Below, in pieces: positions 1 through 64,000 of a stretch of 64,000 nt of DNA. The position numbers were made by a program, and so were the translations under genes. The stretch spans positions 5,891,001-5,955,000 of the forward strand of contig NC_003075.7 in assembly GCF_000001735.4 (NCBI RefSeq). The letters run 5' to 3'. Position 1 is the stretch's first letter. Each line of letters begins with the position of its first letter. The DNA comes from Arabidopsis thaliana (Eukaryota; Streptophyta; Magnoliopsida; Brassicales; Brassicaceae). Under the pieces are notes generated by a model. The model worked only from the letters and a program-made list of their open reading frames with translations. It ran no database searches and was not told the origin of the DNA.

Positions 1-199
1 GCGGTGTCTTTGAAAAAAAAACTCTTCTGTTAGATCTTGAACTGATTGTAATCTGTAACCTAATAAATCGTGAACCACGGGTCTAGAATTATGACGCGTT
101 CGTTGTGGTATGGGCAGGGATCTCGCTGGAGCCTCCGGGCGAGGACTTTCATATACGCAGCAATATGCTGTACAAAAATAAAACCAACCCAGACAAAAA

Positions 200-360
200 A
201 AACAACAACATTAACTCACCATTATCTACTTTAACTCAGGCAGAACAATACCATAACTTAGACATAACCAACTACAACTCAGTCTGCACACCAGAATAAA
301 CCAGCTATAATTTATTTAACTCAGCCTAAACAACACGATAACTCAGCCATAAAATAGACA
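200..360. repeat. Intronic TAACTCAGCC motif array, copy 1
   Basis: Loose repeats of an A-rich phrase built on TAACTCAGCC(A/G)TAA, mixed with variants such as AACTCAGGC and CTCAGTCTG. They lie in what should be an intron of the Ulp1-type relic. On the gene's own strand the core reads GGCTGAGTTA. The same core fills the arrays near 3.0-3.3 and 4.0-4.3 kb. Confidence 0.7.
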
Positions 361-1349
361 ACCTCAGATAGAATATAACAATAACTTACTTCATCACCCA
401 ACCATCCATAATTTGAATCTGGCCATAACTTTCTTTCGGTCATGAAAACTCCGTAGAAATCAACCTCGTCTATTCCATTTTCCAACGATTTTTTGCTAAC
501 AAATAATAAAAGAAAGTTAATATACACAAATAGTGTAAGCATGTCGTACTTAACAACTTATTAAGGTATAAAGGGTCATACATGTCGAGACTTGACAAAT
601 AATCCTTAAGTTTCTGCATGCAATTTGGACTCAGAATCAACTGGATGAAAAAACAGTCTATGTGTATCCACGCATGAATGATTTTTCCACTGGCCAGCTC
701 ATATACCGACCAGAATGATTCTTCTTCCCTTTCAGCAACTAACGGCTCTGCAAAAGGGAACATATATAGTGATATATAACTGATCTGTCGCAAGAACATG
801 ATGACCATTTCTTCCTAGTGAGTATTTTGAGTGAGGGGGGAGTTTTTAGCCTTGCTCTTATGATTTAGGGATTTTCTTATTCATGACAATATTGGACCCC
901 TAGGTAGTACTAATAACAAGAGAGGGTTTTTGTTTTCAAATGTTGGTTTACTGGTTAGGCTTTTATTCTCCACCATGGTATGGTTCCTATAAAGCTACAT
1001 AAGAATTCATTTTGAAGTTTGTTTGGTGTGTGACTGAAGAACCAAAAAAAAAAAAAAACAGTTGCTCATTCTTTGTCTACTTATCTCACTATTCGGCAAT
1101 GCATATACGTCCTAATCTTTGTTTTGCTTATCTTAGTTATTCTATCTCTCTCCCTTACCTAAAAAGCTGGCTTCAAAGGACTTGACGGATCGTTTATAAA
1201 ACAGACTAGTCATAAACATAGATTTATATTCGAGATGGCTTCAAATACGAATCTTAAACTGTTTATAGTATATATAGTATCTAATAGCTGCGGGTGTTGT
1301 GAAAGGGAACTTAGTGTTGACCATGGTCATGGAGTTTAACCAAGAAGTT

Positions 1350-2247
1350 TGTTGAACCAAGGATTCACACAATAGATTTGTTTAGAGAGGGAAAACAAAT
1401 CTAGTAATTTCTCTTCATTAGGTATTCTATCCAAGACTCGATTACAAGAGGGGTTCTAATCTCTTATGAAATACATTAGGGTTTTGCTCAAGAACAGAAA
1501 AAGAATTAAAGTTTTAAAAAGGTATAGCTGCATCCATGATGGATTGCCTACGTACCCTGTGAAGGGATCAAGCCATTCGTAGTTCTCAATAGGTATAAAG
1601 TTCTATGTTTCTTGTGAATATCCCAAGATCTCCCCCTTTTTGTGAAGTCCCTAAGGCACTTTATATAGGATCCTTAAACCGCCTCCCTAACGATATTCTT
1701 CGGAAGATTCTTATTTATCCTTAGGTCGGTTCTAGAGGATAATCGTCCTAAGGATATTCTCCTTATTCTTCGGAGGTTTTGGGGAGATTTCCTGATTTCG
1801 ACATTATCTTCAAAGATTCTCCTTTATCATTTCTGAAAGTCCCATAAAAGATCCCATTTTACCGGAAATGATCCTTGGAGAATGAATGGTTTTTACAAGT
1901 CTTTGCCTCGCGTGTTCTTCACGGCTCGGTGGTCGTTTGAGAGGTGGCTTCGGGGCAAACGGTATGTACCGGCTCGGGGCGCGCTTGATGACTGTCCATT
2001 AAGCTCAGTTGGCTGTCTCCCGAGCCGATATAGATGTTTCCCGCAGCGTTCTCACGATTGGCTCAGGCTGTGTTCATATGATTAACACCCGAGCCATTTT
2101 ACAAACTCTCTTCGGGACGGTCGATCGAATAAGGTCCCGAGGTGCTTTGTTCTAGGCTAGGGGCCAATCATATGTTTACCCATGAGGTGATTGTTATTCT
2201 TAGACTGTTTGGCTCGGTCTTGCTTGTGGGGGAATCCGACCCCAACA
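1350..2247 (-). mobile_element. Solo LTR inside PDF1 relic (copied version)
   Basis: 898 bp with termini TGTTG...CAACA. It is flanked by AAGTT on both sides (1345-1349 and 2248-2252), the 5-bp target duplication typical of LTR retrotransposons. When it is left out of the reading, the flanking PDF1-like coding sequence becomes continuous, which fixes both ends. No internal retroelement region is present, so it is a solo LTR. Orientation is inferred from the LTR-like layout on the minus strand. GC-rich tracts around 1900-2110 are part of the LTR and not a gene. Confidence 0.85.
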
Positions 2248-2252
2248 AAGTT

Positions 2253-2414
2253 GTACCTTGACGGAAGAGAGCACGAATGGGATCGGTGCGGGTGTCTGGA
2301 AAGTGCCTGAAGAAGGTTCATGTGATGATCAAACTCTGGAATGCTACTGGGAGTACTGACTGTACCAAAACCTCCTCCAACAGTGCCACAGGGAACAAGC
2401 AAGCCCCATATCAA
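2253..2414 (-). pseudogene. Truncated PDF1-like fragment (copied)
   Basis: Minus-strand reading gives IWGLLVPCGTVGGGFGTVS and SSIPEFDHHMNLLQALS. These match my memory of the C-terminal domain of Arabidopsis PROTODERMAL FACTOR 1 (a proline-rich epidermal cell-wall protein). A frameshift and then the solo LTR follow; the continuation is at 1349-1285. This copy lacks the proline-rich start seen at the donor locus because the copied segment stops at 2414. Confidence 0.75.
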
Positions 2415-3010
2415 CAGTTTTTCTCCTAACAGCTTTTACTCTCTCCAGCCTCATGGTTTTCTCCTCATCTTCATCAGACTCAGGCAGCAGGCGATTATCT
2501 TCAGCTACCCACTAGTCAGTAACATCAAGTATAGAATCATCATCAGCTACTCTCTCACCGTCAGCTTTTTCCTTGGCTTCCTCAGGCTTAGTCTTGGGGA
2601 CAGAAGAAGTATCACCGTCGGCTTTTTCCTTGGCTTCCTTAGGTGATTTTGGCTTTTTTATTGTCACCTTTGGAGTCACCTTTGTAGCAGCCTTTCTTCC
2701 TCTTTTGGCTGGCTCTTTCACAATTAGCTCATTTAAGGTTTTCTCCTAAACATTACCTTTCTTCTTTGGTGATGTCTTCGCTTTGGAAATTCTCCTCGCC
2801 GCCGTCATAGAGCGTAAACGGCGGGAATCAGGAGACTTCTCAATAAAATCAATATCAGAATTGTTTCCATCAGTGGCCTTAGCAAATTCTCCATCAAGAT
2901 TCCTACTAACCCCAACCTCAGCAAAATCAGCATCCTTCTCTACCACCGAATCTAAAACTTCTTTCGACTACATAAACGTAAAGAAAACTCAGGCTTTAAA
3001 TAACAAAAAC

Positions 3011-3260
3011 TCATGTCTATGTATAAATATAACTCAGCAGTAACTAAATAAAAGCTATAACTCAGCCGTATAATATGCAGATAACTCAGCCATAACTAAA
3101 TAAAAGTTATAACTCAGCCGTATAATATGAAGATAACTCAGCCGTATAATATGCAGATAACTCAGCCATAACTAAATAAAAGTTATAACTCAGCCGTATA
3201 ATATGAAGATAACTCAACCGTAACTAAATAAAAAGTAATAACTCAGCCATTAGCTTACCG
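3011..3260. repeat. TAACTCAGCC motif array, copy 2
   Basis: At least eight copies of a roughly 30-bp phrase such as AGATAACTCAGCC followed by GTATAATATG or ATAACTAAATAAAAG. Two longer phrases alternate, so the array has a higher-order period of about 60 bp. It occupies an intron of the Ulp1-type relic. Confidence 0.85.
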
Positions 3261-4014
3261 GAGGAGGACTAGTAACAGATTGGTTATTTGTAGGTTTCCT
3301 TGGACCTTTTGGTGTCTGTTGAGTTTGGGGTTTAGGGTTGCCTTGCTGCTCTTTGGTTAAAAACATTTCTCTAATAACCACTCTAGAGTTTAATTATGAG
3401 TCAGCTATGCCAGTTTGGCCAGTTAGGCCTACCCCAATGACCTTCAGATGCTCTTTCATCTATTTGACCTCGTTTTCAATAGATGCAAACCTTCTTTCAA
3501 ACTTTGCATCAATCCTCGCTTCTACTTGATCTCCAATCACCTCCAGACGGGAAGACATTTCTTTGATGCTATTATCAACGGTGTCAAACCTTAAGTTTAA
3601 GGGAGAGATTAAGTTGGACACCACATCCACGAACGATTGTTCTCCCCGAACATTATGCTCGTCCTTGTCCTCATCAGATTCGACAACTACTTCCTTCTTC
3701 TTATTCTTCTTCTTCTTTTGTGCATCTCCTCCACCAGAATGAACACCCTGACTGTGAGAGACTTTCTGCTTCTTTACGGGAGATTCAGACACATCCGCAT
3801 CTTTATCTTTTACGAGTTTCTTCTTCTTCTTCTCATTCGTCTTCACATCCCAATAACCTTTAACAAGCTTAGCCTCGTGTATGTCTTCGATCAAGTGATT
3901 GAGTGCTGGGTCTTCTAATTCGTCTGGCCAAGTATGAAACAGCTCGCTTAACTCAGCCTTCGGAACCATTTAACGCACACGCAGCTACAACACAAGAGAT
4001 AATAAAACCCATCA

Positions 4015-4262
4015 GTATGTTTAACTCAGCCATAGTATAACAAAATCTCAGTCAAAACATAAACCAAACTCAGTCATATCATAACAGAAACTCAGCCATA
4101 ACATAAACAAACTCAGCCATATCGTAACAGAAACTCAGCCACCAATGTAAGGTTAAACCATAACGCAATCACAACATATAACAAACTCAGACACATATGA
4201 ATTGATAAATCATAAATCAGTCGGCAAACAGACGATAACTCAGCCATCAAATCAAATAGATC
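4015..4262. repeat. TAACTCAGCC motif array, copy 3
   Basis: About ten variants of AACTCAGCCAT or AACTCAGTCAT separated by ACATAACA-type spacers. It lies upstream of the Lys/Glu-rich exon, in the putative first intron of the Ulp1-type relic. It shares the core with the arrays near 0.3 and 3.1 kb but has different spacers. Confidence 0.8.
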
Positions 4263-4394
4263 TAACAAATCGGCCACCATATGTCAATCTATGACGGCGT
4301 TAGAAACCATCGTTAAAAACCATCATTAAGCAACGGAAAACGATTTCAGTAACGGGAATCACTTGCGATTGAACTTAGATGTTGGATTCTTGTC

Positions 4395-4503
4395 GGAAAA
4401 TTTGAAATAAAGTTTGGAAACATACTTACCGGAACTTAGAGAAGTTCAGTTCAAATTCAAAATAAAGTTTGGAAACATACTTACCGGAACTTGATGATCC
4501 ATT
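4395..4503. repeat. Short tandem duplication around the putative first exon
   Basis: A phrase of about 50 bp containing AAATAAAGTTTGGAAACATA and CTTACCGGAACTT occurs twice head to tail. Each copy carries a minus-strand GT donor after a CAAGTTCCG-like end, so the putative first-exon splice donor of the Ulp1-type relic has been duplicated. Confidence 0.6.
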
Positions 4504-4578
4504 TTAGAACCTCCATTTAATTTTTAATAGAAAATATCCTCAATTAAGAAAGTATAATAAAAAAAAAAACCTCAATTA

Positions 4579-5275
4579 ATAGTCGGTCCATATGAATCTC
4601 TAACTAAATTGTTAATGAAAATCACCTTTAAGTACAAACATTAAGAAAAAGGACTCCTTCATTAATAATTACGCTTAAATATATCTCGTTTAATCGATAT
4701 ATTGTGTTAATGCTTATTAAAAATGTGTAAAACTTATATTCTTAAAAATTGCTAATGTCGATTTAAAAATTTTAAGATAGTGTAACCGTCATCCATTATC
4801 GTGCTTATATTTTATTTAAAATTCATTTAGTTACTAAAACTATACATGAATTTGTTTATTTTTGTTGTTATACGTAATATATGATGAGATATCTTAATTA
4901 TATTGGTTCATCATTTCAGTTTTGCAATCTATTGTGTCATGACGTGATATGACATTCTCTTATATCTTAAAAAATATACATATCATTTTTTAATAAATCA
5001 AAATACAATAATATTTGTTTGATAACAGACGTTTAGGATTCTGACGATATAGACAAATGAGTTTTTTGGTTAAGAGATCTTTATTTGAGGGGTCTAGAAT
5101 AGATCTGTAAATATTTGTGCGTTTGTTTTGTTAATAGTTTAGAGATTTTAAATAAACTGATTAATATTTAAAGGTTTTTGTCATTTAAATTTCTTAGTTA
5201 ATAGTATTATTTATTATTAATATAATTCATGGTTTTAAAATGGATATGGCGAGGATTTTTTTCATTAAAATCTAC
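4579..5275. repeat. AT-rich direct repeat, copy A
   Basis: About 700 bp nearly identical to 6926-7628, starting at GTCGGTCCATAT and ending near TTTTCATTAAAATC. It has no open frame and no TG..CA ends, so it is better read as a local duplication than as an LTR. The DNA between the two copies includes an LTR-like insertion. Confidence 0.8.
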
Positions 5276-5740
5276 TTTCCAACATTATTTTGCTTGTTTT
5301 TTTAAAGGCTTAAAACGACGTAGTTTTAATAACCTATATATAGACATACGGTTTGCGAAATCTATACACGTCTAAAAGTTATATTGTGAGTGACTTTTGA
5401 GATCGCAATTTTGACTGCATTTATTGTTGATATTGCATACGAATAAATATATATTGTGAACATTGCATTATGGGTTTCTTCATCTTCTTAGGAAATTAGG
5501 TATATTAGCAATCTGAAATCTCTCTTCACGTGAACTATTTTGTTTATCAGCACTGACAACATTATCTTTGGCCATCGTCAGCAATTTGTAGAGAAAGCAA
5601 GGGCTCATTCTCATCGTAATTCATCTATTCTTCATCGAGGAAAGCTTTGAGACGAGGTGTGGGATGGAGGAATTGAGCGTGTTCAGACTTGGATTTGATC
5701 CGATTGTAACCGCTCGCGCTGTTTGTCTAGTTTTACGATT
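5276..5740. repeat. Noncoding block repeated near 31.4-32.0 kb
   Basis: Two adjoining blocks. The first (5276-5418) matches about 31868-32020 and the second (5419-5738) matches about 31411-31725 at high identity. Their order is reversed at the second locus. No gene is visible; the piece ending near CGCTCGCGCTGTTTGTC looks like old promoter or leader sequence. From 5741 to 6283 I see only AT-rich DNA and a tRNA-like module near 6.05 kb. Confidence 0.65.
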
Positions 5741-6039
5741 ACGATTCTGAATAATCAAGTTGTTAGATCTCACAATGTTATTGTTATTTTCATACCGGTA
5801 CTATATTGTAAGTGTATTTTCATACCAAACAAATTTGTAAGATATTTTCATATCTAAAATGCATCTTTATTTGAATTTTATACCCAAATTTAAGAAAACG
5901 CGTAAAATTCAGAGTCAAATTAACAGAAGTTAGTCAACACCGTGAAGATTTTGAGTCAGCGCACACACTGTGATAATGACGTGTTTAAAACGACGTCGTT
6001 TTGCAGTGTTGGAATGTAAAATTTTCAAATTTTTGCAAA

Positions 6040-6100
6040 ATACGGTTTCGAACCCGTGTCCTCTTTGTCTATAGAGAGGGTGTTAAACCATCTCATCCCA
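6040..6100 (-). other. tRNA-like A-box/B-box module
   Basis: Read on the minus strand, GAGATGGTTTAACA resembles a pol III A box, and 30 bases on GGGTTCGAAACC is a near-perfect B box. I cannot fold a cloverleaf with an acceptor stem, so it is not a tRNA gene. It is probably a SINE-type or tRNA-derived remnant. Confidence 0.4.
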
Positions 6101-6283
6101 CAAACTTCATTGATTATACACCAAACGTTTTAATATATAAAGGTAACGATTTTTCTTTAAAATGAAGTGTCTAGCCATTTTATCTAACACAACTTTATCG
6201 GTTAGATGCCAAACATTTTAGTATATAAAGGTAACAGTTTTGTGATTTTAAATTAAGGTAAAACCCTCTGTTTATACCAGCAA

Positions 6284-6925
6284 TGTAATACCCCTGAAGA
6301 TGACTAGCAATCGGACTGAAGGTCGCGAACGTAGAAGTGTGACCGTGACTTTCAAAATCTTTCGTAAAGAAAAATTTGATGGAATAATGGGTAAACTAGC
6401 ACTACCTAAAGTGATCATAGATCAAAGGAGGCTAATCAAAAGAGTTATAGAGCAATCACGAGTGAGTTCAGATTTATTGGCTATCGCTAAGAGTCATGAA
6501 GCTTCTGTTAGTGTACCAGATGCATCAGATGTAGGAGTTAATTCTAAGTTCAGAAGTGTTGTTGAGAACACCAGGAAGCTTCTGTTAGTGTAAAAATATA
6601 TTTTTGAATATATGTTGTATGACTCGATTTGGGCATTAGGCCTGGCTAGCCGAACACAAATGTATTTTGAAGTATTTTAAGATTAATAAAATGAGTTTTC
6701 TTAAAAGCCTTGTATATCTCTGATATTAGTCTTGTCCGGACTAACACAACTTGCGAATGTGGTACGGGTTGAAAAGCCTTAGGCCATGTTCGAGAGGAAC
6801 GATGTTCGCAGATGGACTGACCTTGGTACTGGAGGTGTTCTGGGAACTCAGTCGGATTGTCTACGAGCGTCTTAGGTAACGCTTCCGGATTCGTTCTTAG
6901 TTTTAGAACGGTTCGGGGTGTTACA
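6284..6925. mobile_element. LTR-like insertion with TGTAAyACCCC ends
   Basis: The interval starts TGTAATACCCC and ends GGGGTGTTACA, an imperfect 11-bp inverted end typical of many plant Ty3/Gypsy LTRs. It sits between two AT-rich direct repeats. No matching 5-bp target duplication is seen (AGCAA versus GTCGG), so it may be truncated or rearranged. A 90-residue open frame near 6300-6593 matches nothing I know and I do not call it a gene. Confidence 0.45.
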
Positions 6926-7628
6926 GTCGGTCCATATAAATCTCTAACTAAATTGTTAATGAAAATCACCTTTAAGTATAAATATTAAGAAAAAAGGCTC
7001 CTTCATTAATAATTACGCTTAAATATATCTCGTTTAATAGATATATTGTGTTAATGCTTATTAAAAATGTTTAAAACTTATATTCTTAAAAATTGCTAAT
7101 GTCGATTTAAAAATTCCAAGATAGTGTAATCGTCATCCATTATCGTGCTTATATTTTATTTCAAATTCATTTAGTTACTAAAACTATACATGTTGATTTT
7201 TATTGTTATACGTAATATATGATGCGATATCTTAATTATATTGGTTTATCATTTCAGTTTTGCAATTTATTGTACCATGTTTTTAATGCTAATTTAAAGC
7301 AAACATGACATTCTCTTATATCTTAAAAAAAATATACATATCATCTTTTAATAAATCAAAATACAATAATATTTATTTGATAACAGACGTTTAGGATTCT
7401 GACGATACTATAGACGAATGAGTTTTCTGGTTAAGAGATGGAGGGATGTAAAATAGAACTATAAATATTTGTGTGTTTGTTTTGTTAATAGTTTAAAGAT
7501 TTTAAATAAACTGATTAATATTTAAGGGTTTTTGTCACTAAAATTTCTTAGTTAATAGTATTATTTATTATTAATATAATTAATGGTTTTAAAATGGATA
7601 TGTAGAGGTTTTTTTTTCATTAAAATCC
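6926..7628. repeat. AT-rich direct repeat, copy B
   Basis: Second copy of the 700-bp AT-rich block at 4579-5275, with small indels. It begins right after the GGTGTTACA end of the LTR-like insertion. From 7629 to 8007 the DNA is probably the promoter and leader of the GID8-like gene; I see no separate gene there. Confidence 0.8.
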
Positions 7629-8007
7629 TTTTCCATAATTACAAAACCTATAAATTGAGATTCGGGGAAAATAATATCTAAACCAATTGAACAGTCTCGG
7701 TTAATTAACGGTTCGATTGAAACCGGTTTTAATAAAGAAGGGGGAAGATTGAGATTTTTGGTAGCCAAAACAAAAGAATTTAGAAAGAAGCCATTTCGCT
7801 CCAAAGTCTCCAGAATTTTCCTTCTCATTCCCGGAAAATTTCTACAGGTATTTTCTGGGGAAAACGAAAATTACGTCAAATCTTCCGTAAACATTACGCT
7901 ATTGCATCGCGCATCCGGATTTTGAACTTTGACTAAAGATCTTAATTCTAATTTCTTGTTCAGTTCCTTGGATTTGCTCGATTTCGGAAGAGAACGAAGA
8001 AGATAGT

Positions 8008-9689
8008 ATGGTAATATCTTCATTCAACTTCAGCGATCTTGTTCTTAGTATCCTGATTGGATGAATTTGTTACTTCAGGAAACTCCGAAGATCGTAGTAA
8101 CGAGTGAAGATTGGGAATCGAAGCTAAGTGATGTGGAAATTTTGATAGAAGACATGAACAGACTCGTGATGAATCTTCTTGTGGCTGAAGGATATAGAGA
8201 AGCTGCTGAGAAATTCAAAGAGGAGTCTATAACTATGCGTATCCTCTCTGATGATGATTCATGTTTAAACTTGTGAAAGAAATTTCTTTGATTCTTTCTT
8301 GTTCTGATGATGGTGATGATGATGCTTGTGAAAGTCTGGAAGAAATTTCTCAGATTCGTTCTTTTATGGTGATGATGATGCTTGTGAAAGTCTGAAAGTA
8401 ATTTCTCAGATTCTTTCTCTTATGATGATGATGTGATTCGTGTTTAAATTATATGATGATGCTTGTGAGAGTGTGAATGAAATTTCTCAGATTATTTCTC
8501 TGATGATGATTCGTGTTTAAACTAGTGAAAGGAATTTATTAGATTCGTTCTCTTCTGATTCGGATGATGATTCATGTTTAAACTTGTGATTTGTGTAAGA
8601 ACTTTCTCAGATTCGTTCTCTTCTGATGATGATGATTCTTGTTTAAACTTGTAAAAGAACTTTTGTTAGATTCTTTCTCTTCTGATGATGATGCTGCTTT
8701 AAAAGTGTGGAAGACATTTCTCAGATTCGTTCTCTTCTGATGGTGATGATTCAAGTTTAAACTTGTGAAATAACTTTCTGCTTTCAGTTCTTTTTTCCTT
8801 TAACCAGAAACAGCAGAGGAAGATCTTGCTAGCATGAATGAGCGATTGGAGGTGATAAAAGCTATCGAATCCCGAAATCTCGAGGATGCAATTGAGAAGT
8901 TGAATGCACTAAACCCTGAGGTATATGGAGTTTCCTAAGTGCTTAAGAGAAGAAATAGTTGGATATCTCATTACTTGTTTTTTGGTTTTTGGTGTTTGTA
9001 GATTATCAAAACAAGTTTTCACCTCCACCAGCAAATGTTGATCGAGTTGATCCGTGAGAAGAAGACCGAGGAGGCTGTTGCGTTTGCACAGGAAAAACTC
9101 GCGCCACTAGCTGAGGAGAATGTGAGTCTTTAGCAGATTCATCTTATAATAGGAGATTGGAACTGGTCATAAACAAATTCTGCAATCTTATGCAGGAGGC
9201 CTTACAAAGAGAACTGGAAAAAACAGTGTGTATACTCGTTACTGAAGGTCTCCCTAACTGCCCGTCCAGGGAGCTTTTCCACAACTCGCAGTGGATTAGG
9301 ACTGCTAGCCACGTAAACGAAGCAATCCATACAAGCCAGACTGGAGAAAAAGGTATATGGCTATACTTTTTACTGACACAGAAAGTGAAAAATAATGAGC
9401 TTATCTACCAAAAAACAGAACCAGTTGTTTATGATGGCCAAAAGTGTCATAATTACAGTCCCTAGTTGCTCTCATGTGTCTTTCAGATTTCCAGCTCTTG
9501 AAACTTTGTCAATGTACCAAGTGAGATGATGATGATGTTATGTTTTGTGAATTGTCAACAGGTCCTGAATTGGAGCGCTTGTTGAAGGAGCTGATTTGGA
9601 CTCAGAATCAACTGGATGAAAAAACAGTCTATGTGTATCCACGCATGAATGATTTTTCCACTGGCCAGCTCATATACCGACCAGAATGA
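8008..9689 (+). CDS. GID8-like LisH/CTLH/CRA protein
   Basis: Six exons: 8008-8010, 8079-8238, 8808-8920, 9002-9121, 9196-9352 and 9562-9689, all with GT..AG introns. They join to 226 residues with no stop. The start codon is alone in exon 1 (ATG followed by GTAATA), and METPKIVVTSEDWE follows after splicing. An ATG at 8061 inside the intron is a weaker alternative. A LisH motif lies near residues 27-59 (MNRLVMNLLVAEGYREAAEK), CTLH near 65-122, and CRA to the end (TASHVNEAIHTSQ, LIWTQNQLDEK). This is the plant family of GID8/TWA1, a scaffold subunit of the CTLH/GID E3 ubiquitin ligase. It probably corresponds to At4g09300. Its last exon and downstream DNA were copied to 623-2414. Intron 2 is a minisatellite. 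Confidence 0.85.
8239..8807 (+). repeat. Minisatellite filling intron 2 of the GID8-like gene
   Basis: Eight to nine degenerate units of about 50-75 bp, each combining CTCAGATTCGTTCTCTTCTG, GATGATGATGATTC and GTTTAAACTTGTGAAAGAA. The first unit begins at the splice donor itself. GAT runs are polymorphic between units. The array makes up almost the whole intron. Confidence 0.9.
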
Positions 9690-11383
9690 TTCTTCTTCCC
9701 TTTCAACAACTAACGGCTCTGCAAAAGGGAACATATATAGTGATATATAACTGATCTGTCGCAAGAACATGATGACCATTTCTTCCTAGTGAGTATTTTG
9801 AGTGAGGGGGGAGTTTTTAGCCTTGCTCTTATGATTTAGGGATTTTCTTATTCATGACAATATTGGACCCCTAGGTAGTACTAATAACAAGAGAGGGTTT
9901 TTGTTTTCAAATGTTGGTTTACTGGTTAGGCTTTTATTCTCCACCATGGTATGGTTCCTATAAAGCTACATAAGAATTCATTTTGAAGTTTGTTTGGTGT
10001 GTGACCGAAGAACCAAAAAAAAAAAAACAGTTGCTCATTCTTTGTCTACTTATCTCACTATTCGGCAATGCATATACGTCCTAATCTTTGTTTTGCTTAT
10101 CTTAGTTATTCTATCTCTCTCCCTTACCTAAAAAGCTGGCTTCAAAGGACTTGACGGATCGTTTATAAAACAGACTAGTCATAAACATAGATTTATATTC
10201 GAGATGGCTTCAAATACGAATCTTAAACTGTTTATAGTATATATAGTATCTAATAGCTGCGGGTGTTGTGAAAGGGAACTTAGTGTTGACCATGGTCATG
10301 GAGTTTAACCAAGAAGTTTGTTGAACCAAGGATTCACACAATAGATTTGTTTAGAGAGGGAAAACAAATCTAGTAATTTCTCTTCATTAGGTATTCTATC
10401 CAAGACTCGATTACAAGAGGGGTTCTAATCTCTTATGAAATACATTAGGGTTTTGCTCAAGAACAGAAAAAGAATTAAAGTTTTAAAAAGGTATAGCTGC
10501 ATCCATGATGGATTGCCTACGTACCCTGTGAAGGGATCAAGCCATTCGTAGTTCTCAATAGGTATAAAGTTCTATGTTTCTTGTGAATATCCCAAGATCT
10601 CCCCCTTTTTGTGAAGTCCCTAAGGCACTTTATATAGGATCCTTAAACCGCCTCCCTAGCGATATTCTTCGGAAGATTCTTATTTATCCTTAGGTCGGTT
10701 CTAGAGGATAATCGTCCTAAGGATATTCTCCTTATTCTTCGGAGGTTTTGGGGAGATTTCCTGATTTCGACATTATCTTCAAAGATTCTCCTTTATCATT
10801 TCTGAAAGTCCCATAAAAGATCCCATTTTACCGGAAATGATCCTTGGAGAATGAATGGTTTTTACAAGTCTTTGCCTCGCGTGTTCTTCACGGCTCGGTG
10901 GTCGTTTGAGAGGTGGCTTCGGGGCAAACGGTATGTACCGGCTCGGGGCGCGCTTGATGACTGTCCATTAAGCTCAGTTGGCTGTCTCCCGAGCCGATAT
11001 AGATGTGTCCCGCAGCGTTCTCACGATTGGCTCGGGCTGTGTTCATATGATTAACACCCGAGCCATTTTACAAACTCTCTTCGGGACGGTCGATCGAATA
11101 AGGTCCCGAGGTGCTTTGTTCTAGGCTAGGGGCCAATCATATGTTTAACCATGAGGTGATTGTTATTCTTAGACTGTTTGGCTCGGTCTTGCTTGTGGGG
11201 GAATCCGACCCCAACGAAGTTGTACCTTGACGGAAGAGAGCACGAATGGGATCGGTGCGGGTGTCTGGAAAGTGCCTGAAGAAGGTTCATGTGATGATCA
11301 AACTCTGGAATGCTACTGGGAGTACTGACTGTACCAAAACCTCCTCCAACAGTGCCACAGGGAACAAGCAAGCCCCATATCAA
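9594..11383 (+). repeat. Donor copy of the segment inserted at 623-2414
   Basis: This copy keeps its natural context: it starts inside the last GID8-like exon and ends within the PDF1 relic, which continues another 110 bp. The two copies agree at about 99.5 percent by eye. The solo LTR end is CAACG here but CAACA in the 2.2-kb copy, so this base changed here after the copying event. Confidence 0.9.
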
Positions 11384-11500
11384 TGTGTGATGAAGTTGAA
11401 GGAGCAGGGTCGTAAGGTGGACTTCCACAGTTAGAAGGAGGCTTGTGTGATGGAGGAGCTCCATATCCTTCGTCATAGTACTGATTTCCGGATCTGAATA
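10252..11500 (-). pseudogene. PDF1-like (protodermal factor) pseudogene split by a solo LTR
   Basis: Minus-strand pieces in order: a proline-rich part near 11480-11385 (YDEGYGAPPSHKPPSNCG and GSPPYDPAPSTSSH), then TLIWGLLVPCGTVGGGFGTV and IPEFDHHMNLLQALS, a +1 shift to TRTDPIRALFRQGTT, the solo LTR, and finally SWLNSMTMVNTKFPFTTP at 10318-10265. This reproduces the layout I remember for PROTODERMAL FACTOR 1, an epidermis-specific extracellular proline-rich protein. Most of the proline-rich middle is deleted, two frameshifts are present and no start or signal peptide is clear. Identification is from memory; the family call is fairly secure because pieces on both sides of the LTR join. Confidence 0.8.
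10319..11216 (-). mobile_element. Solo LTR in the PDF1-like pseudogene
   Basis: 898 bp, TGTTG...CAACG, flanked by AAGTT at 10314-10318 and 11217-11221. It interrupts PDF1-like codons between RQGTT and WLNSM, and removing one AAGTT restores the phase. Same LTR as at 1350-2247, which is a passenger copy rather than an independent insertion because its flanks are copied too. Confidence 0.9.
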
Positions 11501-11948
11501 AAGAAGCATGGCATCATTTGGAAGTAAGAGATCACATGAGAATACCATCCCTAGAACCGAGAGAGAAAAGTTTATGTTAATAAATTTTTATTGTATAATT
11601 GATATTGAAAAACATTAATAAACAGTGTTCACATAAGGTGTAAATTCACCCCAAAAGCACTCTAAAAAGTAAAAACCAAAAGAGAAAAAAACATAGAAAT
11701 GGTTACTTAATAATATACCGAGTTTCATCTATTTACTTAATAATATACGGTTATTTGATTTACCGGTTAACTAAAAAATATCTGGTTTAATCGTATTTAT
11801 TGTTGGCAAACACAACATTGGGCGCGAAGTGGTTTTTGATGCCCTTCAACAACATTTGGGGGTTTCATTTCAATCGCATTTCTAGGGTTTCTTTCTCTAC
11901 GATTCAATAGATTCGGACGAATTGGGGGATTCTGACCAGAGAGAAGCT

Positions 11949-14240
11949 ATGGAGGAAAACGAAGAGGAAGAAGAATTGCGGCCAACGGCGCTATACACGG
12001 TCGGTGGTTCAGACGAATTTACCTTTGTTTCTCCCGATGGGCTCTCCGGTCAATACACGGGCCCTGATCACGACGGCGTAGTTCTTCAGACTGAAAATCC
12101 GGCGCCGACTAACTGTCTTGCTTACTACTTCGAGGTTCATATCATGAATGCTGGTGAAAAAGGAGAGATCGCGATTGGTTTCTCCAAGGAACACATCTAT
12201 AGCGAAGGGTATCGTTTTCTTTCCCTTTCAATTCGCATTTACCACTTATTGCGTGATTTGATACTCAATACAATCATTGATTCTGTTTGATTTGGTACCT
12301 GAGACTGAGAGAACAAATTGGGAAATAGGTTTAGATACAATGGTAGATCAGTAGTTCAAATCACTGTTTCAATGGTTTGGATTCGTTACTTGGAAATAGG
12401 TTATGTGATTTGCTGCTCAATTTGATTGTGTTGGCTGTTAGATCTGGTATCTTACAAGTTAATGGGAGATTTGCTTTGTTAGATGTTTTCACCTTTCAGT
12501 AATTAAGCATTCCAATTCACTGTTTCATGTTTCTCTGTAATGTTAGATATACTGTCAGAAGCTGTGCCTACATTGGTAACAGTGGACTCATATGCTCTCA
12601 AAATGGAGATGGTGATCGAACTGTTGCTAAAGCCAGTGACACCTATACAACAGGTGATTTAGTTGGTTGCGGTATAGACTCGGTTTCACAAGAATTCTTT
12701 TTCACGTAAGTAATAACTGTTTCCCTATCTGAACATGTTTCATTACAATTGGAAAAGTAGATATCAAGATACACAATTCATTTCTTCATGTCACAATGTT
12801 TTTGACATGTCCCTGCGTATGTTTTACTTGCTGACATCTATGACTACTTCTTTGATTATAGGAAAAATGGAACTATCGTAGGGACAATCCCCAGGCAATT
12901 TAGGCGTCCTGTATACCCGACAATTGTTTTGCATAGCCAAAACGAAGCTGTCACTGTCAATTTCGGCGGACAGATTGCGTTTTCTTTTGACTTTGAGGTA
13001 AGGTCGTACTTTTCTTTTCTTGCATAGTCGGAGAATAACTATTGAGTAAGCAGAATAATATGCATCTCTCACATATGTCCATATTTGCATGTATGTGGCA
13101 TATTTTTCTGATACAATATTCTATTATCTGATCCACCTTTATTTCAGCATTTTGAAGAATCATTGAGGGTTAAAAAAGAAAGGGAAATTGAAAAGATTTC
13201 CATGTCTCGCAGCATTAGTCATGGGTAAAGTGTCTTTTCCTGCCTGTTCTTAATTGTAATTCTTGTTTCTGTTTGTGCTAAAGCTTCCTTTTTCCAGGCT
13301 TGTAAAAACCTACCTTCTTCGTTATGGATATGAAGATAGCTTTAGAGCTTTTAACCTGGCTGCAAGTCGTCATACTGTTATTGCACAAGAAAATAGTTTT
13401 GATGAGTATGAATTGCATCAAAGGAAAAAGCTCAGAGAGGTACTTTTCACTGCTATGGTTATCTTGCTGTAATTTTTTTTTTATTTTTTTTCTGTGAGGT
13501 ACAAAATCAACCAAAAGCAAGCTACATTGCTACATCTTTTCTGTTTCATATCGAACTGATCCATGCATTCTGTTTGTTAAAGCTTATAATGACTGCTGAG
13601 ATTGATGATGCTATTGCTGCACTCAAGGATAGATATCCCCAACTTATTGAGGTGGGCTGAGTAACTAGTTAATATATCGAGTGATTCACATTGTTAACAT
13701 TCCTTGAACTATTTTAACAAGCTGCTTGTATCATATGCAGGGTGGATCAGAAGCTTATTTTCTTCTTATCTGTCAAAAGATTGTCGAATTAGTACGGGTA
13801 TGTTCTTTATTCCTTGTATATTTGTTACACATATCCATGGTGTGTTTCTCTAACTAACTACAATGCAGAAAGGAGCAATAGCAGAGGCTAAGTCATTTGG
13901 AAATCAAGATTTTAAAGACTTTAGGGATTCAAGCCTACTAAAAAACCTTTTCGATGTATGTAGTGATTCTCTAACTGTTAGATTAGGTTTCTCATATTTG
14001 AGTCACTAATAGTTTTGTTTTTCTCTATTTCAGGATTGCTCTGCTTTGTTCGAGTGTGAAACTATAGAAGAATCAGGTGCTGCATATCTTCTAGGAGAAA
14101 CACAGAAGAACATAGTAGCAGCTGCAGTCAGTGAAGCGATTCTATCTACAAATCCGGCCACCAGAGACCAGCAATCTGCTTCACTTGAGCGAGTGCTTAG
14201 ACAGTTTGAAGCCACCTGCTCACTCTATGCTCGTGAATAA
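11949..14240 (+). CDS. RanBPM-like SPRY/LisH/CTLH/CRA protein (SPRY-1)
   Basis: Nine exons: 11949-12208, 12547-12705, 12862-12997, 13148-13224, 13298-13439, 13583-13651, 13741-13797, 13869-13955 and 14034-14240. They join to 397 residues without a stop. The start MEENEEEEELRPT was chosen because the 36-kb paralogue starts MEDNEEEEE. A SPRY domain spans about residues 30-185 (YYFEVHIMNAGEKG, GDLVGCGID, EFFFTKNGTIVG). LisH follows near 211-245 (LVKTYLLRYGYEDSFRAF), then CTLH, and CRA ending LERVLRQFEATCSLYARE. RanBPM/GID1-type proteins are substrate-side scaffolds of CTLH/GID E3 ligases and bind GID8-type partners. Likely At4g09310. Its last 17 codons and 3' flank are duplicated at 17219-17514. 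A Copia LTR sits 240 bp downstream. Confidence 0.88.
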
Positions 14241-14481
14241 AATCTTGACTTTTTCTGTTTTTCTTTTTATCTTTTCTCTTGATAGAGTCATTGTGTAAGC
14301 TCAAATGTTCTAAAACTAGCGATCATACTTTAACTTGATTCACAACTATATACGAGATTATATTGGAGCTTGAAAATTTTTATTTACAAGTATTTATCTA
14401 CAAATCGGCAAATATTGAGCTGCTCATACTAATTTTGATAATTTAATCGGCTACAAATTTTAATGACATGTTGTTGTTAGC

Positions 14482-14862
14482 TGTAAGTTAAAATATGAAA
14501 TCGAAAGTCTTTTGTTTATTGCTTTCAACTTAAGCCTTTGTGATTACAAGCTATGTCTATTTATACATCTAGATTGATTTAACCTAGTGTCTTCTTGATT
14601 TGCATAGCTGTCACTTGGCTGTTATGTGGCGTCGTTGTCTTCACATGATTCAAGAGCCTCATAGCGATTCCTCGTCGTTACTTCCGTACTGCGTGGAGAT
14701 AAGGACCGCTCTGCAACTTTTCTGCTTTTGTCCTTTGTTGTTGCAGGTTGTCGTTGCACTATGTTGGGCTTGGCTCTTGGATTGGGCACTTGTTTCGGAT
14801 TGGGCTTTAATGGTTTTGAGCCCAATTCCAAAACTGTGTCGTTTGGAGCTGTTCTGTTGATA
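14482..14862 (-). repeat. Copia 3' LTR (element A)
   Basis: 381 bp, on the element strand starting TATCAACAGAACAGC and ending AACTTACA, so its ends are TA..CA rather than TG..CA. About four differences separate it from the 5' LTR at 25607-25987, which points to a young insertion. Confidence 0.88.
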
Positions 14863-17217
14863 CTCCCCCTCAAACTTGGAGGAGGTGGGAAATCGACACC
14901 AAGTTTGAATCGGAGAGATTCGAAAGGAGCCTTGGCGAGAGACTTTGTAAATATGTCAGCGAGCTGTAGATAACCCGGGATATGATGGACGATGAGCTCA
15001 CCAAAAGCTACCTGCTCTCGGACATAATGATAGTGAGTTGCAAAATGCTTTGTCCGAGCATGAAACGATGGATTCGCTGTAAGGTAAACGGCAGAGAGGT
15101 TGTCGCAGAAGAGTTCGGGGAGCTATAACTGCGGAACACCCAAATCACGAAGTAAATTGACTAGCCATGTGATTTTCGAGGCTGTATCGGACATAGAGCG
15201 ATATTCAGCTTCGGTTGAGCTTTTGGCGACTGAGACTTGCTTTCGAGAAGACCAGGAGATTAAATTGTTGGCAAGAAATGTACAGAAGCCACCGGTGGAG
15301 CGACGTGTACCATGACAACCGGCGTGATCACTGACACTGTAAGCTCGGAGTTGACAATCTGTGTCCTTGTTGAATGAAATTCCCATGGTTGTTGTTCCTC
15401 TGATGTATAGGAGAATCCTTTTGAGGAGAAGAAAATCCGACATTGTAGGGGCGTGCATCTTTTGGCACACGTAATTAACAGAGAATTGGAGGTCCGGTCT
15501 AGTAAGTGTGAGGTAGTGCAGCTTACCAGCCAAACTTCTTAAATATGATGGATTGTCGAAGAGCTCGGTTTGATTAGGTGCTCTCTCAGGTTGAAGTGGC
15601 AATGGTGTTGCAACAGGAGAACAGTTGGACATTGCAGTTGTAGCTAGAAGATCTTCTACATAATTCTACTGAGAGAGAAAAAGACCTTTTGGATGAAATT
15701 GCGCCTGAATACCAAGAAAATAACTAAGTCTGCCCAAATCTTTCATCTTGAACTGCTTATTGAGCTCATTAAGAAGACTGGAGATAAGTTTTGAGCTATT
15801 TCCTGTGATGACAATATCATCAACGTATAGAAGAAGCATGATCACATCCTTGTTCTTTACGTAGACAAAGAGAGAAGGGTCAGACATACTGTAGGTAAAA
15901 CCAAAATTGAGTAGGAATTTGCTGGATATGTCAAACCAAGCCCTTGGAGCTTGTTTAAGCCATAGAGAGCTTTATGTAATAAGCAAACATGATCAGGATG
16001 AGCATTGTCAATGAATCCTGCTGGTTTTCTCATGTAGACCGTTTCAGTGAGATCTCCATGAAGAAAGACGTTTTTGACATCCATTTGTTTGAGTTCCCAT
16101 TGCATGATAGTAGCTAGATGAAGCACAACTCGGACGGTTGCAGATCGAACTACCGGACTATATGTCTCGAGGTAGTCTATTCCTTCTTCTTGTTTGAAGC
16201 CTTGAGCAACTAGTCGAGCTTTGTACTTATCTAATGAGCCATCTGCATTGAGTTTGATCCTGAAAACCCATTTGGAGCCTAGCACATGCATCTTTGGTGT
16301 AAGAGGAACAAGTGACCAAGTGTGTGTTTCAGAGCAATTTCCCATTTCCTCTACCATAGCAGCAGTCCATTTTGGATCTTTTAATGCTGCAGTTACTGTT
16401 TTAGGCATAGGATATGAAACTTTGTGTGTGAGAAGAGCATACCGTTGATTTGGTTTGATAATTCCTTTCTTTAATCTCGTGGTCATAGGATGAGTGGATT
16501 CTGTAGCTGAATGAAGAATGTTGGAGGTTGGTTGTTCATGCCTAGAGGATGATGAGAGAGCGTTGTTGCCAATAGGATCAAGATCGGAGCTTGCCGTACA
16601 CTCAGAACACTCCTCATTTCCCGTAGACAGAGTTTCAATTTCTTCAGCATTATCTTGAGAAGGAATGATTCACAATGGTGTAACACAGACCGGTTCACTT
16701 GGTATGTCTTGATTGTTGTTATGAGGTGTTGTCTCCCCCTCTGTAATTATAATAGCAGGACTGCACTCTAATGAAAGGTTATGTTGTTGATTTTTTGTGA
16801 TGACAGGGACATTTGTACCAATATTAGAGCCATCGGTTTCTTCCTTTTCCAATGGAACTGAAGAGCTTGAGAAGCCTTTTAACCAAGCGTCAAACATCTG
16901 AGTTGGGGAAGAATGCTGCAGGCCAGTGTAAGTATCAATGAAAGGAAAAGAGCCTTCATCAAACACGACATGGCGACTTAGATACACTCGTCTAGTTGGA
17001 GGATAGAAGCAGCGGTAACCCTTATACTTATCCGTGTAACCGAGAAAGATACACTTGAGAGACCTCAGATCAAATTTATTGCGAGCATAAGCACGAAGTC
17101 TAGGGAAGCAGGCACATCCAAACGTTCTCAAAGCTGAATAATCTGGTGCTTTGCCAAACATAACTTGATAAGGTGTGGTAGAGCTGTCAAGAGCTGTTGT
17201 GGGAAGGAGATTACTCA
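14482..17217 (-). mobile_element. Copia element A: 3' LTR plus reverse transcriptase/RNase H half
   Basis: Minus-strand Ty1/Copia remnant. The 3' LTR is 14482-14862 (381 bp), preceded on the element strand by a purine tract GAGGGGGAG, and TTAGC lies just outside at 14477-14481. Upstream come the RNase H region (SKSSTEAEYRSMSDTASKI), the catalytic YVDD of reverse transcriptase near 15810 (LLLYVDDIVITGN), RT N-terminal motifs (SKWVFRIKLNADGSLDKYKA) and an integrase tail. Frameshifts near 15950 and an in-frame stop after GLFLSQ near 15666 disable it. It stops abruptly at 17217 inside the integrase region, where SPRY-1 3' sequence begins. Element B at 23033-25987 supplies the missing 5' half and overlaps it by about 870 bp. 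Confidence 0.9.
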
Positions 17218-17218
17218 A

Positions 17219-17271
17219 GAGTGCTTAGACAGTTTGGAGCCACCTGCTCACTCTATGCTCGTGAATGAAAT
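17219..17271 (+). pseudogene. 3'-terminal fragment of a SPRY/CTLH gene
   Basis: Encodes RVLRQFGATCSLYARE and a stop, the last codons of the SPRY-1 protein with one substitution. Everything upstream is replaced by Copia sequence at a junction where the two share little beyond a few bases. It marks a lost second SPRY gene or a copied 3' end. Confidence 0.8.
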
Positions 17272-18610
17272 CTTGACTTTTTTTTCTTTTTTTTTCTTTT
17301 TCTCTTTTCTCTTGATAGAGCCTTTGTGTAAGCTCCAACGTTCTAAAACTAGCGATCGTACTTTAACTTGATTCACAACTATATACGAGACTTTATTGGA
17401 GCTTGAGAATTTTTATTTACAAGTATTTATCTAGAAATCGGCAAATATTGAGCTGTTCATACTAACTTTTATAATTTAATTGGCTACAAATTTTAATGAC
17501 ATGTTGTTGTTAGCTTCTCGCTAAACAAAATTGTTGACGTGGTAAGTTGGATGGACAGAATTTTATTTTAGACCAGGGATTAGTCCGAGCGTATATATTG
17601 ACGATTGATATATATAAATTACTTCACTCAATTTAAAATTCAGTTTAAGCTTGTTGAGTATATATATAGAGATATTAATTTATTTAATAATTAAAATTTT
17701 CTAATATTTTCCTTTTTGAATTATTATTTTTGTTAATTTCGGTTAAATTTGGTTAATTTTAGTTATTTTGAAAGAAAAAAAAAAACACAACGAATATGAT
17801 AATATTTTGGTTAGTTACGGTTTTCATTTATTTAAGTTTTAATCTTTACCCATTGCACATTGCACCTTAAATAAATAAAATCCCTACCCATTGAACATGC
17901 TCTAAAATGAGTTATCGACCGTCATGTTATCGATACACAGAAGGGTTATGTTGTAGGAGATTTTTCAGATTGTGGTTTGACCTGTATGTATTTGACATGA
18001 ACGTTTGTCTTGCAAAAAAAAAAAATTAAATTGAGTTTTTTTTTGCACAAAAGCCTTATATTTTAAAAGAGAGTTATCGAGTGCCATGTCATCGCTACAT
18101 GGGAGGACTGTATTGCGGGTGACTTTTGAGATTGTGAGATTGACTTGCATAATTCGGACTTGGATGAAAACTTGCAAACGGAATTGACTTGAAGGGTTGT
18201 TTTGCAGAAAACCCTGATACCCTAATGTTAACTAAGATATAGATCTGTTATCGTATGAGAAATGCTTTTACCATTTATTTATTAAGATTAGGTATGTAGA
18301 ATCAAAATCAAGTTTATCATGATTAAACAAAGAGTTAAATTGTATTTGCTAATGGAATGTTTAAGATTTGAATTCTGTTTTAAATAAAAGTACTAAAATA
18401 AATATATAAAAGTGAGCAAAATACTATTTATAATTCAAAATTTATCGATAAGATATAGTGTGTAGAATTAAAATGCAGTTTATTGTTATGAAATAAATAG
18501 TTAAATTGTATAGAAAAATTGAATGTGTAAGATTAAAATTTGGTTTGAAAAAAGTACTAAATTAAATGTTAACAAAAACATATATTACTATTTAGAATTC
18601 AAATTTAATC

Positions 18611-19682
18611 GGGAGATTTGCAAAACTACCTTTTTTTTACTACCCTCTTGCAACAATACCCTTTTGTGTTGTCCATTTTTAAAAATAGCCTTTTCGTTGA
18701 ACAGAATGACAACAGAAATTTTTCTGTCAAATTTTTGGCGCCAAAAAAAAAATTTCCACAAAACTTTTCTCCCACCAAAAAAAAAAAAAATCCCGCCAAA
18801 ACTTTTTTTCGTAACAAATTTTTTCTCAGCAATAAAAAATGCTTTTAAAAATCCTTGTAAATTTTTTTTCGTGGGAAATAGATTTACAAAGGATTTTAAT
18901 AGAGTTTTAAGATATTTACAATGGATTTTAAAAGGGTTTTGAAAGATTTACAAAGGTTTTTTAAAGATTTTTAAAGGGTTTAAAATTGTTTTAAAATATT
19001 TACAAGGGATTTTAAAGGGCTTTAAAAGATTTACAAATATTTTTAAAGGGTTTAAAGTATTTTAAAAGATTTACAAAAGATTTTACAAGATTTAAAAGAG
19101 ATTTTTAAAGGGTTTAAAAGGGTTTTAAAAGATGTACAAGGGTTTTTAAAAGATTTTTAAAGAATTTACAAGAAGACCTTATAAAAACTCTTGTAAATGT
19201 TTTTAACACCTTTTAAAATCACTTGTAAATGTTTTAAAACCTTTTTAAAACAATTTTAAACCCTTGTAAAAATCTATAAAAAGACTTTGTAAATCTTTTA
19301 AAGCCCTTTAAAATCCCTTGTAAATCTTTTAAAACCCTTGTGAATCTTTTCAAACCCTTTTAAAATCCCTTGTAAATCTCTTAAAACCTTTTTAAAATCC
19401 CTTGTAAATCTATTTCCCGCAAAAAAAAAATTTCTTGCGGGAAATATATTTTTGAAAAAAAAACTTGGCGAGAAATTCTTTTTTCGAAATTTTTTGGCAG
19501 GAATTTTTTTTTAGAATATTTTGGGCAAAAAATAGTAATATTTCATTTTGTTAACCTAAAACAATATCTAAATAAGGGTAAAATGGTCATTAAAATTTAA
19601 AGAGGGTAGAAATGAAAATGGCTAAAGAAAAAGGGTAGAGTTGAAAATGGGTATCATGAAAAGGGCATTAAAAAAAAAAATC
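18611..19682 (+). mobile_element. Fold-back element with TTTACAAGGGATTTTAAA repeats
   Basis: The element is absent from the parallel block at 28910, so it is an insertion. Flanks AATTTAATC (18602-18610) and TATATAATC (19683-19691) agree at 7 of 9 bases, like a decayed 9-bp Mutator target duplication. It starts GGGAGATTTGCAAAACTACC. The left half repeats GATTTACAAGGGATTTTAAA and the right half (from about 19170) repeats its reverse complement, giving arms of 250-300 bp around a short centre. The ends also carry GGCG/CGCC-framed homopolymers. No gene is present. A relative lies at 43888-45349 and an end fragment at 39951-40005. Confidence 0.75.
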
Positions 19683-21129
19683 TATATAATCGATATAATA
19701 TTATATTTATTTCTTATACCCGTTTTTAGGCGGACATTATCTAGTGTATTATAAAATATAAATCATTTACCATTACTAACAATTAATATTTATATCGACA
19801 ATACAATTTTCCAAATTATGTATTAATAATAATTTGTTCCATTGATGGGGTGGCTTTCTTACTAATGTTTGGTTGAAAGAGAAAAACAAGCAGTAATTAA
19901 AATATATAGAAATTAATATTGCTGTAAATTTGTTGATTTACTGGATGTATGTTATTCCAAACACTAATTTTTGAAAGATAATATTTTAATAATTGTTATT
20001 AGTCATATTGAATGTTTACAAAAGATGTAGAAGAAACCAACGTGTAGCTTGGGTTCAAAACCTAGTTCTATTAATACTAAAGTTTGCTAATCATGTTTAA
20101 AGTAAAAATAGATGAATTTTATTAATCCAATCTCTATGAATTTAATATCTTTTTATATAATTTCGTATGTTCCATTGTTTATTATGTCATATTATCATTC
20201 TTCTAATTGAAATATGTTATTCTTATCATCATTTGAAAATTGTTTTTATTCTCTGGACTTTCCCATATATAACCGCTCCATTGTTTTACCTTTTAAGAAC
20301 CCTAGTTTGTTCTTTCCAAGTCATTTACTATGTGGTTTTTAGATGTGGACAATAATATATAAGTTATGAAATTATCTGAATCCAATATTTTTTGAATATG
20401 TGAAACTCGGATAAACATCAAAATATCCGTATCAGAATCCGTAAAATGTTAGTAGAAAATATTTGAAGGTATAAAGAGTTGGGCAAGATGTGTTAGCGGC
20501 AATGATTTTGAATGTGATGAGAAGTAATATCTAAGAACAAGTGGTTAGATACACAATTATGTGAATAGATGATATAATATATACAACAAAAATGATTGAT
20601 GAGAAGGAGATAAAAAAAGGGAACTTAGTTCCATTGACCAAATGTGTTTGCGATCACTTTTTCAAATTTTGAAGTAATTGACTACATTGTACAATTTATG
20701 TGTAATCATTCCTATAGTTTCTACATCGATTCATCATACAATCATGAGTTTTCATATATCTAGATCCTAATTACAATCAAATATATGTTTGTGAGAGGTT
20801 GTATGTGACTTTGAATAAAACACAACATCCTCCATCATATCTCTTTTGAGGATTTAAGATAATTTTGAAGATTTCTTTAGTTGAAAACACATAAATCTAA
20901 ATAACATGATTTAAGTGGAATTTGGGAAGATTTTCAAACAAATCATAATAACTACTCTAAATTCACTTAAGATCATACTTGATACATATATTAATTAAAA
21001 AAAAAACTATAGACTAACTTTTTTGTTGTGAAAGTGTGTTATTTATATCTTTAACATAAGAGAATGCATCATTGGTGGTGTGAGATAAAACCATTGTGTC
21101 TTTCTAACCCACATCTAACAAATATTTTA

Positions 21130-21385
21130 TCTAATTGGGATAATAAAAAGTGAAGGCTTAATAACACCTAAAAATGCAGCGAATATTCTAGCTTCCATGC
21201 GTCATAAGCAAGCCAAAAAATTGGAGACTATATATAAGTTCTTCTGTATAATTAGAGTTACAAATTTGTGGAGACTATATATAACTTCTTTTGCCTCCCA
21301 TGCGTCATAAGCAAGCAGAAAAAAAATGGAGCAAACTTTCATAACGTGGAAAACTTGTCTTTCTTTTTTTAATACATATTTAAAG
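21130..21385 (+). pseudogene. NDPK1 5' relic 1 (promoter, leader and first codons)
   Basis: The order TATATAA, TTTTGCCTCCCATGCG, CATAAGCAAGC, then ATGGAGCAAACTTTCATAA parallels the NDPK1 promoter and start at 32436-32500. It encodes MEQTFI before drifting away, and the later intron phrase TTAATACATA is recognisable. Exons 2-3 are missing. A local duplication repeats CCATGCGTCATAAGCAAGC and GGAGACTATATATAA within 110 bp. Confidence 0.75.
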
Positions 21386-22039
21386 GTTTAAAAGAGTTAG
21401 GCAAGATGTGTTAGCGACAATGTTTTCGAATGTAATGAGAAATAATCTTTAAGAACAAGTGGTTATGTACAAATTTATGTGAATAGATGATAAAGTAGAT
21501 ACAACAAAAATGATTGAGTAGCAAGAGATGGAGAAAGAGAACTTTGCTCTATTAAAAAATGTGTTTGAGATCATTTTATCAATTTTTGAAGTAATTGGCT
21601 ACATCGAATAATTTATGTACTTATATATAGTTTCTATATCAATTCATATACTTGATACATATATTATAAAAACTAAAATCCTTAAAACTACAATTTTTGT
21701 TTAGAAAATGTGTTGTGTATATCTTCAACATGAGAGAATGCATCAGAGTGGTGTGATCAAACTCTTCTAACCCAAATCTAACAAATATTTTAGGGTTTTG
21801 TGCCAACAACCCTCAAAAAATTTTTTTTTGCAACATAACCTTTCATATTAAATACATGTAGGTCAATACTCTGATATCAAAAGTCACCCGCAATATAACC
21901 ACGTGCATAGATTTTATATAATCCTTGGGCGTGTATAGATTTTGCAAACAGTATAAGTATGTATATAAGTGATTAAACTACGTCGTTTGAGCATTTTTCG
22001 GAAAATAATATATTACTAAAGTGGATTGGAACCAATAAG

Positions 22040-22623
22040 GCCCCGATCCAGATTTGAAACCAGAAATTGGAATTTTCAAACTTAGGGTTTGATTTTGGGG
22101 ATTTATAAGTGGGAATCTTTCGTTTATGTCACAACGTCGTCATATCTGGTCAATAACGGAGACTCTTTCACAACCAACGTCGTATCTGGTCAATAACGGA
22201 GACCCTTTATCTATGTATTTTGAGATAACTCAGTCGTGAAGGAGTCATAACTAAGCTGTGTGACTATTATAACTCGGCCAAACCCTGAAAGTGCTTTCCT
22301 TAAGCCATCAGTTGGTACAATCAAGTAATTAACATATCATAATCACATTCCAACTAGTGGAATCATGAAACTATCTCATATTCTATATACTTTATCCAAC
22401 ATCATACCCAACAACATCATTCCTAGAAGTTTGGTCAACATAGTTTGTCAATCGACACTTACCGAAAACTCAATTTATTTTTTGTTTTCATATAATAGAT
22501 CTTGAAACTAATAGAACCAACAATTGGGTGGCTAGTTTGAAATCTCATAATAACATCTGGTTTCTTATAACTCGGTCAAACCACAAAATCTTCTGGCATA
22601 ACTCAGCCGTAACGTATTGGTAT
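22040..22623. other. Fragment with TAACTCAGCC-like motifs
   Basis: Unrelated to the parallel block. It contains ATAACTCAGTCGTGAAGG, ATAACTCGGCCAAACC, ATAACTCGGTCAAACC and CATAACTCAGCCGTAACG, variants of the motif arrays in the Ulp1-type relic at 0.2-4.3 kb. A 55-bp phrase containing TCTGGTCAATAACGGAGAC occurs twice at 22140-22205. No gene is seen. Probably a noncoding piece of the same Mutator-like family. Confidence 0.5.
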
Positions 22624-23005
22624 TGTGAGGCCCAAGCCCAAGAGGGTCCCAACCAACCCAAGTAACACACAAAACCCTAAGCGTGTGTATGTACATATGT
22701 ATATATCTCCCTCTTCACGCAGCTTCTTCTCACATCGTCTTCATCACCATCACTTCTTTATCTCTCATCTCAATCCCAGCCATCATCATCATCGTCGTGA
22801 CACCGGAATTGAAGTCACGTTGGGGTCATGATTGTTTAACGTGGTTGGTTTCGTCGCCGTTCATCACCGGATTGTTAGGTAAGGAAAACCTATCATGGCT
22901 ATGAACTATACTACTGAAATTATTCCATTTAGCAATTGGATTTGTGGATTATAACTTCAACTATTGAATTTTTGTGTGAACATGTGAAATAATGAAACAG
23001 TTCAA
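22624..23005 (+). mobile_element. 5' part of a Gypsy-type LTR
   Basis: Starts TGTGAGGCCCAAGCCCA and has a TATATATCTCCC box near 22700, then a CT-rich leader with CATCATCATC. Looks like the U3-R start of a plant LTR; the 3' end is cut off at the rearrangement junction before the Copia sequence. No coding capacity. Short open frames at 22625-22904 are inside it. Confidence 0.5.
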
Positions 23006-23032
23006 GTGGTAGGCATAGGATATGAAACACTT

Positions 23033-25987
23033 CAATAATTTCCCATTTCCTCTACCATAGCTGCAATTATTGTTTTAGGCATAGGATATGAAACTTTGTG
23101 TGTGAGAAGAGCATACCGTTGATTTGGTTTGATAATTCCTTTCTTTAATCTCGTGGTCATAGTATGAGTGGATTCTGTAGCTGAATGAAGAATGCTGGAG
23201 GTTGGTTGTTCATGCCTAGAGGATGATGAGAGAGCGTTGTTGCCAATAGGATCAAGATCGGAGCTTTCCGTACACTCAGAACACTCCTCATTTCCCGTAG
23301 ACAGAGTTTCAATTTCTTCAGTATTATTTTGAGAAGGAATGATTCGCAATGGTGTAACACAGACCGGTTCACTTGGTATGTCTTGATTGTTGTTATGAGG
23401 TGTTGTCTCCCCCTCTGTAATTATAATAGTAGGACTGCACTCTAATGAAAGGTTCTGTTCTTGATTTTTTGTGATGACAGGGACATTTGTACCAGTATTA
23501 GAGCCATCGGTTTCTTCCTTTTCCAATGGAACTGAAGAGCTTGAGAAGCCTTTTAACCAAGCATCAAACATCGGAGTTGGGGAAGAATGTTGCAGGCCAG
23601 TGTAAGTATCAATGAAAGGAAAAGAGCCTTCATCAAACACGACATGGCGACTTAGATACACTCGTCTAGTTGGAGGATAGAAGCAGCGGTAACCCTTATA
23701 CTTATTCGTGTAACCGAGAAAGATACACTTGAGAGACCTCAGATCAAATTTATTGCGAGCATAAGCACGAAATGTAAGGAAGCAGGCACATCCAAACGTT
23801 CTCAAAGCTGAATAATCTGGTGCTTTGCCAAACAAAACTTGATAAGGTGTGGCAGAGCTGTCAAGAGCTGTTGTGGGAAGGAGATTACTCAGGAAATTGG
23901 CAGTAAAGAACGCTTCAACCCTAAATCTCTATGGTGCTTTGCTTTGAAACATTAGTGTAAGACCCCTTTCTGTAAGTTGACAATGCTTTCTTTCTGCCAA
24001 ACCATTTTGTTGTGGTGTGTGAGGACATGAGATGTAATGTTGTATACCATATTCTTGAAGATGTTTTAAGAACCGATTACTTGTAAATTCTCCTCCTCCA
24101 TCACTCTGAAAAGTTCCAATTTTTGTTTGCAAAAGATTTTCAACAAGACTCTGAAACTTGATGAAGATTGAACAAAAATCTGATTTTTGCTTCAATGGAT
24201 AGAACCAACAGAATCTTGAGAAATTGTCAATGAAGATTACATAATACTGAAATCCTTGAATAGATGAAAGAGGTGCTGGACCCCAGAGATCACAATGAAC
24301 TCTCTCTAGAGGTCTTGAAGCAATAAAATCTGAAGAAGTAAATGGCAATCTCGAACTCTTCCCAAGCCGACATGATTCACACACCTTGCTGGTACTTTTA
24401 TTGATTTGGATCGTCTTTTTGTTAGCTAAGAGCTGAAGTACTTGAGGATTCGGATGGCCTAATCGCATATGCCAGACTTCATCAGTTGCCTTGACTTGTC
24501 TGGTGGAATAGAACGTCTGAAACTTTGGGTTCTCCAACTTATAAAGTCCCTCATTTGTACTGCTTCCCATTGTCAGAACTTTGTGAGTTACCTTGTCCTT
24601 TACAAGAACACCATCAGCATCAAAGGTGAAGGAGCAATGATAGTCTTTAGTCAATTTTGACAATAACAACAAGGACTTAGCAATATCAGGGCATACCAAT
24701 ACATCTGTTAAAGGAAGATTACCTGATGCAGAGGGAAGGCTTGCTGAGCCAATGTGAGTGATAGGTAAGAAGTTGTCATCGCTAGCCATTACCGTGTCAT
24801 TACCAAAATAAGGTTGCATCTGTTGAAGACGAGAGCTGTTGTTGGTGATATGAGTTGTGGCAGCAGAATCAGGAACCCAACCACTGTCATCTGTAACATC
24901 GGTGATGTGTAAAGCTGAGAAGGCAGTAGCGGCAGCTTCAGAGTGTTGGTAAGAGTTATCAAAGTTCTTGAGTCGGTAAACAACATCTTCATAGGTCGGA
25001 CCATGAAACGCATCTAAGGAACCTTCAAGAGAAGTGATTAATGGTTCATACTCACGGGTAAGACCATGAACCATGGCGAAAACCTTCATCTTTTCGGCAA
25101 TTGGACTTCCCACTGAGGCGAGTTGGTCACAGATGGTCTTGAGATAGCGTAGATACTCCTCCATGGTTTTGCCTTCTTTTGATAAATCGTGAAGACGACG
25201 TTGGAGCTCAAAAATCCGAGAGGAAGAGATTTGATTGAAGTGTTTTGCGAGATTCTGTCATACCTCATGAGATGTTTTTGAGCCCACGACAACACTGAGA
25301 ATGTCTTCAGACAATGAACCAAGCAGCCACACCATAACTACTTGGTCGGAGCGAAACCAAGCTTGATATTCTGGATTTGGAACAGCTTCAGTGACGCCAG
25401 TGTCTTGGGGACCAGAGACAGTGCTGATTGGAGGAGCAAAGGCGCCATTGACAAAACCCAGAAGACCTTGTCCGGAGAGGAAGGATTCGAATTGGGATTT
25501 CCACAGAATGTAGTTACGGTCTGTGAGTTTCACCGTAAAACAGTTGGGGATGTTTAAAGATGGAAGAGTATAGAGATCCATGGATTGATCCATGGCTCTG
25601 ATACCATGTAAGTTAAAATATGAAATCGAAAGTCTTTTGTTTATTGCTTCCAACTTAAGCCTTTGTGATTACAAGCTATGTCTATTTATACATCTAGATT
25701 GATTTAACCTAGTGTCTTCTTGATTTGCATAGCTGTCACTTGGCTGTTATGTGGCGTCGTTGTCTTCACATGATTCAAGAGCCTTATAGCGATTCCTCGT
25801 CGTTACTTCCGTACTGCGTGGAGATAAGGACCGCTCTGCAACTTTTCTGCTTTTGTCCTTTGTTGTTGCAGGTTGCCGTTGCACTATGTTGGGCTTGGCT
25901 CTTGGATTGGGCACTTGTTTCAGATTGGGCTTTAATGGTTTTGAGCCCAATTCCAAAACTGTGTCGTTTGGAGCTGTTCTGTTGATA
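23033..25987 (-). mobile_element. Copia element B: 5' LTR plus gag/protease/integrase half
   Basis: Minus-strand Copia. The 5' LTR is 25607-25987 and a primer-binding site TGGTATCAGAGCC adjoins it (tRNA-Met type). Gag starts near 25571 (MDLYTLPSLNIPNCFTVKL) and has an in-frame stop after SKTSHEV near 25260. The protease motif is DSAATTHIT, and the integrase zinc-binding region is WHMRLGHPNPQ and CESCRLGKSSRL. Integrase acidic sites lie in CDLWGP and QSDGGGEF and the HTPQQNGLAERKH segment. The gag CCHC zinc knuckle is missing: the frame passes from VVYRLKN directly to FDNSYQHSE. The 3' end is truncated at 23033 and a 36-bp deletion lies near 23062. TTAGC follows the LTR at 25988-25992, matching the TTAGC beside element A. 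Confidence 0.9.
25607..25987 (-). repeat. Copia 5' LTR (element B)
   Basis: 381 bp, the same length as the LTR of element A and about 99 percent identical. On the element strand it ends CTTACA just before TGGTATCAGAGCC, which fixes the boundary. Confidence 0.88.
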
Positions 25988-26205
25988 TTAGCTTCTCGCT
26001 AAACTAAATTGTTGACGTGGTAAGTTGGATGGACATGATTTTAGTTTAGACCAGGGATTAGTCCGGGTGTATATATTGACGATTGATATATATAAATTAC
26101 TTCAGTCAATTTAAAATTCAGTTTAAACTTGTTGAGTATATATATAGAGATATTAATTTATTTAATAATTTAATTTTTCTAATATTTTCCTCTTTGAATT
26201 ATTAT

Positions 26206-28029
26206 TGTAACACCCGCCCCACCATATAGGCCAAGACGGCATGTTATTCATCTGATCTTGCCAAAAAGTTTTCTTTAAACTTTATACATGAACAAAATAT
26301 TGCACATAACTCCTTACGCCTACTAACCTGAGGAAAAAGGGAAGAAAAAAAGGGTGAGTAAAGAATACTCAGTGAGGGGAATCAACTCTGCCCACTGAAA
26401 CATAGAACACTTTCTAAAGCTATACAACCATCATTATAACATATAAACTTAGACACAAGCAAACAACCTAACATGATTTACTTCTAATAATACATTCATA
26501 ATAACCATCTTATCAATAATAGCACATATATACATATCCTTAGGTCCAGTCATCCTCGTGACGACTAGAACCTCATGAGTGGAGGCTGGCCCTCGTGGCT
26601 CATACACTCCCATGCATCCCGGGCTCGTCAGCCTTTCTTGACCAGCATGTAACCCGTCGGCCCATCACTGTCCACATTACTAGGGAGACCACGGCCTATA
26701 GCTCGATTCTCCCCAGTCATACATACATTATACATACATCATACTCAACAATCATCAAATCATATCATCACATAATCTTATCCTATGCAATCAGATCTAA
26801 GCCTGCATATCAGGCGTCAAGATGCATAACAAAAGAAAATGATACTATGTTTCGCAAATACCATCCTCACCTTAGCCTAGTGAAGATGAAAACTCCTTTC
26901 TTTTCACTTAGACGATCTTTACTAAAACCACATGCTCATAAGCTCTAACTTAGTTCTCCTTCAACCAGGACTTGAATCCATGAGTCATGAAAGCTCCTGC
27001 AAAGCTTCAGCTCCAACCGAACTCGTTTCCCAACCAACAACACAAACTCATCACTATTTACTTCAAATAAAACTGTCCTGGAAACATACTCAGAAGTAAG
27101 GAACTAACCGTTAGAAACGTGATCCCACCGTTGAAGATGTAGATAGTAGTATCATGAATTACTCCACAAATTTACAGCATGATCGGATTTCATTACAAGC
27201 TCCAAACGTCGTCGTCAACAAGCCTTCTCGAACTGTCATTTAAGATTTCCTGGATTCACAGACTTTGCAGTTACTTATCATGAAAGAAACGTGCATAACT
27301 TCTTTAATATAATCCCGATTCCATCTCTGTCAGCGGCTATGAATTCTTCACATCGTCTTCTTTCTATAGACACCTTATTCGTTATTTGAGTCCCTCTGGT
27401 CTGTCGGGAAATCATCCTGCAAGAAACATTCTTGAAATTGTACTTCCTCTTTCCTCTTTTCTCTTCTTCTTCTTCTTTCTTTTCTTTCTTTCCTCCGACT
27501 GATCTCAACACCATCTACAAAATAGACTCATCACTGGTTTTTCATCACCATTGAATGATCTCGTCTCCATCGCCGCTTTATCTCCGACGCAACCAATCTC
27601 TTTGTTTTCCTCTAGTGGATCATGATGCTTGCTTTCTCTTTGATGTGGTGACTCTGGTGCAGCGAACACATATGGTGGTTTTGACCGTCTCCTCTATTCC
27701 TTTAAGGACCAAAACTACACTATGAAATCTCAGTTTACAAACATCGGCGACAACCTCTAACAACAACGACGTCTTGGCAACCTTGACTATCTAGCCTTTC
27801 TCTCTTTTATCTCTCTTTTTTCTCATGGAAAGCGGCTAGGGTTTATTTTTGTACGAGCTTGCTTCGCGATTCAACGGAGAAGAGGATACATACATATATA
27901 CGTACATATGTGCTCAAAAATCTAAATGAAACCCTTATGTCGTTTAGTTTAAAGAAATAGGCCTTAATGGGCTAGAAGTCACATGATGCAAAATGGCCCA
28001 AACACAAGATTTGGGAGCTGGGTGTTACA
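26206..28029 (-). mobile_element. 1.82-kb solo LTR, Ty3/Gypsy type
   Basis: Ends TGTAACACCC and GGGTGTTACA, flanked by ATTAT on both sides (26201-26205 and 28030-28034). The empty site is visible at about 17712. On the minus strand a TATATATGTATGTATCC box near 27890 and a CACTGAGTATTCTTTACTCA phrase near 26370 fit U3 and U5 of a chromovirus (Tekay-like) LTR. No gag-pol is present. Length is at the long end for LTRs. Short frames inside (26595-26948, 27278-27514) are not genes. Confidence 0.82.
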
Positions 28030-30489
28030 ATTATTTTTGTTAATTTCGGTTAAATTTGGTTAATTTTAGTTATTTTTGAAGAAAAACAAAAAAAACCACA
28101 ACGAATATGATAATATTTCGGTTAGTTACGGTTTTCATTTATTTAAGTTTTAATTTTTACTCATTGCACATTGCACCTTAAATAAATGACTCATAAAATC
28201 TCTACCCATTGAACATGCTCTAAAATGAGTTATTGACCGTCATGTTATCGATACACAGAAGGGCTATGTTGCAGGAGATTTTTCAGATTGTGGTTTGACC
28301 TGTATGTATTTGACATGGAGGTTTGTCTTGCAAAAAAAAATTAAATTGAGTTTTTTTTTGCACAAAAGCCTTATATTTTAAAAAAGAGTTATCGAGTGTC
28401 ATGTCATCGCTACATGGGAAGACTGTATTACGGGTGACTTTTGAGATTGTGAGATTGACTTACATAATTTGGACTTGGATGAAAACTTGCAAACGAAATT
28501 GACTTGAAGGGTTGTTTTGTAGAAAACCCTAATACCCTAATGTTAACTAAGATACCGATCTGTTATCGTATAAAAAATGTTTTTAGCATTTATTTATTAA
28601 GATTAGGTATGTAGAATCAAAATCAAGTTTATCATGATTAAACAAAGAGTTAATTTGTATTTGCTAATGGAATGTGTAAGATTTGAATTTTGATTTAAAT
28701 AAAAATACTAAAATAAATATAGAAAAGTGAGCAAAATACTATTTATAATTCAAAAATTATCGATAAGATATATTGTGTAGAATTAAAATGCAGTTTATTG
28801 TTATGAAATAAATAGTTAAATTGTATAGAAAAATGGAATGTGTAAGATTAAAATTTGGTTTGAAAAAAATACTAAATTAAATGTTAAGAAAAAAATATAT
28901 TACTATTTAAAATTCAAATATAATCGATATAATATTATATTTATTTCTTACACCCATTTTTAGGCGGACATTATCTAGTGTATTATAAAATATAAATCAT
29001 TTACCATTACTAACAGTTAATATTTTATATCTACAATACAATTTTGCAAATTATGTATTTAAAATAATTCGTTCCATTCATGGGGTGGCTTTCTTAATTA
29101 TTAATGTTTGGTTAAAAGAGAAAAACAACCAGTAATTAAAATATATAGAAATTAATATTGTTGTAAATTTGTTGATTTACTAGATGTATGTTATTCCATA
29201 CACTAATTTTTGAAAGATAATATTTTAATAATTGTTATTAGTCGTATTGAACGTTTACAAAAGATGTAGAAGAAACCAACCTGTAGCTTGGGTTCAAAAC
29301 CTAGTTCTATTAATACTAAGGTTTGCTAATCATGTTTAAAGTAAAAATAGATGAATTTTATCAATCCAATCTCTATGAATTTAATATTTTTTTATATAAT
29401 TTTGTATGTTTCATTGTTTATTATTTCATATTATCATTCTTTTAATTGAAATATGTTATTCTTATCATCATCTGAAAATTGTTTTTATTCACTGGACTTT
29501 CCCATATATAACTGCTCCATTGTTTTACATTTTTAGAACCCTAGTTTGTTCTTTCCAGGTCATTTACTATGTGGTTTTTAGATGTGGACAATAATATAGA
29601 GGTTATGAAATTATCTGAATCCATACTTTTTGAATATGTGAAACTCGGATAAACATCAAAATATCCGTATCAGAATCAGTAAAATGTTAGTAGAAAATAT
29701 TTGAAGGTATAAAGAGTTGGGCAAGATGTGTTAGCGGCAATGATTTTGAATGTGATGAGAAGTAATATCTAAGAACAAGTGGTTAGATACACAATTATGT
29801 GAATAGCTGATATAGTAGATACAACAAAAAAATGATTGATGAGAAGGAGATAGAGAAAGGGAACTTTGGTCCATTGACCAATGTGTTTGCGATCACTTTT
29901 TCAAATTTTGAAGTAATTGACTACATTGTACAATTTATGTGTAATCATGCATATAGTTTCTACATCGATTCATCATACAATCATGAGTTTTCATATATCT
30001 AGATCCTAATTACAATCAAATATATGTTTGTGAGAGGTTGTATGTGACTTTGAATAAAACACAACATCCTCCATTATATCTCTTTTGAGGATTTCAGATA
30101 ATTTTGAGGATTTTTTTAGTTGAAAACACATATATCTAACTAACATGATTTAAGTGGAATTTGGGAAGATTTTCAAACAAATCATTACAACTACTCTAAA
30201 TTCACTTAAGATCAACAAAATCATAAAAACTCAAATCATTTAAAACAAATGGTTGGATACACTTTGAAACTTGCAACTTATATTTCGATTGGTTGTTTTT
30301 TTATAGTCGATTGTTCTTAAAAAAAAACTATATACTTGATACATATATTAATAAATAAAAAAATTAAAACTATAGACTAAATGTTTTGCTGTGAAAGTGT
30401 GTTATTTATATCTTCAACATGAGAGAATGCATCATTGGTGGTGTGAGATAAAACCATTGTGTCTTTCTAACCCACATCTAACAAATATT

Positions 30490-30725
30490 TTATCGAATTG
30501 GGCCTTAAAATAATAATAAGTGAAGACTCAATAACACTAAAAATGCAGCGAATATTCTAGCTCTACAATGTTCTTCGGTATAATTAGAGTTAAAAATTTG
30601 TGGAGACTATATATAACTCATTTTGCCTCCCATGGGTCATAAGCAAGCAAAAAAAATGGAGCAAACTTTCATCATGTAGAAAACTTGTCTTTCTTTCTTT
30701 AATACATATTTGAAGGTCTAAAAGA
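30490..30725 (+). pseudogene. NDPK1 5' relic 2
   Basis: TTGGGCCTTAAAATAATAAT, GCGAATATTCTAGCTC, GGAGACTATATATAA, TTTTGCCTCCCATGGG and ATGGAGCAAACTTTCATC follow the order of the NDPK1 promoter and start. Codons read MEQTFIM and then TAG. The rest of the gene is absent. The site-II-like TTGGGCC is retained. Confidence 0.75.
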
Positions 30726-31359
30726 GTTAGGCAAGATGTGTTAGCGACAGTGTTTTCGAATGTGATGAGAAATAATCTTTAAGAACAAGTGGTTATGTAC
30801 AAATTTATGCGAATAGATGATAAAGTAGATACAACAAAATGATTGAGTAGCAAGAGATGGAGAAAGAGAACTTTGCTCTATTAAAAAATGTGTTTGAGAT
30901 CATTTTATCAATTTTTGAAGTAATTGGCTACATCGAATAATTTATGTACTTATATATAGTTTCTATATCAATTCATATACTTGATATATATATTATAAAA
31001 AATAAAATCCTTAAAACTACAATTTTTGTTTAGAAAATGTGTTGTGTATATCTTCAACATGAGAGAATGCATCAAAGTGGTGTGATCAAACTCTTTTAAT
31101 CCAAATCTAACAAATATATTAGGGTTTTGTGCCAACAACCCTCAAAAATATTTTTTTTTGCAACATAACCTTTCATATTAAATACATGTAGGTCAATACT
31201 CTGATATCAAAAGTCACCCACAGTATAACCACGTGCATAGATTTTATATAATCTTTGGGCGTGCTTAGATTTTGCAAACCGTATAAGTATGTATATAAGT
31301 TATTAAACTACGTCGTTTGAGCATCTTTTCGGAAAATAATACATTACTAGAGTGGATTG

Positions 31360-31412
31360 GAACCAATAACCTATAATACTAAATAATGCACTTAACCAAT
31401 TGTGCTGCAAGA
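31360..31412 (-). other. tRNA-like A/B-box module at a duplication breakpoint
   Basis: Minus strand: CAGCACAATTGGTTAAGTG (A-box-like) then TTGGTTCCAATCC (B-box-like) 35 bases on. No acceptor stem can be paired. The 4.8-kb duplication at 17218-22039 ends inside this module. Confidence 0.35.
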
Positions 31413-31725
31413 TTTATTGTTGATATTGCATACCGATAAATATATATTGTGAACATTGCATTCTGGGTTTCTTCATCTTCTTAGGAAATTAGGTTTATTA
31501 GCAATCCGAAATCTCTATTCACGTGAACTAGTTTGTTTATCACCACTGATTTCATTATCTTTGGCCATCATCAACAATTTGTAGAGCAAGCAAGGGCTCA
31601 TTCTCATCGCAATTAATCTATTCTTCATCGAGGAAAGCTCTGAGACGAGGCGTGGGTGGAAGAATTGAGCGTGTTCAGACTTGGGTTTGATCCGATCGTA
31701 ACCGCTCGCGCTGTTTGTCAAGTTT
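31411..31725. repeat. Noncoding block also at 5419-5738
   Basis: High-identity match to the block ending GCTCGCGCTGTTTGTC at 5.7 kb. The companion block that precedes it there follows it here (about 31868-32020). No gene seen. Confidence 0.65.
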
Positions 31726-31822
31726 TATGTTTACAATTCTGAAATAATGTTATTGTTGTATTCGATTCATGTTTAAACTATATATATTAATCGGTTTGTA
31801 AAGTTAACAAAATCACTCTGCT

Positions 31823-31880
31823 CAATTGGTTAAGTAATCTTTGAATAGTTCAATATGCCATGCGTTCAAATCTATTTTCC
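31823..31880 (+). other. tRNA-like A/B-box module
   Basis: TGCTCAATTGGTTAAGTA fits an A box and GCGTTCAAATC fits a B box 35 bases on. No cloverleaf is possible. Probably a tRNA-derived remnant. Confidence 0.35.
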
Positions 31881-32333
31881 AACATTATTTTGCGTTTTTG
31901 TTTAAAGGCTCAAAACAACGTAGTTTTAATAACCTATATATAAACATACGGTTTGCAAAATCTATACACGTCTAAGAGATATACTATAGGTGACTTTTGA
32001 GATCGCAGACCTGCATTTATTTAACTTACATGATTGAGTTACAAAAAAAATTACTTAGAGAATTTTTTGGCACAAAATCCAATTTTTATAACTAATTGAA
32101 CCTTAAAATAATAATAAGTAAAAGCCGTTTTTTTTGTTAAAAGAAGGCTCAAAACGACGTAATTTTAATAATCATGTACAGATTTATATGATTTGCAAAA
32201 TCTATACACGTGCAAGAGTTATATTGCGAACGACTTTTAATATCACAGTATTAATCTACGTTTGTTTGACATAAATAATTAAGTTGCAAAAAAATATTAT
32301 TTGTGTTTTTTTTATGAAGCCCAATATTTTATT

Positions 32334-32483
32334 TAATTGGGCCTAACATAATAATAAGGGAAGCCCAATAATTTGTAGCAAATATTCTAGGGTTAGAATA
32401 TTCTTCAACAGAATTAGGGTTACATGTGCGGACTCTATATAAATCTTTTTTGCCTCCTACGAATCACAAGTAATAAGAAAACA
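32334..32483 (+). promoter_or_regulatory. NDPK1 promoter: site II motifs, telo-box, TATA
   Basis: ATTGGGCCTAAC and an inverted AAGCCCAATA about 25 bp apart are site II (TGGGCC/T) elements. TTCTAGGGTTAG and ATTAGGGTTAC are telo-box-like, and CTCTATATAAATC is a TATA box about 50 bp upstream of the ATG. Site II plus telo-box pairs are known in plant genes active in dividing tissue. The same order is recognisable, degraded, in the two relics at 21.1 and 30.5 kb. Confidence 0.6.
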
Positions 32484-33366
32484 ATGGAGCAAACTTTTAT
32501 TATGATCAAGCCTGACGGCGTCCAGAGAGGACTCGTAAGCTTCCCTTTTCTCTTAATACATACTTGTTGATCTTGATCTGATTTTGGTTTTGTATTCAGT
32601 TCTTTGGATTGTTTATACTTAAAAGATCGATATGTTTGTGTTTTTTTCTTTCAGATCGGTGAAGTCATCTGCAGGTTTGAGAAGAAGGGTTTCACTTTGA
32701 AAGGTAATGATTTCGATTACCAAACTTGATTTTACATTATAATTAGAGGTCTTAGATCTAATTAAAGTCACTTTGTTACTTGAATTGAGATTGTAATGAC
32801 ACTATAGTTGCTTATGGTTTGGTCTAGTTTCTGAACACTAATAGTTTAGTAAAACTTGTTTGACTTGACAAGTATTCTGTGTTGTCTAATAGATTTTAGA
32901 TTATAGTATCTGTGCATAAGAACTTGTTATTATCTGGACCTTTTGTATTATGTAATTTGGTAGATAAGAGTGTTAGTCTTGTGTTTCTGATCAGTGTAGA
33001 TTTGTATTTTATACAGGTCTGAAGTTGATCAGTGTAGAGAGATCTTTTGCTGAGAAGCACTACGAAGACTTATCTTCAAAGTCTTTCTTCAGTGGACTCG
33101 TTGACTACATTGTATCCGGCCCTGTTGTTGCTATGATCTGGGAAGGAAAGAATGTTGTCTTGACCGGAAGAAAGATCATTGGAGCTACCAACCCAGCAGC
33201 TTCTGAGCCTGGAACTATCCGTGGGGACTTTGCTATTGACATTGGCAGGAACGTGATCCATGGTAGTGACTCTGTCGAGAGTGCAAGAAAGGAGATTGCT
33301 TTGTGGTTCCCTGATGGACCTGTCAACTGGCAGAGCAGCGTTCACCCTTGGGTCTATGAAACTTGA
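32484..33366 (+). CDS. NDPK1: Nucleoside diphosphate kinase 1 (cytosolic type I)
   Basis: Three exons, 32484-32534, 32655-32703 and 33017-33366, join to 149 residues, the usual length of type I plant NDPKs. The enzyme moves the gamma phosphate from ATP to other nucleoside diphosphates through a phosphohistidine. The start is [17 protein letters not shown] with the KPDGV phosphate-binding motif. The active-site histidine is H115 in [10 protein letters not shown], and the C-terminus is WVYET. No targeting peptide is present, which fits a cytosolic (also nuclear or peroxisome-associated) enzyme. The sequence agrees with my memory of A. thaliana NDPK1 (At4g09320). Two degenerate 5' copies upstream show that the gene was once in a tandem array. 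Confidence 0.97.
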
Positions 33367-33639
33367 TGATCTGTTGCTTTTTCAGTAGTGTGTTTTCGAC
33401 ATTGCTTGTCTTTTGAACAAGACTTCTATATTTAAGTTGAGTTTGATTATCCTTCTCTACTTTGCTTGCTTGCTACATATGAATACAACAGCTACCAACT
33501 GGTGATATAAAATATATCAGTTATTGCAGATACTGAACCAAAATTGACTCTTACCAATGGTTAGATCAAACCTATTTAGTAAACACAAGATCATACTTCT
33601 TGTAACCTTGTGTTTCATGAACACATAATGTTGTCAATC

Positions 33640-33775
33640 TCTTAGATGCTCTCGAAAACTGCGACGTTCGACAAAGTGGCAAGCTTAAGTTGTCTAGTAA
33701 GCCATTGTCCAAGTTTGAGGCTGACACCAACTTGAAGGGGGCATACTAGGAGAGAGTGATAAGAAAAGTTTTGAG
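33640..33775 (+). mobile_element. Copia pol 3'-end remnant with polypurine tract
   Basis: Plus-strand frame reads NCDVRQSGKLKLSSKPLSKF then EADTNLKGAY and a stop. It is followed by TTGAAGGGGGCATACTAGG, which resembles a retrotransposon polypurine tract and the start of an LTR. Only about 130 bp is recognisable. Weak, because no RNase H motif is present. Confidence 0.35.
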
Positions 33776-34014
33776 TATTTGTCTACTGAATTTCAAGCTT
33801 ACTGATGAACATTGGCAAGCTAAATTTAAATAACTAAATTTTACAATTTTGGTTCTTCAAACTTTAGAGAAGAAAAGAATCCAACGGTCAGGTTCAACTC
33901 CAACCCGTCTGTTTCAATCATCTATTTTGACCGCTTATTGTAGCTGCCTGTAACAGTTCAAACCCAGCCACTGTCAACAATCAAAGCCAAGTTTGTTTCC
34001 AAAGATGGACACAG

Positions 34015-36543
34015 CTAAGTAGTCTTTTTTGTCCTCTTCCAATTGTTGGTTCTAAGAAGTCGGTTAAGCGAGAACGCTTCTCCTTGACCATCGTTAAGCG
34101 ACCGCAGTTCCAGACAGCAAGCTGTTAGTTGTCGGAGAAGTGTCTCTAGATGAGAATGCGATTGATTTTTGCCCTTTGGTTTTGTAGATAAAATCGCAGC
34201 ATTCACTGTGTCTGCCACTACTTCCCTTTGAGTCTCTTCTAGGAAATACCCTACATTCGATTCTTCGGGGCGTTCGTACACTAGCAAAGCAAAGCAGTCC
34301 TGAAATAGATAACAAGATGCTCGAATCTCTTGTCTTTGAAACCACTAAATATTGAAAAAAATTCCAAAACACCACCACTAGTTTAAGGTTGCAGAACCAT
34401 CATTACCTCTAAAATGTCTTGGAATGTAGTTAAACCAATGAATTTGGCTAATTCCATTCGTCCATATTTCACAGCCTCTTCTAGTGCTCCAATCTAAGTA
34501 TGTCACATTTTAGTATTTATTTACTTAGAGAGAGGTCAGTCTAACCGCAGTGGATCTGATTAATATATAAGGAATGAAGAGCATACCCGTACTAATTCAA
34601 TGAACTTTTGACAGTGAAGGAGGAAGCATACTTCTGATTTATCGTTCTGCAGATTATACAATTGAGGTAAGAGTTCATATTTTCAATGTAACAATATGAA
34701 TCAACTGATATGATTAGTTCCTCAATCCACCTGTACAAGTTGGGGATAGCTATCTCGGAGTTTCGCAAGAGCAGCATCGATCTCACCCTTCCGTATAAGC
34801 TTTACCAACCGACGTATGGATCAGTTCAATACTTAACGAAAGAGATGTAGTAGTAGTAACGAGCAAGATAGCAGTCTAATTCAATACCTGTCTAAGAATT
34901 TTTCTCTCATGCAATGCATATGATGTATCATCAATACCATTTTCTTGAGCTCCATTGATAGGAGGAAGTGTACTGTTAGTAGCCAAGTCTAAAGCATGAT
35001 GAGTCTCTTCATACCCATAATGAAGCAAATAGTTCTTTACAAGCCTGATGATCAAAAAAAACCAGAAGCTTCTTAGCTACGCAGAAATTTTATTACCAAT
35101 GCAATAAAAGAATAGAAGAAAAAACTTCACCTCAGTAACTACAGAACAAGAGTGTACTCACCCAAGACTCATGTTCGATGGTATGGATATCTTTTCGATT
35201 GCTATTTGTTGCTTATTCCTCTCCGATGATTCATATCCCTAACACAACAGAAAAAAAGAGGAACAGCTAAATCATACGTAATCACTCCTGTAACCTTAAC
35301 CTCAAACAAACCTAAGGCAGAAAGAGAAGCACAAGTAAACACATATTACTCTCTACCTCAACTTTCTACACATATTACACATACAATTCTTAATCGTAGA
35401 GTCTAAGAGAAGATGTTTAATCACTGTATTTTTTTACAGTGAATCATCTGCCACATTATATGTTTGTACCATATCAAAAAGATGCATATGTTTCTTTACT
35501 ATACGATAGTTATACTTCGGACTATCCCATCGATAAATTACACAAGCTAAGAGCTAGAAACTCCACTAGTATACCAAAAATATTCAAGGATCTTACCTTA
35601 AAATCAAAGGCAAACTTCTCCTGCCCGAAGTTGACTGTAACCCTACCAAGATTCAGAACATCAAACAAAGAACATATTCAAGCACTTGAAAAATAGTTCA
35701 CGCTGACATCATATTAAGAAACAAAGAGAGCATACTCTTCGTTTTGGCTATGTACAGCTACAGTAGGGAATAGAGGACCCTTGATGTACTTGGAGACTGT
35801 CCCTACCAGAGTTCCATTTACACTGGCATCTCATAACAAAGATATGTCAGAACTGTAACATGAAAATGAATTGACTCTTGAACTCTTAGATACTCACGTG
35901 AAAAAGAATTCCTGCGAATCATAGTTTATACCACCACCAACAGTATCACCAGTTGTATAAGTCGGACCAAAAGCTTCACCTTGACGTTTTCCTAGATATA
36001 TAAGCCCATCTTCACCATGATAACCACAAGTGTTGAGTTCCCATCTAACCATTACATAAGAAATATCACAAAACTATCAATTTGAATGCTCAGCAACAAT
36101 GATATAGAAACAAAATCCAACACTTTCGTATGTTCTGATCCTAACCAAACATAAATAAAACTCACACAATTGAACCAAATCCTGAACCTAATCAAACTTA
36201 AAACAACTAAACAAAAATAAGAGATCTTTAAGAACCTAATCAAATCTAAACAAAACTCAATATCATACCCAGGATGTCTCGCGATTCTGAAACTATTAGT
36301 AGTGAAACCAATGGAGACACGTCCTTTAACACCAGCATCTTTAACATAAATCTCGAAGTAATAAGCGAAACGTTTACACGGAGCAGGTTTATTAGCTTGA
36401 ACAACGCCGACATCGTGACCGTGTTGAGAAACGCCAGTGTATTTGAGAGATAGCTTATCGGGAGAGATAACTACAAAACCGCTTAAACCGGTGATCGTGT
36501 TTAACTCCGTCGGTGATTCTTCTTCTTCTTCGTTATCTTCCAT
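34015..36543 (-). CDS. RanBPM-like SPRY/LisH/CTLH/CRA protein (SPRY-2)
   Basis: Ten exons on the minus strand: 36543-36269, 36044-35898, 35822-35736, 35642-35597, 35238-35162, 35044-34888, 34799-34731, 34646-34587, 34493-34407 and 34299-34015. They join to 429 residues without a stop. It starts MEDNEEEEESPTELN; an in-frame ATG 18 codons upstream is possible. SPRY is at about 30-190 (YYFEIYVKDAGVKGRVSIGF, TGDTVGGGINYDSQEFFFT), LisH about 211-245 (LVKNYLLHYGYEETHHAL), then CTLH and CRA. It is a paralogue of SPRY-1 with matching exon phases, but it has one extra intron (35643-35735) inside the third SPRY-1 exon. The C-terminus is extended by about 30 residues past the CRA domain. Likely At4g09340. 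Same proposed role in a CTLH/GID E3 ligase. Confidence 0.87.
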
Positions 36544-36603
36544 TGTATGTGGTTTTGCAGAGTGATGAAATTTGTGAATGAAGTTGGATTTGTTCATTCA
36601 AAT

Positions 36604-37342
36604 CGCAGAGAAGATAATTGAAACCCTAGAATTTTGCTGATTGGTGATTGATTATAGAGAAACAAAATTGTTGAGCGAATATTTTTTATTTTTTTCAAAT
36701 GATCTCTTACAAAACCATGTGATTTCGGTTCGGTTTTTATTTGAATTATTCGGTTTTTAAAAATTTGGTTTCTTAGTACTGGTATCCAAATTATGGATGG
36801 TTTAGTATGGTTTTATTTTGGTTCGGTATTGAATGTTTATCTACAATATCCTTAATTTTTAAAGAAATTTCGGTTTTAAACCATTTTTCTTTGTTTGATT
36901 TGATTTTGGATCGACTTTTCAAATCAAGTATCTCGATTCATTTACGGTCGGTTTATTGGCAACAACTTAACATTAAAAAAAGCTAAGAGTTCAAATGGTT
37001 ACGCGGTTAGGACGGACAAATCTATCAACGGTTTAGACTGCTTTTTGTTTAGGAAAATTGCACAATCTATACTTGGAAGAGTTGTTATTTAAGTGTCCAA
37101 AAAAATCACTGTTTGACTAATATTGTACATGTGGAAATTGCGTATGTACCCCTAGGAAAATCTTTTTATACTGTATGAATATATTGTGTCAGATTATTAT
37201 TATTCTTTGCATGTAGTCTTTTTTCTTTTTTGCTATTTATTTATTGATTTTTAGGGAAACCAGTCGTCATCGTCATTTCTCTTTCTAAATGGAAAGTTGT
37301 ATCCCTTCTTTCCCTTATTAAAACACAGTCCAAAAGATAAAA
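36604..37342. other. AT-rich intergenic DNA, nothing recognised
   Basis: The start serves as promoter and leader of SPRY-2 on the minus strand. The remainder has many GGTTCGGTTTT-type simple runs common in Arabidopsis intergenic DNA. I see no gene or mobile element with ends. Confidence 0.5.
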
Positions 37343-37812
37343 GTTAATGTAACATTTGTATTAGGTGCTAACTCTAATTCATAACAAAAGTGAAACTATC
37401 TCAAATCACCATAAACTTATGATATTAGCCGGTAATCCAAGTATTAACATACCAGTTTGTATTAGGTGGTAACTTTGATGCAAAACTTATGAATTCAAAT
37501 TTTTAATACCTCTAAGGGTATTATCACTATATGTAAACAGGTATTAGCCGTTAACAAAATGTTAACGTAACAGTTGTATTAGGTGCTAACTCTAATTCAT
37601 AACAAAAGTGAAACTATCTGTAATCACAAGGAACTTATGATATTAGCCGATAACCCAAGTATTAACATATCAGTTTGTATAAGGTAGTAACTCTGATGCA
37701 AAACTTATGAGGGTATTATCACTATATGTAAACAAATATTAGCCGTTAACAAAAAGTTAACGTAACATTTATATTAGGTGCTAACTCTAATTCATAACAA
37801 AAGTGAAACCAT
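37343..37812 (+). repeat. Tandem repeat of about 200 bp, 2.3 units
   Basis: The phrase TATTAGGTGCTAACTCTAAT followed by TCATAACAAAAGTGAAACTA starts at about 37345, 37563 and 37757. Each unit also contains ATTAGCCGGTAA or ATTAGCCGTTAAC. The second unit has lost about 20 bp. Noncoding. Confidence 0.85.
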
Positions 37813-38160
37813 CTGTTCAAACCCTCCTAGTCCAAAAACAGTCTCATCCTTCCATCTTGAACCGTCAAAAAAACTTTTCCTCGTCGCTTACTTACCGCCC
37901 TGCAACACATTAATTTTTTGATTAGCAGTCATTTTCCTTTTTTATCAGATAACATTTACTTTATCGACTCTACTTTCTTCATACACCATCAACAAATGTA
38001 ATATGTAAACATTTTTTTACCCTGCTAATTCGTATATTATCATGATATTTTCAAAATTATCGATAATCCAAAGTTATCAGCGACATCTTCTTTCCTGTTT
38101 TCAAAACCATGGTAAAAGTTTTGTTATCGACTGTTTTTTTCAAAAAAATGATAAGGAGCT

Positions 38161-38188
38161 ATATATATATATATATATATATATATAG
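38161..38188. repeat. (TA)n microsatellite
   Basis: About 14 uninterrupted TA dinucleotides. The DNA from 37813 to 39340 around it is AT-rich and shows no gene. Confidence 0.9.
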
Positions 38189-39309
38189 GTACACACCTAA
38201 GACTTAAATGCTTTGTGTCTCTTTCTTATAGGTACAATATATCTCGCGGAAGAAGGCTACTGATTCTTTGTTTGTATAGGGGCAATTATGTCATATTTAA
38301 TTTACAAGAAAATTTCCACCTAAATAACTAAATGATATGTGTAGATCCTTAATTATATATTCTTCCATGTATAGATATTTCATTCACCCTTTTGTTTATC
38401 ATTCATAAACTATAATCCGCAGTAGTGCGAATTAAAAAAAAAAAAAGTTTGCGGTGTACTAACTACAGATAACTTTTACGTAGAATTTTTTTTATCCGCA
38501 TGCGATTTATCGTCCGCTCTAAAAATAAAGTGGTTTTGTCTGTTAGCGATTTAGTGTGCTTTTTTCATTGCATCCATTGAAACCAAAATAGAATACAATA
38601 GACTAAGGCCTTGAATGTTTTGTAGATTTTGTAAGAGTTTTTAGATTTTGTTTTTCAAAAACTTATTTTTATACCAATCAAGATTATAAAATTTTGGTTT
38701 CCCTACAATTTAGAAAAACTATTTTGTTGTAGTTTTTGATTCATGATTTTAATTTTATAGTTTTCCTAAAACTTAGGGAATCTAGTTTTTACTCCATCAA
38801 CGTTATTTTTCTCAAAAACTAAAAACCAATTTTTTGGGGTTTTTAAAACAAAAATATAATAACAAAAATCTAAAACTAAAATCTAAAATCTAGAAACTAA
38901 AATCTAAATCCAAAAACTGAATCGAAAATCAGCATCCATTCAGGGTCTAAACCAAAAATAAATCATCGAATCATAAATAATTTTTAGTTTTGATGGATTT
39001 TTGAGAAAAAAAATATTTAAAAATATTATTAATCTTGAATTTTACAAAAGAAACTTGAAGTCTAAAAATATTATTAATCTTGTAAGGACTGTCAAATGCT
39101 TTTAAAGTCTTAACAGTCCAATGTCAATCACCCCCTAAATAAATACTAGTGGTCATAGAAGTAGGAACCACTTTCCCCTATCTCCATTTTTGTATGAATC
39201 CATGATTCCATATTCACGTCCATGTTGTATACCCTATTTAAGTATAAAAATAAGAAGATAATCACATAATTTTTCTACCAAAAGACTATTGTTCTTATCA
39301 ATTTCCATA

Positions 39310-39540
39310 TCCTTGTTTTTCATTTTGTATCAGAACAAAAATTCGTACAATGACTACGAATAACAAGGACACACTTGATCAACTTAAAGTAAGCTTTGAC
39401 GACGTCCAAGAGAAGCTCGTGAAGATGCATGTAGAAGTAGAAGTCAATGAGAAATTTGCTCACATTGAAGCCTCGCTAAAACAGTTCATTGAGACAATGA
39501 CAACACAAGCCATGTTCCAAATCAAAATGTGATCGACGAC
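39310..39540 (+). mobile_element. Retroelement gag-start remnant
   Basis: TTTTGTATCAGAACAAAAATTC resembles a primer-binding site and leader. 20 bp on, an ATG opens a 60-residue frame with a coiled-coil look (LDQLKVSFDDVQEKLVKMH, HIEASLKQFIETM). This is the style of a Gypsy gag N-terminus, but no further gag-pol follows, so it is at most a fragment. Alternative: a chance frame. Confidence 0.35.
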
Positions 39541-39950
39541 ATTTAGTACTTAACCGTTGACGTCTCAATTTGGGTTTCCAGTGAAAGGCTTATAGTGCTT
39601 AGTGTGCAGACAATTTTGGCTTCTTCACGTGCTATCACCCTTCATTTACTCAAACTAGTCTGAAAGAACAACAAAATCCTTTATCACTTCATCTAGTTCT
39701 ATTAGCTTATGTGCGTTTGTTATGCGGATGGACTGAAGTTTGCTTGATAAATTATGCTTCATGTTTTTCTTTTGTCATGGGACCATTTATAGTCTTTTGA
39801 TTATACTCTTAAACTGTTTTCATTTTTAGTGAAATATTTACATCTTAGGAAAAAAAGAAAAAAAAACGTAGTCAAAATGTGCATCGAACAGTTCTAAGGA
39901 ACACGTCTAAGGAGGATTGAGTCAGGTGCTACATATATATAAGACTTGAT

Positions 39951-40005
39951 AAAAGGGTATTGTTGCAAAAGGTAGTGAAAAAAGGGTAGTTTTGCAAATC
40001 TCCCT
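39951..40005 (-). mobile_element. Terminal fragment of the fold-back family
   Basis: AAAAGGGTATTGTTGCAAAA followed by GGGTAGTTTTGCAAATCTCCC repeats the right end of the element at 43888-45349 and the inverse of the left end at 18611. Confidence 0.65.
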
Positions 40006-40316
40006 AGTTTTTATTCCTACTATACTTCCCAAACTAGTGAATTCCGCATTAGTTATCAAAACTACTATTTTGTTCGCTTTGTTTTATATAAATGAGACTA
40101 TTTGGATTAGCTAGGTAAGCATAACAAAATATAGCTCTAAAACAATGTTTGGATAGCTTAGAAAAAATCCAAAAATAACACACACACAAAAAAGGTGAGG
40201 AACAGAACCACTAGACCACTTTATTTTAGTTCAAATGATCTTATAATCTGTAATTGTTAATCTTCCATCTACATATAAACTATATGAATTTTCCAAGTAT
40301 ATACAAAGCTCCTTAC

Positions 40317-41152
40317 CTAGTAAGAAGGATCTTTGAAAACAATCACAAAAGCTATACAACAAACAGCGAATAATACGATCAAAATATCGAACGTGAGAGC
40401 AGTCATTGCTTGATCACTAAGCTCCATGTTTCTTCCACCTAACCGGTCAACCATATCAGGTATTGATTCATAGCCCCTAAAATCTTGCTCTTTCGGATCC
40501 TCTAGCTTCATTCTCATTTTCTCAGCTTGACGACTCGCAACTTCTTGAGCCAGTGTCCAGTCATAAAACCTCCGAGTCTCTTCATCGCTCAAAACATTGT
40601 ACACTTCTCTTAATTTCATGAACTTTTCTGAAGCTGTTTTAAGTGGTAGTGAAGTTGTATCTGGATGATACTCTTTAGATAATCTCCGGTACGCAGATTT
40701 TATCTCTTCTAGATCAGCATCCGTTGAAACACCTAAGAATCTGAAAATGATTATTGTTACATGTTACAATACATATTGAAAAATAAAAATAAAAAGATAT
40801 GTAATGAGAATGTTTGTTTTGCTCACTGGTAATGAGAATCAAAAGAGTCTTTGATTAGTTCTGCAAATTTTTCGTCACTAAGGAGATTGGTTTTGTCCTC
40901 ATCAACCGATTTGGCCGGGTCGGATCTTCCTCCGATCCAGCCTTCGTCCGGGCTTTCCCAGTGGATTCTTGTGTCTACTCCTGGAGATGGTTTTGACGGT
41001 TTAGTCGGGCCTTGTGACGCGTATATACGCGTCACTCTTCTTGCTGTTATCCTTCTAAATGCTTTCGTGTCATCCGTGAAATGCGCGCCGTTTTGGATTT
41101 TGGGTAGGATAATGCATGAGGTTCGTGCATAGGTAGAAGTTGCATAAGCCAT
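40317..41152 (-). CDS. ndhT: Chloroplast NDH complex J-domain protein NdhT/CRRJ
   Basis: Two exons, 41152-40827 and 40740-40317, join to 249 residues, the length I recall for Arabidopsis CRRJ/NdhT (At4g09350). The first 45 or so residues are rich in Ser, Thr and Arg with few acids (MAYATSTYARTSCIILPKIQ), as in a chloroplast transit peptide. A J domain occupies about 109-175 with the HPD triad at 134-136 (SKEYHPDTT). A single membrane segment lies near 222-245 (LTFDILIVLFAVCCIAFVIV). NdhT is a subunit of the ferredoxin-binding subcomplex of the thylakoid NADH dehydrogenase-like complex in cyclic electron flow around photosystem I. No close neighbour of related function is present. Confidence 0.93.
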
Positions 41153-41199
41153 GGCTCTGTGTTGAAGATGGTTTGTTCTTTTTTTTTCTGCCCTTCATG

Positions 41200-42660
41200 T
41201 TTTTGGTTTCTCTTACCGCAGAAACTTGTTCCAGAACCTCATGATATGTGTGGTGTAGATTTTCTTTATATCTTTTGTTGTCCTATCTAGTGTCCATAGG
41301 AACAAAAAATTTAAATAATTAAATGTCAACAAAAAAAAAGTATGAAACGTAAAGATATAAGAGACAAAACGTTGAGAAGAGAGGGGCAATGAGAGGAAGA
41401 AATAATGTAGAGATAAATGATTTCTTTCTTTGGAAGCGATGTCTAAATATGTTATGCAACAAATGTGTGCGTTTGTAATATATATAGGGTAAAAATAGAC
41501 AATTGTATCATAATTAGGATATGACCCGCGATATACCGTAAATTAAATTTATTTATTTATTTTTCTTTATCACAAAATATAATTTGTTGTTTGTTGTTGT
41601 TTGTGATGATTAATAATTATCGATAAGGTTGTGTATGTTTTTTATTGAGTCACAATTATGATATTAATAAGTCTAATATATGTTATTTTATCTTTTAGGA
41701 TTTGACTTGTGATAGACCATACCACGGGATAATATTTTATTTTATTCATAATTTGTTATAAAAAAATTATTTAATATAAACTTTTGGTGTTTTCAAATTT
41801 AATCCATGGAACATATGTAGTTTAGTAACTTTATATTAAAATTACACATTTAAATGTATCAAAGAAGAATAACATTTAGAGGTGTCAAAGAAGATTAACA
41901 CTTATACTAAAATGTTGATTTTATTTATTTTTTTGTAACTAAAAATTTGAAATTAAAATTGTATTTGTTATGTTATTATTGTTTGTTTTGTTTACTATTG
42001 TATAGTTGTAATTTGATTGTTAATTCTAGGAGTACACCCGTGGTATCCAAATTTTTCCCATCTAAACTCATAGCACCATATAATCTCGTCTCATCCAAAC
42101 CCGTCCTACCATGTAAACTCGTCTCCTGTAAACCCGTCCCGCCATATAAATCCGTCCCGTGATAACTAAAAATCAAATTGTTCTTTTTCTTTTTAATAAT
42201 ATTTTTATTTAATATACTTCGAGTCGGTTTACAATTTCAATTTAAAAAGAAAAATTGTATAATATATTGAAATTTTAACAATTTCAATCTAATAAGAATC
42301 AATATCGGATCGTTTCGAAGATTTTATATCGAATTCTTTGAACAAAAAATAACACAATTTCTTGTTAAATATTTTGTATCTTTTAAATTAATGTATTTCC
42401 TATTTGTATATTTTATATTCAATATATTTGGTTTTGATATAAATTAGAAAATCCGTTTAAATAATTATTAAAATTTGAATCCCGAAGATATTTATGTGAT
42501 TTTTTATAATTTAAAGATTGTTGTTGAGATTTTTTAGTGTCTATTTTTTGTTGCATTTATTTGTTTGCAAGGTCTATCATAATTAAGGTGAAGTTACAAA
42601 AAGATCTGTAAAGTATAATATCGTTCACATATTGATTATAGAATTATTTAGATTATTTTT
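41200..42660. other. AT-rich intergenic DNA with a CCCGTCC-rich patch
   Basis: Promoter and leader of NdhT at the left. At 42040-42165 a patch repeats AAACTCGTCTC, AAACCCGTCC and AAATCCGTCCCG; this is similar to terminal or subterminal repeats of some Arabidopsis DNA transposons, but I cannot define ends. The rest shows no gene. Confidence 0.4.
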
Positions 42661-42665
42661 AAAAA

Positions 42666-43847
42666 GGAAAAAATTACAACATATGCCATATTTTTTCCAA
42701 TCCTTATGCAATCTGCCATAATTTGCTGGGCCTTACAACTCATGTCATATTTCATACTGAAATATCGATTTTGTCCCTCTCCATTTCTTCTCTATTTTAT
42801 CTCTCCTTCCTTGAAATCTGTGCGCTTTAACCATATATTATTATCTTCCCGAAGATGAAGCGCTTTTGTCACTCTCTCACTTTCTTTGACAACCTGCACA
42901 GATTCTTTACATGTAACTTTCAATTAAATTTGTCTCTCAATTTTATTCATCACAATATTTCTGTTGTATCTAGATCTTGTCCTTGATTTCATCATTTTTT
43001 ACCATCTATTTTGGTCCACAGATTAGTTGAGCATTATTGTTTTCACCGACACGATTTTTTTTTCTTCTATTGTAAAACAACAAAAATATTCAGTTATTAC
43101 ATATTATCTTGTCTATCATTCGATCTGACTTTGTCCCCGATCCAATTCTATTACTCATTCGATATGAACTTGTCCCGATATAACATATTATTAAAATATG
43201 TTAACGTGTAGGTGAAGACAATAACGCTCAACTAATCTGTGGATCAAAATAGATCGCAAAAATTTAAATAAAATTCAAAATTATTAAATGAGAACAATTG
43301 CATATAAGATGTAGGATTCATAATAATAGAGCAAGATGGTGAAATCGAGGACAAAACGTAGATGCAAAAGAGAATTTCTATTCGAGGACAAGATCTGAAG
43401 ACTAAAACAAAAGTCTTGCTCCAATTGTTCTCCGCTAATAGGTAATCATGTCTCCTAACGCATTATATATTACGTTGTCCCCCGCTATCAGGTAATCATG
43501 TCTCCTAATGTATTATATATTACGTTGTCCCCCGCAGAATTTTGGATAACCAATTTGTTTAAATAAGTCATTTTTAAATACCCAATAACAACAGTAGAAG
43601 CCAGTTGTTCTCCACTATTTTGTCCCCTAATTCTTTATTCTTCCAGCATGATTTTTCGTCTTGTATCATTACATCAGCCAAAAGCTGTTATGTCACCATC
43701 TTCGTCAGAGCGCTGACCCACCTTAAGGATAATTTCGTCCACTGAATTCCACGTGCAGCAAAATGTGGCATGAGTTGGAAGGAGTTACAGAATATGGCAG
43801 GGATTGAAAGAAATAGAGTGGAATATGGCAGATTTTGCAAGATTTCC
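42666..43847. mobile_element. Nonautonomous Mutator-like element, 1.18 kb
   Basis: Left end GGAAAAAATTACAACATATG and right end (complement) GGAAATCTTGCAAAATCTG are imperfect inverted repeats that continue over about 100 bp with repeated TGCCATAT words. Flanks TTTTAAAAA and TTTTAAAAT are an 8-of-9 target duplication. A second inverted pair lies inside (ATTAGTTGAGCATTATTG near 43022 against CAATAACGCTCAACTAAT near 43225). No transposase. Confidence 0.7.
43425..43540 (+). repeat. Two 58-bp tandem units inside the Mutator-like element
   Basis: CGCTAATAGGTAATCATGTC and CGCTATCAGGTAATCATGTC each begin a unit running through CATTATATATTACGTTGTCC or its variant. Noncoding. Confidence 0.8.
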
Positions 43848-43887
43848 TTTTAAAATTATTTTGTAATTATATGTTTAATTGAAGAAA

Positions 43888-45349
43888 GATTCTTTTTTTT
43901 TTCATGATGCCCTTTTTCAACTCTATCCTTTTATTTTATCCATTTTCATTTCTACCCTCTTTAAATTTTTAATGACCATTTTACCCTTATTTGGAAATTA
44001 TTTTAGGTTAACAAAATGGAATCTTAATATTTTTTCGCCTAAAATATTCCAAAACAAATTTTCCGCCAAAATTTTCCCGTCAAAAACATTTTCCGCCAAA
44101 AGTTTTCGGAAAAAAAATTTCCCGCCAAAATTATTTTTTCAAAAAAAATGATCCCACAAAAATTTTTTTGGGAGGGAAATAGATTTACAAGGGATTTTAA
44201 AAGATTTACAGGGGATTTTAAAATGGTTTTAAAATATGTACTAGGAATTTAAAAAGGAAAATTTACAAGGGAATTTAAAAGGTTTTTAAAAGTTTTACAA
44301 GAGATTTTAAAAGGGTTTTAAAAGATTTACAAAGGATTTTAAAAGGGTTTTAAAAGATTTACAAGGGATTTTAAAGGGATTTAAAAGATTTACAAAAGTT
44401 TTTTAAAGATTTTTAAAGGTTTAAAACTGTTTTAAAAGGATTTTAAAATATTTACAAGGAATTTTAAAAGGTTTTTAAAAGATTTACAAGGGATTTTAAA
44501 GGGCTTTAAAAGATTTACAAAAGTTTATAAAAGATTTTTAAAGGTTTAAAATTGTTTTTAAAGGATTTTAAAATAATTACAAGGGATTTAAAAAGGGTTT
44601 TAAAATATTTACAAGGGATTTTAAAGGGCTTTAAAAGATTTACAAAGGTTTTTTAATGATTTTTAAAGGGTTTAAAAGTGTTTTGAAAGATTTACAAAGG
44701 ATTTGAGATAGTGAAATTGATTTGGGGATTTAGGGTTTAAATTTGTTTCAACAGACAAAACGACGTCGTTTGTCTTTGCAATAAACGACATTGTTTTGTT
44801 CTAACAGAGCAGATAGACGGAACATTAACGTCGTAAAAAATTATGTTAACCTATTTAATGGGAAGTCAACAAAAACTTTGTCATTTATTTATAAAGTCAA
44901 CAAAAACTTTACGATTTATTTGTTTTCTCTGAAGTTTAAGATTAAATCGTCCCAAATTTGAAAGTTGGTGATTTTTTTGACATTTTTCCCTTTTAAAATC
45001 CCTTGTTAATCTTTTATAACCCTTTTAAAATCCCTTGTAAATCTATTTTCCGCCAAAAAAAATTTACAAGGATTTTTAAAAGCATTTTTTCGGTTGAGGA
45101 AAAATTTGTTACGAAAAAAAATTTGGCGGGAAATTTTTTTTTTGGCAGGAAAAAATTTTGGCGTAATTTTCTTTTTGCCGGAAAAAATAAATTTTGGCGG
45201 GAAATTTTCAGTTTCCAATTACATGTTCCTATTGGATGAATGTAATTTGGTCATTTTATTCAAGGGAAAGAGTATTTTTAAAAATGGACAACATAAAAGG
45301 GTATTGTTGAAAAAAGGTAGTAAAAAAAGGGTAGTTTTGCAAATCTCCC
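43888..45349 (-). mobile_element. Fold-back element, second member
   Basis: Same family as 18611-19682 in the opposite orientation. It starts GATTCTTTTTTTTTTCATGA and ends TAGTTTTGCAAATCTCCC. A long array of GATTTACAAGGGATTTTAAA runs from 44180 to 44700, and a short inverse array is at 44990-45055. The loop between (44705-44985) is unrelated and carries ACGACGTCGTTTGTC. No target duplication was found. Confidence 0.7.
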
Positions 45350-46225
45350 TAAAAAGTTTGGAAAATTATAATATTCAACTTTTGATAAAAAGTTTAACTA
45401 TTTATAATTTTTGAAACTTTGTAAAGTTTCTATTTTTTAAAATAAAGAACCCGAGTAAAGCGGATAACCACTTTAATTTTGGATGCCTGATAAATCAAGC
45501 TTCCTGCTTATTCTTAACCGGAATCATTTTGGTCCTTTTTATAGTATGGCTATGAACCAATGTCCAATTTTTTAAGCAATGTGGGACATTGTACACATAT
45601 TATTTCTTCATCGATTGAATAATATATGTCCGTTTAAAAAAATTTGAATTACATAATATACAGAAAATATAATATTTTATTATCTATTTATATTTTATAT
45701 AAATTCAAAATAAATTAAATATAAGATCATATAAATTTGAAAGAAAAATCATATATTTATGTTTAAATTAGGTAAAGATTTAGAAGGGAATTAGTTAATG
45801 TAAATAACAAATATGGTTAGTTTAGAGATATTATATATATTAAATTTGTTAATTAAATTAATTTCGTATTCAATTATTTTTTTGGTAGAAAATGGTAATA
45901 AAAACCAATTATGGAAGATCCGATTGAAGATTTTTGAGTCAAAATCAAATAAAATTTTTGACCCAATTGAATTCCTTAAAATGTACTTCAAAAATGTTAA
46001 GTATATGTTCAAGAACGCGGTTTAAGCTACCGTTTAAATGTTGCTATGTGTATACACAGTGTATTTAAAACACCTAGATTTTACTCGAACCAGTGTTATT
46101 AGGTGGAGAGTTAAATTTGGTGAATTATGTAGCCATTAGGGCCGGATAGACGGATTTAATTGTGATAATGTTTTTCTAATTTTTGAGAACCTTTAAATTG
46201 ATTAGAAAAAAACTGAAAATTTCAA
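45350..46225. other. AT-rich intergenic DNA
   Basis: Very AT-rich with many short chance frames on both strands. I see no codon structure, repeat or element end. Confidence 0.5.
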
Positions 46226-46242
46226 GGTATTTCTGTTATGTT

Positions 46243-47387
46243 TTTTTTTTTCCTCGTAAGTTTATTTATTGATCGAAAGTCTACACAGCTCAAGTCATTC
46301 TTACAACCCAATACTCTACGGGCTTTCAAAAACAACAAACAGTCCACAAAGATTGGCCCAAGATTAAACCCTCTAAACAAGGAAAGTAAAGCAGATCAAA
46401 ATATCTCACATGACGCGTCACGATGAAGATGAGGTAAGGACACGTGTTGATTTCACAAATTTCGCCGTAAAAGATTCAACTTCCGATGAATTTTTGATCG
46501 TCGTCGGAAAAGCTAAGTCGAAGCAAACGAATCTTCTATTTCTCATCGGTATGACAATCGCGAATCACCAAACTAAATTGTCCACGATTGATTTCTCACC
46601 AATTGAATCTCTGGTTCTTTAAAAACAACGACGAAAAGGTAATTTCAGATCTGCAGAACAACTAAACTTTTAATCAGGATCCTGAAATATGAAGTGTCTT
46701 AAACTGAAGAACAAAGTGTAAATATTAAGCTGATAGAGCTTCCGTCAACAGCTAAAAATATAAAAGAAAAACAATCTTCTTCATAGATCAGTGAGAAGAA
46801 ATAGCCACAACTATGTTGAACTCAATCCAAAGATACTAGAAAAACCTTCATCCACAACTCCAATTTGTTTTTAAAAAATTGAAATCGATAAGCTTGAAAA
46901 ACAAAACGAGCCCTTTAAACAAAGGAGGTTCAAGGAATTTTAATTCCAGATCTAAGAATTGAAACACAAGAGAGCCAATCAAACTCAATACAAAGAAGCC
47001 TAAGAGAGAAAACATAATCTACACGAGACACCGTAGACGGACGATGAAACTCTAGACATAAGCCAGCCAACCACCGTTGTGGAAGCCGACGGATGCCAGA
47101 CGGTAGCCGACCACCACCGTTAAAAGAAACGGACGGTGTAAGAAAAAAAGCCGGCCAAACATCACCATAAAGACGAGCGCCGCCGGACGGAAAGCTGGAC
47201 ATCCCTGCTGAGAAAGCTAGATGATTCCAGATAGATTGATGGCCAACGAACACTGAAAAGCTGTCGTTGCCGGAAGAAGAAACTTTGATGACTTCCTCTC
47301 TGAAAAATAGAGGTGAGAGAAGAGAGAGAAGTCCGATGTTTTGTGTGATAAAGACTCAGAAATTAACATTCAAATAAAAAAACTTTT
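46243..47387 (-). mobile_element. Poly(A) retroposon with 15-17 bp target duplication
   Basis: Read on the minus strand it ends with CAATAAATAAACTTACGAGG and a run of A, with an AATAAA signal. It is bracketed by GGTATTTCTGTTATGTT on both sides (46226-46242 and 47388-47404), so both ends are fixed. It has a 1.14-kb body with a 108-residue frame (47253-46930, MFVGHQSIWNHLAFSAGMSS) of unknown meaning and no reverse transcriptase. Size, tail and lack of coding domains fit a nonautonomous retroposon such as Sadhu, or a processed transcript. I could not identify a parent. Confidence 0.75.
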
Positions 47388-47874
47388 GGTATTTCTGTTA
47401 TGTTATATTCATTAAGTTATAATATATACATATTGTTTATTCTAAAACCGTTAGACTATCAAAAAATCACCTATGTACATCTTGTAAAATCGTCTAGAAC
47501 TAGACTAAAATTGCCTAGGTATTTCAGACGATAGATGGAAGCTTTGGTGAACACTAATGGGCTTTCTTGGCTTATATAGTTATATATTAGAAACTCTTTT
47601 TCTAAATTTTCGATGTGGAACCTTTGGTTTATACCTAACAAACACTGCTTAATACATCCATGTATTTTATTCCTTTAAGCAAATGTTTCTTTCGTGACAC
47701 TCTCTCTCTTGTAATTGTCCTTCTAAATCAATGTGTATTTTCTCTAATGAGTAAATAGATGATTAACATATTTTCCTTCAAACTTATTATTATTTTATAT
47801 TAGTAGGACTATATATGAAAATGACTTCCGATGGAAGTGATTAGTTATATTGTTTTTGATGTATCCTTTTTTTT

Positions 47875-48115
47875 TGTTAGAGTAACAAATGTAGCAATAT
47901 TCGTGAAAGTTATTAGAGGATTCAAATGAAGCCCAAGATAGAGTCATATGAGAAGTCCATTAGCCCATATAACTAGGGTTTTAGTTAATAGAGATTTATA
48001 TAAATATGTGTTTAGAAAATCAATGTAAACAACTTTGAGAGTTGTTTCCAACTCTCCCTTTCATTTAATGATATATCAAATCTAGAATCATTTGTGATCT
48101 TGGTGACAAACTAAA
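47875..48115 (+). other. Possible LTR-like sequence
   Basis: Starts TGTTAGAGTAAC and contains a TATA-like TTTATATAAATATG followed by CAACTCTCCCTTTCATTTAA. Resembles a small Copia LTR. No target duplication and no clear CA end, so it is only a possibility. The remaining 47405-48505 is AT-rich without a gene. Confidence 0.25.
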
Positions 48116-48505
48116 GTCTTTCCCTTTCCTTTACTTCACATTTTAATAAAGCTCTTAAGCTATCTAATTTCAATCTTAAATTTTTCTGTTAATAAGCTCA
48201 TTTAAGCATAAACCATTGTTGGTTAGGTTTCTCCTACAAAAGTATATTCGATTCTTCATATACGCTCTAAGCAGTCTATTGGTCAAAAATGGTTTCACCT
48301 CATAATCCCACAATTATTTTTTGTTCTTATATCTCATTGAAATTGATAAATGTTAAAAAAAGGTTTTTCAAATTATCTGTTCAGATTTTTTTTTTTTCAC
48401 TGGAACGTGTTATATGTACGCTTTTGGTGAAAGATTCGTCTTTCTTTTCATTCTAAGCCTAAACCCTAAATTAATGCATATTTCTCTGCCCAAAATTATT
48501 AATAT

Positions 48506-48877
48506 ATTTTTTTTTTTTTTGCTAAGAATGTAAATATCATTAGAAATGAAATGTAAGGTATTACAAGAGACGCATTACCTAAATTAAATTAACCTTGGCA
48601 AAAAGAAATAAAAACAAGATTAAGATAAAGAGTAGTTAATCAGGAAAGATTAATGGATCCAAAGTAGCATAAGTTGTTTACAGTGCTTCCTATGTCTTCG
48701 AGAAGTAATAGTATTGCGCACCTCACGATCAATGCAACGGAAGATGATTGACGGAGGGATGTGTTGAAGGTTGTGAACCATGTTATTCCTTTGTTTCCAA
48801 ATGAAATAGACAGAAGCTTGAGCTGCGACTTTCCGGAGGAGTGACGGGCCAAAATCATTAATATGAACACGTCTCAT
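48506..48877 (-). mobile_element. 5'-truncated LINE, 3' end of the reverse-transcriptase ORF
   Basis: The minus-strand frame 48877-48650 reads LLRKVAAQASVYFIWKQRNN then PPSIIFRCIDREVRNTI and ends HCKQLMLLWIH. This is the C-terminal zf-RVT-type tail of plant L1-like LINEs. A 3' untranslated part and an A tail (plus-strand T run at 48507-48520) follow. CCAAAATTATTAATAT at about 48490 and CCAAAATCATTAATAT at 48849-48864 may be the target duplication, which would put truncation at 48848. Confidence 0.75.
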
Positions 48878-49149
48878 TTGAATACCCTTTTCTTTTAGAA
48901 AGGGTTAATTTATGCCATTTGTCTGATCAACAATTTTAGTCCTTAAGTTGACTCTTTTTTCTTTTGGTTTAACCTTTAGTTGACTTGCTTATTAGCATCA
49001 CAATTTAATTTCTCTTTTAAATTTGTAGACGACTTTTACGCTCATGAGTGGGAACTTTACCAAAAGTTGTGATCTTGAGAGCTTGAAGAACTTTTAGCTT
49101 GCCACAAAAATAAGAAATTTCGTCAGGAGGAAAAACAGGAAAAGAAGAG

Positions 49150-52100
49150 CTTGATGAACCTTAATTTGTCACCGATATTGTTGGAATGGACGTTGACATG
49201 GAACGACTGAATCCTCTATTGAGCATCGAATCTGAGAATGAGGTTCGTATGATCGGAATCTGGGGAATGGGAGGCATAGGCAAAACCACCATTGCCAAGT
49301 GTCTCTATGAAGAATATTCGCGCCGATTTGTTCACTATTGTTTCATAGAAAACGTTAGGATTTTTGCAAAGAATGGCCTCCCATATTTGCAGGAAAAGCT
49401 TCTATCTGAAATCCGAGGCAAAAAGCAAGAGACCTTATGGAGCGTGGAGAAGGGATGCAGACTTATCAAGTCGAAGCTCAAGGAAAAAAATTTCCTTGTC
49501 CTTGACGATGTGGACAATGTGGACCAGCTGCATGCCCTAGCAAAAGAGACGAGCTGGTTTGGACCAGGGAGCCGAATCATCATAACTACACGAGACTTTG
49601 GCTTACTCTACTCCTTTGGAGTGAGATTATTATACCGTGTTAGCTTTTTGGATGACAATGATGCTATCAAAGTCTTTAAACATGTTGCTTTTGACGGAGG
49701 GCAACCTCCTTTTGATGTCTACCATCAATTCTCAGTCCGTGCTTCTAGGCTTGCTCAAGGCCTTCCTTCAGCCCTTGAGGCTTTTGGCGTATATCTCTGT
49801 CGGATTCCCTGGATAGAGGGAGTGGGAAAAGGCGTTGGGCATTCTTGAAACAGTTCCTCAAAAACGTATCAAGGATATTTTAAAAACTAGCTATGACGGT
49901 TTAGACGAGGAAGAGCAAGCTGCGTTCCTTCATGTTGCATGTCTATTCAATGGAGACTCTGTCCACCGGGTAAATGCCCTTATCGATGATGGTGACATGA
50001 GGATAAAAGCTTTAGAAGTGAAGTCTCTCATAGACATATCACTTGATGGATGCATTACATTGCATGTCTTGATAGAACAAGCGGCAAGAGAAATTGTACG
50101 TCAAGAATCCGGGTTCATGCCTTGGAGACAGAGAATTTTGTGGAAAATTAATCCTATCATCTTTTTGCTGCAAAAAAACACAGTAAGTGTTATTAAAACC
50201 TTTGCATGACGTTCTTTCTTGTTCGAATCTCCATGGTTTTGGCCATGCTTATATTGTTTTCATGTCAACTGACTCTGACGATTCTCACATCAGGATACAG
50301 CAATGGTTGAAGGTGTAGCACTTCACATGTGTGAGATGATACACGTGTTGCCTATCGACGGAAATATTCTTAACACTATCAACAATCTCAAATTCTTCAA
50401 GGCTTTCACGCATATAGAGGTTATGAATTCCAAATTGCAGTTTCTTCCAGGCACAGCTAACAATTCAGGGGTGTAGAGATCATTAAAACCTTATCACTGA
50501 GTTTTCACCGTCTTTTGTGGTTTTCTTATATCCAGGGCCTTGGTCAGTTGAGGAGACTAGATGTTACTGGCTCTAAGAATCTGAGAGAAATTCCAGATCT
50601 CTCGAGGACCATGCTGCTCGAGGAGTTGATAATGAAAGGCTGCACAAGATTGGAGAAAACTCTAGAGTCCATTGGACGCTTATCTTGCCTGAGAAAACTC
50701 GATTTATCAAACTGTGATGCCTTAATAAATCTTCAAATCCATATACAGTATCAGAAAAGGCTGTCCTTCCAGAACGTGGACTAAGGCGACGCCGACAAAT
50801 AATATTGAGGCTTCCCAGAGGAGTAAAGAAGCTGAGTTCTCTTGCAAACCTATCTATAGAAGGGAAGATACACATCGGCTTGTGGCATCTCACGGGAACC
50901 GTAGAGCACCTCTCCTTTATTCCGAGCAAAAAATCCCTGATGAATTGGTAATGGTGCCAAAGAAAAGATTTCCGATCATCTCAAGCTTTTATGATCTTAA
51001 ATCTCTCAGCATCATGCGGTTTAGCCACATTGCAGATGGTACCCCCTTCCGTTGCATTAGCTTCTCAGGTTTCCAGTGCTTGGTAGAGTTGAATCTGATC
51101 AACTTAAACATCCAGAAAATCCCAGACAACATTGGTCTAATGCAGTCACTAGAGAAAGTGGACCTCAGCGGAAATGATTTCAGGAATCTACCCGCATCAA
51201 CAAAGAACCTTTCGAAGTTGAAATACGCGAGGCTCTCTAATTGCATCAAACTCGAGGCATTTGTAGAGCTGACTGAGTTGCAGACGCTCAAGCTTTCTGG
51301 TTGTACGAACCTCGAATCTCTGCTGGAACTTCCTTATGCGGTTCAAGATGTAGGCAGATTCTGTTTGCTAGCGCTTGAGCTTGATAACTGCAAGAATCTC
51401 CAAGCATTATCAGAACAGCTAAGCCATTTCAGCAATTTAATACACTTGGACCTAAGCAGCCACGACTTTGAGGTGCAAGTGTAAAAGAGCTATTATCGCT
51501 GGAAACTCTGTGCCTAAATAACTGCAAGAAACTCAAATCAGTGGAAGAGCTTCCACTAAACCTCAAGCATCTCTACGCACACGGCTGTGATTCCCTGGAA
51601 AGTGTCGACCTTTCCCCAAAGCATTCAATCAAACACCTCGATCTTAGCCATTGCTTCGGTTTGCAACAAGATGAGCAACAGATTACACAATTTCTAAACG
51701 ACAAGTGTAGCCAAGAGGTGACCTTCGTTGTTGACTGCTAATGTTAACTGCTATTTTCTTTTCTTCTAATCCTCTCTTGTGAACAATTCGCTTTCTGTTT
51801 TTATAGGTTTCACAAAGATTTCTTTGCTTACCAGGAACTGAAGTACCCAGAAATTTCGATAATCAGTCACATGGGACATCGACGAAGATCAGCTTGTTTA
51901 CACCGACACTTCTGAGTTTCGCTGCCTGTATCTTGATTTCTTGCGAGAGGTCCTTCTACCTCCAATTCCCAGCGTTTAGTTATGATTGGAACCGCAAAGA
52001 TGATGAAGTAATTTCGATTAACCTCACACCAAATCTCAATCTTTCATCGGAGATTGAGGAAGAAGAGACTGTAACATCACATCACCTGGTTATCATCCAC

Positions 52101-52280
52101 GTACCCAGTAGCATAAACACCGACAAAATCGAAGATTTGCGACTCGAATCCTCTCTTCAATTTCCAGAGGAGTTTCAGTTTTCACCCTGCGAGATAAGAG
52201 CTTGTGGAATTCGCATGGTTGACGAAGAGACTAAATGTCTGGAGAGCTCACCTCTTATGCCACTATTGGAGAAGAAATAA
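49150..52280 (+). pseudogene. NB-LRR resistance gene pseudogene (TNL class, TIR missing)
   Basis: The NB-ARC part opens at 49186: P-loop GMGGIGKTTIA, kinase-2 FLVLDDVDN, RNBS-B GSRIIITTRD and an altered GLPSALEAFG. A one-base insertion near 49822 shifts the frame just before EWEKALGILETVPQ, which continues at 49835-50209. Later exons are near 50294-50476 (ends in a stop), 50515-50784, 50882-51484 and 51541-51741; LRRs are clear (LREIPDLSRTMLLEELIM, LEKVDLSGNDFRNLP, LDLSHCFGL). A final exon from about 51808 reads LPGTEVPRNFDNQS, the C-JID domain at the end of TIR-NB-LRRs. No TIR coding is found upstream (stop codons). TNLs sense pathogen effectors and trigger immunity; this copy cannot make a full protein. 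Likely related to At4g09360. Confidence 0.85.
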
Positions 52281-52639
52281 TCACTCGTGCCATTCTTATG
52301 TTTGGAATATTATTATTGATTTTTATTTAAATCGAAAAATGAGAAAAGGACGAAAAACTCTTGCGAAACCACAAAAACTACAAGAAAACTTAATTTGTTG
52401 GGCTCGGATCAAAAAAAAAATGTAAATACTCGGCCCAGTTGTATTATTTACAGAAAAAACCTAAGTAAAAACCTAAGTTCCCCCTTTTCACTTCTCGACT
52501 TCTTCCTCTTCTCTCCGTCGTCGTCTTCTCTCGTCTCCGACGATACCACTTTCACCGGAAAAATCAATCTCTTCTATTCTTCTTTCTTCTCCGTTTTCGT
52601 TCGTCTTTGTCTCTTTCATATCCGCAAATTTATTTTCCA

Positions 52640-55070
52640 ATGGCTAGAGTAAAAGACTCATCTGGAGAATATGAATCAACTAGGGTTGAATCGACCGGCG
52701 AAATTCCTCCATCAGTCGACGAGACCGCCGCCGAGATTCCCCGAAGAGATGAAGAAGGCGCAGAGCTTTTTACAACAGAAGAGGAAGCCGGAGAAATTCA
52801 GCCTACAACCGGCGATTGTGACGCCGCCGATTTGGGTAATTCAAACGCCGTCGCATGGGAATCAAATGACGATCTTTCAGACCCAAATGCCGATTCTTGT
52901 GCAGAAGAAGAAGAGGCAACGAATGCAGTTGTTCAACATGATGATGGAGCAAATAAGGTATGATAGAAGACCGTTATTTTTTTTGATTAGGCTCGTTTTA
53001 GGATATTATGCATGCATTGGTAAATGATTGGATTTGTGAATGGTGCTTCAGATAAAACAAGTAGTACAACTAGGTCGTAAATTTGTGAATGGTCATTCAG
53101 GAACAAGTAGTACAACTAGGTAGTTAATGTGAAATTGAAAGTATTTTGAATTGAATATGCAGGATGATGGTGATGATGATAACCTGCCGCAGAATATGCA
53201 GGATGGTGATGATGATCTTCAGCCGCAGAATATGCAGGATGATGATGATGATGATGATGATAATCAACCATTGCCGCCAGAAGTTATGTACTTTGATCCA
53301 ACTACCTACACGAAGGTGTGTAAGATAGGAACGAGGTGTCAGTTGGTACAAACAGTGGAATTTATAGAGACTTTGGATGCAGAACTGAAGTGGTTTAGGA
53401 ATCATGACCAATTTAAGCACATATTCCACATGCCTAAGGAGCCCAATCACATGATTCAAGGCATGTGGATGCTTATGGTTCGCACGGCTAAGACAGAATT
53501 GGAGAGAGAGTGTTGGTTTGTTGTCAATGGAGTACCTATAAGGTACTCAATTAGAGAGCATGCATTGTTGACCGGTTTGAACTGCCGTGAGTACCCAAAA
53601 AACTATAAGACTTTAGGCAGTTTGAAGTTTGTGGAGAAGTTGTTTAAGAGGACTGAGGACATCAAGATTAAAGACGTGGAAGAGAAGCTGGAAGAGTTTA
53701 AGAGTGAGAAGTCTACTGCTAGGTTGAAGTTGGCAATTCTGTTATTCTTAGCTAAGGTTATGAAAGCTGATTCTAAAGGGGATTCGAAGATAGAGGAGTT
53801 TTTGCTTAGGATTGTGGATAATGTCAGAGCTTGTGAGACATTCCCGTGGGGACGTTTTTCCTTTGAGCAGTGTATGGAAGGGGTGCGGAGAGTAATGAAG
53901 AACATGAAAGGTGTGGTGAAACCCAAGGCACAGACTGCTTTTTATGGATTTATTACTCCACTTGAGGTAAGTAGTCGAGTAAATTATATGAGTGGCTAGA
54001 TTTTGTTATTGTGAACTTTCATTTACTTTTATGTTTTTGTGTCTAGATTCTGGCATTTGAGTGCATTCCGCAGCTTGGGAAGAGATTTAGAGAAGCTGTA
54101 CGTGCAGACAAGGAATGTCCAAGAATGTGCAAGCACAAGTTCAGTGAAAGTTGCATGAAGGGATTTACTTTGGAAGAAATAAATGAAGCACTTGGAGATA
54201 TAACGGTTAGCTTTGTTCTCTTGAAATCTATGTTTATAATCTTTGTGGTGTTTGAAATATATGTTTACTTGACAGGATATTTCAAGCATCTTGGAACCTG
54301 ATATGGATGAGAGAAAAATGTTGTCACGCGTTGTAGAGAAGCATGTTGATGATGGTATTGGATATATCGATCCAATTGTTGATAGTTGGAGAGAGAGGCT
54401 TATCGTAGAGAAAAAGAAGATTTTCTGGCGTAGTCTCTACCAAGCAGACATTGATGGTAGACGTATTGAAACTGTTGATGATGTTCCAGCTGTACCTGAA
54501 CCTGAAATCCCTGGGACATCGATTCTCTCGTTCAAGGAAGCTATGGAGAGAGGATTTGACAAGCTCACGGACAAGCTTGCTGTGATGGATAGCGAAATCA
54601 AGCGGATTTGTGTGAGAGTACAAGGAATAGAGGAATATGTGGCAGATCAGCTTGAGAAAGAGGCAGAGAAAGACAAATATGAAGATATGCGTCCTGGTTC
54701 AGCTGCTGATTTTGTGCCACCGTCTTATCAGCCAAGGGATACTCAGAGCAAGGCCTTGGTTATTCACAGTGGAATCCGTGACCCAGCACCTCCAACTATT
54801 GAGTCTCTAAGTGAGTTTTTGTTGAACTTTTGTGTAGTGATGCTTTCACAATAGTTCTTACATGTTTGGTTACATATTTTTGTAGGTGATGGCAGCGATG
54901 AGTCCGATGAAGAGGATAAGAAGAAGAAGAAGAAGAAGCAGATATCGAAGAAGAAGAGAAAGCATGTTGGTCCTACTCTGGAATCTGGGAAAAAACGTGG
55001 AAGGAAACCTTCCAAGTATAAGGGGGAAGAGTTTACAGCTGAGGGGAAGCAAACGAGGAAGAGACTTTGA
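52640..55070 (+). CDS. DUF1985-family protein, transposon-associated
   Basis: Five exons, 52640-52957, 53163-53966, 54047-54205, 54276-54810 and 54886-55070, all GT..AG and in phase, join to 666 residues with no stop. Residues 1-106 are acidic (MARVKDSSGEYESTRVE start). An Asp-rich repeat (NMQDDDDDD) follows at about 107-145, then a DUF1985-type core at about 150-300 (ECWFVVNGVPIRYSIREHAL, FPWGRFSFEQCMEGVRR). A coiled region comes near 470-560, and the basic tail KKKKKKKQISKKKRK looks like a nuclear signal. DUF1985 proteins in Arabidopsis are often parts of Ulp1-carrying Mutator-like elements; no protease part follows here. Function unknown. Neighbouring genes are a GRF zinc finger and a MuDR transposase, both on the other strand. 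Confidence 0.75.
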
Positions 55071-55237
55071 CTTTTCTTTCTTGCTTATGTGTGTGTGTGG
55101 ACTCTTAGGTGTTTGGAGAAATAGGACTTTCTTTTTGTGTATTTGGGAATGTTATGCGTAGTTTATGTGTAGAGGACAAACTTATTTTCTGTAATGGTTT
55201 ATGTGTTTTAGGATTTTATTAAAATCAAAACGTTTGG

Positions 55238-55362
55238 CTAAGTTGTCCCGGTTGGCCGGTCAATAATACAAGAGTAGCTAAGTTGTCCCAGTTGGCCGGT
55301 CGATACACATAACTTAAAATACAAGAGTAGCTAAGTTGACCCAGTTGGCCGGGACACCCAGA
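55238..55362. repeat. CAGTTGGCCGG motif array
   Basis: Three units of GTAGCTAAGTTGTCCCAGTT followed by GGCCGGTCAATA and variants. A fourth unit is at 55785-55842, and further single motifs occur at 56894 and 57440-57480. All lie in noncoding DNA flanking the GRF and transposase genes. Confidence 0.8.
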
Positions 55363-55369
55363 GAGAGTA

Positions 55370-55745
55370 GCTCGTCAGTTCTTCAAACTCCTTAGCTCGT
55401 CCTCAAGCTCCTTAGCTCGTCCTCAAGCTCCTCAGATCGTCCTCAAAGCTCCTCAGCTCGTCTTCAAGCTCTTCCCATCACAGCGACCATCTCCTCGCCT
55501 AGCTGTCAGCTAGTCAGCTCGTCCGACTCCTCGTCTAGCTATCAGCTCATCCCTCGACTACAAAACTCATCTACCTCCTCGCCTAGCGGCAGTTCGTCCA
55601 TTGACTGCATAGTCCACCTATCTCGTCGCCCAGCTCGTCTATACCTTCAGCAGACAACTCGGTTTGTCCAATTCGCCTCTCTATCCAGCTCGTCGCACAT
55701 CTACCTACCTTAAAATTTTCGTACGACTCCTCGTCTAGCTGTGAT
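55370..55745. repeat. CAGCTCGTC-rich degenerate repeat
   Basis: More than fifteen copies of GCTCGTC, AGCTCCTC or CTCGTCTAGCT words with irregular spacing. Includes the left arm of an 80-bp inverted repeat. No coding frame. It is the 3' side of the GRF zinc-finger gene. Confidence 0.7.
55428..55507 (+). repeat. Left arm of 80-bp perfect inverted repeat
   Basis: Runs from CTCCTCAGATCGTCCTCAAA to CTCGCCTAGCTGTCA. The right arm at 56634-56713 is its exact reverse complement as far as I can read. The arms enclose the GRF zinc-finger gene. Confidence 0.88.
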
Positions 55746-55897
55746 TCGTGTATCAACATTTTCGTACACAACTTAAAATACAAGAGTAGCTAAGTTGTCC
55801 CAGTTGGCCGGTCAATACACATAACTTAAAATACAAGAGTAACATATTTAGGTTCAAATGCCATACACCATCCTCAATAACATAAAACACATCATAA

Positions 55898-56405
55898 TCA
55901 CCATGTAGAAAGTAATGCCCTAAGCCTATCAATCTCGACTTTTTTGGCGAGTAACCTTTCTTTAAGGGTTTCAATTTCACCTTGCATGAGTTGAATAGTT
56001 TCCCGGATGGACTCCAAAGCATGATTGCATGCTAGTTGTCCATGTCTTAGTGCGGAATCAAGTTTGTGATTTACCTTCTCAAGCTCCTCAGTTACCGCCT
56101 GATCCCACCACTGAATAAGGTGGTTTCGGGACTCGTACTCTTCATCCTGCGAAAGAGAGAAGACTTCATAAATATAATTCACTTGTACTTTGTTGTTCCA
56201 ATGAAATGAAAACACAATAACTTACTTTAAGCATTGGGCATTTGTAGACTCTGTCGCCTTGCCTGTAACCAGTTTTGCACACTTCAAGTTTTACAGGCTT
56301 ACCACAAAAACATTTTTCTGGAACCCCCCAATTTGCATCGGCATTCGCCTCTCCACTATTCCAACTAGCTTCGGACGTGGATGGTTGAGAGTAACTATAG
56401 GGCAT
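55898..56405 (-). CDS. GRF-type zinc finger protein, 142 residues
   Basis: Two exons, 56405-56226 and 56146-55898, joined in phase. The N-terminal 30 residues are polar and Ser-rich (MPYSYSQPSTSEASWNSGE). A GRF-like zinc finger follows (CFCGKPVKLEVCKTG, RVYKCPMLKDEEYESR, LIQWWDQAVTEELEKV). The rest is a coiled coil (LMQGEIETLKERLLAKKVEI) ending LRALLSTW. Many plant GRF relatives end in a membrane segment, as the broken copy at 63.5-64 kb does; this one stops earlier. GRF fingers bind single-stranded nucleic acid in known proteins; here the role is unknown. It is enclosed by an 80-bp perfect inverted repeat and lies between the DUF1985 gene and the transposase, suggesting a shared mobile unit. 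Confidence 0.65.
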
Positions 56406-56449
56406 CTACAGAACAGAGAAAGAAAGAGATATGAATCATGAACGCTATA

Positions 56450-56575
56450 AACCCTAGATCTACTAATTACAGCGGCTAGAAACCCGTAAGAAACCCTAGA
56501 TCTACTAATTACGGCGGCTAAAAACCCGTAAGAAACCCTATATCTACTAATTACGGCGGCTAGAAACCCTTTAGA
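56450..56575 (-). promoter_or_regulatory. Three 47-bp repeats with GCC boxes and telo-boxes upstream of the GRF gene
   Basis: On the gene strand each unit has AGCCGCCGTAATTAGTAGAT then CTAGGGTTTCTTACGGG. Two units contain the exact GCC box AGCCGCC (target of ERF factors) and one has AGCCGCT; all three contain AGGGTTT. They sit 45-170 bp upstream of the ATG, in the leader or core promoter. Confidence 0.6.
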
Positions 56576-56633
56576 AGAAGAGAGAAGAACGAGAGAGAGG
56601 AAGAACTCCAGTGCATGTAATACCTTGGTTGTT

Positions 56634-56713
56634 GACAGCTAGGCGAGGAGATGGTCGCTGTGATGGGAAGAGCTTGAAGACGAGCTGAGGAGCTTTGAGG
56701 ACGATCTGAGGAG
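56634..56713 (-). repeat. Right arm of 80-bp perfect inverted repeat
   Basis: TGACAGCTAGGCGAGGAGAT to CGATCTGAGGAG, the exact complement of 55428-55507. It lies in the upstream region of the GRF gene. From 56720 to 57300 I see AT-rich DNA with isolated CAGTTGGCCGG motifs. Confidence 0.88.
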
Positions 56714-57300
56714 AGAAGTGAAGAAGAGAGAAGAACGAGAGAAGTGAAATAGAAGAGAGAGAGAGAATAAATAGGTAGAAACTTTGTAGTGTGAACGCAA
56801 TAATCGTAGTGTGAACGCGACTTCGTGGGATCTATTTTTTAAAAAAATTATTTATTAGAATATTCAGAATACACATAGTTGTATGTATATGTACAGTTGG
56901 CCGGAATCACAAACAGTTGAACTATTCTAAATTTTGTGTTTTTGAAGTTGAATCTGAAAAACCAACTCATTTTTTTAGTTGGTCCCATAAGTTTTAACAT
57001 ATTAATGGATTTTAATAAGTTTTGATAGAATCATATTTAGTAAATATCTGTTTTCATACATAACGTATGTATATTGGACAATCATGAACTATATGTTCCT
57101 TGTCATACATAGGTGATTTATTAGGAAACCAGTTTATGATCAAGTTTATTAATAACAATGTTGTAATATCATATTTTGGATTTATTCAATGTTTAGATGT
57201 TGATAATAGCTGAAAATATTGAGAATTATTTTATCATTTTATTAATCCTAAAATACAGATACATATATCAGTTGTCTCAGTTGAACTTAAAAAAATACAT

Positions 57301-57362
57301 TAAACTTGCAAATAATTCAATAAACTTGCAAAGAATTCAATAAACTTGCAAAGAATTCAATA
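57301..57362. repeat. Three 20-bp tandem units
   Basis: TAAACTTGCAAAGAATTCAA three times with one variant base pair. Just downstream (57430-57495) GGTTGAACCCTTTCTGCA occurs twice around a CAGTTGGCCAGG motif, at the 3' end of the transposase gene. Confidence 0.9.
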
Positions 57363-57498
57363 CAAATACGAAAACATAAAACATAGTACATCACACTTAC
57401 AAATAATATAATGCAAATACAAATGAACTTAGTTGTATTGGTTGAACCCTTTCTGCAGTTGGCCAGGTTGTTCTGGTTGAACCCTTTCTGCATCAGAC

Positions 57499-59874
57499 TT
57501 AATCTTCCTCAGGCTGCAGCCAAGCCTCCAAGTTTATTCTAGGTTGCGATTTTCTCCTCTTTCGCGCTTCACCAGCTGATGGAAACCGCTTCTCTTGATT
57601 TCGTCCTGGTCCTTTTGGTGTGTATTCCGGCGGAAAGGCAACTAACTCTTTAATATGGGCAGGAAGAACCCAAACCGACTCATGTGGGACTACATACAAC
57701 GTCCGGTAATAGGCCAATGACCAACTATCTATCAAGTAATACACAGAGCAGAGTCCGTAGATGGTTGTATTCGCATTTCTCCCTTCCTTGCGGGCGAGGT
57801 GCCTTGCTGCGGCCATAGCATGGACACACGGGATCTTGTCTATATCAAAACGTTTGCATGAACAACTTTTCATTTTCAAATCCACCAGAAAACTTACCGA
57901 GTTGAGATCAATCACGTTGTATTCTTGGTTGTAACTGTTAAGCTCAAACACAGTTAATTTGGCTGCAACTTGACATCTAATGTGCAATATGTTCTCCACA
58001 GTAGGCACAACTTGTGCTGTGATTGGACAAGAACCTGAAGCTTGCCTATGCTCGTTGAACCATTCAGAAAACTTAGAAATCATCACATCAATCATTGGTA
58101 ACAAGTGATATTTTCTCGCTTTTTTAAACACACCATTAATGGACTCCGCAGAATTACTAGTGTCAATGTTATACTTGTCTCCTTTAAAATGGCACCTCGA
58201 CCATTTCTCAAACCCTACTTTCACAAGAAAGTCAGCAGCTTTAGGCCATAAACTTGTAAAATGACCAAACTCTTTCTCGAACTCACTCTCAGTATATGCA
58301 TGAGCACAATCCCTGAACTTGACAGCAGCTCCATCCTTGTCAATTTTCACACGATCTCTCATGTTTTGACACAAATGCCATATACAAGCTGCATGAAGCG
58401 CATTCGGGTACACCGTCTTGACAGCCTTCTTTATGCTTTGATGCCTATCACTAATAAAGACCAATCCGGGAACATCCGAATATACAGTTTTCAGGTTTTC
58501 TAAGAACCAAATCCAACTTACATCCTTCTCGCTATCAATGATTCCAAACGCAAGTGGATAATGATGATGATTAGGATCTTGTGCTGTTGCAATAACCAAC
58601 ATCCCACCATACACAGTTTTAAGATGAGTTGCATCCACAACTATCACTTTCCGCATTGCCCTAAAACCTTCAATGCAAGCGCCTAATGCAATGAAGAGGT
58701 ACTTGAACTTTTTCTCTCCTTCCAACTCCACATAAGTTACTGTCCCTGGATTTACCTTCTCTAACATGTAAAGATAAGAAAATAACATCGTGTAGCTTCT
58801 TTCCGGAGTCCCTCGCACATCACTAACATGTAGCATTTTGCCTCTTAAGGCAGTGGAGTATGAACAATGCACCCCAAGTCTTCCTCTTACAATCGACATA
58901 ATGTTTTTTGGAGTTGGGGTCTCTAAATTTCCGGGATAATCACAATGCAAAACCGATGCTATTAATCTTGGTGTGCCTCGCTGTATACTATTGCTTGTAG
59001 TCTCAACACTCCGAGAGCATGTATGCATCTTTCTATGCATTCTAACACTCCAAAAATGAGATTTCTTAGTTCTCGCAACTCTTAGATACCAAGTACACCC
59101 TTTAGAAGCTTGGCGGCATCGTAGCATAAGTCTCAACGGGTCTGACTTAATAGTATAGACTCCAAAAACTTCTTTCTTTGCAGCTCTGTTAACCAATTCC
59201 CACACAGCCTCCCTTGAACAAAATTCTTGACCAATTTCAATACCCGTACCATCATCCCATTCTATAACCTGCGGAGTAACTTCTACACTTCGTGGAATAT
59301 CGTGAATATCATCATAATCAATCCTATCATCCTCATCTTCTTCCTCAACAGAATTCACCGGCCTTTCCATCGGCCTTTCGACAGCCACGATCTCCGTACC
59401 TACTACATTCTCACAATCATTCACATCATTATCATATCCATCATGCACCATCTCACATACTTCATTTAAAACATCATCCTCTATTACATTTACACCAACT
59501 GAACTTCGACGCTCCGGTACAGAAATTTCCTCTCTCCTCTCAACTCCTATACCATTTAATTCCTCCACATGCAAAACAGGAATCCGACTCTCTTCATCAG
59601 ATTCTGTTAAAAATATGAAGACATCCTCATCATCTACAATATATGTCTCTCTCCTAACTTTAGACAGATTGTAACTCAGTTTCAACTTGACAGAAGCTTC
59701 ATCAATCGCAACCTTCTTCATGATCTTGTCAACTAACATCGAATAGCTAATCTTCTCCAAACTACTCGTCTTAAACGATATAGCATATAGTGAATTTTTA
59801 CCAATCCACTCATTCACTTCAGAATAGTATCCTCCAAAGTCAAAATGTACCTTAGTGTGGATCTTCTTCTTCAT
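57499..59874 (-). CDS. MuDR-type (MULE) transposase, apparently intact
   Basis: One uninterrupted exon of 791 residues. The start MKKKIHTKVHFDFGG is chosen because the only in-frame codon further up is not ATG and a splice acceptor TTTTCAG sits 5 bases upstream. That implies a leader intron back to about 60313 (donor AATTAG/GTCAGT). Domains: PB1-like N-terminus (1-90), acidic linker, Mutator DNA-binding domain about 205-290 (RLMLRCRQASKGCTWYLRV), and an RNase H-like MULE domain. Catalytic residues are D414 (VIVVDATHLKTVYGG), D476 (VFISDRHQS) and E577 (SNSAESINGVF), with HAACIWHLCQNM between. A SWIM zinc finger lies at about 670-690 (CSCKRFDIDKIPCVHAMA). The basic C-terminal tail may be nuclear. 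All key residues are present, so it could be active. It is the mobilising enzyme for this cluster if suitable ends exist. Confidence 0.93.
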   Translation of the reverse strand: MKKKIHTKVHFDFGGYYSEVNEWIGKNSLYAISFKTSSLEKISYSMLVDKIMKKVAIDEASVKLKLSYNLSKVRRETYIVDDEDVFIFLTESDEESRIPVLHVEELNGIGVERREEISVPERRSSVGVNVIEDDVLNEVCEMVHDGYDNDVNDCENVVGTEIVAVERPMERPVNSVEEEDEDDRIDYDDIHDIPRSVEVTPQVIEWDDGTGIEIGQEFCSREAVWELVNRAAKKEVFGVYTIKSDPLRLMLRCRQASKGCTWYLRVARTKKSHFWSVRMHRKMHTCSRSVETTSNSIQRGTPRLIASVLHCDYPGNLETPTPKNIMSIVRGRLGVHCSYSTALRGKMLHVSDVRGTPERSYTMLFSYLYMLEKVNPGTVTYVELEGEKKFKYLFIALGACIEGFRAMRKVIVVDATHLKTVYGGMLVIATAQDPNHHHYPLAFGIIDSEKDVSWIWFLENLKTVYSDVPGLVFISDRHQSIKKAVKTVYPNALHAACIWHLCQNMRDRVKIDKDGAAVKFRDCAHAYTESEFEKEFGHFTSLWPKAADFLVKVGFEKWSRCHFKGDKYNIDTSNSAESINGVFKKARKYHLLPMIDVMISKFSEWFNEHRQASGSCPITAQVVPTVENILHIRCQVAAKLTVFELNSYNQEYNVIDLNSVSFLVDLKMKSCSCKRFDIDKIPCVHAMAAARHLARKEGRNANTTIYGLCSVYYLIDSWSLAYYRTLYVVPHESVWVLPAHIKELVAFPPEYTPKGPGRNQEKRFPSAGEARKRRKSQPRINLEAWLQPEED

Positions 59875-60320
59875 CGCTCCTGAAAATACAACCAGTTCAA
59901 CTCCAATCAAACATTTTAATAGTTATACCACATGTACTCTTATCATACGTTGAAATCAATCTCTCGTCGCACTCGATTCTACTGAACCTAATTCGTTACC
60001 TTTCAATTGATTTCCAATGTTAATACATACCTATTCGTTAAACTAATTGGTTAATCTAAACTTTGCAAACACAAACCCCCCAAATCTTTAATATGAAATC
60101 TCGGAATTCAAATTCAACTCACATTCAACCTACATTCCTTTGCTCATCACCTCAAATAACGTTTCGGCAACCTCTAATCGATTACTCTTTACTTTGCAAA
60201 CCAATCATCAAACTATCAAATTGAATCGAGCTGGGAATTATATAGAATTCAAAATCCCAATCTAAAATCACAATGCACCAATGTCAAAGGAAATATGAGA
60301 AGAAACTGACCTAATTCGTG
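59875..60320 (-). other. Leader intron and first exon of the transposase
   Basis: Minus-strand GTCAGTTTCTTC near 60312 and TTTTCAG at about 59880 delimit a likely 5' leader intron of 430 bp. No other gene is seen. Confidence 0.5.
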
Positions 60321-60529
60321 GCTTTTACGCCGGATTTCAAGTCGGCGGCATGAGGAAATCGATGGTGGCCAACGAAGAAGATGAACGTCGACCAAAGAAG
60401 AAGAACACGACGACGAAGAGGAGAATCTCCGAACTCGATTTTCTTTATTTAGCTTTTGAATTTCTTTTTCATTTTTTTAATCAACTCATTAAGGGTACAA
60501 CTGGTATATCACATTTTCGGTGGCATTCA

Positions 60530-60655
60530 GATTAACTGATGGCAGTCCAGATCAGTTTTTTCAAAAAAGTGGCATAAGTGATAAAAGTTCAAATGTCTGG
60601 AGTGCCACTATCTGCGAAAAAGTAACCAGGAATGCCACTCTTCTAATTCCCAATT
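60530..60655 (-). other. Candidate terminal region of the Mutator-like element
   Basis: On the minus strand: GGGAATTAGAAGAGTGGCAT, TTACTTTTTCGCAGATAGTG, ACTTATGCCACTTTTTTG and related words. Repeated GTGGCA/TGCCAC words and a G-run start are typical of Mutator ends, and TGCCAT words also mark the MITE at 42666. I could not find a matching left end, so this is a guess. 60321-60530 is probably promoter. Confidence 0.3.
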
Positions 60656-60915
60656 TTTGTCGAATTAAAGATAAATGAGAGAAAATCCAAATAATTGGCA
60701 AAAGACCAAAAACTCAGACGACCCAACAAAATATCCGATCCAATTAAGATCCATGCCTAGCAACCCAAAACCCATTCCAAACACTTAAGCGAAATCCCTA
60801 ATTTCTAAAATCAAACCGTTTCTACTCTCATTCAATTCAAATTTTCCAAAATCAAATTCATAATTTCTCGCCTTTCACAATTTTCCGACGAATTCTTGAT
60901 TCGTGTAATAGTTTG

Positions 60916-61890
60916 ATGACTCGTGTTAGAGACGGTATTGATGGCCCTGTATATGATTCGACGGAGAAGTCGTCCGGTGAAGTTTCGACATCAGAACCAG
61001 TTCCTTCAGAAATTGAAAACGACGGAGATGCCGCCGGAGACGGTAAAGGTGGCCCTGTATATGATTCGACAGAGAAGCCGTCCGGTGAAGTTTCGACATC
61101 AGAACCAGTTACTTCGACGGACAAGCCGTCCGGTAAAGTTTCGACATCAGAACCAGTTACTTCAGAAATTGAGAACGACGGAGATGCCGTCGACTTGGTT
61201 CCGACCGAACCAGCAGCACGAGATGTTGCGGCGAATGATACTACAAAAGAAACCGCTAAGATTGAAAAGGCTATGGAGGAACCGCGTGATGGTGATGAGG
61301 CTTCTCCTAAAGGAACCGCCGAAATTGAAGAGGATCAGACAGGTACATCTTTGAAACCTCTAATTGACGCTGTCATTCAACAATTCGAAGAAGCGAAAGA
61401 CGGGAATGGGGAGGAGCTGGAGGAGGAGGAAATGGTGAATACAATTCTAAAAGAAGGGGTAGAGAACGTTAATCGTCAGGCATGTGGGTGCTTATGTTAC
61501 GCATAGTGAAGACAAATTTGCTCGAGGAGGCTTGGTTTGTGGTAAATGGAGTACCTATTAGGTATTCCATTAAAGAGCATGCGTTGTTAAGTGGGTTTGA
61601 TTGCCACAGTTCCCCAAAAGAACTAAATACAATGGGGAATATTAACTTTGTTCGAGGATATTCAAAAAAGAATCTAGGATAAAGGTTTTAGATGTTCTTG
61701 CTAAGTGCTCGAAGATGAAGCATGGTTCAGATAGGTTGAAGTTAGTGCTGTTGTACTTCTTGGTCAAGGTAGTAAAAGCTGGTGCAAAGAATGATGGAAA
61801 CATTGAAGAGTTTCTGTTAAGGATTGTTGGCGATTTGAATGCGTGCGAGACGTTTCGACTGATTAGTTCAAATGGTTCGACTGATTAGTT
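60916..61890 (+). pseudogene. Second DUF1985-family gene, broken
   Basis: The first frame (60916-61506) starts MTRVRDGIDGPVYDSTEKSS and contains direct repeats of the 35-residue unit GPVYDSTEKPSGEVSTSEPV plus linker, then acidic linkers. At about 61480 an internal deletion fuses it out of frame to the DUF1985 core: the next frame reads EAWFVVNGVPIRYSIKEHAL, closely matching the intact protein at 53.5 kb. A further shift follows near 61680, and the sequence LKLVLLYFLVKVVKAG and EEFLLRIVGDLNACETF ends at 61858, where a motif array begins. It cannot make a full protein. Confidence 0.8.
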
Positions 61891-62062
61891 CAAATGGTTC
61901 AAATGTGTTCGACTGGTTAGTTCAAACGGTTCGACCTATATAGTTCATCCAGTTCGACTGATTAGTTCAAATAGTTCATCCGGTTCGACTAATAGTCCAA
62001 ATGGCTCGACTAAGTTGTCCAAATGGTTCGACCAATAAAGTACCTCCGTTCGACTGATTATA
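61855..62062 (+). repeat. GGTTCGACTGATTAGTT motif array
   Basis: Ten or more degenerate units of GTTCGACTGATTAGTTCAAA with variants such as GTTCGACCTATATAGTTC and GCTCGACTAAGTTGTCC. It starts inside the DUF1985 pseudogene at ACGTTTCGACTG and runs into AT-rich noncoding DNA. Confidence 0.88.
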
Positions 62063-62225
62063 TAATTGTTAGCAAAATTTACATTCAAAACACAGATAAT
62101 TATATTCAAACATTTAGATTCATATATTGTATTCAAAACACAGATAGTTAGCAAAATAAAGATTTAAAACCACAATTTAGATTTAGATTTATTTTACAAA
62201 CTTAAGCAAAACAAAGACATAATGT

Positions 62226-63033
62226 TTATTGAAAGAGAGAGTCAGGAGGATACTCGCGTGGAGGCTCATCCACTCTCCTGTAGTAACTTCCATCATCTGG
62301 TTCATCGTCCTCCTTAATGGGAATTGGCTCCGCGAAACACGCATAATTCGGTGACGATCCATCATGCTCAACACACCATCTCCTTAGTGGCAGTGGAATG
62401 TCAGCAACTTTGTCGAAACCGTATCTCACCCAGTCTTTCGGATGAGCCTCCAACCGCCTCATACCTCTCTCCAGGTCTTGCAACTTAATGAGTAGTTGGC
62501 GGTGACGCCTTCGATAAGCTTGGTGTTGATTATCCACCTGTCCAACAATATAAATGTCAATTTCTCGCTAAATATCCATCAATACAACTATACCACCACT
62601 ATATGATTCACCTAATATAACGAACAATCAACACAACTAAACCCTAAACCTGAAATTTGATTAAACCCTAAACCAAACCACATTGGCAACAACGAAACAC
62701 TATTCTTACATTTACCTTTTGAATGAACATTTGACATGCTTCATGCATCTCCGGAAATAGATTCGTTTGACCAAAAAACTTTTCGGGCCAAATAACTTCA
62801 CTTGGGACGAAATCTCTTGGGGCTGGAACAAAATCCGGCCCCATATATCCTGGTAAAGGAGACCTCATCCATGGTACTGTTGGCTCCACTGCTCCAGGGG
62901 GGATTACACGGTGAAGCGGAACCCCCAACTCTAGGCGGATCATACCGATGTCAACTAACCACTCAGGTGGTGGTGGAGAAGAACAATCCGGTGATGTTGG
63001 AGTCAGAGACGCAGGAGAGGAAGGCGCCGACAT
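62226..63033 (-). CDS. Unrecognised two-exon gene, 209 residues
   Basis: Exons 63033-62716 and 62537-62226 join in phase with GT..AG ends. The start MSAPSSPASLTPTSPDCSSP is Pro/Ser-rich. The middle is WLVDIGMIRLELGVPLHRVI, then WPEKFFGQTNLFPEMHEACQ, a basic helix (HQAYRRRHRQLLIKLQDLER), a WVRYGFDKV part and an acidic Tyr/Pro-rich end. No known domain, signal peptide or membrane segment. It lies divergently next to the broken GRF/transmembrane gene and near DUF1985 remnants, so it is probably a transposon accessory gene. The even exon phasing and lack of stops support a real protein, but this could be a fortuitous reading. Confidence 0.5.
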
Positions 63034-63458
63034 TCTCACTCACTGAATGCTCCGGCGATGATCCATGTAGTTCACCGGGGAACAGTTCAATTTCTTGAAT
63101 TCTCTGGTTTCGTGTAAATTAAAAGCAGACGAGTAAATTGAATAGACGTGACTCTTCGGCTGTCCCATCTGAACTTTGACGCCGAACGATTAAGTAAATG
63201 GGCTGGGCTTGGGCCTTTCGTTTACTATGGGCTTTTAGCATCCCTAAAATAAGTATTCGTTTTGGGCCTTTTGCCATCTTTAATGGGCTTCTAAATTACA
63301 AAACAAAATCCAATAAATTTCAAAAAATAGAGGCCGCTTTATGTATAATTCATAATTCAAAATTCGAAAAAGCAAAAACGATTGAAATCCCTAAATCGAA
63401 AAATTCGAATTCCAGTTCCGAATTGCAAAAATTCGAAATCCCTTCTCTAACTACTCCG

Positions 63459-64000
63459 ATGAGTTCAAGCTCAGTGTCAATGTCATCTGGTGTTGACGGA
63501 GCTGTGGTTTTCCGGTGAAATGTGCGTGTGGAGCAGATGTGACGATCTTCACATCCAAGAGTCAAGACAATCCCGGAAGACCTTTTTCCGGTGTAAAACC
63601 AAAAGAGATCTGAATACGTGGACAAACAAAAGAGATGTAAGTAGAGCTGGTGTTTATATTGTGTATTTGTGTAGTTGCTAAACTTGTCGGATTTGGTTTG
63701 CTAAACTTGTCGGATTTGGTTTGTGGGTTGTGCAATAGGGTCATTTGTTTGAGTGGGTTGAGGATGCTGTGCAAGAAGAGGTCGAAGATGCTTTAGAAAA
63801 TTTTGGAATCATTGCAAATGAGCTTAACAAAATCAAATCTGAGGCGAAAGAGCTACATGCGATGTTATAAGAACTGAAAGAAGAAGCAGAATTGGGGAAA
63901 AAGGAATTCCGCAAGTGGAAAGTTTGCTTAACAATGTGTTTTGTGTGGCTTTGCTTGATCACCATTGCCATTGTTTACGTAATGTTTGGTAATAAAAAGA
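63459..64000 (+). pseudogene. GRF zinc-finger/transmembrane protein gene, broken
   Basis: Starts [18 protein letters not shown] and then needs a frameshift near 63515 to read [19 protein letters not shown] and [17 protein letters not shown], a good GRF zinc finger (CxCG ... GRPFFRC). The exon ends at a GTAAGT donor near 63639. Exon 2 from 63740 reads [20 protein letters not shown], a coiled coil, with an in-frame TAA at 63868. It then gives WKVCLTMCFVWLCLITIAIV, a C-terminal membrane anchor, running off the window. Two lesions make it nonfunctional unless the reading is in error. This is the long form of the family whose short form is at 55898-56405. Confidence 0.75.

Follow-up and report, generated by a model that had tools for sequence, protein, structure and literature searches.

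A probable VANDAL6 element and two VANDAL-like remnants with family-word arrays in a 64,000-nucleotide window of Arabidopsis thaliana

The window, a stretch of 64,000 nucleotides of the Arabidopsis thaliana genome (NC_003075.7, positions 5,891,001 to 5,955,000), very probably contains three VANDAL Mutator-like units, each with a present or past VANC gene and arrays of a family word, and the whole unit is VANDAL6, encoding VANC6 (AT4G09370); we put the probability of this reading at about 0.93. The units are referred to as group A (the whole VANDAL6-type unit), group B (a broken DUF1985 unit), and group C (an Ulp1-type relic). The DUF1985 protein of the whole unit is a VANC, not just an analogue of one, and is most likely VANC6 itself, and the unit itself is apparently the VANDAL6 copy already published as encoding VANC6. 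AT4G09370, which we take to be the window gene, was assigned because position and family agree, and in part from gene order. The idea of the first-pass annotation, that such units carry private words together with an anti-silencing protein of their own, was right but is largely known already.

The group A element and its VANC6 gene

The complete VANDAL6-type Mutator element spans 8349 bp (52242 to 60590). Homology to two other copies stops at 52236/52241 and 60590/60591, and a 9-bp direct repeat, AAATGTCTG, is present on both sides as a target-site duplication (left copy, 52233 to 52241; right copy, 60591 to 60599). Nine base pairs is the typical length of this duplication for such elements. 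The longest exact match between the left and right flanks is 12 bp. CTTATGCCACT is common to both element ends in inverted orientation, with a poor surrounding match, and the whole unit has the degenerate terminal inverted repeats and short target-site duplication of a VANDAL; VANDAL ends are called degenerate in PMC10398659. On the minus strand, VANA (57499 to 59874) was identified by Pfam scan as a Mutator-type transposase with Plant_all_beta (126.8 bits), MULE (77.3 bits), and SWIM (38.7 bits) domains, and weakly matching GRF-type zinc-ribbon ORFs (PF06839) are located at 55898 to 56405.

The VANC6 gene (52640 to 55071, plus strand) is predicted to have five exons (52640 to 52957, 53163 to 53966, 54047 to 54205, 54276 to 54810, and 54886 to 55071), and the spliced reading, with borders set by eye, is stop-free over 666 residues. 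Its product is 95% identical over the full length to an A. thaliana protein and contains DUF1985 (98.9 bits) and DUF287 (88.3 bits), both exceeding the cut-off; Hosaka et al. (2017, PMC5735166) assign this same pair of domains to VANC proteins. In its predicted model, the protein shares the fold of DNA-bound VANC21. AT4G09370 was named VANC6, with AGTTGTCC/AGTTGTAC reported as its words (Hosaka et al. 2017, PMC5735166), and methylation loss in trans has been published for it (PMC5735166). Domains, gene identity, and words all bear out the proposal that the DUF1985 protein is a VANC-like self-recognition factor.

An array of AGTTGTCC plus AGTTGGCC dimers was located by word counts at 55241 to 55811 (plus strand). 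The first-pass annotation had described CAGTTGGCCGG words here, and six were indeed found in the window with up to one mismatch (0.20 expected), all within 55249 to 57466, but the word is half of a dimer with AGTTGGCC. In many cases the CC word opens a dimer with 9-bp spacing, AGTTGTCC-N-AGTTGGCC: exact AGTTGGCC stands 9 bp after AGTTGTCC in 26 of 52 words (counted in the window element plus ten other sequences), a form that is added here to the description of VANDAL6/VANC6. Genome-wide, 46 of 48 AGTTGTCCNAGTTGGCC sites (up to one mismatch) fall inside the same 11 clusters as CAGTTGGCCGG, and 9 of the 45 CAGTTGGCCGG sites are lone and scattered. The window contains 12 A-type words (AGTTGTCC, AGTTGTAC, and AGTTGGCC), of which 11 are non-coding with exon borders set by eye; the AGTTGTCC at 56034 lies inside a coding ORF. 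AGTTGGCC, which accounts for five of the 12, differs by one base from the published AGTTGTCC. Seven words in the element are AGTTGTCC/AGTTGTAC, six of them non-coding, as in VANDAL6/VANC6. One locus encoding a group A protein (L064) has no words within 3 kb and was considered as an exception; it is none, because the rest of the element and its words lie 7.8 kb further on, past an intervening stretch with four ORFs of >200 aa, retroelement-like as judged by eye.

Truncated units of groups C and B

The group C relic, a truncated Ulp1-type VANC gene (1 to 4309, minus strand), showed homology to all seven relatives fetched, over parts of 212 to 618 and 2413 to 4309. An Ulp1 (Peptidase_C48, PF02902) match begins left of the window (C4:5890526-5891170; 166.3 bits, three internal stops), and its right part covers positions 1 to 170 on the minus strand. 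The same strand holds a 169-aa ORF (3460 to 3969), which in the relatives lies between DUF1985 and Ulp1. This ORF has 29 genome matches, itself and fragments counted, and its best relative is 88% identical. When five pieces of the relic were scanned with Pfam, no family exceeded the cut-off, and Ulp1 was seen solely by genome search. The relic had been described as a DUF1985 unit, which did not hold for 1 to 4.3 kb: no DUF1985 was found by tblastn in the first 6.5 kb of the window, with a query that also missed some relatives, or in the relic among the 150 of 297 candidate matches that were scored. The relic is a truncated derivative, because it has no DUF1985 match, its homology to relatives ends at 4309, and the DUF1985 of relatives is upstream of the ORF (by 0.5 to 0.6 kb in C2:5192003 and C3:12106767).

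Arrays of TAACTCAGCC (232 to 4245, plus strand) run antisense to the relic gene. With up to one mismatch, the window has 22 such sites (2.48 expected), of which 18 lie within 232 to 4245, in agreement with the description of non-coding words in the relic, except that the site at 3949 is inside the 169-aa ORF. The group C survey covered the first matches listed of 866 TAACTCAGCC sites and the 8 of 29 ORF matches that were fetched. Three fetched TAACTCAGCC arrays are far from DUF1985 matches (L047 to L049). L047 is a 1.8-kb repeat, 12 copies of which, itself included, match it across a span of no less than 1695 of the 1801 bases; the other two belong to the same repeat family. Six of ten group C DUF1985 genes are followed 10.3 to 20.3 kb downstream by same-strand stretches that match parts of L047 (~677 to 1800), and for the other four (C1:14275879, C3:12199479, C4:3558361, and C5:14783664), the matches listed included none to L047 within 30 kb.

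The group B VANC remnant (60913 to 61856, plus strand) comprises a 5' coding part and a DUF1985 domain that is spread over two reading frames (40.1 bits; second piece, 19.2 bits, under the cut-off) and then cut by a deletion; no DUF287 match was present among the pieces scanned. Positions 61478 to 61856 are 87 to 96% identical to all five group B copies fetched, and the group B protein is a VANC6 relative (47 to 55% identical). Some group B copies, such as C4:2162470, keep an uninterrupted DUF1985 frame. The group B word, GTTCGACTGATTAG, forms an array at 61852 to 62063 (plus strand), and the DUF1985 and array matches overlap by ~7 bp at the deletion junction (61850 to 61856). Rather than ending naturally in the array, as had been supposed, the gene was fused by the deletion to a downstream array. 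GGTTCGACTGATTAGTT, with up to three mismatches, occurs five times in the window (0.17 expected), always within 61852 to 62063. A DUF3287-family ORF (62226 to 62567, minus strand; PF11690, 40.2 bits, cut-off 27) adjoins this array.

Words, proteins, and alternative explanations

The word arrays sit mostly in non-coding DNA of the three units. Their over-representation, claimed in the first-pass annotation, stands, with details corrected as above for the relic, CAGTTGGCCGG, and the broken gene: none of 100 shuffles reached the window counts of TAACTCAGCC, CAGTTGGCCGG, or GGTTCGACTGATTAGTT, a test that overstates significance because copies within a family are non-independent events. The expectation that motif type co-varies with protein subfamily was also confirmed, genome-wide for words A and B and on fetched loci for word C. 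Words A and B are each restricted to one element family, scattered single sites aside, and close relatives in one genome carry different words. The locus C3:14137771 has a DUF1985 score equal to that of a group B locus, yet has no B array. Adjacent word spacings showed modest coherence, with local maxima at ~10.5 to 11 bp in the three groups; such helical spacing was set aside as evidence, the tandem units being non-independent and the values having no null model.

In the proposed mechanism, a VANC would bind the arrayed short words via its DUF1985/DUF287 fold, DNA methylation would then drop locally and later over the entire element, and the genes of the demethylated element could be expressed. 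DNA binding in vitro (PMC5735166; mutated words were used for VANC21) and sequence-specific methylation loss are published for both VANC21 and VANC6, and for VANC21, localisation in plants to its words is published as well and a VANC21-DNA crystal structure has been deposited (PDB 9LNJ and 9LNK). We infer that the group B and C proteins bind their linked words.

Alternatively, the words could be inherited tandem-repeat by-products bound by nothing, linked to the proteins by common descent. All loci within a group are copies of a single element, and descent alone would give co-variation, but we regard this as improbable: in vitro binding of VANC6 to a stretch rich in AGTTGTCC/AGTTGTAC has been reported, AT9TSD1 elements, which are unrelated to VANDALs and carry these words, also lose methylation (PMC5735166), the modelled protein has the fold of DNA-bound VANC21, and 11 of the 12 A-type words lie outside the exons drawn by eye. 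These points concern group A, not groups B and C. That host factors use the words as promoter or enhancer sites, as the position of many of them between genes of the element might suggest, is very unlikely, since words A and B are each family-confined (single sites aside) and close relatives in the same genome use different words, a pattern that a shared host factor would not explain. Least credible is recognition of the words by the GRF zinc-ribbon protein instead of the DUF1985 protein, as the first-pass annotation had allowed: the ORF adjoins the array (56.2 to 56.4 kb), but its match (56169 to 56405) reaches 18.7 bits against a Pfam cut-off of 25.9, a VANDAL21 transgene from which VANA and VANB are missing remains active and still demethylates, and the proteins that bound DNA in vitro were VANC21 and VANC6 (PMC5735166).

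Comparison with known VANC systems

Read as a VANC system, the window element is by position and family the same locus as VANDAL6/VANC6 (PMC5735166), which has DUF1985 plus DUF287 and AGTTGTCC and AGTTGTAC in non-coding DNA; nothing essential differs. It is a published case of self-unsilencing transposons with a private DNA word, rediscovered from sequence alone, to which are added a clean genomic set of word-protein pairs, among them two sister families whose words differ, and the dimer form for VANC6. Tentatively, and with the odds somewhat against it, B and C may be further VANC specificities, the B relative of VANC6 reading GTTCGACTGATTAG and the Ulp1-type C protein reading TAACTCAGCC and serving the 1.8-kb non-autonomous elements, and the VANC6 operator may be a 9-bp-spaced direct-repeat dimer whose two unequal half-words are read by a single protein or by a pair. 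In that case, A and B, as sister families, would be a natural pair in which changes in one known fold switch an 8- to 14-bp target. Sasaki and colleagues are said to have described, in 2022, at least ten VANC systems, with DUF1985, DUF287, and Ulp1 gained and lost, and words that reportedly act by sequence, density, and helical periodicity. Together with the VANC21-DNA structure, the word-protein pairs could be used to learn how such proteins change target.

VANDAL21/VANC21 (Hiun; PDB 9LNJ and 9LNK) differs in its word, YAGTATTAY, which is not above chance in the window (five scattered matches against 2.88 expected, reached by 17 of 100 shuffles). The relic at 0 to 4.3 kb, taken with its relatives, has the order DUF1985, 169-aa ORF, and then Ulp1, with a family word, and resembles the Kaonashi (KIU) VANDALs, whose VANC is described in PMC13317346 (citing Sasaki et al. 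2022, EMBO J e110070) as having a captured Ulp1 domain.

The VANDAL6 element and its DUF1985 gene

The DUF1985 gene at 52640 to 55071 is spliced from five exons into an unbroken 666-residue protein, in which both DUF1985 and DUF287 exceed the cutoff. These are the same two domains as those marked in VANC proteins by Hosaka et al. 2017 (PMC5735166), which assigns VANC6 to AT4G09370 in VANDAL6, gives its words as AGTTGTCC and AGTTGTAC, and reports in vitro binding of VANC6 to a region dense in these words. The transposase of the intact unit is of the MULE type. The element ends were placed at 52236/52241 and 60590/60591 by comparison with two other copies, and a 9-bp direct repeat, AAATGTCTG, is present on both flanks of the region from 52242 to 60590. 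Both ends have CTTATGCCACT in common, and their surroundings are poorly matched, in agreement with the degenerate ends expected of VANDALs (PMC10398659).

Motifs recognized by eye point to a nucleoside diphosphate kinase gene at about 32.5 kb and to an NB-ARC gene at about 49.3 kb, with the DUF1985 gene next after the latter. This series agrees with the gene order AT4G09320 ... AT4G09360, AT4G09370, and the nearest protein to the DUF1985 gene product is from A. thaliana. The window DUF1985 gene is almost certainly the very gene of the published VANC6 demonstration. The first-pass annotation was right to propose a DUF1985 protein as a self-recognition factor; this is established knowledge and not new. 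The same role for the GRF protein was not supported.

Sequence words and the dimeric VANC6 word

The three words initially noticed in the window, CAGTTGGCCGG (word A), GTTCGACTGATTAGTTCAAA (word B), and TAACTCAGCC (word C), are real, as their observed counts were reached in 0 of 100 dinucleotide shuffles. In the 119.66-Mb assembly (7 contigs), where the window occupies C4:5891001-5955000, CAGTTGGCCGG had 45 sites versus 4 for the reversed word used as its control, TAACTCAGCC had 866 versus 98 in the control, and the 20-mer GTTCGACTGATTAGTTCAAA, with up to 2 mismatches, had 44 versus 0.

Word A is half of a dimer. At 55241, 55281, and 55793, AGTTGTCC immediately precedes word A, with or without one mismatch in the latter, and an exact AGTTGGCC lies 9 bp after AGTTGTCC in 26 of the 52 AGTTGTCC words in 11 sequences (the window element and the fetched sequences L055 to L063 and L069). 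Genome-wide, AGTTGTCCNAGTTGGCC with at most 1 mismatch had 48 sites (control, 3), of which 46 fall within the 11 CAGTTGGCCGG clusters. The window element has 12 A-type words, and with exon borders set by eye, 11 of these are noncoding. Any novelty would be modest and would lie in words B and C and in the dimeric arrangement of the VANC6 word. In a search of literature text with the five word strings (supplements being outside its scope), the matches listed concern unrelated subjects by title.

Covariation of word type and DUF1985 family

Word type was found to follow protein family. The DUF1985 gene is in the same element for 10 of the 11 CAGTTGGCCGG clusters (group A); the eleventh (L063) has the words and lacks a DUF1985 match, and 9 further CAGTTGGCCGG sites are scattered singles. 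A gene or remnant is present at all six word B clusters (group B), and C3:14137771 (not fetched) has a DUF1985 score equal to that of a group B locus and no B site in the list. All seven fetched relatives of the relic (group C) contain 7 to 17 TAACTCAGCC words, antisense to a 169-aa ORF; this survey took in 8 of the 29 genome matches to the ORF. The 30 other DUF1985 loci with the highest scores were taken as 3.4-kb pieces, which include 1.5 kb to each side of the match. Of these, none contained CAGTTGGCCGG or word B, one had a single TAACTCAGCC, two had a single AGTTGTCC, and one had a single AGTTGTAC; in the genome-wide site lists, neither A clusters nor B sites lie near any of the 30.

Of the 49 domains placed in a tree, the 5 of group B (support, 0.999) and the 4 of group C (support, 1.0) form clades. 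Group A forms a clade there only when L064 is counted in, a sequence labeled wordless in the tree whose words were later found beyond an insertion. The labels change 4 times on the tree, and none of 2000 shuffles needed fewer than 13 changes; this count is only descriptive because the members of a family are not independent. At L064/L069 (C5:12467500-12478400), the group A VANC gene is broken in its fourth exon; the other DNA that separates the halves, 7.8 kb long, contains retroelement-like ORFs.

Arrays were also found apart from DUF1985 genes. L047 is a 1.8-kb repeat of the same family as L048 and L049, and 12 copies, itself counted, match over most of its length. Six of the 10 group C DUF1985 genes have matches to its right part (about 677 to 1800) lying 10.3 to 20.3 kb downstream on the same strand; for the remaining 4, no such match was listed within 30 kb. 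On the simplest reading, L047-type repeats are nonautonomous derivatives with the same words.

The broken unit, the relic, and their surroundings

The window DUF1985 pieces of the broken unit (60913 to 61856) share 87 to 96% DNA identity with all five group B copies fetched. Since the array in these copies starts 1.4 to 1.5 kb downstream of the DUF1985 match and the window match and array (61852 to 62063) are fused at 61850 to 61856, the window array is the ordinary downstream array of group B, joined to DUF1985 by a deletion. The broken gene had been described as ending in the array; the adjacency is present, but it results from the deletion and is not a natural gene end.

The relic (1 to 4309, minus strand) had been described as Ulp1-type and counted among three DUF1985/Mutator-type units. 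An Ulp1 match (C4:5890526-5891170) straddles the left edge of the window, but DUF1985 was searched for in the window copy and not found. The 169-aa ORF (3460 to 3969) has 29 genome matches, itself and fragments counted, and relatives such as those at C2:5192003-5195759 and C3:12106767-12110570 have DUF1985, this ORF, and Ulp1 in succession on one strand. Homology with the relatives ends at 4309. Ulp1-carrying VANCs recognize motifs of their own kind, according to a review (PMC13317346). A 1.79-kb mid-relic segment (623 to 2414) is 99.5% identical to 9594 to 11383, 9 kb apart, and represents a recent insertion or duplication. Left of the window, Ulp1 matches at C4:5873224-5873868 and C4:5890526-5891170, 17.3 kb apart, have equal stop numbers and nearly equal scores, which suggests a segmental duplication of the relic.

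Immediately upstream of the VANDAL6 element, 49186 to 51484 appears by eye to be a broken NB-ARC/LRR disease resistance-type gene. Several stretches at 17.5 to 22.0 kb match 26.0 to 31.4 kb in direct orientation, mostly with 94 to 96% identity, and retroelement-type ORFs (Copia-like by eye) flank the first of these two regions at 15 to 17 kb and 23 to 25.7 kb. Units of the GATTTACAAAGGATTTTAAA type occur in arrays paired with their inverse, in similar form at 18880 to 19410 and at 44180 to 45040; these are perhaps the ends of one DNA transposon family.
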